A stretch of 41,901 nt of DNA, from NCBI GenBank assembly GCA_905233545.1, contig CAJOEV010000012.1:1-41901 (forward strand), read 5' to 3'. Under the pieces are notes generated by a model. That model was not told the origin of the DNA and did not search any database. It worked only from the letters and a program-made list of their open reading frames with translations. Shown in pieces: positions 1 through 41,901 of this stretch (its first letter is position 1; every line of letters starts with the position of its first letter). The DNA comes from an uncultured Eubacterium sp. GTDB taxonomy: Bacteria; Bacillota; Clostridia; Oscillospirales; Acutalibacteraceae. The translations under genes and the position numbers were made by a program.

Positions 1-51
1 TTGTCAAGTCTTTTTTGAAAACTTTTTTACTTTTTTTGCAAAAAGAAAAAG

Positions 52-79
52 CCCCACACATTTTCTGTGTGAGGTTTTT
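52..79 (+). terminator. Rho-independent terminator of a gene left of the window
   Basis: The arms CCCCACACA and TGTGTGAGG form a hairpin with one mismatch and are followed by TTTTT. The preceding A-rich stretch gives a weaker T-run on the other strand, so it could act in both directions. The gene it serves lies outside the window. Confidence 0.7.
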
Positions 80-98
80 CTTAACTTAATGACATTGA

Positions 99-428
99 CT
101 TCTTGCCTATCTCATAAGTCTTAAAGGCGCATCTGCAAACAGAAACGAAATATGTCTTAACATTTTTGAGGAAAGCGTATCACCCGATAAAGCCGCAACT
201 AATTTCCGCCAGATATTTGCCTCATTAAAAAAAGACCTGGCAAGGCAGGGCTTTGAAAGCGTTGTTATCCACTCCAGCAAAAATGTTTATTCCATTGATG
301 TTTCGCTTATCAAATGCGATTATTATGATTATATCACAGGTAAAGCAAGTGCAGAAAACACCTATCAGGGCGAATTTATGAACCAATACAGCTGGGCAGA
401 GCAATACATTTATGCAATAGAAAACTAA
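99..428 (+). pseudogene. C-terminal remnant of a SARP/BTAD-type transcriptional regulator
   Basis: A reading frame is open from a TGA at 96-98 to a TAA at 426-428 but has no start codon or ribosome site. It translates to about 109 residues starting LLAYLISLKGASANRNEICL, which resembles the second half of an OmpR-type winged helix in response regulators that carry a bacterial transcriptional activation domain (ELLAYLvxxkGa). It ends with a BTAD-like FMNQYSWAEQYIYAIE. The receiver domain and the first half of the winged helix are missing, and the sequence just upstream is a terminator. It is therefore most likely the tail of a deleted gene. The family call rests on motif resemblance only. Confidence 0.6.
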
Positions 429-454
429 TATCTGAATAACCTGAAATCATAAAC

Positions 455-738
455 GTTAGGCATTCGGGATTCGAACCCAGCAAGCCTTAAGCTGCATATT
501 TCACGCCCCTTTTGTCGCTTTTTGCTTTGCCATACGACAGTATGCCTGCATCAAAAAACGCCAAAATGAACGCAAACTATGCAGTTTAAGGTGTTTCACA
601 GTTTTGCCCTGTTCATTTTTTACAAAGACAAGGCAAAGCAACGAAGCAAGGCTGACGCCTTACAAGGCGCTTTAACGCAGTATTTGTGAAAAAGGGACGG
701 GCATAACCTTGTTTGGTTCGAATCTCGAATGCCTAAAC
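455..738. repeat. 284-bp inverted-repeat element with tRNA T-arm-like ends
   Basis: The ends (455-479 and 714-738) are inverted repeats sharing GGTTCGAATCNCGAATGCCTAA with one substitution. Both read outward like the T-arm and 3' acceptor strand of a tRNA. A second inverted pair lies inside: CCTTAAGCTGCATA at 485-498 and TATGCAGTTTAAGG at 578-591. A small palindrome CATACGACAGTATG lies at 531-544. No protein or complete tRNA can be built from it. It looks like a non-coding interspersed repeat. Together with its flanks it fills the gap between the regulator remnant and the acyltransferase gene. Confidence 0.6.
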
Positions 739-765
739 AGAAAGTATTAAGAAAGAGGGCAAAAA

Positions 766-1857
766 ATGTTTTCCCTTATGAAAAAAGAAGAAGTTAATAC
801 CTCGCGCCTGTATAACCTTGATTTGCTTAAAGCGCTTGCAATCATAAGTATGATTCTGTGCCACAGCGTGCTTATGCTCGGAGTTCATCATAACGGATAC
901 GAAAATGATTTCCTTTATTGGTTTGGCGATGTATTGCTTGGCGACTACATCGCTGTTGCACACGCTTTCATGTTTGCAATGGGCGTTGGTTTTGTTTTTA
1001 CAAAAAATAACAGTCCTGCGGATTATATTAAACGCGGAATAAAAACATTCCTGCTTGGTTATGTACTGAATTTCTTTCGTTACGGCATATATGCTTTAAT
1101 TGAAGGAATGATAAGCGGTGAGTTTGCAGAACAGACGCTTGAAGCATTGTTCGGTCCCGATATTCTTCAGTTTGCCGGTCTGGCTATGATTATCACAGGC
1201 GTGTTTAAAAAGCTTGGACTAAATGAAATACACATTCTCTTTATAAGTATAATTATGTCTGTTGCAGGCTCTTTTCTGGTTTTAAAAGACACAGGCAATT
1301 ACGCCTGCAATCTCCTGCTCGGCAATATTATCACAACAACTCACGATACCTCCTGTTTCGCCTTGCTGAACTGGTATGTTTTTGTTGCGATAGGTATGGT
1401 GTTCGGCATAATCATACGCAGAGTTGAGAATACAAACAGCTTTTATAAAAAGCTCTTGCTTATTACGGGCATTATTTCGTTAATCTATATAGCGTTAACA
1501 TTTAAGTTTGGAACGCTTTTCTTAACAAAGCATAACTTTTACTACGCAGTAAGCACTGCTGAAGCTCTCGGACTTCTGTGCACCGATTTATTCCTGCTCT
1601 CAGCATTCTATTTCATTATTAAAAAGTTCGGCGTTTCAAAGTTTCACACAGGAATAGAAATGAGCAGAAACCTAACGGTAATATATTTTATCCAGTGGTG
1701 CGTAATAGGTTTTACGGACAGCGTTTTCGGTTACGTTCTGGAATACAGCTTTCCGTATTATGTTATTTATCCATTCGGCGTTGCCCTGATTTTTGCATCG
1801 TTCTATCTTGCAAGACTGTGGACCAAACGCAAAAACCGCAAAAACCCCGAAACATAA
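766..1857 (+). CDS. Acyltransferase-3/DUF1624-like integral membrane protein
   Basis: A 363-residue polytopic membrane protein with about ten hydrophobic segments. Near the N-terminus it has the signature NLDLLKALAIISMILCH, followed by a conserved-looking HAFMFAMGVGF segment. This pattern belongs to the membrane acyltransferase superfamily (acyltransferase 3 and HGSNAT/DUF1624-like proteins), which move acyl groups onto sugars or envelope polymers; the substrate cannot be read from the sequence. The ATG at 766 follows AAAGAGGG at a good distance. A second ATG five codons in (778) is possible. The gene stands alone, and its stop codon lies inside the loop of its own terminator. I see no clear promoter upstream. 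Confidence 0.6.
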   Translation: MFSLMKKEEVNTSRLYNLDLLKALAIISMILCHSVLMLGVHHNGYENDFLYWFGDVLLGDYIAVAHAFMFAMGVGFVFTKNNSPADYIKRGIKTFLLGYVLNFFRYGIYALIEGMISGEFAEQTLEALFGPDILQFAGLAMIITGVFKKLGLNEIHILFISIIMSVAGSFLVLKDTGNYACNLLLGNIITTTHDTSCFALLNWYVFVAIGMVFGIIIRRVENTNSFYKKLLLITGIISLIYIALTFKFGTLFLTKHNFYYAVSTAEALGLLCTDLFLLSAFYFIIKKFGVSKFHTGIEMSRNLTVIYFIQWCVIGFTDSVFGYVLEYSFPYYVIYPFGVALIFASFYLARLWTKRKNRKNPET

Positions 1858-1874
1858 ATGTTTCGGGGTTTTCT
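1843..1874 (+). terminator. Terminator of the acyltransferase gene, containing its stop codon
   Basis: The stem AACCCCGAAACA/TGTTTCGGGGTT is a perfect 12-bp match around a TAAA loop and is followed by TTCTTT. The stop codon TAA (1855-1857) lies in the loop. It also protects against read-through from the minus-strand tRNA locus. Confidence 0.9.
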
Positions 1875-1875
1875 T

Positions 1876-1983
1876 TGGAGCTGATGAGGGGACTTTCTTC
1901 TCATCTATCGAAAGGTCCACCGGACCTTTCTCCCAATCGGCGCACTTTCTGCGCTCCTCTTGGAGTTCGTTTCAAGTCCCCTC
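1876..1983 (-). repeat. tRNA-3'-end copy element downstream of tRNA-Thr
   Basis: Read on the minus strand, this segment ends with a 20-of-20 copy of the tRNA-Thr 3' end (AAGTCCCCTCATCAGCTCCA). The copy is preceded by GAGAAG and, 8-9 nt further upstream, by the near-palindrome AAGGTCCGGTGGACCTT (1912-1928). The far end (1971-1983) carries the inverted sequence GAGGGGACTTGAA, so the element has short inverted ends derived from the tRNA T-arm. The same core occurs after tRNA-Leu at 41141-41192, where the copied end matches that tRNA instead. It lies beyond the tRNA terminator and encodes nothing recognisable. Confidence 0.75.
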
Positions 1984-1995
1984 TTTATTATAACT

Positions 1996-2028
1996 AAAAA
2001 TTCCAGAGAAGAGAAATCTGCTCTGGAA
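1996..2028 (-). terminator. Terminator of the tRNA-Thr transcript
   Basis: On the minus strand the stem TTCCAGAG/CTCTGGAA encloses a 12-nt loop and is followed by TTTTT. It starts a few bases after the tRNA 3' end. Confidence 0.85.
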
Positions 2029-2032
2029 TTTT

Positions 2033-2108
2033 TGGAGCTGATGAGGGGACTTGAACCCCTGACCTATTGATTACGAATCAATTGCGCTACCAACTGCGCT
2101 ACATCAGC
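2033..2108 (-). tRNA. tRNA-Thr(CGU)
   Basis: A complete cloverleaf with encoded CCA. The acceptor stem is GCTGATG/CATCAGC, the D-arm GCGCAGTTGGTAGCGC, the anticodon arm ATTGA-TTCGTAA-TCAAT with anticodon CGT (reads ACG, threonine), and the T-arm AGGGGTTCAAGTCCCCT. The gene is 76 nt including CCA. A decayed copy precedes it in the same transcript and a terminator follows. Confidence 0.95.
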
Positions 2109-2134
2109 ATTATATTAAATTTTCAGATTTCGCC

Positions 2135-2188
2135 GCTATGACCACCCGTTTACGAATGCGCTGCTCTACCAACTGCGCTACTCCAGCA
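2135..2188 (-). pseudogene. Decayed tRNA-Thr(CGU) fragment
   Basis: On the minus strand the 5' half of a tRNA is recognisable: acceptor strand TGCTGGAGTA, D-arm GCGCAGTTGGTAGAGC, and an anticodon loop TTCGTAA identical to that of the intact tRNA-Thr. The anticodon stem (GCGCA against ACGGG) no longer pairs well. After the variable region (GGTGGTCAT) the T-arm and 3' acceptor strand are replaced by unrelated sequence. It sits between the promoter and the intact tRNA-Thr, so a former tandem Thr pair is likely. Confidence 0.75.
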
Positions 2189-2216
2189 GTTACTTAATTC
2201 ACAAATCACTTAGAGT

Positions 2217-2245
2217 ATTCTACAATATTGAAGCTGAAAAATCAA
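2217..2245 (-). promoter_or_regulatory. Sigma-A promoter of the tRNA-Thr locus
   Basis: On the minus strand TTGATT (2240-2245) and TAGAAT (2217-2222) are separated by exactly 17 bp. Transcription would start near 2210 and read the tRNA fragment and then intact tRNA-Thr. Confidence 0.6.
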
Positions 2246-2261
2246 GAGTTAATTTCACCAT

Positions 2262-2293
2262 ATAAAACACGGGCGGTCTTGTTGACCGCCCGT
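2262..2293 (-). terminator. Terminator of the 15-gene kinase/FHA/ABC operon
   Basis: A perfect 10-bp GC-rich stem, ACGGGCGGTC/GACCGCCCGT, with a 5-nt loop lies just after the last gene's stop codon. On the minus strand it is followed by GTTTTATA. It is the first strong minus-strand terminator seen downstream of the promoter at 25399-25427. Confidence 0.85.
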
Positions 2294-2299
2294 ATTCTG

Positions 2300-3925
2300 T
2301 TATTTTGTTTTTGCTTTTTTCGTTGTGGACCAGTTTGTGTAAACCTTTTTACCGCTTACTGTTTTGTATGCGCGAACACGAACATAGTACGTTTTTTTAC
2401 TCTTCAGGCTTGAAATAGTTTTCGATGTTGTGTCTTTATTTGAAACGGTTACGGTCTTTGACGATGAAAACTTGCTTGAGGTTGAATACTTAATCTGATA
2501 TCCCGATACTGCCGGAGCCTTGCCCCAGGAAACCGAGAGAGCTTTGCTCTTTGCGCTTAAGCTGACAGTCGGTCTGTATCTGATGATTATCTTTGTTTTG
2601 TATGTTTTGCTGCCGTTTTTACCGCTCAGAATGATATAGCAATCCTTTGAGTCCGCAGGTATTGCTGCTGATTTTACAGAAATCTTTATTTTACCGTATG
2701 AACTGCCGTCATAATCAACATCAAGATACTGCTTTGCCTTGTCTGAAAGAGTTACTTCACGGCTGTTTAACATCATCTGGTAATCATACTCGGTAACACC
2801 TGATACATAAGCGGTTTGGGTTATCGTTTTGCCGCTTGTTTTGTTAGTGGAATAGTCCTGTACATAATTAACATAACAATAAGCGTACGGCGATAAAACA
2901 ATCTCATTTTTGAGTGTATATGTTTCACCTTTATATGAAAATGTTAATCCGTTTAACGTGTCAAGCTTGCTCTGGTCTTTTGCAGTAGTTCTGAATTCTG
3001 TTGGCTCAACTGTAGTTGTTTTTTCAAAGGTGTGATTCGCATAAATAAACTTAATGGTTATTGTACTGTTCCATTTTTCACCGTAGTAATAAACATCCTT
3101 ATCAAGCGAGGTTTCGTATCCTTTATACTCATCGGGTGTGTTACAAACCGAGCACTTACCCTCGCTCCATTTATGAGCTGTTTTCTTGATTGTTTTTGCT
3201 GTTCTTGAAATTTCTTCATTGCAAACCGTGCAGTAAACAACCGAGTCATATGAACCTTCCTTCGTACAGGTTGCGGCAACCTCGTTTTCGCGCTTTGCTT
3301 TACCCGGTGTATGCTCTGCCATTTCTATTGTTTTTTCGGTTTTTGAAATCTCCTCGCCGCATACCGTACACTTTACAACCTCATCATATGAGCCTTCCGC
3401 TGTACAGGTTGCAGCTTTAACATTTTCACGCTTTGCTTCACCGGGAGTATGAGGTCTTGTTTTTATTGCTTTCTCAACTCTGAACTCTTTGCCGCATACT
3501 GTACAGTGATATACAAGATTGCAGGAGCCTTCTTCTTTACATGTTGAATCAGCAATAGGCTCAATTTCAAAATCTTCGCTTTTTGTATGTCCGAGCGGTT
3601 GACCAACGATAACAGTTTTTTTATCCTCATATTTTATTAAATTTAACCAAACTGTTGCTTTGTATTCAATCTTTTTACCGGTTGTACAATTAGCTTCGCT
3701 GACAACAGAGCTTGTGATATCGTCTCCTTCAGCCCTGACTTCGATTTGTTCATCAGAATGTATAGAACAATTAAAGGTTGCTATTGCATATGTGTTTGAC
3801 TCATCCCATGCCCAAGTAGGCTCGGAAAAATTATGTATTCCGGTTACAACCTGGGCATATGCATTGAACGGAATCATCATTATTAATGCTAATAATGCTG
3901 CTAAAACTTTACTTAATCTTTTCAT
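2300..3925 (-). CDS. Secreted Cys/CxxC-repeat protein with Fn3-like C-terminus (short paralog)
   Basis: 541 residues. A signal peptide (MKRLSKVLAALLALIMMIPF, cleavage likely after AYA) is followed by an N-terminal region and about four repeats with the pattern tCt..GsY..vv.CtVCgeei...H (residues about 125-265). Then comes a middle domain beginning DEYKGY and a C-terminal Fn3-like module (PAVSGYQIKYSTSSKF...YYVRVRAYKT) with a lysine-rich end. There is no LPXTG and no catalytic motif. The last 280 or so residues are nearly the same as in the next gene upstream, so the two arose by duplication. It is the last gene of the operon. Export is clear; a role as exported surface material or ligand of the system is inference. 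An AAAGGTG ribosome site lies at slightly long distance. Confidence 0.75.
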   Translation of the reverse strand: MKRLSKVLAALLALIMMIPFNAYAQVVTGIHNFSEPTWAWDESNTYAIATFNCSIHSDEQIEVRAEGDDITSSVVSEANCTTGKKIEYKATVWLNLIKYEDKKTVIVGQPLGHTKSEDFEIEPIADSTCKEEGSCNLVYHCTVCGKEFRVEKAIKTRPHTPGEAKRENVKAATCTAEGSYDEVVKCTVCGEEISKTEKTIEMAEHTPGKAKRENEVAATCTKEGSYDSVVYCTVCNEEISRTAKTIKKTAHKWSEGKCSVCNTPDEYKGYETSLDKDVYYYGEKWNSTITIKFIYANHTFEKTTTVEPTEFRTTAKDQSKLDTLNGLTFSYKGETYTLKNEIVLSPYAYCYVNYVQDYSTNKTSGKTITQTAYVSGVTEYDYQMMLNSREVTLSDKAKQYLDVDYDGSSYGKIKISVKSAAIPADSKDCYIILSGKNGSKTYKTKIIIRYRPTVSLSAKSKALSVSWGKAPAVSGYQIKYSTSSKFSSSKTVTVSNKDTTSKTISSLKSKKTYYVRVRAYKTVSGKKVYTNWSTTKKAKTK

Positions 3926-3967
3926 TTTTTCTCATTCACCTTTGAAATGACTTGATATTTTGCGTTA

Positions 3968-6865
3968 CTATTTCGTTTTAACTTTTTTCGATGCGGACCA
4001 GTTTGTGACAACCGTTTTACCGCTTACTTTTTTATATGCTCGAACACGAACATAGTAGATTTTTTTGCTCTTAAGGCTTGAAATAGTTTTTGATATTGTA
4101 GTTTTATTTGAAATTGTTACAAGCTTTGGTGATGCGAATTTACTTGAGGTTGAATACTGAATCTGATAACCATCAATTGCAGGAGCTGTGTTCCATGAAA
4201 CTTTAATAGCTTTGCTCTTTGCGCTTAAACTTACAGTCGGTCTGTATCTGATGATTATCTTTGTTTTGAATGTTTTGCTGCCGCTTTTACCGCTCAGAAT
4301 GATATAGCAATCATTTGAATTTGCAGGGATTGCTGCCGATTTTACAGAAATCTTTATTTTACCGTATGCACTGCCGTCATAGTCAACATTAAGATACTGC
4401 TTTGCCTTGGATGAGAGAGTAACCTGTCGGCTGTCTAACATCATCTGGTAATCATACTTAGCAGTGCCTGTACCTGATACATAAGCGGTTCTGGTTATTG
4501 TTTTTCCGCTTGTTTTGTTAAAATAATTACCCTGAACATAATTAACATAACAATAACCGTACGGTGATAAAACAATCTCATTTTTGAGTGTATATGTTTC
4601 ACTGTTATATGAAAACTTTAATCCGTTTAACGTGTCAAGCTTGCTCTGGTCTTTTGCAGTATTCCTGAATCCCGTTGGCTTGACTTTTGTTGTTACAACC
4701 TTTTCTGAATGCTCATAAATAAGCGTAAGGGTTATTGTACTGCTCCATTTTTCACCGTAGTAATAAACATCCTTATCAAGTGAGGTTGCGTATCCCTTAT
4801 ACTCATCGGGTGTGCTACAATCCGAGCACTTTCCGTTTTTCCAGTTATGACCTGTCTTTTTGATTGTTTTTGCTGTTCTTGAGATTTCTTCATTGCAAAC
4901 CGTGCAGTAAACAACCGAGTCATATGAACCGTCTTTAGTACAGGTTGCAGCAATCTCGTTTTCGCGCTTTGCTTCGCCCTGAGTATGTCCTGTTGCTGGA
5001 ACTTCATTCTGTGCAGTCAATACTGTGTTACACACCGAGCAGTGCGAGCCCTCGGTTAAGCCTGTCTGAGTACAGGTTGCGGGAACAGCTGCATCAATAA
5101 CAACAGTGTGCACGAGCTTATCGATTGATTTAGCTTCTCTTGAAATCTCTTCACCGCAAACTGAGCAGTAAACAACCTCGTCGTATGAGCCCTGCTTCGT
5201 ACAAGTTGAGGCAACTTCGTTTTCTTTTACTGCATTTGCGGGTGTATGCGGAAGCTTATCGATTGATTTTGTTTCTCTTGAAAGTTCTTCATCGCATACC
5301 GAGCAGTAAACAACCTCGTCGTATGAGCCCTGCTTCGTACAAGTTGAGGCAACTTCGTTTTCCGTTACTGCGTCTGCAGGCGTATGCGGAAGCTTATCGA
5401 TTGATTTTGTTTCTCTTGAAAGTTCTTCATCGCATACCGAGCAGTAAACGACCTCGTCGTATGAGCCCTGCTTCGTACAAGTTGAGGCAACTTCGTTTTC
5501 CGTTACTGCGTCTGCAGGCGTATGACCAAGAGCACCCACATAATCGCCTACATAGCTGAACTTGCAGACCGTGCAGGTATAGGTTGTATATCCGTCTTTG
5601 GTGCAGGTCGGCGCGGTTACAACTGCGCTGTAATTATGTCCGAGCGCTGCAACAACAGTCTGTGCAGTGATAACCTCACCGCATACAGAGCAGTGTGAGC
5701 CCGCTGTTAAGCCTGTTCCTGTACAGGTTGCTTCAACCGTTGCATCTTCAACTGCTGTATGACCTTTTGCATTTACATAATTTTCAACATATGAGTCACC
5801 GCAATATTCACATGTGTAGGTTGTGAATCCCCGCTCTGTGCAGGTGGGTTCTGTTACAGCTGCTACATAATTATGCTTAGTGCTATCAATTTCTATTGTT
5901 TCCGTATCTCTTGAAACTTCTTCGCCGCATACTGTGCAGTATACAACCAGATCATAGGAGCCCTCTGTTGAACAGGTTTCAAAAGTATAGTTTTCAACTT
6001 TCGGCTTTCCCGATGTATGACCTGTTGCAGGAATTTCTTCACCGCCTCTGGTCTCGCTGTAGTCACAACGCGAACATTCACGCTTCTCAACTGCTGTCTT
6101 CCCTGCCTTTGTGCAGGTTGCTGCTACTGCCTTTTCTTCTGTTTCTTGCCATTCGCCAAGGTCGTGACTGAGTGCAGAAACTTCTTTCTGTGCAACAATA
6201 ACTGCTTTACAAACTGAGCAGTGTGAGCCCTCGGTTAAGCCTGTTTTTGTACATGTGGGAGCAACTGCTTCATCAACAACCTCTGTATGTCCTGTTGCAG
6301 GAATTACTTCCTGTGCGGTCAATACTGTGTTACATACCGAGCAGTGTGAGCCTGCTGTTAAACCTGTTCCTGTACAGGTTGCTTCAACCGCTGCATCTTC
6401 AACTGCTGTATGACCAGTTGCAGGAATTTCTTCGCCGCCTCTGGTCTCACTGTAGTCACAATGTGAGCATTCACGCTTTTCAACTGCTGTCTTACCAACC
6501 GCTGTACAAGTTGCTGCTACTGCTTCTTCTGATTCTTCCCATTCGCCAAGGTCATGACCGTTTGGTGCACCTATTGGACGGAATTGTGTATCCGAATACT
6601 CATTTGAATCAAATTCAACTGTTGCTGTATATTCAACACCGCCCGGTTCTGTACAGGTTGCATCCTTGATAACACTGATTATTTCTGCATTTTTCTCTAT
6701 GGGGTCTGTATCTGGAAAACTGAAGATTGCTTTTGCTGATGAATAATTATTGCTCCATACCCATTCAGGTTTAAATTCTTCACTTTCCGGTTCTGCAAAT
6801 GCATTAAACGGAATCAGCATAGTTAACGCTAAACATATTGCTAAAAACTTGCTAATCTTCTTCAT
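3968..6865 (-). CDS. Large secreted Cys/CxxC/His-repeat protein with Fn3-like C-terminus
   Basis: 965 residues from the ATG at 6865, which has GGAGG at the right distance; an in-frame TTG twelve bases upstream has none. A signal peptide ends near FNAFA. About thirteen repeats follow, each roughly 30-46 residues with one Cys (aTCT..G), a CxxC 9-12 residues later and a final GH, for example GSHCSVCNTVLTAQ. Three adjacent repeats are almost identical (5115-5528). The C-terminal 280 residues match the neighbouring 541-residue protein and end in an Fn3-like module. The regular Cys3-His pattern could bind a metal or form disulfides; neither is shown. No anchor motif or enzyme domain is visible. It is a likely surface or secreted fibre-like protein made with the kinase/ABC genes. 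Confidence 0.75.
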   Translation of the reverse strand: MKKISKFLAICLALTMLIPFNAFAEPESEEFKPEWVWSNNYSSAKAIFSFPDTDPIEKNAEIISVIKDATCTEPGGVEYTATVEFDSNEYSDTQFRPIGAPNGHDLGEWEESEEAVAATCTAVGKTAVEKRECSHCDYSETRGGEEIPATGHTAVEDAAVEATCTGTGLTAGSHCSVCNTVLTAQEVIPATGHTEVVDEAVAPTCTKTGLTEGSHCSVCKAVIVAQKEVSALSHDLGEWQETEEKAVAATCTKAGKTAVEKRECSRCDYSETRGGEEIPATGHTSGKPKVENYTFETCSTEGSYDLVVYCTVCGEEVSRDTETIEIDSTKHNYVAAVTEPTCTERGFTTYTCEYCGDSYVENYVNAKGHTAVEDATVEATCTGTGLTAGSHCSVCGEVITAQTVVAALGHNYSAVVTAPTCTKDGYTTYTCTVCKFSYVGDYVGALGHTPADAVTENEVASTCTKQGSYDEVVYCSVCDEELSRETKSIDKLPHTPADAVTENEVASTCTKQGSYDEVVYCSVCDEELSRETKSIDKLPHTPANAVKENEVASTCTKQGSYDEVVYCSVCGEEISREAKSIDKLVHTVVIDAAVPATCTQTGLTEGSHCSVCNTVLTAQNEVPATGHTQGEAKRENEIAATCTKDGSYDSVVYCTVCNEEISRTAKTIKKTGHNWKNGKCSDCSTPDEYKGYATSLDKDVYYYGEKWSSTITLTLIYEHSEKVVTTKVKPTGFRNTAKDQSKLDTLNGLKFSYNSETYTLKNEIVLSPYGYCYVNYVQGNYFNKTSGKTITRTAYVSGTGTAKYDYQMMLDSRQVTLSSKAKQYLNVDYDGSAYGKIKISVKSAAIPANSNDCYIILSGKSGSKTFKTKIIIRYRPTVSLSAKSKAIKVSWNTAPAIDGYQIQYSTSSKFASPKLVTISNKTTISKTISSLKSKKIYYVRVRAYKKVSGKTVVTNWSASKKVKTK
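5115..5528 (-). repeat. Three tandem 138-bp coding repeats
   Basis: The sequence beginning AGCTTATCGATTGATTT recurs at 5115, 5253 and 5391, exactly 138 bp apart, with only scattered differences. Each unit encodes 46 residues (HTPADAVTENEVAS... CSVCDEELSRETKSIDKLP). High DNA identity within a gene whose other repeats are diverged suggests recent unequal exchange, so copy number may vary between strains. Confidence 0.9.
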
Positions 6866-6896
6866 AGTATCCTCCAATGCTTATTCATTTCATTTC

Positions 6897-8606
6897 TTAA
6901 TTGAAGCCAAGTCCTCCACTGGAACTGCCGCCGCTTGATTTACCTCCGCTTGATTTACTGCCGCCGCTCTTCTTACCTGATGATCTTTTTCTGTTGCTGC
7001 CCGACGATCTGCGGCGTTGTGTTGCCGGCGGACGGGTTGTTGTTGTGTAGTTCTGTGCAGTTTCGAAATAGAATTCTTTATTGAAATCCGTTATTTCAGC
7101 ACCAATCGAAATGGACTGGCTGAGAACTGTTCCTGTCTTATATGCATTGCTCCTAACTGATGAGAAGTGGATATTATCAGCATCAAATCCGTTGTCTACA
7201 AGCCACTTTTTGGTTTCGCTCGAAGATTTGCCGATAAAGTTCTGCATTTCTACAGGAGGAACAGTAACCGTAAAGGTTATGCTCTTTATCTTATTAAGAT
7301 CTGTTTCGCCATCCGGTTTAACCAACTGTTTTCTGATTATCTTTTTGTCATCCTTGAGCTTTGTGTCAATCTGATATTTATACTTGATTTTCAAATCATA
7401 CTCTTCGTCAATCTCATCCAGTTCACTCTGAACATCATTCAGATTATGTTCGCGATAGTCTTTGAGAGTATCCGAGCTCACGGCTGTAGTGGTCGTCTTA
7501 TTATCGATAGTTGCTTTTACTAATACGATTGAAACAATCGCTGCCACAGCGGCTATAATCGCAACAACAATTATTATCTTTGACTTTTTACCGAGTTTTC
7601 CCGAATAATCCTTCTTCTTCTCTTCAATAACACGTTTAACAGAGCCCGTGCTGTTGAGCTCATTAAGGAAGGTTTCGCAATCGGGAGTTCTGTATTGCCT
7701 GTTGACATTCAGCGCATTCATAATTGCGTTGTTAACATTTTCAGGAATGTCAATTCCCAGCTCAAGCGGAGCTTTAAGTGTGTCGTTGTTCGAACGTTCA
7801 ACAGCATCGGGAGGAACAATTCCCGTTATTGCATAATACATAACAGCCGCTATTGAATAAACATCAACCGACGGGTCAGGAGTGATATCCTCCCTGTACA
7901 TCTCAACGGGTGAATAACCTTTTTTGGTTATTACATTAAGATTGATATTTGAGCCCGAGGTTGCAAGCTTTGAACCGCCGAAGCTTAAAAGCTTAACCTG
8001 CCTGTCCCTTGTCATAATTATATTGTCGGGTGAAATATTATAATTAATAATTCCTTTTGAATGAATCAACGCAAGTGACTGAAGAAGCGGTTCAATTATC
8101 TGCGAAAAATCACTCCACTGAAGAATTCCGTTGCTGAGCACTTTGCTGAGCGGAAGTCCGTCAATATATTCAGCAACCGAATATGCGGTTGAGTTATTAA
8201 CAAAAACATCAAGAACCGCAGCAACAGAGCTTATTGAATTAGAAAGATTCATAAGGCTTGTTGCTTCCTCGATAAACGCTCTCAATCCCGATTCGAACTG
8301 CTTTTCCTTCTCGCCGTCGTAAGTACTGATTTCGTTCTGGCCGGGCATTCTTGAGGCAAAATCGGTTGGGAAGTATTCTTTGATAACAACCTTCCTGTCT
8401 GCACCTAAATCATAAGCCAGATAAGTTATTCCGAATTTTCCTCCTGACAAAGCTTTGCCTATTACATACCTGTTTTCAAGAATTGTTCCAACTCTTAAAA
8501 AGTACGGCTCAGGCTGTTCAAATTCTTTTGCGCTTCCGCATACAGGACAGTATTCCATACTTGAATCATATTCCTGCATGCATCCCAGACATCTGATTTT
8601 ATCCAT
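6897..8606 (-). CDS. Zinc-ribbon pseudokinase with TM segment and PASTA-like domain
   Basis: 569 residues. The N-terminal zinc ribbon has CLGC...CPVC (Cys 6, 9, 20, 23). A kinase fold spans about residues 46-315 with lysine 76 kept (VVIKEYFP). The HRD motif is replaced by N188-Y189-N190 (INYNISPDN) and DFG by S208-F209-G210 (LLSFGG), so both catalytic and metal-binding Asp are gone. A TM helix (IIIVVAIIAAVAAIVSIVLV, about 345-365) leads to an extracellular part with one PASTA-like unit near 450-510 and a basic Ser/Gly tail. It is probably an allosteric partner or scaffold of the active kinases upstream. The rest of the frame is intact and the ribosome site AAGGAG is good, so it is not simply a pseudogene. 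Confidence 0.85.
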   Translation of the reverse strand: MDKIRCLGCMQEYDSSMEYCPVCGSAKEFEQPEPYFLRVGTILENRYVIGKALSGGKFGITYLAYDLGADRKVVIKEYFPTDFASRMPGQNEISTYDGEKEKQFESGLRAFIEEATSLMNLSNSISSVAAVLDVFVNNSTAYSVAEYIDGLPLSKVLSNGILQWSDFSQIIEPLLQSLALIHSKGIINYNISPDNIIMTRDRQVKLLSFGGSKLATSGSNINLNVITKKGYSPVEMYREDITPDPSVDVYSIAAVMYYAITGIVPPDAVERSNNDTLKAPLELGIDIPENVNNAIMNALNVNRQYRTPDCETFLNELNSTGSVKRVIEEKKKDYSGKLGKKSKIIIVVAIIAAVAAIVSIVLVKATIDNKTTTTAVSSDTLKDYREHNLNDVQSELDEIDEEYDLKIKYKYQIDTKLKDDKKIIRKQLVKPDGETDLNKIKSITFTVTVPPVEMQNFIGKSSSETKKWLVDNGFDADNIHFSSVRSNAYKTGTVLSQSISIGAEITDFNKEFYFETAQNYTTTTRPPATQRRRSSGSNRKRSSGKKSGGSKSSGGKSSGGSSSGGLGFN

Positions 8607-8638
8607 AATTACTCCTTATATATAAACAGTTTTCTTGT

Positions 8639-10447
8639 TTAATAAATTCTGATTTTTCGCGTTTTACTCCAGTCGGAGTAGTATTTTTTCCCGCTTACGG
8701 TTTTATATGTTCTGACTTTAATATAATACGGTTTATTGTATTTTATCTTATAAGTAATTGATTTTGTGCTTGATTTAACGGTTTTGGATGTCTTTTTACT
8801 GTAGTTCTGATCCTCACCGATATATATCTGATACCCTGAAATACTACTTACTCTCGGAAGACTGATTTTCAACTTGTTTTTCTTCTGCAAAGATAATTGC
8901 TTGTTTGTAATTGAAACAGACTTTGGAGCAATTGTGTAATTCAGAGTTATGCTGCCTTTATAGTTGTTTTTAAAAGTAACTGTTGCTGAGGCAGTACCGA
9001 TATTTTTGCTGTTTTTGTATGTTACACTGTAATTATCATCCCAAATATAATTATCTTTTGAATCAAAAACAACTACCTCGGGCTTAATTGATTTACCCGT
9101 ATAAGTTAATTTCTTGGATGAAAGAAATACATTGCTTTTTTTCAAAGCGGGTATGTTTTCTGTTCTGATATTCTTGCCGCATACAGCACAGGTTTCTTTT
9201 ATCTTGCCCGACGATGAAAATGTTGCTTTTACAAGGCTTTCAGAAATCTCAGTATGGTCGCATGTTATTTTATTAATTCCGACTTTATATGAGCCGCTCA
9301 TTTCGTCGCTGTATAAGCCTGAATAAATCTCGTATGTTTTGCCGGACGTAAGATATCTTATCATTCTGAAATTCGAATCATATCCGCTGTCATCATCGCC
9401 GCACAAATAATTATCGTTTTCGTACAGACTTGCGACAGTATCATATGAAGAAATACTGCAAATTTCATATACACCTGTTTCACTTGGTGTAAAATAGTAG
9501 GAATCACGCGAACCCTCTGAAACACTCGCAGTATATTTAGCACCTGTTCCCCATATTCCGTAGTATTCCGGATAACATTCTCCGCCTTCAATAGAATCAA
9601 CGAACTCAACGCTTGATATACCTGTGTATTCTTCATAACTGTTTGCATCAATCCAGCCAAAGAAAACATTGTCTCCGTTATCTGATTGCTCAGGCAGCTC
9701 AATAGTGCTGTCATATGGAATCAATACCGTTGAATACGAACTGTATCCGGGGTACAGCGTAACAAGTTCATATGTAAAGGAATATGTTGTTCTGTTATAG
9801 CTTCCGTCAAAAACATCAACATAATATGTTCCCGCTTTTGAAGCAGTACCTTTAGTTGAAATGCTTGTTCTGTTATTGTAGCTATTCGGATAATTATCTG
9901 AAAACTCATCATTTGTTCCGAAATAAATGAACGCAATTCCGTTATCATCCGTGATGCTAAGATTTATTATCTGAGTTGAGGATAAGTCGCTTGTGGTTGA
10001 TGCGGACACATCGGGCGCAATTTCGTCATACTTACTCATTCTGACAGTAAATGAACCCGTTGCGTCACTGTAACATCTTGCACTGAAATAATACTTCTTC
10101 TGGGCTTCAAGATAATAAACCAGCTTGAAGTTTCTGCCTTCACCCGAATCGTCATCTGTTTCAATAACCGAACCCGATGAATCACAAATACTTCCCATAG
10201 GGTCTACATTTGTGCCCCATGAGGTAAAAACATAATAAGCGCTCGCGGACGGTGTAAATGAATAATACTGTGATTCGCCTGAACTTGATATACTGCAGCT
10301 CACATTAGTTTCCGCTGTTATTGCGCTGGCAGTGCCGATTGTTGTTCCGCCAAACGCTTCAATCGGTGTAATCATACTGAGAAAAAAGGCTGCGCACATT
10401 ATTATTGACACTATTCTTTTTTCCGAAATTTTCATTTTATCTTTCAC
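8639..10447 (-). CDS. Secreted PPC-like/Ig-like/Fn3-like surface protein
   Basis: 602 residues from a GTG start at 10447 with AAGG seven bases away; the ATG four codons later lacks a site. A signal sequence (IVSIIMCAAFFLSMITPIEA) is followed by two prepeptidase-C-like beta domains (SQYYSFTPSASAYYVF and YYFTPSETGVYEI, each with a DDDSG turn). Then come one CDH..CAVC unit like the repeats in the two downstream proteins, an Ig-like domain (YTGKSIKPEVVV...) and an Fn3-like end (YKTVSGKKYYSDWSKTRK). No protease domain or sorting signal is present. It shares its terminal module with the other two secreted proteins, which supports a common role as exported or surface components. The function is unknown. 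Confidence 0.7.
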   Translation of the reverse strand: MKDKMKISEKRIVSIIMCAAFFLSMITPIEAFGGTTIGTASAITAETNVSCSISSSGESQYYSFTPSASAYYVFTSWGTNVDPMGSICDSSGSVIETDDDSGEGRNFKLVYYLEAQKKYYFSARCYSDATGSFTVRMSKYDEIAPDVSASTTSDLSSTQIINLSITDDNGIAFIYFGTNDEFSDNYPNSYNNRTSISTKGTASKAGTYYVDVFDGSYNRTTYSFTYELVTLYPGYSSYSTVLIPYDSTIELPEQSDNGDNVFFGWIDANSYEEYTGISSVEFVDSIEGGECYPEYYGIWGTGAKYTASVSEGSRDSYYFTPSETGVYEICSISSYDTVASLYENDNYLCGDDDSGYDSNFRMIRYLTSGKTYEIYSGLYSDEMSGSYKVGINKITCDHTEISESLVKATFSSSGKIKETCAVCGKNIRTENIPALKKSNVFLSSKKLTYTGKSIKPEVVVFDSKDNYIWDDNYSVTYKNSKNIGTASATVTFKNNYKGSITLNYTIAPKSVSITNKQLSLQKKNKLKISLPRVSSISGYQIYIGEDQNYSKKTSKTVKSSTKSITYKIKYNKPYYIKVRTYKTVSGKKYYSDWSKTRKIRIY

Positions 10448-10485
10448 GCTGTTACCTTCACTATCTATATCTGTTATGAAAAGAA

Positions 10486-12123
10486 TTATTCGTCTTCAAA
10501 ATGGATTGCAGGAGCGCTTTTGCGTTTGTGAGTGGATTTAGCACGAGTCCTTCTGCGGGTCGTGTATCTTCTTGTTGTTGTTGTAATATGCTTTGCATAA
10601 TAAACAGTAACCTTGTTTTTAACCGGAACTCTCTTTCCGACTTGCGGTGAAACTTTGAAAACAAGACCTTCTTTATAGTTATTGTTTATCTGCTGAACGA
10701 ATTCATAGTTGATAAAGCCTGCATCTTTAAGCGTTTTTTTAGCTTCGCTTACTGTCTGACCCGAAAGAGAAGGAATATTACCTCTCTTAATCGGAGCTTT
10801 TGCAACCTTAAGCTCAACCTTACCCGTTACTTCCTCAATCGGCGTTTTGGGAGAAACACTCTGGAACGAGATTCGTTCCTCTCCCTCTTTAGTGCCCTTG
10901 AGCTCATATGTTCCGCTAACATAATAATCAACACCGTAATCCTCAAGGGTTTTAAACGCTTCGTCCTTCTCCATTGCATACAAATCGGGAAGAACCTTTC
11001 CGTGGTCGGAGGTGTATTTGCTGATATCCGAGGTTGAAGCAATAATAACAATTATTGCGGCAACGGCAGCAACAGCACCTGCAAATATGCCAATCTTTGT
11101 TTTCTTTGAAAGTTTAACTACTGTTTTATCTTTGGTTTTGATAAGAACTCTTTCAAGCTGAATGTCCCCTCTAAGAGCGTCGGCAAATTCCTTTGCGCTC
11201 TGAATTCTGTGTTCAGGCTTAACATTCAGTGCGTTCATAATTGCGTTTTCAATATTTTCGGGAATAGGAAAGCCCATTTCCGTAGGAGTTTGTAAATCGT
11301 CGTTATCAACTCTGTAACAGCTGTCCTTCGGAATCTTTCCTGTTATCAGGTGATACATAACGGCTGCCATTGCATAAACATCCGTCCACGGACCCTGATT
11401 CCCCTGGGAAGAATACTGCTCCCACGGTGAGTAGCCGGGTTTTACGAGAACCGACATACTCTTGCTGTAATGCGTTGTTGCAGTTCTTGCGGAACCGAAG
11501 TCAAGCAAAACAACATCATCGCCGTTTACCTTAATGTTATCGGGCGCAATATCTCTGTGGATAATATGCTCCTGATGAACCTTATCAAGAACATCAAGAA
11601 CGGGAACGATATACCTGATAACATCCTCATACGGTAACGGTCCGTTTTCACGGAGCAATTCCATAAGAGTTTTTCCCTCAACAAAGTCCATTATAATATA
11701 TGCAGTATAATTGGCTGCAAAGCTGTCGTAGATATGAACGATATGAGGCAGGCTGTTGAGCTTTGCAAGTCTTAAAGCCTCATCAACAAAGCTGTTTAAT
11801 CCCGCTTCAAACTGATATGATTTTTCGCCATCGTAAGGGCAAACCTCGGTGTCACCCAACAGTCGGGTTCCGAATTCTGTAGGAAAGTACTCTTTAATAG
11901 CTACCTTTTTATCGAGAACGGTATCCCATGCGATATAGGTTATTCCGAAACCGCCCGAACCGATTGCATTTCCGATAATATATCTGTCGTTGAGCATATA
12001 TCCGGGGTCAAGATGATAGCTCTCCTTCTTCGGAGTTGACTGATCAAATCCGCAGTGGGGGCAAACACTTGACTTTTCTATATCAAAATCGTTCATACAA
12101 TTTATACATTTTGCCTGTTTCAC
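10486..12123 (-). CDS. Zinc-ribbon Ser/Thr protein kinase with two PASTA domains
   Basis: 545 residues. Zinc ribbon CINC...CPHC (Cys 6, 9, 21, 24); kinase domain about 47-320 with GSGGFG (55-60), VAIKE (Lys 77), HRDIAPDN (189-196) and DFG (208-210), all intact. A TM helix lies at about 343-363. Outside are two PASTA-like units (about 374-445 and 447-512) and a basic Thr/Arg-rich tail (TTTTRRYTTRRRTR). PASTA kinases of Gram-positives (PknB/PrkC/Stk1) sense muropeptides or lipid II, so a cell-wall signal is plausible. The start is GTG (12123) with AAGGG upstream. It is the closest candidate partner of the downstream pseudokinase, which has the same layout. Confidence 0.9.
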   Translation of the reverse strand: MKQAKCINCMNDFDIEKSSVCPHCGFDQSTPKKESYHLDPGYMLNDRYIIGNAIGSGGFGITYIAWDTVLDKKVAIKEYFPTEFGTRLLGDTEVCPYDGEKSYQFEAGLNSFVDEALRLAKLNSLPHIVHIYDSFAANYTAYIIMDFVEGKTLMELLRENGPLPYEDVIRYIVPVLDVLDKVHQEHIIHRDIAPDNIKVNGDDVVLLDFGSARTATTHYSKSMSVLVKPGYSPWEQYSSQGNQGPWTDVYAMAAVMYHLITGKIPKDSCYRVDNDDLQTPTEMGFPIPENIENAIMNALNVKPEHRIQSAKEFADALRGDIQLERVLIKTKDKTVVKLSKKTKIGIFAGAVAAVAAIIVIIASTSDISKYTSDHGKVLPDLYAMEKDEAFKTLEDYGVDYYVSGTYELKGTKEGEERISFQSVSPKTPIEEVTGKVELKVAKAPIKRGNIPSLSGQTVSEAKKTLKDAGFINYEFVQQINNNYKEGLVFKVSPQVGKRVPVKNKVTVYYAKHITTTTRRYTTRRRTRAKSTHKRKSAPAIHFEDE

Positions 12124-12142
12124 ATCTCGTCACCCTTTAGTG

Positions 12143-14329
12143 TTAAGAAATATCGTTGTAATTACTTTTTTTATTCTTTGATTTTTCAATTATTTGTTTG
12201 GTCTTCTTATCAACATCATCGAGTTCGTCATAAGGAATAGTTTTAACATTTTTAATGTCGTTGTTATTATAAATGAACTCATATTTGTCGTAATAACCAA
12301 TCGAATCAGTTGTGCTTGTCAGCATGGGAAGATAGTGGGTATCAGAACCGACACGAATCATATCCCTTTGTCCTTCATAGTTGCAAAGAAGGAAATAGAG
12401 GAAGAGATTGGATGTATTTCTGTTTACAATGCTTGTTGAATCCGAAATGCACCAGAGTTCGGGGAAAACATATGTGTCTTTAACACCGTCTCCCGTAAGC
12501 CTTGAAACGCTGAAGCTTGCAGAACCCATTCTGCTCTTTTCAAGAATGTCGCTGTATTCAGACATCATTCCGACATAATACATTGCGTTGTTACTGTTTT
12601 TAACAAAGAGCTTCTGAGGCTTGATATATTTACCGTCGCTGAAGGTTTTGCTTGAGTCAAACAGCATCTGAGCTGTATCCCCGTCAAGTTTTCCTGCACC
12701 GTAGGCATACGACGCATTCATAACAGCATTGGGGTTGCAGATAAGAGAATAGCTGAAACCTGAAAGCTTCTTCGCATCAACGAGCTCCTCAAGACTTGTT
12801 GACTTTTTCGGAACTTTGTTCTTTGAATTATCCGTATAGGTATAAAGAACGGGCATATCAAAACAAACTGCCAACTTGTTATGCTCCTGAAATTCATCAA
12901 GCATAACATCATATGCAAGGGCTGTCTCACCCTTTTCAACCCTTTTAATCAGCGGGTTAAGGGAAATTGCATGTTCGTCAAATGTTGAACTTGTTGACTG
13001 ATAAATGTCAGGTGCTTTTCCATTTTCAAACGCTTTTTTCAGTTTGCTTTCATACTGGTCTTCGGGAATTCCGACAGCTTTAACATTTGTGTTATCAAGC
13101 GTATCCTTCTGGGATTTTGCAAATTTTTTGAAATCCTGAGCTGCTTTTTCCCATCTTGCGTTCATTTCTTCATCGCCTGAATCAACATACCAAAGAGTTA
13201 TTGTTGTGTTTTTCTTAGGTACAATGCTGTTCATGCTCTTAACCATATAAGCTGCAAAAACCGATCCAATCATAGCAACAACTATAACTGAAACAATGCA
13301 GGCATTACGGATTTTCTTTTTTCTTATTTCGATTTCAGGGAAATCAGCCTTCTTCTTTCCTGTTATTGCATCAATGAAATCCTGCATTGACGAAAATCTG
13401 TTGTGTTCTTTTAAAGCCATTGCTTTCATAATGGCTTTATCTGCATAAAGCGGAAGGTCTATCCCCTGCTTTGACAGTCTCTGAAGGGTGTCGTTTTCAA
13501 TTCTGTCTATGGATTCGGGCGGTATCTGACCTGTAAGTACAGCATAGAATACTGCTCCGATTGAATAAATATCCGAACAAGGAGTTACCTCCGAGTTTGC
13601 TCTGTACTGTTCAGGGGGAGTATATCCCAGCTTCATAACAACAGAACCGAAAGTGTCCTCATCGACTACATCGTCTTCAAACTGTGCTGCACCGAAATCG
13701 ATTAATTTAACCGTTCCGTCATCACAAATAAATATGTTATCGGGGCTTACATCCTTATGTATAACGCCGCCGCTGTGTATCACTTTAAGCGCCTGCATAA
13801 TCGGCATAATTGTATTTAATGCAGACTCGAAGCTCATTTGGTTTTCTATGGTGTCAATGTACTGTCTCAGAGTCATTCCCTCTAAGAATTCCATTACAAG
13901 ATATGCAGTATTGTTTGCTTCGAAGAAATCATAGATTCTTACAATACTGTTGCATTCGGAAAACTGAGCCATAACGCGGGCTTCTTTCATAAATCTCTGC
14001 TTAAGCTTTATGAATGCTTCGCGTCTTTCATCATTTACCGGAATAACCTCCAATGAGGGAGGCATACGAGTTACCATACTGTTCTGGGTCGGTAAAAGCT
14101 CTTTGATGGCAACTACTGTTTCAAGGCGCATGTCATATGCTTTATAAACAACGCCGAAACCGCCGTTGTTGATAACACGGCCAATGATATATCTGTTATT
14201 TAATATAGTTCTCGGATAAAGATGGCATATTTGCTTTGGTTTGTCTGTCTGAATATAACCGCAATGCATGCAAACCTCTTCACCGCCTGTTGATTGAAAA
14301 CAATTTATACAAATATCTTTAATGTCCAT
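12143..14329 (-). CDS. Ser/Thr kinase fused to an extracellular solute-binding-protein-like domain
   Basis: 728 residues. Zinc ribbon CINC...CMHC (Cys 7, 10, 20, 23); kinase domain about 47-325 with NNGGFG, VAIKE (Lys 76), HKDVSPDN (191-198, Arg of HRD replaced by Lys) and DFG (211-213), so probably active. A single TM (about 342-363) is followed by some 350 extracellular residues that read like a family-1 ABC solute-binding protein: an initial ITLWYVDSGDEEMN, then PDIYQSTSSTFDEH, YVFPELWCISDSTS and a helical C-terminal lobe. A sugar- or peptide-binding lobe as sensor of a eukaryotic-like kinase is unusual. The ATG (14329) has AGGAG overlapping the preceding PP2C stop. Ligand unknown. Confidence 0.85.
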   Translation of the reverse strand: MDIKDICINCFQSTGGEEVCMHCGYIQTDKPKQICHLYPRTILNNRYIIGRVINNGGFGVVYKAYDMRLETVVAIKELLPTQNSMVTRMPPSLEVIPVNDERREAFIKLKQRFMKEARVMAQFSECNSIVRIYDFFEANNTAYLVMEFLEGMTLRQYIDTIENQMSFESALNTIMPIMQALKVIHSGGVIHKDVSPDNIFICDDGTVKLIDFGAAQFEDDVVDEDTFGSVVMKLGYTPPEQYRANSEVTPCSDIYSIGAVFYAVLTGQIPPESIDRIENDTLQRLSKQGIDLPLYADKAIMKAMALKEHNRFSSMQDFIDAITGKKKADFPEIEIRKKKIRNACIVSVIVVAMIGSVFAAYMVKSMNSIVPKKNTTITLWYVDSGDEEMNARWEKAAQDFKKFAKSQKDTLDNTNVKAVGIPEDQYESKLKKAFENGKAPDIYQSTSSTFDEHAISLNPLIKRVEKGETALAYDVMLDEFQEHNKLAVCFDMPVLYTYTDNSKNKVPKKSTSLEELVDAKKLSGFSYSLICNPNAVMNASYAYGAGKLDGDTAQMLFDSSKTFSDGKYIKPQKLFVKNSNNAMYYVGMMSEYSDILEKSRMGSASFSVSRLTGDGVKDTYVFPELWCISDSTSIVNRNTSNLFLYFLLCNYEGQRDMIRVGSDTHYLPMLTSTTDSIGYYDKYEFIYNNNDIKNVKTIPYDELDDVDKKTKQIIEKSKNKKSNYNDIS

Positions 14330-14338
14330 CCTGTTCTC

Positions 14339-15064
14339 CTAACTTATTCTTACAATTACTAAGGAAAGGTTGTCCATATTATTTCCTTTTCCTCTTTCAA
14401 ATGCGAGATTAATCAGATAATCCGCACTTTCCCTCGCTGTTTTAAACTTTTTTAAGCTCTTTGCAATATCTTTGCTGTTTATCCAATCCCAAAAGCCGTC
14501 ACTCATCATAACAAAACTATCGCGTTTAGAAAGCTTAACTTCTTTTTCCGATACTTCATAATCATTCGGACAATATGGAAGACATCTTAACAGCTTATTC
14601 CTGTCGGGATGCCGGCGAATTTCGCTTTGTTTTATTTCCCCCATATTCGCAAGCTGCTGGGGAACGCTGTGGTCGTTTGTTCTTAGAACAAACTTATTCT
14701 TTCTGAAATAGTAAATTCTTGAATCTCCGATATGGGCCCACTGCGCTTTGCCGTTATCAAAAACGAGCAAAGTGGCAGTGGTTTTCATATTTTTGAGATT
14801 TTGGTTTTCGAGTATTTTCTGATTAATACTCTTATCGGCGTTTTCAAAACAACTGGCAATTAAATCTGTATACTGATTTCTGTTTTTCGCTGTTTCAATA
14901 ATTGCGTTAACTGCAGCAGAGGAAGCTATTTCGCCTCCGCCGTGACCGCCCAGCCCGTCGCACAGAGTGAAAACATAGAATTCACCGTCTGAATATGAGC
15001 CGACGCAATCCTGATTAACACTGCGTTCACCGCAATTAGAATATTCAATAAAATCAACAGTCAT
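14339..15064 (-). CDS. PP2C-family protein phosphatase
   Basis: 241 residues, the length of a minimal Stp/PrpC phosphatase. All metal-binding motifs are present: VNQD (Asp 19), CDGLGGHGGGE (Asp 36), HIGDSRIYYF, MMSDGFWDWI and NMDNLSL. There is no TM or extra domain, so it is cytoplasmic. It sits nine bases before the kinase-SBP gene and 22 bases after the ABC permease. Its likely role is to reverse phosphorylation of the kinases, FHA ligands or transporter of this operon. The start ATG at 15064 has AGGGG. Confidence 0.92.
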   Translation of the reverse strand: MTVDFIEYSNCGERSVNQDCVGSYSDGEFYVFTLCDGLGGHGGGEIASSAAVNAIIETAKNRNQYTDLIASCFENADKSINQKILENQNLKNMKTTATLLVFDNGKAQWAHIGDSRIYYFRKNKFVLRTNDHSVPQQLANMGEIKQSEIRRHPDRNKLLRCLPYCPNDYEVSEKEVKLSKRDSFVMMSDGFWDWINSKDIAKSLKKFKTARESADYLINLAFERGKGNNMDNLSLVIVRIS

Positions 15065-15086
15065 TTTAAAACCCCTGTAGTATCAA

Positions 15087-17348
15087 TTATCTTCTGTCCT
15101 TCTTAACAGCAGTTAATGCTAAAGTTGTAATAACTGCACAGGCAACAGTGAATATAATAAGTATTGCCCATACCTTAAGCAGATTTTCTGCTGAAGCAAT
15201 GTATGTGTCTTTAATAACAGTCATATGAGAGCCGAGTTTAATCTCAAGGTCGGGACTGTCAAGCAGGAATTTCATTCTTGCAGCATTAAGTCTTGAGCTT
15301 ATTGCAAGGCCTGCCATACCCCACTTACTTATCATAATTGCCGCTGCAGTTTCCATAACATCGCCGACATCAAACAGAACGCCTGTAAATACAACCTGAA
15401 CGATAAGAATAATCGGGATGAAAGTACTTGCAACCGAGCTGCTCTTAACTACTGAAGAAACAAGAAGAGCAAGCACATCTGCTGCAAATGAAAGCAGGAA
15501 CATTGTGATAAAGTATTCCGTCCACATAGAGTTAAAAATTACTCCGGAGGAATACAAATCCTTATTATGCACCGCAATGCCAAATATTCCCAGAATCAGG
15601 AATGTCTGAACTGCGCATATCAATCCCTGAACAATCAGTTTAGATGAAACATATGCAGGAAGCCTGAGATTTGTCATATACTCACGCTTGAGAATACTTC
15701 TCTCTTTACATACTTCCTGAATTGAATTACAGATACCTACGAAGATAGCAACGCACATCAACATAAACAAGCCAATCTGAGTTTCAGAGAACATATAGAG
15801 CTGACCGTCTTTCTTGAAGCCGTTGATTTCGTCGTCCTCGTGATGATTATATGTAAGTCTTTCTGCATATTCGACCATCTTATCCTCATTTGCCGAATAT
15901 ACATTATATTCCTTATAATCCTTTTCACCTACAGCCTTGATATCACCGTTAGAGCTCTTGCTCATATAGAAGCAGTTTTCAAGATGTTCGGCGTCGTTAA
16001 CGCGTCCGGTAATCAAACCGACATTATCCTTGCTCTTTTTAACATCTAAATCTGCAATTGTATAACATGCTTTAAGTGAAGCAGTGCTGAGATCACCGAC
16101 AAGACCGCCGACATAATCTCCGCCTGACTTGACCTTAACATCTTTTGCATAACATGAATGCATAATTGAATCGTTATTTGACTTTTCAAAAGCACCGACT
16201 AATGCGCCTGCAATTCCGTCTTTGGCTTCAATTTTTGAGTCGCTTACATAACAATCATGAATCTTTGCATTCTTAGTGAATGCTGCGGCAATGGCACCCG
16301 CTCTTTTATGCTCGGAAGTAATCTTGGAATCTTCCAGTCCGAAATCTTTGATTTCGCCGCTGACATATCCGAATATACCTGCGTTTTCTTTCTTTTTAAT
16401 TTTGAAATTCTTGATAATATGACCGTTTCCTTCAAATGTGCCTTTGAACGGATTGTCCTTTGTACCTATCGGAAGGAAATCTTTATTATAGTCCTTGAGG
16501 TCGATATTAACATTGAGATAGTAGTTGTATTCGCACCAGTCTTTATTTTTTCCGTTATAAGGTGACTGTTCCTTATCGGTAAGAATATATGCAAGAGTCT
16601 GAGCGTCACTGATAACAATGTAATCCTTGCCGTCAATACGCATTGTTGAATCGGGAAGTGCTAACAGCTTTCGTGAGTTTTTGTTGAAATATTCTTTCAT
16701 ATCAAAATCGTCAGGAAGCTTTTTGAATTCAACAAGACTCTTCTTAGCGGTTTTTACATCGTCAGTTACATCTTCAAATGTGTCAGGAATTGTAACATCA
16801 TACTCGTTTTCAAGCTTGCCGTAGCTTTCATCGCCTGTATTCTTAACATCTGCGGTGAGTTTAAGCTTATATTCTTTACCTTTTGCAGGCTTTTTGTCAA
16901 GCTTGCAGTATACACTGTATATGCCCTTATCTTTTCCCTTGACTATATTAAAATCCTTGGTGTCAAAGAAAATTTCGTCTTCATCATCAACATCGGTTAT
17001 GGAGATAAGTTCATTGTCGAGCTCTTTATAATCATTTTCCTCGAAAATGAAATATGCGCTGACCTTGTCGTTGATTTCATCTATACCGTAATCATTGACT
17101 GTGAACTCATCATCCTTTTCCTGAACAACATTCTGCCATGCAAGAATCGGGAAGCCTTCGTTGATTTCGTGGTCAACATGGGGTTTACTTGCATACATAT
17201 CACCGGAGGCAACGATTGAAACTATTGTAATAGTTAAAACAGGAAGCAAAATTGCCAGAAGCAAGTTCTGTTTATCATTAAAGAATGTTTTAAGATATCT
17301 TGAAGTCAGAATACTTGTCTGCTTGAAGAAAGAAGGTTTATTTCCCAT
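15087..17348 (-). CDS. ABC-2-type permease with a large extracellular GLUG-repeat domain
   Basis: 753 residues. One TM helix near the N-terminus (about 28-48) is followed by roughly 470 extracytoplasmic residues and a membrane domain of about six helices (about 525-745). This is the ABC2/ABCG permease plan with an oversized first loop. Residues about 285-465 contain GLUG-type beta-helix repeats: GTFEGNGHIIKNFKI, NAGIFGYVSGEIKDFGL, GAIAAAFTKNAKIHDCYV, YVGGLVGDLSTASLKACYT. Such repeats are common in adhesins and secreted proteins but not in ABC permeases. The gene starts two bases after the stop of the FHA-ABC ATPase, with its AAGGAGG inside that gene, so the two are translationally coupled partners. 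Confidence 0.85.
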   Translation of the reverse strand: MGNKPSFFKQTSILTSRYLKTFFNDKQNLLLAILLPVLTITIVSIVASGDMYASKPHVDHEINEGFPILAWQNVVQEKDDEFTVNDYGIDEINDKVSAYFIFEENDYKELDNELISITDVDDEDEIFFDTKDFNIVKGKDKGIYSVYCKLDKKPAKGKEYKLKLTADVKNTGDESYGKLENEYDVTIPDTFEDVTDDVKTAKKSLVEFKKLPDDFDMKEYFNKNSRKLLALPDSTMRIDGKDYIVISDAQTLAYILTDKEQSPYNGKNKDWCEYNYYLNVNIDLKDYNKDFLPIGTKDNPFKGTFEGNGHIIKNFKIKKKENAGIFGYVSGEIKDFGLEDSKITSEHKRAGAIAAAFTKNAKIHDCYVSDSKIEAKDGIAGALVGAFEKSNNDSIMHSCYAKDVKVKSGGDYVGGLVGDLSTASLKACYTIADLDVKKSKDNVGLITGRVNDAEHLENCFYMSKSSNGDIKAVGEKDYKEYNVYSANEDKMVEYAERLTYNHHEDDEINGFKKDGQLYMFSETQIGLFMLMCVAIFVGICNSIQEVCKERSILKREYMTNLRLPAYVSSKLIVQGLICAVQTFLILGIFGIAVHNKDLYSSGVIFNSMWTEYFITMFLLSFAADVLALLVSSVVKSSSVASTFIPIILIVQVVFTGVLFDVGDVMETAAAIMISKWGMAGLAISSRLNAARMKFLLDSPDLEIKLGSHMTVIKDTYIASAENLLKVWAILIIFTVACAVITTLALTAVKKDRR

Positions 17349-17350
17349 TT

Positions 17351-18910
17351 TTAGTTCGCCTCCTTATATTTATTGTATCTATCAACATAACCGTCGATAT
17401 CCTTGCTGATTTTTTCATATGCGTCAGTGAGATTGTCAACCCCAAAGAATTTACCCGCCTCATCAGGTGAGCCGTAGAAGCAGAGCTTACCGCCGGGTGC
17501 AAGGAAAATTACCTTATCAAACAATCTGATATTCTGAAGAGTGTGAGTAATAACGATAACCGTTTTACCCTTCTTTGATGCAAGTCCCTGAAGCTGATGC
17601 ATAAGGTTTGTTTCTGCTTCGGGGTCAAGTCCGCTCGTGGGCTCATCAAGGAAGAATAAAGTCGGGTCGGAAATAAGCTCAACGGCTATTGAAGCTCTTT
17701 TTCTCTGTCCGCCTGAAAGCTTTTTGATATAAGTATCTTTCTGCTGAGTCAAATCAACCATATCCAGAACTTCGGCAACACGCTGACTCAGTTCCTGTTT
17801 TGTAATATCGCTCGGGAGTCTGAGCCTTCCTGTGTAGGTCAGCATATCCTCGAGAGTCAAGTTATCGTGAACGATATCCTGCTGAGGAACATATCCGATT
17901 GACGACTTAACGGACTGATAGTTTTTATAAAGCTCTGCTCCGTTAATTAAAACTCTTCCTTCTGTTGCAGGTTCAAATCCGTTTATACAGTTCATAAATG
18001 TGGTTTTACCTGCACCTGAACCACCGAGAACAGCAACAAGCTCACCCGGGTTAATTGTAAGTGAAATATTGCGAAGAATGTATTTCTTACTTGAACCGTC
18101 AATTCCTGTTCCCTTCTTACAAGGAACCATTCTCGAAATATTTTCAATTACAACCTGAACACCGCCGTTTCTTGCATATTCATAGTTCTCGTAGCTTTCA
18201 ACCTCAATTTTCTTGCTGTTAATATTAGCTGTGTATGAAACAACATCGTTCGATTTAGCAGCAACAGGAATACCGTAAACAAGATAATTGCCGAGTCTGA
18301 CAATTTTAGTAGACGGAAGTCTGATAACATCACCGTTGTTAAGCGGTGTTTTATCTTTAATAATGGTTGAATTAACAAGTGTTCCGTTGGCACTGTTAAG
18401 GTCTTTTACATAGGGAACTCCGTTTTCGGTAGTGATTGAAATATGCTTTCTTGAAACATTGATATTGGGAATAACAATGTTGTTGTCGGCACCTCTTCCC
18501 ACGGTAATACTCTGTGCGGCATTAAAAGGCACACTGCTCCACATACAGTTGTTTGACGCATTACTGTCAAACATAAGGTATACCTTATCCTTTTCGTTTG
18601 AACCGATAGATAATACATCACCGTCTTTAAGTGCAACTTTCTGCGAGGGAACGGAGCCAAAGCCTTTAAGCACTGTGTTATGGAATGCAGTTCCGTTTGT
18701 GCTGCCCAGGTCGGCATAATAGTAGTTTCCGCCCTCTCTCGTAATAATACCGTGCTGCATAGAAACTATCGGAGAGTCGATTCCAATGTCATTGGGACCG
18801 TCCAATCTTCCGATAAACATAGCATCTGAGTCAAGAGGAAAAACGCCGATTTTTCCGCTCTGAGTTAATGCAATTAAGTGACCATACAACAGGTTTATAT
18901 AATTATCCAT
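17351..18910 (-). CDS. FHA-FHA-ABC ATPase (Rv1747-like, ATPase half)
   Basis: 519 residues. FHA1 (about 30-110) has FIGR, STNGT but SMQH instead of SRxH. FHA2 (about 134-215) has all the usual residues (VGRG, SRKH, NGT). An ABCG-type ATPase follows (about 250-490) with GSGAGKTT (297-304), signature LSGGQRKR (from 398), Walker B FFLDEPTSGLD and the VITHT His loop. No TM. Mycobacterial Rv1747 carries two FHA domains, ATPase and permease in one chain and is regulated by kinase PknF; here ATPase and permease are separate adjacent genes. The FHA domains should bind phosphothreonine made by the operon's kinases and so gate export; this is inference. Confidence 0.9.
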   Translation of the reverse strand: MDNYINLLYGHLIALTQSGKIGVFPLDSDAMFIGRLDGPNDIGIDSPIVSMQHGIITREGGNYYYADLGSTNGTAFHNTVLKGFGSVPSQKVALKDGDVLSIGSNEKDKVYLMFDSNASNNCMWSSVPFNAAQSITVGRGADNNIVIPNINVSRKHISITTENGVPYVKDLNSANGTLVNSTIIKDKTPLNNGDVIRLPSTKIVRLGNYLVYGIPVAAKSNDVVSYTANINSKKIEVESYENYEYARNGGVQVVIENISRMVPCKKGTGIDGSSKKYILRNISLTINPGELVAVLGGSGAGKTTFMNCINGFEPATEGRVLINGAELYKNYQSVKSSIGYVPQQDIVHDNLTLEDMLTYTGRLRLPSDITKQELSQRVAEVLDMVDLTQQKDTYIKKLSGGQRKRASIAVELISDPTLFFLDEPTSGLDPEAETNLMHQLQGLASKKGKTVIVITHTLQNIRLFDKVIFLAPGGKLCFYGSPDEAGKFFGVDNLTDAYEKISKDIDGYVDRYNKYKEAN

Positions 18911-18933
18911 AAATCTCTCTCTTTCCTCATTTT

Positions 18934-19872
18934 TTATCCTAACTGAAATGTGTTTTGAGTGGTTGTGAGATAAATTGATTCGCCTCGATTAATCATTTTC
19001 GGCATACCGCTGTTAAGTCTCATGCCATCCGCGGTAAATGTTCCTTCGGAAGAATAATCCGTGACCAGATAGATTTTCTGCATTGCATCATATTTGATAA
19101 CGCAGTGCATAGGACTTATGTATGATTCTTCGGCATCAATAACAATATTGACCATTGACGGATTGCTTCCGATTGAAACCTCTTCATTGTGTTCAATCGG
19201 GAAATCAAATCCCTGATACATTCCGCTGATTCCTCTGATAACCCCAGTCTGTGACTTGCGTCCTGCAGTAACTCCTGCACCGTCTACTCCGGGTCTGTCA
19301 TCGTCATTAATATGCGGAAATGCCATCGGGCCGTAAGCCGTATCGGCGTTATCATCGGGAATCTGTTGCTGAAAATCGGATGAAAAACCGCCCTCGTCAA
19401 GTGAATTATTCATATTATTGCCTGCAAAATTTGCATTCTGTAGCAAATACATTCTTTGAGCACGGTCGGATGTATATCCGAGCGGAATTACGTTTCCGTA
19501 AACACCTGCAAATTCATTAACATCCGAAATAAAGTATGCCCATGCAACAAACGGACCGATGCCGATAAGCGCACCAACGTACAACCATAAAACATATGAA
19601 TTACCGGAATGCTGCGGGTTTACTGCCGGACCGTATCTGTATGCATTATCCTGGAGTCTGTCCATAGCTTTTGCACACCAGAGAACAGGAACAATTCCAA
19701 ATGTTACCAACCCGAGAAGAGCTGCGCCAAGGAAAAACATATTGTTTTTTCCGTCACCGTAGCATATCCGATTAACTTCATCACCCATTATACACATCAT
19801 AACAAGCGGATATATTCCGAGGGTTATTATGCTGAGAAAAATCATAAGGGCAATAGAACGTTTTTTAATCAT
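18934..19872 (-). CDS. DUF4234-like membrane protein with a degenerate FHA domain
   Basis: 312 residues. The first 130 residues hold about four TM helices in a DUF4234-like pattern (SIALMIFLSIITLGIYPLVM, later LLGLVTFGIVPVLW). A polar linker follows and an FHA fold lies at about 215-312. In this FHA the usual motifs are altered: IGSN instead of GR, SPMH instead of SRxH, EGT instead of NGT, so phosphothreonine binding is doubtful. It may act as a structural membrane adaptor near the ABC ATPase. The ATG at 19872 has AAGGAG. Confidence 0.75.
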   Translation of the reverse strand: MIKKRSIALMIFLSIITLGIYPLVMMCIMGDEVNRICYGDGKNNMFFLGAALLGLVTFGIVPVLWCAKAMDRLQDNAYRYGPAVNPQHSGNSYVLWLYVGALIGIGPFVAWAYFISDVNEFAGVYGNVIPLGYTSDRAQRMYLLQNANFAGNNMNNSLDEGGFSSDFQQQIPDDNADTAYGPMAFPHINDDDRPGVDGAGVTAGRKSQTGVIRGISGMYQGFDFPIEHNEEVSIGSNPSMVNIVIDAEESYISPMHCVIKYDAMQKIYLVTDYSSEGTFTADGMRLNSGMPKMINRGESIYLTTTQNTFQLG

Positions 19873-19898
19873 AATGTCTCCTTATAGTTTTTCTGTGA

Positions 19899-20558
19899 CT
19901 ACTCCTCGTCAGCTTCAATATCATTCCAGTTGAACTGATCGCTGCAGAAAGGAACGAAAAGAAGAACGCTGGAACCGATTTTAATATTATCGTAAACATT
20001 GAGTTCGGTGGTTGATAATACAACCTTGTCGTTAAGATAGAAAAGCTCTTTTGAATCGCCTGCCTGAATAAGGAAAATATTTCCCTTCGGCTCATAAATA
20101 ATTATGGCATGCTTATCTCTTGAAACAGAATTGTCCTTTGCAAGAACAATATCCATGTTCTGAGCTCTGCCGACGAAGTTTCTTCCCATTACAATTCTGA
20201 AGTCCTCACCGATATGGGGTCCTTCAACACAAACGAGCCAACCTGCAACAGGCTGCTTTGCGCCCTTCTTTACGTTGAACATTCCAACTGTCTTCTGAAC
20301 ATCATCAACCTCGCTCTTTAATGTCTGATTCTTAACTTCGGAATCATTGGTCTGAGATGCTGTCTGATTAGCCATTGATGCAGCCTGGGTTACAGCGTTA
20401 GAATCATTGCTGAAGTTTGTTGCAGCAGAAGCGCTTGCAACTGTCGGCTGATAGGAATCATTCTGAGACTGTTCTGACTGACTTTTGTCACAGTGGGGAC
20501 AAGAAGAATACTTGTCTGCGTCATAAAAGTGGCCTTGGTTACATCTTGTTAAATTCAT
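19899..20558 (-). CDS. Zinc-ribbon FHA protein (second copy)
   Basis: 219 residues. The N-terminal ribbon-like CNQGHFYDADKYSSCPHC is followed by a Gln/Ser/Asn-rich linker, a short motif (VDDVQKTVGMF) and an FHA domain (about 105-205) with VGR and SRDKH but no clear NGT. No TM. It is a paralog of the first gene of the operon (24738-25343), with the same order of ribbon, QKTV motif, GWLVCVEG and FHA. It is probably a soluble phospho-reader, and Thr in the QKTV motif could itself be phosphorylated, as in GarA/OdhI-type proteins; that comparison is inference. Confidence 0.8.
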   Translation of the reverse strand: MNLTRCNQGHFYDADKYSSCPHCDKSQSEQSQNDSYQPTVASASAATNFSNDSNAVTQAASMANQTASQTNDSEVKNQTLKSEVDDVQKTVGMFNVKKGAKQPVAGWLVCVEGPHIGEDFRIVMGRNFVGRAQNMDIVLAKDNSVSRDKHAIIIYEPKGNIFLIQAGDSKELFYLNDKVVLSTTELNVYDNIKIGSSVLLFVPFCSDQFNWNDIEADEE

Positions 20559-20599
20559 AATATCTCTCCTTAAAAATATATATTATTTTTATTTTTTAA

Positions 20600-21670
20600 C
20601 TAATATCTTATTGTGATAACCGTTGTGTTATCCTGATACTTTTTGTTCTTTGACATTGCACAGTCAACCAATGCTTGTGCCGCAACATTCATATCTGAAT
20701 TGTTATCAACAACAATATGGTATATTTCGTTATCCGAAACACTTCTGTACAATCCGTCCGAACAAAGAACAATTATATCGTCCTTTTGCAGTGTCAGTGG
20801 CTTTTTGTTTATATCCATCATATGAAGCGAGCCGATTCCGATAAAGCTTGTAAGAGCTTCTTTGTTCTTGTCGTTATTCGCCTCTTCAATGGTCATCATA
20901 CCTTTTTTGACAAGCTGTTCCAATTCTGCGTAATAGTTGTGTTCCTTATTTACTCTTATCATCTCTTTTTTTCTGATAACATAAATATGGCTGTCACCTA
21001 CCGACGCCCAATAGAACTTGTTGCCGTCAATGAATACACTGACTATTGTTGAACCCGCACCCAAAAGATTTCCGTATTCATCTTTTAAAGAATAAACCGC
21101 ATCGTCAATTTCAATCAATGTATCGTGATAAAATTCAGGCGGTTGCTTGTTCCCGCGATTGTAAAATGCATCAATCATTTTTTCAACACTTAGTGAACTT
21201 GCCTGCTCACCGCCGTTCATTCCGCCCATTCCGTCGCAAAGAACTGCCATCCACGGCTTTTCGTTGAAATCCTTGATATTAATATCGGTTACGTTATATG
21301 CATCCTGCTGTGATTCGCGTTTTCCGATTACCGAGCACGCTCCAACCTTTTGAGAGCATTCTTCGCTGAACTTTGCAACAGATTTTGCATGCATAACCTC
21401 TGTCTTAACAAATTCGCTATCGGACGAATCGCTGATGCTGTTATTTGCTTTGGGAGCAGAGGTTTGCAGTACCTTGCTGAATTCCGATTCGAACCCCGGA
21501 TGATTCTTCTGAAAACGGTTTGCGTTTTCCTGTTTTAGTTTTTCCTGAAAAAGCCTTTTCTGTTCGTCGTCACGTTCAAAAGCATCCGCGAAAATATCGT
21601 TATCGAAGGTTTGAACCTTTCGGGGCGTAACATTCTGGCTTTCTTTTTTCTTTCTGTCAAATAATGCCAT
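20600..21670 (-). CDS. PP2C-family phosphatase with N-terminal extension
   Basis: 356 residues. A charged, probably disordered extension of about 105 residues precedes a full PP2C domain: ESQQD, LCDGMGGMNGGE, VGDSHIYVIRK, LCSDGLYRS and YQDNTTV. All metal ligands are present. The two PP2C genes of the operon are clearly diverged from each other, which points to different targets rather than a recent duplicate. It starts eight bases after the kinase-FHA gene; the ribosome site (AGTAGGT) is weak, consistent with coupling. Confidence 0.9.
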   Translation of the reverse strand: MALFDRKKKESQNVTPRKVQTFDNDIFADAFERDDEQKRLFQEKLKQENANRFQKNHPGFESEFSKVLQTSAPKANNSISDSSDSEFVKTEVMHAKSVAKFSEECSQKVGACSVIGKRESQQDAYNVTDINIKDFNEKPWMAVLCDGMGGMNGGEQASSLSVEKMIDAFYNRGNKQPPEFYHDTLIEIDDAVYSLKDEYGNLLGAGSTIVSVFIDGNKFYWASVGDSHIYVIRKKEMIRVNKEHNYYAELEQLVKKGMMTIEEANNDKNKEALTSFIGIGSLHMMDINKKPLTLQKDDIIVLCSDGLYRSVSDNEIYHIVVDNNSDMNVAAQALVDCAMSKNKKYQDNTTVITIRY

Positions 21671-21678
21671 TATTATAC

Positions 21679-23058
21679 CTACTTCAAATAAAGTTTAACT
21701 TTTACACCGTTCTGGCAAATAAAAAATGTTTCTCCGTCCTGCAGGAAGCTTTGTGCCTGCGAGAGCATTTTTCTGTTATTTGAATAAAATGTTCCGTTAA
21801 CGGAATCATTATCAACAACAATAAATCGTTTATGAACTCTGTCGAATCCGACAAAAGCGTGATGCCTTCCAATTTCATCAAAGTCATTAATTGAAATATC
21901 GTTATCCTCGCTTCTTCCAATTGAGATAAACCCAAATTCGGGAATTATTGCAACTTTGCCCGTTGAATAGCCTGAAACAACCTCAGCATAAGGAATCTTA
22001 AGACCGCGGGTATGGTTATCATTATCACCATATCTGTTTTCATTTTCCTTTTCTTGATTGATTATGCCGATTGTCTTATTATCAATCGAGCTGTTCATCG
22101 GAACATAATTTGCAAGCGCATCCAGAAAACTTCCGACATCGGGGAAACGGCTGTGGATTTCAGGTTCAATGGATCTTGCGATAACATCTGAAATCTCTTT
22201 TGAAACACCGCAATCCAGCTCAAAAAGGGTTTTCATTGTATACCCTTCAAGACGCTTGACAGAATCAATTAGCGGCTGACCGGAAACGGCGGTGTAAAAC
22301 GTTGCACCCAATGCATAGACATCCGTCCACGGCCCTTGATTTCCGCTTAATGAATACTGCTCAGGAGGAGCAAATCCCGGTTTAAGAAAGATTGACTCGT
22401 TCTTATAATAAGAATTATCAAAATAATTCTTTGATGCACCGAAATCAATAAGCTTTATCTCACCGTCTCTGTCTATCATAATATTTTCGGGACTTATATC
22501 CCTGTGGATTATTCCCTTTTTATGAACTTCAATCAAGGCAGAGCCGATTGTAAAGAGAATCAATGTTGCATCGTTAAGTGAAATCTTTCCCTCGTTGCTG
22601 TTCGTAAGAATCTTAACGCTGACACCGTCAATGTATTCCATAACAAAATACACTGTGTTGTTTTCGGAAAAATAGTTTTCTATGTCAACTACAAAGCTGT
22701 TGTCTTTCAAACTGTGCAGCGCTTCGATTTCACTTTGAAAATTCTCTTTACACTGATGAAACGCTAATGTGTTGCTGTCTTTTTCATAGATGCAGTCATC
22801 GGGAGCCCTGTATGAATAGTTTTCGGGCATACATTCTTTTATTGCAACATTCTTGCCTGTGGCAAGGTCTTTTGCAAGATATGTTACTCCGAAACCACCC
22901 TTGCCCAAAACTCTTCCGACAAGATATCTTGCATTTAGAATTGTTTCGGGAAACAAGGTCCCTTCAAATTTTTTAGCGTTATTCTGATCATAACCGCAAT
23001 GAGGACACACAAATGTGTCAACCTGATTGAAGCAGTTAGGACAAATACTATATATCAT
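21679..23058 (-). CDS. Zinc-ribbon Ser/Thr kinase with C-terminal FHA domain
   Basis: 459 residues, cytoplasmic. Ribbon CPNC...CPHC (Cys 6, 9, 18, 21); kinase about 44-320 with GKGGFG, VAIKE (Lys 74), HRDISPEN (185-192) and DFG (205-207), all intact; FHA about 370-459 with SIGRSEDN, GRHH and VNGTF. It has no TM, unlike the other three kinases of the operon. A kinase that carries its own FHA can be recruited to phosphorylated partners or to its own activation loop. The ATG at 23058 has AAGGAA. A conserved GPWTDVYALGA segment is shared with the PASTA kinase. Confidence 0.92.
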   Translation of the reverse strand: MIYSICPNCFNQVDTFVCPHCGYDQNNAKKFEGTLFPETILNARYLVGRVLGKGGFGVTYLAKDLATGKNVAIKECMPENYSYRAPDDCIYEKDSNTLAFHQCKENFQSEIEALHSLKDNSFVVDIENYFSENNTVYFVMEYIDGVSVKILTNSNEGKISLNDATLILFTIGSALIEVHKKGIIHRDISPENIMIDRDGEIKLIDFGASKNYFDNSYYKNESIFLKPGFAPPEQYSLSGNQGPWTDVYALGATFYTAVSGQPLIDSVKRLEGYTMKTLFELDCGVSKEISDVIARSIEPEIHSRFPDVGSFLDALANYVPMNSSIDNKTIGIINQEKENENRYGDNDNHTRGLKIPYAEVVSGYSTGKVAIIPEFGFISIGRSEDNDISINDFDEIGRHHAFVGFDRVHKRFIVVDNDSVNGTFYSNNRKMLSQAQSFLQDGETFFICQNGVKVKLYLK

Positions 23059-23077
23059 TTCAAATTCCTTAAATGTA

Positions 23078-24763
23078 TTAGTAAGCTATTCTGATTATTG
23101 AGTTTCCTGCACTGATAGTTGCTTCACTGTCAAGAAATGTTTTTGATTTAATCTGAACCCCGTTAACAAAGGTTCCGTTTGTTGTTTCCAGATCGCAGAT
23201 AGCCAATCCGTTTTCAACCTCTTCAACAACAAAATGCTGTCTTGAAAGCACGGGGTCCTGAACAGTCAGGTCACACATATCGGACCTTCCGACTATCATA
23301 CTATTGTACATATTATATGAAACATTGTGAACAGTTCCGTCGCCTGACTGAATATGAATTCTGAGTTTTTTTCCGCCCTGCGCCTGTTCAATATGAACCT
23401 GCTCTGATTCAATAACCTCTTCCTGCTGAACAAATATATCTTTTATCTTCGTAACATTCTTCTTTTTCTTGATGTTCATCAAGATAAGATAAAGTGCAAC
23501 AAGAAATGCAATGGGAATAAGAGCAAAACCGACAATTATGAGAATCTTGTAAATAATATTGAATGCGTCAACATCTTTTTCAATAGATTTATTCTTAAGA
23601 GGGTTTTTATTGTCGGAAGCATCGGTGATGTTTCTGAACTCAAAGGTATATTTTCCCGAATAAACCTTGTCATTCATATTAAGTTTAACCGTACAATCCT
23701 TTGAGCTGTACTTTGCAGTTACAATTGCGAGATCATTTTTTCCTTTTTTTACAGTGAATGAAGAAATATTGTCAGCCTTTTCAACATTCTCGCTGAATTT
23801 TATTACAAACGAATTTGAATCTTTGTCAAAGGATATATCTTTAACCTCGGGGTTGTCCTCATCATTCTTTGCATCTGCAAGAATCTTATCCTCTGCAATG
23901 TATGATGATGAATTCTTTTTTGCTTTAACCTTTATATCGCAGGTTCCGAGTGATTTTCCGATATTTGATTCAGCTTTAACGATAGTTACATTGTTGATTG
24001 TTTTTTTAACACTTTTGAACTTTGAAGAAGCGTCCGATGACGAAAAGCTTGTGAGTGTTCCTCCAGAAGTTCTTGTTATGTATCCGAAGCCATCTGCATT
24101 TGATTTATCTGTTGAGGAAAGACACAGTCCGTAAACAGGCAGTCTGTTGGTTTCAAGTTCGTCAATAACCTCCTGCTGTGAGCTGTTGCCTTTTTCGAAA
24201 TCGGCACCGTCAGAAACGACAATTGCATATTTTCTGTCGTAACCTTTTTTATCAACGGAATCATCAAGCGCCTTAATCAGAGCTTTATAGAATGTTGTGC
24301 CGTCGGAATTGCAGCGAATACTGTTAATCGCACTGTGTATCTTGCTCTTACTCTCATTTCCCTTGAGAACGGTTTTAACATTTGTACCGAATGTCATAAG
24401 AACAAGCTTGTCATCCTCGCCGAGAGAATCCGCATATGAAATCAGACTTGGCTTGATTGCGTTCAATGCCTGCTGAGACATTGAGGTTGAAGTGTCGATA
24501 AGATAATAAACGAGTTTCTTATCGGAAGAGGATGCTTTGTGCGCATCTTTAACCGTGAATGCTTCACCGTCAATCTTTACCGATTCAATATCTTTCTCAT
24601 CAAATTTGCCTTCAAGCTCAAATTTAACATTCGGAAGAGAAGAATTAATCTGTCTGATATCTACTGATTTTGCTGCAAATGCGTTAATGCTGAACACATT
24701 AACAAACATGGAAAGTGCAAATACAAAAGTTAATATCTTAGTTATCCTGTTTTTCTTCATCAT
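23078..24763 (-). CDS. VWA-FHA membrane protein
   Basis: 561 residues from the ATG at 24763 (MMKKNR..., AGGGG upstream); an upstream ATG at 24802 would add MFLFSIAERGVTG without a ribosome site. A signal-like helix is followed by a VWA domain with an intact MIDAS start (YYLIDTSTSMS) and VVSDGAD. Then come a beta-rich extracellular region, one TM (about 412-434, IIVGFALIPIAFLVALYLIL), a basic cytoplasmic linker and an FHA domain (about 475-561) with VGRSDMCD, SRQH and TNGTF. The orientation puts VWA outside and FHA inside. It could bind a surface ligand and connect it to phosphorylated proteins. It overlaps the preceding gene by 26 bases. Confidence 0.88.
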   Translation of the reverse strand: MMKKNRITKILTFVFALSMFVNVFSINAFAAKSVDIRQINSSLPNVKFELEGKFDEKDIESVKIDGEAFTVKDAHKASSSDKKLVYYLIDTSTSMSQQALNAIKPSLISYADSLGEDDKLVLMTFGTNVKTVLKGNESKSKIHSAINSIRCNSDGTTFYKALIKALDDSVDKKGYDRKYAIVVSDGADFEKGNSSQQEVIDELETNRLPVYGLCLSSTDKSNADGFGYITRTSGGTLTSFSSSDASSKFKSVKKTINNVTIVKAESNIGKSLGTCDIKVKAKKNSSSYIAEDKILADAKNDEDNPEVKDISFDKDSNSFVIKFSENVEKADNISSFTVKKGKNDLAIVTAKYSSKDCTVKLNMNDKVYSGKYTFEFRNITDASDNKNPLKNKSIEKDVDAFNIIYKILIIVGFALIPIAFLVALYLILMNIKKKKNVTKIKDIFVQQEEVIESEQVHIEQAQGGKKLRIHIQSGDGTVHNVSYNMYNSMIVGRSDMCDLTVQDPVLSRQHFVVEEVENGLAICDLETTNGTFVNGVQIKSKTFLDSEATISAGNSIIRIAY

Positions 24764-25343
24764 CCCAGTTACGCCCCTCTCTGCAATACTGAATAAAAAC
24801 ATATTTGCTGACGCCTGCAGTTATTGTGTTGCCTTCTTTAAGCTGAACGGCGTCAGAAAGAACTTCGTCATTATAGTAAGTTATTCCGTTTCCCTGCATT
24901 ACATAAAATTCAATATTTACAGGGTCATAAATAATCGAAAAATGATTATCTCTGCTGACTCTATCATCATTAATATGAATATCATTTTTCATTGAACGTC
25001 CGACAAAATTTTTACCCATATGGATTTCGAATGAACGTCCCCTGTTTTCGCCTTCAATGCAAACGAGCCATCCTGCAATAGGATTGATATTTCTGTCACT
25101 GAAATATTTCGGAACAGTTTTCTGTACCTCGTCAACATTGTTTCTGACCATATTTCTTAGGCTCTGCGTTTTTATGTTATCCTCAACGGAAAAGTTGCTT
25201 CCCTTAGCAATGGTTTTGTTTTCGCCAATATCTAACGACGATGACGAGCCCGAAGCTGTTGAAGAGTCTTTCAGACAATGCGGACAAGTATCATATTTTC
25301 CATTGTCATAAAAATGATTATTCGGACATTTAATGATTGCCAT
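24738..25343 (-). CDS. Zinc-ribbon FHA protein (first gene of the operon)
   Basis: 201 residues from the ATG at 25343, chosen because AAGGAG sits at ideal distance; the longer frame adds MRLRRYK without support. Ribbon-like CPNNHFYDNGKYDTCPHC, a Ser-rich linker, DEVQKTVPKYF, GWLVCIEG and an FHA domain with FVGRSMKN and SRDNH. It is a paralog of the gene at 19899-20558. It lies directly downstream of the consensus promoter at 25399-25427. A soluble phosphothreonine-binding adaptor is the likely role. Confidence 0.85.
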   Translation of the reverse strand: MAIIKCPNNHFYDNGKYDTCPHCLKDSSTASGSSSSLDIGENKTIAKGSNFSVEDNIKTQSLRNMVRNNVDEVQKTVPKYFSDRNINPIAGWLVCIEGENRGRSFEIHMGKNFVGRSMKNDIHINDDRVSRDNHFSIIYDPVNIEFYVMQGNGITYYNDEVLSDAVQLKEGNTITAGVSKYVFIQYCREGRNWDDEEKQDN

Positions 25344-25398
25344 TTTATATCTCCTTAGTCGCAATATAACTAATTATATACATTATATACACTAAAAA

Positions 25399-25427
25399 AT
25401 TATATCATAATATAATTTATGTGTCAA
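25399..25427 (-). promoter_or_regulatory. Consensus sigma-A promoter of the kinase/FHA/ABC operon
   Basis: On the minus strand TTGACA (25422-25427), a 17-bp spacer and TATAAT (25399-25404) match the consensus at all twelve positions. Transcription would start near 25392, about 50 bases before the first gene. The surrounding 25344-25540 is very AT-rich and holds no ORF. I see no clear operator or riboswitch. Confidence 0.85.
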
Positions 25428-25543
25428 CGAAGTTGAGCAATAAACTGAGCAAAAAACATTACATTTGTTTAACATATTCGGCATTATATACAATATGCAA
25501 TTACAAATTTGTAATATTTATGCAAAAGCTATGTTTTTAATAT

Positions 25544-25573
25544 AAAAAACAGCTCAGAAAAGCTCTGAGCTGT
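25544..25573 (-). terminator. Terminator of the pncC transcript
   Basis: On the minus strand the stem CAGCTCAG/CTGAGCTG is followed by TTTTTTATA. It separates the housekeeping genes upstream from the operon promoter. Confidence 0.88.
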
Positions 25574-25581
25574 ATGCTGTG

Positions 25582-26058
25582 CTATTCGTTTCCGATCAAT
25601 TCAATAAGCGTTTGATAAACAAACTCTACTGATGATTTGCGGACCTGATTTCTGCCGATTTCGCCAAATTGTTTTGTACACGTTTTTGTTTCTCCGTTTA
25701 TGAAAAAACCGAAGCAAACCATTCCGACGGGCTTTTTTTCTGTACCGCCCGATGGTCCTGCTACACCCGTTATGCCGACACCAACATTGCTGTTTGCTTT
25801 TTTTGCAACACCGTTTGCCATTTCCTTTGCAACTTCTTCACTGACAACGCCGTGAGCGCTAATCGTTTCTTCATTAACGCCAAGGAGCTCGGTTTTTGCT
25901 TCGTTAGCATAGGTAACAAAGCTCATATCTAGCACCTTTGAAGCGTTTGCAACATTAACAAGAGTTGCCGAGCAAAGCCCGCCCGTGCAGCTTTCTGCAA
26001 ATGCAATATGATAGTTCTTTTCAATCAGCAAGTCAACAAGCTGTTCTTCAAGTTCCAT
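25582..26058 (-). CDS. pncC: Nicotinamide-nucleotide amidohydrolase (CinA C-terminal domain)
   Basis: 158 residues, the length of the stand-alone PncC form without the N-terminal CinA domain. The family signatures AESCTGGL, GVVSEEVA, and GITGVAGPSGGTEKKPVG are all present. The enzyme deamidates NMN to nicotinate mononucleotide for NAD recycling in the cytoplasm. It starts four bases after the CorC-like gene ends, so they share a transcript. AAGGA precedes the ATG. Confidence 0.92.
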   Translation of the reverse strand: MELEEQLVDLLIEKNYHIAFAESCTGGLCSATLVNVANASKVLDMSFVTYANEAKTELLGVNEETISAHGVVSEEVAKEMANGVAKKANSNVGVGITGVAGPSGGTEKKPVGMVCFGFFINGETKTCTKQFGEIGRNQVRKSSVEFVYQTLIELIGNE

Positions 26059-26062
26059 AAAA

Positions 26063-27382
26063 TCAATCCTTGTTTTCTTCTTTATTATCCTTCTTTGTAA
26101 CCGCTGCCGTCTGTATCATATGGTTTTTAACTGCTCTTACGCTGATTATCAAATCATCAGTTTCGCAGATAAATGTTTCGCCATCGTTGGGAACACGCTG
26201 AATAACCGAGCAGACATAGCCGTTGAATGTATCGTATAAATCCTCATCGGTTAAATCAACACCAACAGCTTCGGAAACCTCGCGGATATCCGCACTTCCC
26301 CTTATTCTCCAGCTTCCTTCCGTCAGGAGCTGAATATCCGAAAGCACCTTACCCTCTTCGATATCATACATATCGCCGACAAGTGCTTCCATTAAATCAT
26401 GAAGGGTTATTATGCCCTCAAATCCGCCGTATTCATCAATAATCACAGCAAAGTATCTTCTCTTGATTTTCATCTGCTTGAAAAGAACATTTGCCTTCAT
26501 ACCTTCGGGGGCATAGAACGGCTCGTCAACAGCATTGAGAAGTATCTGAGATTTTGATTTTCTTGAAAGTCTGAAATAATCCTTAGTGTCGAGTATGCCG
26601 ATAATATTTTCGTTATTATCTCTGAAAACGGGATAATATGTATGCCTTGTTTCAAAGATGATTTTATTCCATTCATCAATGCTGCCGTCCGCATCAAGCG
26701 AGTCAACATCAATTCTGTGGGTGCAGATTTGCTCAATAGTTGTATCATTGAACTCAAAAACATTCTGGATTATTTCGTTTTCATAATCATTTATCGTTCC
26801 CTGCTCCCTTCCCTGAGAGAGAAGCATTCTTATTTCCTCTTCAGTTACCTTTTCGTCGTTTTCATTAGGATTTATTCCGAATATTCTCAAAACAAGATTT
26901 GTTGAAACAGTAAGAATGAAAACAATCGGTCTGAAAACAATTGAAACACCGTAAAGCGTTTTTGCCATTCCGAGCGCCATACTCTCGGCTCTTTTCATTG
27001 CAATTCTCTTTGGAACAAGCTCACCGAAAACAAGATTGAAATATGCAAGAATGAGAGTTATTACAACAAGTGTTATTGTGCTTAGCGTTTTTTCACCAAT
27101 ATTAACGCCAGAATTAATAAGCCATTTAACTATCGGCTGAGAAAAGCTATCCGCCGCGAAAGCAGAACTCAAAAGCCCTGCAAGAGTAATTGCAACCTGA
27201 ATTGTTGCAAGAAATCTTGAAGGCTGTTCAACAAGCTTTGAAAGAGTTATTGCTCTCTTGTTTCCCTCGCTTGTCAGCTGGCGCAGTTTTGCGTCATTCA
27301 TTGAAATAACAGCAATTTCCGCGCTTGCAAACACAGCGTTGAGGAATATTAAAACAATTAAAAGAATTATTTTACCAATCAT
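26063..27382 (-). CDS. CNNM/CorC (hemolysin-family) membrane protein with CBS domains
   Basis: 439 residues. An N-terminal DUF21 membrane domain (LLIVLIFLNAVFASAEIAVI, then IQVAITLAGLLSSAFAA and further helices) is followed by a paired CBS region (about 205-335, HRIDVDSLDADGS, YFAVIIDEYGGFEGIITLHD) and a C-terminal CorC/HlyC domain. Bacterial members of this family (CorC, YhdP, MpfA) take part in Mg2+ export or homeostasis; the old hemolysin name has little support. The gene leads a two-gene unit with pncC. Confidence 0.88.
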   Translation of the reverse strand: MIGKIILLIVLIFLNAVFASAEIAVISMNDAKLRQLTSEGNKRAITLSKLVEQPSRFLATIQVAITLAGLLSSAFAADSFSQPIVKWLINSGVNIGEKTLSTITLVVITLILAYFNLVFGELVPKRIAMKRAESMALGMAKTLYGVSIVFRPIVFILTVSTNLVLRIFGINPNENDEKVTEEEIRMLLSQGREQGTINDYENEIIQNVFEFNDTTIEQICTHRIDVDSLDADGSIDEWNKIIFETRHTYYPVFRDNNENIIGILDTKDYFRLSRKSKSQILLNAVDEPFYAPEGMKANVLFKQMKIKRRYFAVIIDEYGGFEGIITLHDLMEALVGDMYDIEEGKVLSDIQLLTEGSWRIRGSADIREVSEAVGVDLTDEDLYDTFNGYVCSVIQRVPNDGETFICETDDLIISVRAVKNHMIQTAAVTKKDNKEENKD

Positions 27383-27451
27383 TTTATGTTCCGTTTTTTA
27401 TATAAGTTTGGAGTGTGGAGTTTCTGACAACTAACCACTTGTCACTTGCCA

Positions 27452-28303
27452 CTACTCTATTCCATTCTGAATTTTTGCGGCAGTCAGAGTATTTTTCATA
27501 AGCATTGAAATTGTCATAGGACCTACGCCTCCGGGAACGGGGGTGATGAATGAACACTTGTCCTTAACGTCCTCAAAATCAACATCACCGCAGAGCTTTC
27601 CGTTTTCATCCCTGTCCATACCGACATCAATAACAACAGCGCCCTCTTTTACCATATTGCTTTTAACAAATTTCGCCTTGCCGATTGCAACAACAAGAAT
27701 ATCCGCGCTTGCGGCTGCTTCTTCAAGATTCTTTGTTCTTGAATGAGTTATTTCAACGGTTGCGTTTTCATGAAGAAGAAGCATTGCCATAGGCTTGCCG
27801 ACAATATTGCTTCTACCGATAACAACAGCCTTTTTACCGCTTATATCAATGCCCGTTGATTTTATAAGCTCAACGATTCCTGCAGGCGTGCAGGGAAGAA
27901 AGCTATAGTCGCCAATCATAATTTTGCCGACATTTTCAGGATGGAACGCGTCAACATCCTTTATCGGGTCGATAAGATTGATTACCTCTTTATCATCAAG
28001 ATGCTCGGGCAGCGGAAGCTGACAGAGAATTCCGTTTATGCTTTTATCCTGATTAAGCTCTTTAACAAGATTGTTAAGCTCCTCCTGGGTTGTTTCCTTA
28101 GGAAGAGCATATTTTTTGCTGTAAAATCCGCATTCCTCGCAGGCTTTTTCCTTGTTGCGTACATAGACCTGTGATGCGGAGTCGTCGCCTACAATAATAA
28201 CTGCAAGCCCGGGGGTTACGCCCTGCTTTTTGAGCTGTTCACATTCGTTTTTAACCTGCGCCTTAACGCTTGCCGAAACGGCTTTTCCGTCAATTATCTG
28301 CAT
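27452..28303 (-). CDS. folD: Methylenetetrahydrofolate dehydrogenase/cyclohydrolase
   Basis: 283 residues from the ATG at 28303 (GAGGAT upstream); a GTG at 28318 is an alternative. Motifs are [13 protein letters not shown] (catalytic Lys and Tyr region), LPLPEHLD, the nucleotide site [13 protein letters not shown] and the C-terminal [11 protein letters not shown]. It interconverts 5,10-methylene- and 10-formyl-tetrahydrofolate in the cytoplasm. It overlaps the end of lgt by 14 bases. Confidence 0.96.
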
Positions 28304-29276
28304 TTTCTTTATCCTCACTTTTTACATCTTTTTTATCAACAACTATCTCGGACAGTTCATCGTCTTTTTCCTCAACAGGTGCTTCAATTATCGGGAGCAT
28401 TCTGTACGGCAGAGTATTCTTCTTTACTCTTATCATAAAGAAGATAAAGAACGCCAGCGCAACAACAACAATTATCATTGAAAGCAGCTGAGAAACTCTT
28501 AAATTCGTGTTTACGATATAGAGCGAATCCGTTCTCATTCCCTCGACAATCATTCTTTCAGCACCGTAAAGAACACCGTAAAGCATAAAGATTTCACCCT
28601 TGAATTTTCTGTATTTGTTAACGATTATATGAAGAATCAGGAAGCTGAGAAGACACCATACGCTTTCATATAAAAAGGTCGGATGAACGGGTAAAGCGGG
28701 GTCAACATCCATTCCCTTTGCCGAAAGTGCTGACGCTGACGCTTCAAGGGTTTCCTTGATTTTCGGCGACCACATTCTGAAAAGCGCCGTTTCGGTATTT
28801 GTACCGAAGGCTTCCTGGTTGAAGAAATTGCCCCATCTTCCGATACCCTGACCGATAAGCAGTCCGAGAGCACCCAGATCAAGCAGATTGAGATAGTCAA
28901 TTTTGCCGACCTTACAGCCTATTGCAGCACCTAAAAGCGCACCGATAATTCCGCCGTAGATTGCAATTCCGCCATTCCAGATGGCAGGAATTTCGCTTAA
29001 ATGCTTGGCGTAGTATTCCCATTCAAAAGCAACATAATATACTCTTGCGCCAATGATTCCGAAAATTGTTCCCCAGAGAAGAACATCGGTCATTCCGTCA
29101 AGACTCATCTTCCACTTGTATGCGCCCCTGCCTCCGTACAAAACCGCAAGCGCAAATCCAAAGGCTATGATTATTCCGTACCAGTGAAACTGATGACCGA
29201 AAAGAGTAAATGCAACGGACGGAAGATTGAAATCAATTCCGAGCCCGTCAAAATATACATGGGTGAAATCAGACAT
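28290..29276 (-). CDS. lgt: Prolipoprotein diacylglyceryl transferase
   Basis: 328 residues with about seven TM helices. Lgt hallmarks are visible: [35 protein letters not shown] and the signature [13 protein letters not shown]. It transfers diacylglycerol to the lipobox Cys of lipoprotein precursors at the outer face of the membrane. The last 50 residues are charged and longer than usual, and their codons run into folD. AAGGAG precedes the ATG. Confidence 0.95.
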
Positions 29277-29294
29277 AGTTATCTCCTTGTATTA

Positions 29295-29325
29295 ATGCAA
29301 AATGCAAAATGCATAATGCAAAATT
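29295..29325. repeat. ATGCAAA-type tandem repeat (left copy)
   Basis: Four imperfect units of ATGCAAA/ATGCATA lie between lgt and the four-helix-bundle gene. The same motif occurs in the opposite orientation on the other side of that gene. Confidence 0.8.
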
Positions 29326-29353
29326 ATTTTGACAAACTTAAATCAGTCAAAGA

Positions 29354-29704
29354 TTATAAATTATTTTGAGCTGTTTTTGATATAGCCGTAATTATTCTTT
29401 CTAATTCTACAACATCAGAAAACAAAGAATCAAACTCTTTGTTAGAAATATAATCTGTATCTTTTAACAATCTAAGCCAATACTTTGTTTCCGATGTTTC
29501 TTTCAATGATATATGAATTTTTGCAATAAAATCCTTTTTGCTTTGAGCATGCTGTGCCTCGGAAATATTTGCTCCTATACTTGTTCCGGATTTAAGCACT
29601 TGTGTTGTAATCACTCTTGGTGATTTTTCAGCATCAAGTTTTTTGCACATTTTTACAATTCTAACAGCAAACCTATAGCTTTTTTCCACAACAATATTAT
29701 CCAT
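29354..29704 (-). CDS. Four-helix-bundle protein, S23/IVP family
   Basis: 116 residues. The pattern EKSYRFAVRIVKMCKKL, QVLKSGTSIGANISEA and KETSETKYWLRLLKDT is typical of the 23S-intervening-sequence-protein (S23, four-helix bundle) family, usually 110-130 residues. These proteins occur inside rRNA intervening sequences, near diversity-generating retroelements, or alone as here; the molecular role is not known. No reverse transcriptase or rRNA is nearby. It lies between two blocks of ATGCAAA repeats, breaking up the lgt and peptidase genes, so it may be a moved-in cassette. The ribosome site is weak (GGGAT). Confidence 0.85.
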   Translation of the reverse strand: MDNIVVEKSYRFAVRIVKMCKKLDAEKSPRVITTQVLKSGTSIGANISEAQHAQSKKDFIAKIHISLKETSETKYWLRLLKDTDYISNKEFDSLFSDVVELERIITAISKTAQNNL

Positions 29705-29733
29705 ATTTTTTCAATATCCCATTAATAACTATT

Positions 29734-29827
29734 CATTTTGCATTTTGCATTATGCATTTTGCATTCTAAATCGGGTGTGGGTGCCCCACCCTCAATTTTG
29801 CATTTTGCATTATGCATTTTGCATTTT
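29734..29827. repeat. Two direct copies of the TTTTGCAT-type repeat
   Basis: Nearly identical blocks of CATTTTG units lie at 29734-29765 and 29794-29827, separated by a short GC-rich inverted sequence (GGGTGTGGGTGCCCCACCC). The second block contains the last codons (KMQNA) and stop of the M16 peptidase gene. Together with 29295-29325 they bracket the four-helix-bundle gene. Confidence 0.8.
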
Positions 29828-31102
29828 ATTCTTGCTAATCACTACCGACAATGCTGAATACTGCTCATTCATCATATTTGAAAGGCGCCTTTCGATATCC
29901 GAAACGGTAATATCTCGATAAATATTGACCGCGTCGAAAATGCTCCATTTATTGAATTCGCACGCAATCAGAGTGTTTGCAATACTGTCGATGTCGTTGA
30001 ACGACATTATTTCTTTTCCGTAGAGCGTTCTTCTTACACTTTCAAAAAGTTCGGGGTCTATGCCCTCTTTTTTGATTCTTGCAATCTCCGCTTTTATGGC
30101 TTTTGCAACCTCTTCGGGCTTTTCGCTTTCGCCCTCAAAGATAACCGATTCAAAGCCGTATCCCGTGAAATACTCCTTTGAAAAAGTTGAGTTAATCAAA
30201 CCGTTTTCAAAAAGCTCCGTGTAAAGGGGCGAAGTCTTGCCTGCAATAACCTCAAGAAGAATGCTTGTTTCAATATATTCCCTGAAAGTCGGAAGAGGTT
30301 TTTCGCACGCTTCCTTATATCCGAAGCTGAAAACGGGAACAGAAAGTTCAAGATTATGTTCAATATAGCTTTGAACAATTTCCCTGGGCTCGTCCTCAAA
30401 TGATTTTTCAATTGAAAGCTCCTCCGACGGTTTGAGATATTCATCGCAAACCTCAAGAACATCGCTTGTTTCAACATTTCCAACTACAACAAGCGCCATA
30501 TTGTGAAGATTATAGAAAGTGTTATAACAGCTGTAAAGCAGCTTGTCCGTTATCTGAGCGATTGACTCAACAGTTCCTGCAATATCAATTTTTACAGGGT
30601 GGTTATGATAGAAGCATCTTAAAAGATTAAACATGCTCATCCAGCCTGCTTCATCAAGATACATTCTTATTTCCTGTGCAATAATCCCCTGCTCTTTTTC
30701 AACTGTCTGCGCGGTGAAATACGGGTTCTGAACAAAATCAAGAAGAATTTTCAGGCTCTCTTTGAAATTGTCACTGCACTGAAAAAGATAGCAGGTCTTA
30801 TCAAAGGAGGTGTATGCATTCGCGCTTGCGCCCGTTTTTGCATATCTTTCAAACGCACCGAGTTCCTCGCTCTCAAAAAGCTTGTGTTCAAGAAAATGAG
30901 CAATTCCCTCGGGCACCTCAGTCCATTCCTCGCAGTCGGAACGCTTGAATCGGGTATCGATTGAGCCGTAGTTCGTTCCGAAAATCGCATAGGCGGAAGA
31001 ATAGTTTTCCTTGGGCATTACAAAGATTTTGAGTCCCGAAGGGTGGTTAATTTCAAAATATCTCTCTTTGAGGATTTCGGATTTTATTTCTTTGATATCC
31101 AT
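29810..31102 (-). CDS. M16-family zinc peptidase, YmfH-like
   Basis: 430 residues. The inverted zinc motif HFLEH (69-73) lies within EGIAHFLEHKLFE, with a downstream acidic helix EKEQGIIAQEIRMY supplying the third ligand, so it should be active. Length and single-subunit size fit the M16B class. It starts in a TAATG overlap with the partner lacking the zinc motif, matching the YmfF-YmfH pairs of Firmicutes. Its last five codons and stop come from a tandem repeat block, so the natural C-terminus may have been altered. Confidence 0.9.
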   Translation of the reverse strand: MDIKEIKSEILKERYFEINHPSGLKIFVMPKENYSSAYAIFGTNYGSIDTRFKRSDCEEWTEVPEGIAHFLEHKLFESEELGAFERYAKTGASANAYTSFDKTCYLFQCSDNFKESLKILLDFVQNPYFTAQTVEKEQGIIAQEIRMYLDEAGWMSMFNLLRCFYHNHPVKIDIAGTVESIAQITDKLLYSCYNTFYNLHNMALVVVGNVETSDVLEVCDEYLKPSEELSIEKSFEDEPREIVQSYIEHNLELSVPVFSFGYKEACEKPLPTFREYIETSILLEVIAGKTSPLYTELFENGLINSTFSKEYFTGYGFESVIFEGESEKPEEVAKAIKAEIARIKKEGIDPELFESVRRTLYGKEIMSFNDIDSIANTLIACEFNKWSIFDAVNIYRDITVSDIERRLSNMMNEQYSALSVVISKNKMQNA

Positions 31103-32382
31103 TATTCACCCTCCTTTTTTGAAACGAGCTTATATATTGAATCAAGGCTCAAAAGCGAAGCACATTCAACAATTTCGTCTCTTTTTACAGCCCGGTTTTC
31201 AGCAGCGGACTCAGAAGGTGAAATTGTTTTATTATCGCATATCTGGTTTACATACCAGCTCAAAAGTGAAACAGAATCATCTAAAACGCTGTTAATAGCG
31301 TCGCCGATAGCCATTTTGCCTGCGCTGAATTCTTCGTCAATATTGCCGTTTTTGATATCGTTTAACTGGTTGAGAATTTCATCAACCGCTTTATCCATAT
31401 TCTCTTCTTCGCAGCCGCACTGAATTATTACGTTGCTTTTTCTTCTGTCGTATCTCGCTGAACAGTAGTAGCAAAGCGAAAGCTTTTCACGGACATTATT
31501 AAAGAGCTTTGAATAAGGTCCTCCGCCGAAAACATCGCTGAAAAGGCGCATTTTCGGATTGCCTTCAAATTCGCTTTGATTGTTAACTCTGAATCCAAGA
31601 ACAAGCTTGCCCTGCTTAACATCCATTCTGTCGGTCACGGTTTTAACCTTATCTGCTTTTGCAACAAAAACACTGCTCACAGGCGGAATATAGTTTCTCT
31701 CAACCGAGCCGAAATATTTTTTTGCGGTTTCACAAATGCCGTTAATATCGGCATTGCCGACAACGGTTATCTGTATTTTTGAAGAATTAATAAGGTATTC
31801 AAGCGAGCTTTTCAGAACATTTGAATCAACCCTGTTAATGCTATTTATATCGCCATATTTATTGATTGAAAACGGCTCATTTTCAAACATAATGCTTTCA
31901 AGACGGCGAAGCGCAAAAACTCTTTTATCGTTTTCTTCACTTTCAATTCTTTCAATAAGAAGTCTTTTTTCGCGTTTAATATCCTCATTGAAAAAATCAC
32001 CGTTTTCATCAAGCTTAACTTCAAAAACAAGCTTGCAGAGAAAATCGAATAACTCAGCGCTGATAACCTCTTCACCGATTGCAAATCTGTCGTCAAGACA
32101 AGATGCCTCAATTGTTATGCACTGGTTTTCCCCGAGCTTGGAAATAAAAGTATTAATGCTTGCGCCGTAGAGCATTGCAAGCTTTTTGTTGAATGCACCG
32201 AGGTCGGGACAGCTTTTTGTTGTTTGCGAAATAAGATATGCAAGAAGCGCATTAGCCGACGCTGTTTCTTCTTTTAAAGGAACAACAAAACTAAGCGCAA
32301 TTTCATTTGTCTTGAACCTATCTGCGCCGACGCTGATGATATCAACGCCGTCATTAATGTTTATCTTTGAAAAATCCTTCAT
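31102..32382 (-). CDS. M16-family protein without zinc motif, YmfF-like
   Basis: 426 residues with the M16 fold pattern, for example NALLAYLISQTTKSCPDLGAFN and SVFGGGPYSKLFNNVREKLSLCYYCSARY. At the place of HxxEH there is no matching His-Glu pair, so it is probably the non-catalytic subunit that completes the chamber with the downstream peptidase. The two are translationally coupled (TAATG). The ATG at 32382 follows GGTGAT. Confidence 0.85.
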   Translation of the reverse strand: MKDFSKININDGVDIISVGADRFKTNEIALSFVVPLKEETASANALLAYLISQTTKSCPDLGAFNKKLAMLYGASINTFISKLGENQCITIEASCLDDRFAIGEEVISAELFDFLCKLVFEVKLDENGDFFNEDIKREKRLLIERIESEENDKRVFALRRLESIMFENEPFSINKYGDINSINRVDSNVLKSSLEYLINSSKIQITVVGNADINGICETAKKYFGSVERNYIPPVSSVFVAKADKVKTVTDRMDVKQGKLVLGFRVNNQSEFEGNPKMRLFSDVFGGGPYSKLFNNVREKLSLCYYCSARYDRRKSNVIIQCGCEEENMDKAVDEILNQLNDIKNGNIDEEFSAGKMAIGDAINSVLDDSVSLLSWYVNQICDNKTISPSESAAENRAVKRDEIVECASLLSLDSIYKLVSKKEGE

Positions 32383-32410
32383 TTTATCACCAATAAATTA
32401 ATACTAAGTT

Positions 32411-32458
32411 TTAACCAGCGAACTCATATACTAATACAGTTTTGAGTTCACTGGTTAA
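32411..32458. repeat. Inverted repeat between two minus-strand operons
   Basis: The arms TTAACCAGCGAACTCA and TGAGTTCACTGGTTAA pair over 16 bases with one mismatch around a 16-nt loop. No T-run follows on the minus strand. It could be a terminator of the small-protein operon, a processing site or an operator before the peptidase pair. Confidence 0.55.
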
Positions 32459-32493
32459 CTATAACATATTATCAGCAAAATTTCCATATTTTA

Positions 32494-32799
32494 TTATAAC
32501 AAAATATACAAAAGCGCCAAAATCAGCATATTATCCGCTTTTTCTCTTGCAAGAATAAGAATGAGAGCAAGAATTATTCCTTTTGAAGAATCGTCACTGC
32601 TTGTTAAATCACCGAGGATATCAAACATTGAAAAGACCGAAGAATCCGCGCTTTTCTTTTCATTTTTATGCTCTTTTTTTGCTTCATTCTGTGGATTATC
32701 ATTTTGAACGCTCTGTTCTGAATAGCTCTTTGCCCTCTCCTGCATTTCCTGAACCCGTCTTTTTGCTTCATTGATATCCGAGGCGGAAAAATGCGCCAT
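32494..32799 (-). CDS. Small protein with hydrophobic C-terminus, function unknown
   Basis: 101 residues. A charged, helical N-terminal half (NEAKRRVQEMQERAKSYSE), a Lys/Asn/Glu-rich middle and a strongly hydrophobic end (KGIILALILILAREKADNML) suggest a tail-anchored or peripheral membrane protein. It starts in a TAATG overlap with the preceding small gene. I do not recognise a family. Confidence 0.7.
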   Translation of the reverse strand: MAHFSASDINEAKRRVQEMQERAKSYSEQSVQNDNPQNEAKKEHKNEKKSADSSVFSMFDILGDLTSSDDSSKGIILALILILAREKADNMLILALLYILL

Positions 32800-33146
32800 T
32801 AAAACAGCTCCTTCAGATACGGAAGCACTTCAAAAAGCTTCATAATTCTTATTGCATTATCGGCTTTTCTTTGGGATTCAGGCGAAAGATGGGGCTTGAG
32901 CGCATTTATTAAATCGGTGTTTTTGGATGATTCGGAATTCATTTTATCAAATATCTTCTTGGCTCTCATCATCATCTGAAAATCAGATGAGTTCAATCCG
33001 AGATTTGCAGCCGCGCTTTGCTGAGTCTGAGGAGCAGGCAGCGAGGAGCTTTTGTTTTCCTCACCTAAAATTGAACTCGCAACACCTTTCAGCATTTCAA
33101 TATCCTCACTTGAAAGCGAAGATACTATTTCATTTATGTTGTCCAT
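32799..33146 (-). CDS. Small helical protein, function unknown
   Basis: 115 residues, soluble and mostly helical, with two predicted helical blocks (SLSSEDIEMLKGVASSILGE and ESQRKADNAIRIMKLFEVLP) joined by a Ser/Gln-rich linker. It lies four bases after the preceding small gene and overlaps the next. I do not recognise a family. Confidence 0.7.
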   Translation of the reverse strand: MDNINEIVSSLSSEDIEMLKGVASSILGEENKSSSLPAPQTQQSAAANLGLNSSDFQMMMRAKKIFDKMNSESSKNTDLINALKPHLSPESQRKADNAIRIMKLFEVLPYLKELF

Positions 33147-33150
33147 TTAT

Positions 33151-33351
33151 CTACTCCTCGGTGAATTTCTTAAACAGTGCCTTTGCCTCGGGTGTTGAAA
33201 GCATTTTTTCCATAGTGTCTTTGTCACTGAGAACTGCTTTAACTTTTTTTGCAGCATTACCCGAAAGATTTTTGTTTATGAAATCATCAACATTACCGCT
33301 TTGAGCAGCGCTTTTCAACTCATTAATATCAATATTGTTTTCTTTTTTCAT
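33151..33351 (-). CDS. Very small helical protein, function unknown
   Basis: 66 residues from the ATG at 33351, about 12 bases after GGAG; an ATG at 33363 would sit directly on that GGAG. The sequence is charged and helical (KVKAVLSDKDTMEKMLSTPE, ending KALFKKFTEE). It resembles its neighbour in style, with a helix pair around short Ser/Pro turns. First gene of a three-gene unit facing away from the phosphoesterase gene. Confidence 0.65.
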   Translation of the reverse strand: MKKENNIDINELKSAAQSGNVDDFINKNLSGNAAKKVKAVLSDKDTMEKMLSTPEAKALFKKFTEE

Positions 33352-33379
33352 TGAATATTTCATCTCCCTATAGTATAAT
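33351..33379 (+). promoter_or_regulatory. Promoter of the phosphoesterase gene
   Basis: TTGAAT (33351-33356), a 17-bp spacer and TATAAT (33374-33379) precede the plus-strand gene by about 30 bases. It overlaps the start region of the divergent small-protein gene. Confidence 0.65.
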
Positions 33380-33410
33380 TATTTATATGCTTTTTTCGGG
33401 AGAATTATGA

Positions 33411-33872
33411 ATGAGATTAGTTGTTACCTCTGACGTTCACAAAAGAACATCCGCACTTTTCGACATTGTTGAAAGACATATTGATAATGCGGATTTATTT
33501 ATCAATCTCGGCGACAGTGCAAACGAGATTGAAGAGCTTTTGATGGTTTATCCCAATCTTAAGATTGAATGCGTTGCGGGAAACTGTGATTTTTCAAGCA
33601 CATATCCGCTGACAAAGCTGTTTGAATGCGCAGGAAAACGCGTTTTCATAACCCACGGTCATCCGTTTTATGTTAAACACGGATATGAAATGCTCAAGCA
33701 AGAGGCAAGAAGCGTTAAAGCCGACATCTGCCTTTTCGGTCATACGCATACTCCGATAACCGAAATTGAGGACGGGATATACTATATGAATCCCGGGGCG
33801 GTATGCAACTATTCCTACGGCATTATTGATATAGTTGATTCGGGAATAATGGCTTATACAACAAAAATATAA
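33411..33872 (+). CDS. YfcE/MJ0936-type metallophosphoesterase
   Basis: 153 residues, the usual length of the small phosphodiesterase family. Metal motifs are present: SDVHK (D-x-H), NLGDSANE, AGNCD, ITHGHP and FGHTHTP. The common SDSHG is SDVHK here. Members hydrolyse phosphodiesters in vitro; the natural substrate is unknown. It is a single gene on the plus strand with its own promoter and a terminator, and GGGAG precedes the ATG. Confidence 0.9.
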   Translation: MRLVVTSDVHKRTSALFDIVERHIDNADLFINLGDSANEIEELLMVYPNLKIECVAGNCDFSSTYPLTKLFECAGKRVFITHGHPFYVKHGYEMLKQEARSVKADICLFGHTHTPITEIEDGIYYMNPGAVCNYSYGIIDIVDSGIMAYTTKI

Positions 33873-33875
33873 AAA

Positions 33876-33916
33876 AACTCCTGTAGTTCAATTTGAACCG
33901 CAGGAGTTGTTTTTTT
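33876..33916. terminator. Bidirectional terminator between phosphoesterase and TetR genes
   Basis: The stem AACTCCTG/CAGGAGTT is followed by a T-run on the plus strand and by a T-run (from AAAAAAA) on the minus strand. It serves both converging genes. Confidence 0.88.
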
Positions 33917-34475
33917 ATTTAATTTTTTTGTAGTTGTTGAATAATGCGTCGATTTTCTCGGTCATTGCCTTAGGAGGCTCTTTCATTCCGCGAAGCGCCC
34001 ATCTCATAATGACTCCGCAAATTCCGTAGCCGAAAAACTCCGCCACAATCTCATCGCCGATCTCATCGGACTTAATACCGTTTTCATTATTAAGAGTTTT
34101 GAAAAGCTCATTGAATTGTTCCGAAGCAATTTTACTGATGTATCTTATTAAATCTTCACTGTTAGTCTGAAGCGCATTCTGATAAAACTGCTTATTGTTT
34201 GCCATAGTTTCAAAAAGATTCAAAAACTTTTCCTGAATATTATTGGAAGAAATATTTTCTTCAAACGGTTCAATAATTTCCTTACGAAAAATCCAGTCAA
34301 GAAGCTCATATCTATCCTGAAAATGATAGTAGAAAGTCTGGCGGTGAACATTACATTTTTCAGTTATATCAGAAACTGTAATCTTGTCAAACGTTGCATC
34401 CTTCATTAACTCTTTCAACGCTCCGGCAAGCTTTTTCTTGGTCTTAATTGCACAGGGTGAATCCTGTTGACACAT
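33915..34475 (-). CDS. TetR/AcrR-family regulator, DhaS-like
   Basis: 186 residues. The N-terminal helix-turn-helix is clear (DKITVSDITEKCNVHRQTFYYHF), followed by a ligand domain of the type found in DhaS-like TetR proteins (ISSNNIQEKFLNLFETMANN, ending EFFGYGICGVIMRWALRG). It follows the ABC exporter genes on the same strand but has its own promoter, so it probably controls the exporter or itself. GAGGAG precedes the ATG. Confidence 0.88.
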   Translation of the reverse strand: MCQQDSPCAIKTKKKLAGALKELMKDATFDKITVSDITEKCNVHRQTFYYHFQDRYELLDWIFRKEIIEPFEENISSNNIQEKFLNLFETMANNKQFYQNALQTNSEDLIRYISKIASEQFNELFKTLNNENGIKSDEIGDEIVAEFFGYGICGVIMRWALRGMKEPPKAMTEKIDALFNNYKKIK

Positions 34476-34523
34476 TTATTTCATCTCCTCAAAGTTGATT
34501 GTGAAATATTTAACATTGTATTG

Positions 34524-34551
34524 ATTATACCACTTTTTACAAATATTTCAA
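34524..34551 (-). promoter_or_regulatory. Promoter of the TetR gene
   Basis: On the minus strand TTGAAA (34546-34551), a 16-bp spacer and TATAAT (34524-34529) with an extended TGG before the -10 box. About 50 bases from the start codon. Confidence 0.65.
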
Positions 34552-34608
34552 TATAATATTCGAAAATTGTATAGTTTTTTTATGATTTTTTTATATTATC
34601 TTCAACTG

Positions 34609-36363
34609 TCAAATTTTTGAATCGATGAACTGAGAGTGATACAGCTTATAATAAAAGCCTTGTTTTTCAAGTAATTCGCAATGATTCCCCTGCTCGATTA
34701 TGCGACCTTCATTCATAACAAGAATAACATCCGCCTCTTTTATTGTTGCAAGGCGGTGAGCAACAATAAATGTTGTTCTGCCCTGCATAAGCTTTGAAAA
34801 TGCCTTTTGAATTCTTATTTCGGTTCTTGTATCAATGGAGGAGGTTGCCTCATCAAGAATAAGCATCGGCGGAGGTTTAAGCATAAGCCTTGCGATACAG
34901 AGAAGCTGTTTCTGTCCCTGTGAAAGAGAACCGCCGTCCTCGCCGATTTCAGTATCATAGCCCTTTTCAAGTCTTTTGATAAAGGAATGTGCATGCGCAT
35001 TTTTTGCAGCAGCTATTATTTCTTCATCGGTTGCATCGGGCGCACCGACGGTTATGTTTTCCTTAATTGTTCCCGATTTCAGCCATGTATCCTGCAAAAC
35101 CATTCCATAGCTTTTTCTGAGTGATTTTCGGGTTATATCCTCATAATAGCTGTCATCAAGCGCAATTCCTCCGCTGTTAACATCATAAAAACGCATTAAA
35201 AGATTAATAAGCGTTGTTTTTCCGCAGCCCGTCGGACCGACAATTGCAATTCTCTGACCCGGTTTAACGGACAGATTGAAATCTTCAATAAGCTTTTTGT
35301 TTTCGGTATATGAGAAACAAACATTCTCAATTTCAAGCTTGCCGTTCACTTCTTTAATCTCAATTGCACCGTCTTTATCGGGTGCAACGCTTTCCTCTTC
35401 AAGAAGCTCGAAAAGCCTTGCAGCACAGGCAAAAGAGTTTTGAAGCTCGGTTATAACTCCACTGATTTCATTAAACGGCTTTGTGTACTGGTTTGCATAT
35501 GCAAGAAAGCTTGCAAGAACGCCGACGGTTATTGCTCCCTGCTGAGTTTTTACCGCAAGAAGCGCACCGAAGAATGCAACAGATGCATAAACAATGCTGT
35601 TTACAAATCTTGTTGCAGGATTGGTTATCGACGAATAGAAAATAGCCTTTAAGGAATACTGACCGAGTCTTTGGTTTATTTCATCAAAGCGCTTTGTGTT
35701 TTCCTCCTGCATTGAATAGGCGTCAACAATCTTCTGGTTGCCAATCATCTCATCAATAAATGCCGTCTGCTCACCCCTCGTTTTGCTCTGAAGGGTAAAC
35801 ATCTTATGCGTCTTTTTTGCAACAAATGCCGCTATTAAAAACGAAAGCGGTGTAACAATAACAACAACTATTGAAATCCAGATGTTGATTGAAATCATAA
35901 AAGCAAGGGTTATTATGATTGTAACAATACCCGTAAAGAATTGTGCGAATCCCATAAGCAGTCCGTCGGCAAACTGGTCAACATCCGAAATAACTCTTGA
36001 AACAATGTCCCCTGTTCTGTGGGAATCAATATATGAAATCGGAAGGCTTTCAATCTTTGAAAAAGCCCTTGCCCTCATATCGCGCACAACATTATAGGTA
36101 ATCTTGTTGTTCAGCGCATTCATAACCCACTGCGAAAGCGCACATACGGCTATTATTATACATATTTCAAGCAAGATAGCCCCTATTGCCTTAAAGTCGA
36201 CATTTCCCACGCCGACAATCTTGTCTATTGCACTGCCTATTAGAATGGGAATATAGAGTACGCCTGCAGTACTTACTAATGCAAGCAGAATTGAAAATAC
36301 AAGATGGTATTTATATCTGCCGATATAGGAGGATATTCTTTTAATAACTTCTTTATTGCTCAT
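34609..36363 (-). CDS. ABC exporter half-transporter, canonical ATP site
   Basis: 584 residues from the ATG at 36363, which has a perfect AAGGAGG; the 60 upstream in-frame residues overlap the previous gene and are not real. Six TM helices precede an ATPase with GPTGCGKTT, signature LSQGQKQ and Walker B LILDEATSSID with the catalytic Glu. It pairs with the gene just upstream (11-base overlap) as a type IV heterodimeric exporter of the multidrug or lipid type. Confidence 0.92.
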   Translation of the reverse strand: MSNKEVIKRISSYIGRYKYHLVFSILLALVSTAGVLYIPILIGSAIDKIVGVGNVDFKAIGAILLEICIIIAVCALSQWVMNALNNKITYNVVRDMRARAFSKIESLPISYIDSHRTGDIVSRVISDVDQFADGLLMGFAQFFTGIVTIIITLAFMISINIWISIVVVIVTPLSFLIAAFVAKKTHKMFTLQSKTRGEQTAFIDEMIGNQKIVDAYSMQEENTKRFDEINQRLGQYSLKAIFYSSITNPATRFVNSIVYASVAFFGALLAVKTQQGAITVGVLASFLAYANQYTKPFNEISGVITELQNSFACAARLFELLEEESVAPDKDGAIEIKEVNGKLEIENVCFSYTENKKLIEDFNLSVKPGQRIAIVGPTGCGKTTLINLLMRFYDVNSGGIALDDSYYEDITRKSLRKSYGMVLQDTWLKSGTIKENITVGAPDATDEEIIAAAKNAHAHSFIKRLEKGYDTEIGEDGGSLSQGQKQLLCIARLMLKPPPMLILDEATSSIDTRTEIRIQKAFSKLMQGRTTFIVAHRLATIKEADVILVMNEGRIIEQGNHCELLEKQGFYYKLYHSQFIDSKI

Positions 36364-38077
36364 TATTATCCTCCTTTTCAAACTGGGAATAGTATATTTC
36401 CCTGTAAACCTCGCAGGAGGACAAAAGCTCGTCATTATTGCCCATACCGACGCACTGACCGTCATCAAGCACAATAATTCTGTCAGCAGTGATAATTGAT
36501 GAACAGCGCTGAGAGACGATGAACAGAGTCGGGTTATAATCAAGGCTCAAAATTGCCTCTCTCATAGCTTTTTCTGTTGCAAAATCGAGTGCAGAAGCAC
36601 TGTCATCAAGAATAATAATCTCAGGGCGCTTAACAATTGCTCTGGCAACAGAAAGCCTTTGCTTCTGACCGCCCGAAAGGTTTAAACCGCCCTGCTCTAT
36701 TTTGGTATCAAGTCCGTCTTTATCACAGATTGAATCATATATCTGAGCAATTTTCAGCGCATTGTTAATTTCATCGTCACTTGCGTCTTTTTTGCTCCAG
36801 AGCATATTATCCCGCACACTTCCGCTGAAAAGCACGGGCTTCTGCTCGGCAAAGCCGATTTTTTCTCTGAGCTCTTTTGTATCATACGACTTGACATCGC
36901 GCCCGTTTACATAAACAGTGCCCTTTGTCGAGTCATAGTAGTGAGCAACAAGATTAACAAGCGAAGATTTACCGCTTCCCGTTGAGCCGATAATTCCGAT
37001 TGTTTCGCCTTTGTCTGCATAGAAACTGATATTTTTCAAGCTCTCGTCGCCTGCGCCCTTATAGGTCAGCGAAACATTTTCAAAGCAAACAGCATGGTTG
37101 TTTTTAATATCGCTGTTATTATTGCTCTCAAGCGTGTTTTCAATTTCAAGCACCGAAGCAATTCTTGAGCCCGAAGCAAAGCCCTTTGTTACGGTAACAA
37201 TCAGATTTGCAAATTTGATAAGCTCAACTAAAATCTGGCTCATATAATTGTAAAGCGCAACAACACTTCCCTGCGAAAGATGGGCGGAGTTAACCCTGAG
37301 AGCTCCGTACTGAATCAGCGCAATTATACCAAGATTAATGATAACATATGTTGCAGGATTCATAATCGCCGAAATGCGTCCTGCAACTCTTTGAAAATGT
37401 GCGAGAAGCTCATTTTTTTCTTCAAACTTTTTGAGCTCATTTTCTTCATTTGTAAAGGCTCTTATAACCCTTGCACCCTTTAAATTTTCGCGGGTTAATA
37501 GGGTTACATTATCAAGGGTTTTCTGAATCTCCTTGTATTTCGGAACGGTTATTTTCATTATTGCAACAACAACCGCACTCAGAAGAATAACAACCCAAAG
37601 GAAAATAAGCCCTGCTTTAACATCGATAAACAGAGCCATTACTATTGCGCCTGCAACAATGAAGGGTGAACGCAAAAACAGTCTTAAAACCATATTTACG
37701 CCGTTTTGAGCCTGATTTACATCGGTTGTCAGGCGGTTAATCAGCGTTGACGTTCCTACCCTGTCAATTTCCGTGAATGAAAACGACTGGATTTTCTTAA
37801 AAAGCGAAAGCCTGAGCTCGGTTGCAAAGCCTGTTGCCGCCTTTGCAGCAAAAAACTGAGCGCTTATTGCCGCAATCATTCCGACAACTGCAAGAAGAAC
37901 AAGTATGCCCGTTCCCCCATAAACAACGCTCATACTGCCTTTTCGGATACCGTTGTCGATTATTGACGCAACAACAAGCGGAACAATGAGCTCAAAGCTT
38001 GCTTCCAGCATTTTAAACAGCGGAGCAAGCACACATTGCCATTTGTAGTTTTTCAGGTAAATCAATAGTTTTTTCAT
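36353..38077 (-). CDS. ABC exporter half-transporter, degenerate ATP site
   Basis: 574 residues with six TM helices and an ATPase: GSTGSGKSS, canonical LSGGQKQR, but Walker B IILDDSASALD with Asp in place of the catalytic Glu. With the partner's LSQGQ signature this makes one degenerate and one working site, as in TM287/288 and BmrCD. No ribosome-binding site is visible before the ATG; a TTAGGTG tandem repeat occupies that position. The substrate cannot be inferred. Confidence 0.9.
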   Translation of the reverse strand: MKKLLIYLKNYKWQCVLAPLFKMLEASFELIVPLVVASIIDNGIRKGSMSVVYGGTGILVLLAVVGMIAAISAQFFAAKAATGFATELRLSLFKKIQSFSFTEIDRVGTSTLINRLTTDVNQAQNGVNMVLRLFLRSPFIVAGAIVMALFIDVKAGLIFLWVVILLSAVVVAIMKITVPKYKEIQKTLDNVTLLTRENLKGARVIRAFTNEENELKKFEEKNELLAHFQRVAGRISAIMNPATYVIINLGIIALIQYGALRVNSAHLSQGSVVALYNYMSQILVELIKFANLIVTVTKGFASGSRIASVLEIENTLESNNNSDIKNNHAVCFENVSLTYKGAGDESLKNISFYADKGETIGIIGSTGSGKSSLVNLVAHYYDSTKGTVYVNGRDVKSYDTKELREKIGFAEQKPVLFSGSVRDNMLWSKKDASDDEINNALKIAQIYDSICDKDGLDTKIEQGGLNLSGGQKQRLSVARAIVKRPEIIILDDSASALDFATEKAMREAILSLDYNPTLFIVSQRCSSIITADRIIVLDDGQCVGMGNNDELLSSCEVYREIYYSQFEKEDNNEQ

Positions 38078-38379
38078 AGGTTTTAGGTGTTAGGTGTAAT
38101 TGTCCGAGCGAAGCGAGGTTCGTTTGTGAGCGCTAACAGTGGCAGATGAAGCGAACAAAAAGAACTGCCGAACGGTCAACCCTCGGGGTCCCCGGAAAGC
38201 CAAATAGGCTTTTGGGGGAGAGGAGAAGCAATTGCAGTGATTAATAATATATTGCTCAAATCAAATATAAAAGAGCATTATATTTCAATCACGGAGTTTG
38301 CTTCGACGAGCTCCAAGCCGATAACAAATTTTGGGAACCGTTGGTCGTATACCAACAACTCGGGGCTCGGAACTCGCAA
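38078..38379. other. 302-bp intergenic region with several repeat motifs
   Basis: No gene is seen. It contains two TTAGGTG units next to the exporter start codon, the motif GTCCGAGCGAAGCGAG (also at 40835-40850 in inverted form as CTCGCTTCGCTCAGAC), a GC-rich stretch with CCCTCGGGGTCCCCGG, the hairpin repeat at 38237-38308 and a small hairpin GTTGGTCGTATACCAAC at 38341-38357. I see no convincing promoter for the exporter genes. Confidence 0.6.
38237..38308. repeat. Hairpin repeat, copy 1
   Basis: An outer stem GTGATT/AATCAC and an inner stem of about 12 bp (AATATATTGCTC/GAGCATTATATT) enclose an A-rich loop, followed by GGAGTTTGCTTCGACG. Copy 2 at 40919-40990 has the same plan, and its outer stem is GCGATT/AATCGC, a compensatory change. 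Confidence 0.8.
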
Positions 38380-39306
38380 CTAATCAAATAACTCCGTACT
38401 GAAATATCTTTCTCCCGTGTCGGGAAGAACGGTTACAACCGTTTTGCCTTTGCCAAGGCGCTTTGCAAGGCGCAGCGCAGCTGCAACATTTGAACCGCTT
38501 GAAATTCCGCACATAATTCCCTCTTCACTTGCAAGACGGCGCGCGGTCTCGATTGCCTCTTTATCGGAAACAACGCAGATATTATCATAAATCTTTGTGT
38601 TGAGGTTTTCGGGAATCAGTCCGTCGCCAATGCCCATCTGAAGATGAGTTCCGACGGAGCCGCCGCTTAGAATTGCAGCGTTTGCAGGCTCAACAGCCCA
38701 GATTTTAATTGACGGATTCTGTCTTTTTAAAACCTCGCCGATACCGCTTATTGTTCCGCCCGTTCCTACACCAGAGCAAAAACCGTCTATATCACAGTTA
38801 ACCTGCTCAAGGATTTCCGTTGCGGTGTAGTATATATGGGCTTTCGGATTATCGGGATTGTCGAACTGGGAAGGAATGAAAACATTCGGGTCTTCGTCCC
38901 TCATCTTCTCGGAAAGACTGATACACTCGGCAATACACTCGCCGATATCACCGGCATCGTGAACAAGCACAACCTCAGCACCGTAGTTTTTTATCAGCTT
39001 TCTTCTCTCTTCGGAAACCGAGTCGGGCATAATAATCTTAACCTTATATCCCATAACCGCACCCACAAGCGCAATTCCTATGCCCTGGTTTCCGCTTGTC
39101 GGCTCAACGATTATCGAATTTTCGTTTATTCTGCCTTTCTGAGCGGCGCTTTTAAGCATATTATAAGCAGTTCTTGTTTTAATTGAACCGCCGATATTAA
39201 CCCCCTCATATTTAACAAAAATCTGAGCGGAGTCCTCGTCAACGAGTTTGTTTAATCTTATCATCGGAGTGTGACCGATTGCATCAAGAATAGTATTGCA
39301 AACCAT
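38380..39306 (-). CDS. cysK: Cysteine synthase-like PLP enzyme
   Basis: 308 residues, fold type II PLP enzyme. HTPMIRLNKL, the PLP lysine in GGSIKTRTA, PTSGNQGIGIA, the phosphate loop GVGTGGTISG and the C-terminal SSGSNVAAAL and LPDTGERYFST are present. Expected reaction is O-acetylserine plus sulfide to cysteine. Two usual positions differ: NPGGSVKDR reads NIGGSIKTR and TSGNTG reads TSGNQG, so another amino-acid substrate is possible. Single gene with AAGGAA and its own promoter. Confidence 0.85.
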   Translation of the reverse strand: MVCNTILDAIGHTPMIRLNKLVDEDSAQIFVKYEGVNIGGSIKTRTAYNMLKSAAQKGRINENSIIVEPTSGNQGIGIALVGAVMGYKVKIIMPDSVSEERRKLIKNYGAEVVLVHDAGDIGECIAECISLSEKMRDEDPNVFIPSQFDNPDNPKAHIYYTATEILEQVNCDIDGFCSGVGTGGTISGIGEVLKRQNPSIKIWAVEPANAAILSGGSVGTHLQMGIGDGLIPENLNTKIYDNICVVSDKEAIETARRLASEEGIMCGISSGSNVAAALRLAKRLGKGKTVVTVLPDTGERYFSTELFD

Positions 39307-39340
39307 AATAATATTTCCTTAAATTAATATTTTCTTTAAT

Positions 39341-39369
39341 AAAATAACTTGAAAAGCGTTTTTTGTCAA
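39341..39369 (-). promoter_or_regulatory. Promoter of the cysteine synthase gene
   Basis: On the minus strand TTGACA (39364-39369), a 17-bp spacer and TATTTT (39341-39346), about 35 bases before the start codon. Confidence 0.6.
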
Positions 39370-39408
39370 GTGCTCCGAAACTAAATTACAATAATGTAAA
39401 ATTAAGTA

Positions 39409-39436
39409 TTGAAAAATAAATAATATATGCTATAAT
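39409..39436 (+). promoter_or_regulatory. Promoter of the oxidoreductase gene
   Basis: TTGAAA (39409-39414), a 16-bp spacer and TATAAT (39431-39436) with an extended TGC before the -10 box, about 33 bases before the start codon. Confidence 0.7.
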
Positions 39437-39469
39437 CTTAAAGAAGATGTGAGAGAAGAGGTGCTTTCT

Positions 39470-40780
39470 ATGGAACAAAAACCGGTTACTGCAATTATTG
39501 TCGGCGCAGGTCACAGAGCATTTGTATACAGTGAGCTTGCAAAAACAAACCCTGAACTGCTGAAAATCATCGGCGTTGCAGACCCGAATCCTGTAAGACG
39601 CCAGAAGGCTATGGAGTATTTCGGCTTTGGCGAGGATATGTGCTTTGAAAGCGCTCAGGAGCTTGCGCGCCACGGTAAGCTTGCTGATACAGTTATCAAC
39701 GGCACTATGGACGAGCTTCATCTTGAAACAACGCTTCCGCTTCTTGACGCAGGCTATGATATGCTTCTTGAAAAGCCCTTTGCAGTTAATGAGGACGAAA
39801 TGTGGCAGATAGCAGAATGCGCTAAGAAAAACAATTCAAAGGTTATGATTTGCCACGTTCTTCGCTACACTCCTTTCTACTATTCAATTAAAGAAAGAGT
39901 TGCAAGCGGCGAAATCGGTGATATTATCAATATTCAGACAAGTGAGCATGTTTCATACCACCACCTTTCAACTTCATATATCAGAGGTAAGTGGGCTAAT
40001 TCAGAGAAGTGCCACACAAGTATGCTTCTTGCAAAATGCTGCCATGACCTTGATATTATGATGTGGCTTATGAGTGAAACAAAGCCATCTCAGATAACAT
40101 CTTTCGGAAGCAAGTATCAGTTTAAAGAGGAAAACGCTCCCGAAGGCGCAGGAACAATCTGCATGAAGGATTGCCCCCATGTTGACACCTGCGATTTCTC
40201 AACAAAAAGACTTTATATCGACCATCCTGACCGTTGGTCATTCTATGTTTGGGATGCGCTTGAGCATCTTCCGAACCCGACAATTGAAGACAAAATCGCC
40301 CTTATGAAGAGCGACAATCAGTATGCAAGATGCATTTACAAATGCGACAACGATGTTGTTGACCACCAGAGCGTACTTGTTAACTTCAAATCGGGCGCAA
40401 CCGGAACACATAATATGGTCGGCGGTTCATCCGAGCCGAGAAGATACATCCACATTATCGGAACAAAGGGCGAAATTTACGGTAACTTCGAGGAATCCAA
40501 GTTCACCGTTCTCAAGATTAACCCCTCACCCGACGCTCATCATGAAGAATGCGATGTTGAAGAGGTTGATTTAAGAGTTTCCGGCGATATGGTCGGCGCA
40601 TACGGCGGCCACGGCGGCGGCGACGAAAGACTTGCCGAGGACTTCGTTATGTTCATCAGAGGCGGAAAACCCAGCCTTGCATGCACATCAATCTTTGATT
40701 CAATCGCAGGTCATCTCTGCGTTTACAAAGCAGATAAATCAATGGAAAACGGCGGACAGCCTCAAAGCGTTGAGCTTTGA
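39470..40780 (+). CDS. Gfo/Idh/MocA-family oxidoreductase
   Basis: 436 residues from the ATG at 39470 (GAGGTG seven bases away); a GTG at 39449 is less likely. A Rossmann site (AIIVGAGHRAF) is followed by DTVINGTMDELH, the typical LEKPFAV motif and the C-terminal alpha/beta domain with AKCCHDLDIMMWLM, which fits the catalytic Lys and His of the family. It uses NAD(P) on a sugar or cyclitol; the substrate is unknown. A Cys-rich insert (CMKDCPHVDTCDFS) marks a Firmicutes subgroup. No sugar transporter or kinase lies nearby. Confidence 0.9.
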   Translation: MEQKPVTAIIVGAGHRAFVYSELAKTNPELLKIIGVADPNPVRRQKAMEYFGFGEDMCFESAQELARHGKLADTVINGTMDELHLETTLPLLDAGYDMLLEKPFAVNEDEMWQIAECAKKNNSKVMICHVLRYTPFYYSIKERVASGEIGDIINIQTSEHVSYHHLSTSYIRGKWANSEKCHTSMLLAKCCHDLDIMMWLMSETKPSQITSFGSKYQFKEENAPEGAGTICMKDCPHVDTCDFSTKRLYIDHPDRWSFYVWDALEHLPNPTIEDKIALMKSDNQYARCIYKCDNDVVDHQSVLVNFKSGATGTHNMVGGSSEPRRYIHIIGTKGEIYGNFEESKFTVLKINPSPDAHHEECDVEEVDLRVSGDMVGAYGGHGGGDERLAEDFVMFIRGGKPSLACTSIFDSIAGHLCVYKADKSMENGGQPQSVEL

Positions 40781-40785
40781 GAGTG

Positions 40786-40827
40786 GAGAATTGAGAATTG
40801 AGAATTGAGAATTGAGAATTGAGAATT
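40786..40827. repeat. Six tandem copies of GAGAATT
   Basis: Six perfect heptamers begin five bases after the stop codon of the oxidoreductase gene. Too short and unspaced for a CRISPR array. The following 40828-40918 holds a CTCGCTTCGCTC motif and an AAATCAAAA/TTTTGATTT inverted repeat but no gene. Confidence 0.95.
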
Positions 40828-40918
40828 TCGGTTTCTCGCTTCGCTCAGACAATTAATTAAAAACAAATCAAAAAGCAGGCTTGCCGAAATTTTGATTTGA
40901 TAAGGAAAAACAATCGAA

Positions 40919-40990
40919 GCGATTATTAATATATTGCTTAAAACAAATAACAAAGAGCAATATATTTCAATCGCGGAGTTTGTTTTGACG
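40919..40990. repeat. Hairpin repeat, copy 2
   Basis: The outer stem GCGATT/AATCGC and inner stem AATATATTGCTT/GAGCAATATATT enclose an A-rich loop, followed by GGAGTTTGTTTTGACG. It ends one base before tRNA-Leu, so it forms the immediate 5' flank of that gene. Homologous to 38237-38308. Confidence 0.8.
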
Positions 40991-40991
40991 C

Positions 40992-41077
40992 GCAGGAGTG
41001 GCGGAATGGCAGACGCGCTAGATTCAGGTTCTAGTGGCAGCAATGCTGTGTGGGTTCAAGTCCCATCTCCTGCACCA
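40992..41077 (+). tRNA. tRNA-Leu(CAG)
   Basis: 86 nt with encoded CCA. Acceptor stem GCAGGAG/CTCCTGC, anticodon arm CTAGA-TTCAGGT-TCTAG with anticodon CAG (reads CTG), a long variable arm typical of class II tRNAs (TGGCAGCAATGCTG) and T-arm TGGGTTCAAGTCCCA. I see no clear promoter; the hairpin repeat occupies the usual position. Confidence 0.95.
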
Positions 41078-41192
41078 AAAATACAGAATAACGAGCTTCT
41101 GTTTTTGCCGTGCAATGCTTTGCTGGGCAAAAACAGGAAGAAGGTCCGGTGGACCTTCTGTCCGCGAGAAGAAAGTCCCATCTTCCGCACCA
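41078..41192 (+). repeat. tRNA-3'-end copy element downstream of tRNA-Leu
   Basis: 115 bp between the tRNA 3' end and a second, 18-of-20 copy of it (AAGTCCCATCTTCCGCACCA, 41173-41192). Inside are a large hairpin (CTTCTGTTTTTGCC/GGCAAAAACAGGAAG) and the core AAGGTCCGGTGGACCTT (41141-41157) followed after 8 nt by GAGAAGAAAGTCCC. The core is shared with the element beside tRNA-Thr at 1876-1983. Confidence 0.8.
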
Positions 41193-41230
41193 CGGGGGCT
41201 GGTTTTTCAACCAGCCCTTATATTATGCCA

Positions 41231-41280
41231 AAATCCCTCAAAGTCGCTTAAACAGGCGCCTTGAGGGATTTCTGTTTTTT
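41231..41280 (+). terminator. Terminator downstream of tRNA-Leu
   Basis: A perfect 11-bp stem AAATCCCTCAA/TTGAGGGATTT is followed by CTGTTTTTT. A weaker hairpin (GGGCTGG/CCAGCCC) lies at 41196-41217. The 41281-41352 stretch holds an imperfect inverted repeat (ATTGCAGTGTAGTT at 41317 with AACTACAGTGCAAT at 41351) but no gene. Confidence 0.8.
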
Positions 41281-41352
41281 ATTTGAGATAACTTGAGATC
41301 ACTAAAGATTCGCCCCATTGCAGTGTAGTTGCAACATAGTTGCAGTACCAAA

Positions 41353-41799
41353 CTACAGTGCAATAATACTTATGTTTTGCTTTTTTGCGTATTTATATGT
41401 GTTATATGCTCCGCCGTATTCTCTGCGGATATAGGTTATTATGTAATCGGAATTATCAACCATCCATCTGTTGCGAACGGTTATCATTGCTTTGTAGTGC
41501 GCCGCATCCGATTCGGCAGGGATAAGTATTTCATCATACATATCCGAATAATAATCCTTGTTATTATCAATTGTGCTGCTCATTTTCGGCACCACAAGAA
41601 TCAGGCGAATATCTTTATAGTTTTGCTTAACGGCTCTGACAGCACTTGCACTTAACGCATCAAACCTTCCGTGATTGCCAACGTAGAAAGTCGTTACCCC
41701 CTTATTCTCAATCAAGTCGGTGACCGCCGCTACCAATTCACTTTTCAGCGTATCAGGCGCAGTGCTGTGCCCTGCAAAAGTGCAACTCTTATTACTCAT
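41353..41799 (-). CDS. SLOG/DUF1273-like protein
   Basis: 148 residues. The pattern CTFAGHS, TFYVGNHGRFDALS, LILVVPK and RNRWMVDNSDYIITYIRREYGGAYNTYKYA fits the SLOG superfamily (DUF1273/YpsA-like), Rossmann-like proteins thought to bind nucleotide ligands. Such small members are frequent on phages and conjugative elements in Clostridia. The start ATG at 41799 has only a weak GAGATGA. The last codons overlap an inverted repeat. Together with the tRNA-Leu next door, it may mark the edge of an island. Confidence 0.75.
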   Translation of the reverse strand: MSNKSCTFAGHSTAPDTLKSELVAAVTDLIENKGVTTFYVGNHGRFDALSASAVRAVKQNYKDIRLILVVPKMSSTIDNNKDYYSDMYDEILIPAESDAAHYKAMITVRNRWMVDNSDYIITYIRREYGGAYNTYKYAKKQNISIIAL

Positions 41800-41815
41800 T
41801 AATCATCTCGACAAA

Positions 41816-41842
41816 TAAAAAAGGCGCAGCCGGAGCCACGCC
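41816..41842 (-). terminator. Terminator of a minus-strand gene at the right edge
   Basis: On the minus strand GGCGTGGC and GGCTGCGCC pair with two G-T wobbles around a short loop and are followed by TTTTTTT. Confidence 0.75.
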
Positions 41843-41856
41843 AAAAAACGCTTAAC

Positions 41857-41901
41857 TCACTGGCGACCAAACCAATTTAACAACCGCACTACGAATGCAA
41901 G
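41857..41901 (-). CDS. Possible 3' end of a gene continuing right of the window
   Basis: On the minus strand the frame from the window edge reads LAFVVRLLNWFGRQ and then TGA, 15 bases before the terminator. Only 14 residues are visible, so no family can be given. Confidence 0.35.
   Translation of the reverse strand, partial: LAFVVRLLNWFGRQ

Follow-up and report, generated by a model that had tools for sequence, protein, structure and literature searches.

What holds together, on one strand and within 23 kb, genes for kinases, PP2C phosphatases, FHA proteins, an ABC transporter and secreted repeat proteins? The question is raised by a block of fifteen genes in the window (the whole 41,901-nucleotide stretch of DNA analysed), which an earlier note had read as the parts of one closed circuit. 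Having compared the block with its relatives, we lean, with slightly better than even confidence, towards an ABC exporter that is gated by phosphorylation, has signalling proteins of its own and sits in the genome as a sporadic insertion.

Layout of the block

In the ORF list of the window, the fifteen genes follow one another in operon-like order on the minus strand between 2300 and 25343 (Table 1), with gaps, from g15 to g1, of 42, 19, 32, 38, 19, 9, 22, 2, 23, 26, 41, 8 and 19 bp (the largest being 42 bp) and one overlap of 65 bp. The promoter upstream of g1 is the sole 12/12 match in two scans, promoter-like sites as a whole occurring at chance number (17 against 17.8 expected; in the second scan, 54 against 49.5), and cinA has a terminator-like site of its own at 25573-25549, just upstream of this promoter. 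At the far end, the core of the terminal hairpin is followed by a short T run, GTTTTATATGG. Terminator-like sites between 1500 and 21000, counted on both strands, are somewhat in excess (23 against 14.9 by chance, sd 4.0); on the minus strand the block contains seven, each of them a weak stem of 5-8 pairs within a gene. ORFs, scans and folding therefore confirm the earlier picture of fifteen same-strand genes, with gaps of at most 42 bp, set between a sigma-A promoter and a strong hairpin, with no strong terminator or full-consensus promoter inside to split them; the block is likely to form one transcription unit.

Table 1. Features of the block and its borders in the window
Feature	Position	Strand	Basis
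g1: N-terminal zinc ribbon, KTVP motif, FHA (GarA-like adaptor)	24738..25343	-	Pfam, profile comparison
g2: signal sequence, outside VWA (MIDAS DTSTS), weak Big_5, TM, inside FHA	23078..24802	-	Pfam, sequence
g3: zinc ribbon, kinase (HRD, DFG), KTIG in linker, FHA	21679..23058	-	Pfam, sequence
g4: PP2C phosphatase	20600..21670	-	Pfam; Stp1-like yet below cut-off
g5: zinc ribbon, KTVG motif, FHA; g1 paralogue	19899..20558	-	Pfam, motif
g6: DUF4234 membrane domain, FHA without usual Arg	18934..19872	-	Pfam, sequence
g7: two FHA, ABC ATPase (Walker A, LSGGQ and Walker B all present)	17351..18910	-	Pfam, sequence
g8: ABC-2 permease, outside domain of ~470 residues between TM1 and remaining TM helices	15087..17348	-	Pfam, model
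g9: PP2C phosphatase	14339..15064	-	Pfam
g10: zinc ribbon, kinase (HKD, DFG), TM, outside domain weakly SBP-like	12143..14329	-	Pfam, sequence
g11: zinc ribbon, kinase (HRD, DFG), TM, two PASTA	10486..12123	-	Pfam, sequence
g12: secreted protein without Pfam match	8639..10447	-	Pfam, sequence
g13: zinc ribbon, pseudokinase (NYN, SFG), TM, PASTA	6897..8606	-	Pfam, sequence
g14: secreted CxxC-repeat protein, C-terminal fn3; tandem DNA repeats	3968..6877	-	Pfam, repeats
g15: secreted CxxC-repeat protein, C-terminal fn3	2300..3925	-	Pfam, repeats
tRNA-Thr(CGT), one border of site empty in congeners	2033..2108	-	tRNA call
cinA, other border of site empty in congeners	25582..26058	-	Pfam
Sigma-A promoter TTGACA-N17-TATAAT, extended -10	25399..25427	-	12/12 consensus match
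Terminal hairpin, core	2269..2293	-	fold -26.2 kcal/mol

Gene content

Pfam agrees with the two PP2C phosphatases, six FHA proteins and ABC ATPase/permease pair first described, and the block gathers seven of the genome's nine FHA domain matches (in those six proteins), four of its seven kinase matches and two of its four PP2C matches; a second kinase/PP2C pair elsewhere in the genome, at C20, is probably the housekeeping pair. With catalytic residues kept in g3, g10 and g11 and replaced in g13, the predicted count of three active kinases and one pseudokinase stands. Of smaller points, the start of g1 is corrected, probably to the ATG at 25343, that of g2 probably lies slightly downstream of the annotated ORF start, and the FHA domain of g3 has Gly in place of the Ser of the S-x-x-H signature.

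Among the outside sensors proposed, PASTA and VWA are found by Pfam, but SBP identity of the g10 ectodomain is tentative: it scores 24.8 bits against a Pfam SBP cut-off of 27, matches no PDB sequence at E up to 1, and yields an AlphaFold model (from 3 sequences) of pLDDT 33.6, while its relative in genome G104 barely passes the SBP_bac_1 cut-off (26.4 against 26 bits). Inspected by eye, the three secreted proteins, g12, g14 and g15, do open with Sec-type signals; on account of these starts, the role of ABC cargo suggested for them earlier is one that we now think unlikely.

The FHA-ABC ATPase and its permease

ATPase and permease are two proteins rather than one chain: g7, with both FHA domains N-terminal of the ABC ATPase (Pfam FHA twice, ABC_tran), and g8, which is above the Pfam cut-off for PF12698 and PF01061 (ABC2 membrane domain). 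Pfam finds none of the GLUG repeats by which the permease had been named, but its model, of moderate quality (mean pLDDT 61), matches the beta helix of an IgA protease (3n6z, E 3.7e-7), supporting an outside domain made of a strand-rich part and a GLUG-like beta helix. Weak matches to NosY and ABCG (E 0.004-0.06) accompany this, and g8 probably belongs to the ABCG/NosFY fold class, its exported substrate probably being a small compound of the envelope such as a lipid or a glycan. In the ATPase tree, 23 of 24 rows labelled split or GLUG share one branch (99/96), within which the eight GLUG rows form a branch of their own (94/96); G795, on a short contig, is placed outside the split/GLUG branch.

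A whole-chain permease search gave a tally of 128/295, which we rejected as a count of transporters because, among the matches listed, six rows besides the window reach the ABC2 region and the remainder, in different and often large ORFs, match inside the repeat domain (residues 233-485).

Zinc-ribbon FHA adaptors

By profile comparison, the small zinc-ribbon FHA proteins g1 and g5 are GarA-like: the best PDB sequence for adaptor profile A2 is GarA (E 1.3e-8), with a chlamydial FHA next (1.6e-8). The NCBIfam OdhI model scores them at 21.1 (g1) and 21.2 bits (g5), far under its cut-off of 200. Regular expressions picked 21 adaptor rows (missing those of G810, G998 and G031), from which a false match (G1004) and four rows outside the long type and without KT[VI]G (G902, G974, G1056, G985b) were removed. 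In the 16 that remain, a Thr precedes the FHA domain every time, as [KR]T in 14 and as KT[VI]G in nine (hand count). The strict motif occurs in 9/109 FHA ORFs against 9/1183 other ORFs, the motif having been discovered and tested on the same data; it begins 31-32 residues ahead of the FHA match in eight small adaptors and is found in 0/44 FHA-ABC proteins. We regard this conserved Thr as a candidate phosphoacceptor.

Conservation and insertion site

Genes 1-8 recur in the same order in congeners G358 and G309 at 31-57% identity (in the G309 copy of g3 no FHA was detected), such that all three genus loci long enough to tell (G000, G358, G309) keep them, transporter included, in one order. Past the first eight, the three loci differ: neither G358 nor G309 retains the distal genes, and a third congener, G321, keeps the distal half in part and in order. 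Conservation of gene neighbours, which the earlier note had made a test, holds for the first eight genes and in part for the rest, and fifteen genes as one conserved unit cannot be upheld. In G709 the transporter pair stands without companions, and at L051 other genes lie between the g4-g6-like genes and g7-g8. Relaxase and recombinase genes occur near the G358 cluster.

On this comparison of genomes, the block is a sporadic genomic insertion, since the transporter is present in only 4/80 congeners and the cinA/tRNA-Thr site is empty in 4/4 resolvable ones (G307, G311, G315, G355). These came from 25 genomes, 12 of which had a match to the CNNM neighbour. Set aside were four whose match, at 49% identity, was not taken as syntenic, two (G306 and G328) whose sequence stops within cinA, and G362, whose stretch is without cinA. 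The border stretches compared share no 10-bp direct repeat (one 10-bp inverted match was seen) and no integrase is matched by Pfam among the fifteen proteins, which speaks against a classical tRNA-targeted island.

FHA-ABC and VWA-FHA loci across Clostridia

Loci were mapped from FHA-ABC ATPase matches, the six ABC2-aligned permease loci and matches to the permease C-terminus. We counted 44 of the 50, leaving out L050, which duplicates the G709 contig, and five loci (G521, G825, G955, L052 and L053) in which the models used found no FHA-ABC ORF. The ATPase searches had found at least 20 of 398 and at least 16 of 391 genomes, the three best first-look candidates being scored per genome. Where a run comprises same-strand genes with gaps up to 300 bp (opposite ORFs below 130 residues skipped), and with 19 of the 44 rows running up to the edge of the sequence read, a kinase or PP2C gene lies in the run at 28 loci, a kinase at 26 and a PP2C at 17, in line with the expectation that both accompany such exporters; twelve loci that no contig end truncates lack kinase, PP2C and further FHA genes in the run. 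Single Rv1747-like chains of FHA-FHA-ABC-ABC2 make up 23 of the 44.

The VWA-FHA gene was found in at least eight of 391 class genomes (three best candidates per genome; up to seven in one search), next to an adaptor gene in 8/8 and without a linked FHA-ABC in 6/8, three of these six blocks (G816, G987, G1086) touching a contig end. The block of G031 adjoins a weak, sub-cut-off Flp1-like pilin and a DUF6382-FHA protein; that of G104 (PP2C, PP2C, FHA, SBP-kinase, PASTA-kinase) shows no match to an ABC protein over the 20 kb examined; that of G1056 adjoins a weakly Hcp-like protein, below cut-off, and a PHROGs search of the Hcp-side genes gave nothing useful. Co-occurrence of FHA-ABC, GLUG permease and VWA-FHA genes is seen in G358 and G309 and was not found at the VWA-FHA gene of the other six genomes; with signalling genes separable from the transporter (as also in G709), the idea of a ‘closed circuit’ is not supported.

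Discussion

Synthesising these observations, we infer the phosphorylation and binding steps, the direction of the switch and the substrate as follows. The membrane kinases g10 (SBP-like outside) and g11 (PASTA outside), together with the soluble kinase-FHA protein g3, would phosphorylate the adaptors g1 and g5, most likely on the conserved Thr just before FHA (KTVP and KTVG, respectively), and possibly the exporter too. The phosphothreonines would then be bound by g7, through its tandem FHA pair, and by the VWA membrane protein g2, through its inner FHA, gathering exporter, adaptors and VWA-FHA into membrane clusters, an event that might switch g7/g8 transport on or off and that g4 and g9 would reverse. 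The pseudokinase g13 and the DUF4234-FHA protein g6 are probably scaffolds, and g8, showing its beta helix outside, would export the envelope compound.

This model is favoured by the order of genes 1-8 kept in two congeners, the kinases or phosphatases at 28 FHA-ABC loci, and the Rv1747-like chains, given that PMC9312465 describes Rv1747 FHA condensates under PknF/PstP control and PMC3908365 a positive modulation of Rv1747 by PknF. It also draws on the GarA-like adaptor profile, the conserved Thr and its enrichment in FHA ORFs, the constant adjacency of adaptor and VWA-FHA genes, the separate, probable housekeeping pair at C20, and the permease fold matches. It is weakened by the twelve bare loci, the lone pair of G709, the VWA-FHA blocks without linked FHA-ABC, the intervening genes of L051, the short spacing of the FHA domains in g7, a Thr motif absent from FHA-ABC proteins and found in its own testing data, and the modest permease model.

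A rather doubtful alternative is that a general phospho-signalling cassette sits beside the exporter by happenstance, its main output lying elsewhere (surface proteins, pili or cell-wall enzymes) and the ABC pair being a replaceable client. The six VWA-FHA genomes without linked FHA-ABC (three blocks touching a contig end), the neighbours seen in G031, G104 and G1056, and the differing post-core genes of G000, G358 and G309 all speak for it, but the transporter shares the one order of genes 1-8 in those same three loci, and kinases stand in the run at 26 of the 44.

That the block is an island of defence or inter-bacterial conflict, with kinase, PP2C and VWA as the regulated system and exporter and surface proteins as effectors, we consider improbable. 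Sporadic occurrence, the empty site, the relaxase and recombinase near the G358 cluster and the zinc-ribbon kinase next to PP2C and VWA in the published tubulin/GAP1 system (PMC7159879) would suit it; against this, Pfam gives no toxin, nuclease, MoxR or GAP1 in the fifteen proteins, leaving aside AAA_21 on the ATPase and a weak RNase_II in g14, matches that are generic to P-loops or below cut-off. Most improbable of all is a chance neighbourhood of several independent operons on one strand: distal genes are not retained in G358 or G309, yet the tight spacing across 23 kb, the single strong promoter, the lack of any strong terminator inside, the concentration of the genome's kinase, PP2C and FHA matches and the distal order partly kept in G321 all argue otherwise.

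Returning to the phospho-gated exporter, this gut-type Clostridia genome seems to carry a known sort of kinase-controlled exporter in an unusually elaborate form that is inherited sporadically. Kinase/FHA control of envelope transport is known in few cases (Rv1747, type VI secretion), and the block suggests that it extends further among uncultured Clostridia than has been described; a self-contained operon of sensors, kinases, erasers, readers and transporter would offer a compact system for linking stimulus, phosphosite and output. We further entertain, at well below even confidence, a portable Clostridia phospho-signalling cassette, made up of sensor kinases with a zinc ribbon, PP2C, VWA-FHA receptors and GarA-like zinc-ribbon adaptors that bring their own Thr phosphoacceptor ahead of the FHA, plugged into different surface machines: an exporter with an outside beta helix here, pilus-like or Hcp-like sets elsewhere. 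Were this so, Gram-positives would have a counterpart of the type VI threonine phosphorylation pathway that is tied to no one machine.

Comparison with known systems

As the earlier note had it, no described system appears to share this composition: in the excerpts they returned, literature searches aimed at it or at its rarest domain found no paper describing it. The type VI pathway (PpkA, PppA, Fha), of which PppA is the PP2C member, is alike in that a Ser/Thr kinase and an FHA protein control a secretion machine; the output here is an ABC exporter, and no type VI gene is matched by Pfam among the fifteen operon and five flanking proteins scanned. In type VI, according to PMC3953482, FHA binds a phosphothreonine of a membrane component. 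Loci of the tubulin/GAP1 conflict system likewise set a kinase, often with zinc ribbon, beside PP2C and VWA genes (PMC7159879); here neither tubulin nor GAP1 is matched, and FHA proteins are present instead, along with an ABC exporter.

With GarA/OdhI and its partners PknG, GlnH and GlnX, the block shares a small FHA protein whose FHA domain is preceded by a conserved Thr, GarA also being the best PDB relative; the adaptors differ in their low OdhI scores and N-terminal zinc ribbon. Their Thr seems nearer the FHA core than that of GarA. The solute-binding protein upstream of the kinase in the GarA/PknG system (PMC6069109) may be paralleled by the tentative SBP-kinase g10.

The closest parallel is Rv1747/PknF of Mycobacterium tuberculosis, where two FHA domains likewise stand ahead of an ABC ATPase with transmembrane domain and a kinase shares the operon; here g3, g10 and g11 are encoded nearby. 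Unlike Rv1747, ATPase and permease are separate, the permease has a beta helix in its outside domain, many more genes accompany the pair, and g7, by its length in the sequence, is without the long linker between FHA domains. In Rv1747 that linker serves as a phosphosite. PMC9312465 reports this long linker, with an FHA region that condenses more readily once phosphorylated by PknF, an effect PstP reverses; PMC3908365 reports positive modulation by PknF. The parallel, already drawn in the earlier note, was the right one, 23 of the 44 mapped Clostridia loci having the same domain order in one chain.

Organisation of the operon

The window comprises one entire contig (41,901 bp) of a 2.23-Mb genome, itself 97.6% complete, and carries on its minus strand fifteen genes (g1–g15) spaced no more than 42 bp apart, as the earlier note had it. 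Its claim of a perfect promoter and a strong terminator at the two ends of the block also holds: the promoter matches the consensus at 12/12 positions, with an extended -10, and the hairpin 3' of g15 scores -26.2 kcal/mol, while cinA, upstream of the operon, has its own terminator-like site after it. Strong internal signals, which would have split the block, were not found: the remaining promoter-like sites are as numerous as in shuffled sequence, and the seven minus-strand terminator-like sites within the block are all weak and all intragenic (terminator-like sites between 1500 and 21000 being somewhat above chance, at 23 vs 14.9, sd 4.0). The arrangement thus has the look of an operon.

An N-terminal zinc-ribbon-like motif occurs in 6/15 of the encoded proteins, and the block holds 4/7 of the genome's kinase matches, 2/4 of those to PP2C and 7/9 of those to FHA; a further kinase/PP2C pair, on contig C20, is probably the housekeeping one. 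Judged by eye, the FHA domains of g3 and g6 are degenerate, lacking respectively the Ser and the Arg of the usual FHA signature. Within g14, a 138-bp tandem repeat (three copies, 94% matches) appears to be a recent expansion of the CxxC repeat.

The structure predicted for permease g8, moderate in quality (mean pLDDT 61), is modelled best in the outside domain. A single fold match falls below E 0.001, namely to the putative IgA1 protease 3n6z (E 3.7e-7); NosY and ABCG membrane domains come next (E 0.004–0.06). Pfam reports no GLUG in g8; the match of the model to 3n6z nonetheless supports the previous reading of g8 as a GLUG permease.

Features of the operon and of related loci
Feature	Location	Description
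g1–g15	window, 25343 to 2300, minus strand	fifteen-gene block
Promoter	window, 25427-25399	upstream of g1
g1		zinc-ribbon FHA
g2		VWA outside, FHA inside
g3		zinc-ribbon kinase with FHA
g4		PP2C
g5		zinc-ribbon FHA
g6		DUF4234 with FHA
g7		FHA-FHA-ABC ATPase
g8		ABC-2 permease
g9		PP2C
g10		zinc-ribbon kinase, SBP-like outside domain
g11		zinc-ribbon PASTA kinase
g12		secreted
g13		zinc-ribbon PASTA pseudokinase
g14		secreted, CxxC repeats, fn3
g15		secreted, CxxC repeats, fn3
g14 tandem repeat	window:5115-5524	138 bp
Giant protein, G358	L089:1427-10699	3090 residues
Giant protein, G309	end of L091 plus L092:1-6038	2072 residues
Flank of G358 cluster	L090:6142-13957	macro domain, weak VWA match, relaxase, serine recombinase
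G031 locus	L184:1-20000	pilin-like and signalling genes
Genes within the G928 phospho-signalling block	L123:11645-14423	D-Ala-D-Ala carboxypeptidase-like gene, trypsin-FHA gene

Conservation and genomic setting

A strong match to g7 is present in 4/80 genomes of the genus. Conservation of gene neighbours, to which the earlier note had tied joint function, holds for genes 1–8, kept in order in genomes G358 and G309 (31–57% identity gene by gene; the FHA model detects no FHA in the G309 copy of g3), and fails past g8, where the three loci diverge. G321, whose contig is short and its reading frames broken, retains parts of g7, g8, g10, g11 and g13, with CxxC-repeat proteins, in the window's order, g9 and g12 not being seen there; in a goat record (L051), g7 and g8 are preceded by genes resembling g4, g5 and the FHA portion of g6, with other genes intervening. 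Eight related loci lie in named records titled Clostridia, Eubacterium sp. or Lachnospiraceae; for 3/8 the source is goat or roe deer.

G358 and G309 encode giant proteins immediately upstream of their core genes, accompanied by two small membrane-protein genes, with a LytTR response regulator between giant protein and core in G309; the window has neither the giant proteins nor their small companions.

In the four congeners with both genes on one contig, among 24 searched (G307, G311, G315, G355), cinA is followed after about 100–600 bp by tRNA-Thr(CGT) and the operon is missing; the window has 23.5 kb between the two, and its border stretches have no direct repeat of 10 bp in common. The G358 and G309 clusters are probably sited elsewhere, since no cinA, CNNM gene or tRNA occurs within the 40 kb read of each. 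The genes adjoining the G358 cluster, with their relaxase, serine recombinase, macro domain and weak VWA match, suggest a mobile element.

Exporters and signalling modules across Clostridia

At least 20/398 family and at least 16/391 class genomes encode proteins like g7 (FHA-ABC; E up to 1e-45). Among 44 mapped loci, 23 encode a single FHA, FHA, ABC, ABC2 chain, and 17 have ABC2 as a gene of its own within the run; over all 44, the run includes a kinase at 26, PP2C at 17, either of these at 28 and another FHA protein at 8 (for scale, the window's genome has 7 kinase matches per 2.2 Mb); at 12/44, uncut by an end, the run includes none of the three. In the ATPase tree, which carries long-branch warnings, the 8 GLUG forms make up one branch (94/96) nested within 23/24 separate-permease forms (99/96).

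The signalling genes look modular and separable from the exporter. Across the class sample, the small zinc-ribbon FHA adaptors (g1 and g5; profile A2) match 31/391 genomes and the VWA-FHA membrane protein (g2; profile A1) at least 8/391, all among those 31, with the two genes adjacent in 8/8. FHA-ABC and adaptor co-occur in 7 class genomes (Fisher p 6.9e-5 with the window's genome, 3.8e-4 without it, kinship uncorrected), on the same contig in 4/7, and FHA-ABC and VWA-FHA in 3, linked in 2. Runs of kinase, PP2C, FHA, PP2C, adaptor and VWA-FHA were found in the remaining six VWA-FHA genomes, G816, G987, G1086, G970, G930 and G1004 (three cut by contig ends; one kinase and one adaptor gene absent from the ORF list), and these fetched neighbourhoods contain no FHA-ABC.

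Other combinations occur. G104 has PP2C, PP2C, adaptor, SBP-kinase and PASTA-kinase; in G031, a weak Flp1-like pilin, DUF5702 and DUF6382-FHA precede three PP2C and three zinc-ribbon kinases, with an adaptor gene also downstream of the pilin and DUF6382-FHA. In G902, G974 and G1056 (L179, L180, L181), FHA and PP2C genes adjoin a look-alike gene set, possibly an uncharacterised apparatus under phospho-control; in G1056 one member of this set has a weak, sub-cut-off match to TssD/Hcp. The G928 block includes the two further genes tabulated.

A candidate phosphosite in the adaptors

A Thr precedes the FHA domain in 16/16 selected long-type adaptors, within [KR]T in 14/16 and KT[VI]G in 9/16 (hand count); four other adaptors are without KT[VI]G. 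This strict motif occurs in 9/109 FHA ORFs vs 9/1183 ORFs without these domains (p 4e-6, a value that is purely descriptive because the motif was picked after the data were seen), and in 2/52 kinases, 1/51 PP2C and 0/44 FHA-ABC proteins. It starts 31–32 residues ahead of the FHA match in 8 small adaptors, and the g3 linker carries it too. We suggest, from sequence, that the Thr is a candidate phosphosite. The adaptors resemble GarA, a small FHA protein that heads their list of PDB relatives and is itself phosphorylated on a Thr ahead of its FHA domain (PDB entry 'Rv1827 pThr 22').

Discussion

We propose a model in which sensor kinases would phosphorylate the adaptors, the exporter and VWA-FHA would ‘read’ them through their FHA domains, PP2C would erase the mark, and the exporter would be gathered or released. 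Its substrate might, at a guess from fold class and from Rv1747, be an envelope lipid or glycan.

The individual parts are known, SBP-kinase and FHA-kinase fusions already being described (PMC1262709). The whole combination was not found in the open-access literature searched for it, a scope outside which most subscription papers lie, and within that scope the earlier view that no system of this composition has been described stands. A precedent for a phospho-controlled exporter is provided by mycobacterial Rv1747, which is reported to be modulated positively by the kinase PknF (PMC3908365) and has an FHA region that condenses upon phosphorylation, a change reversed by the phosphatase PstP (PMC9312465).
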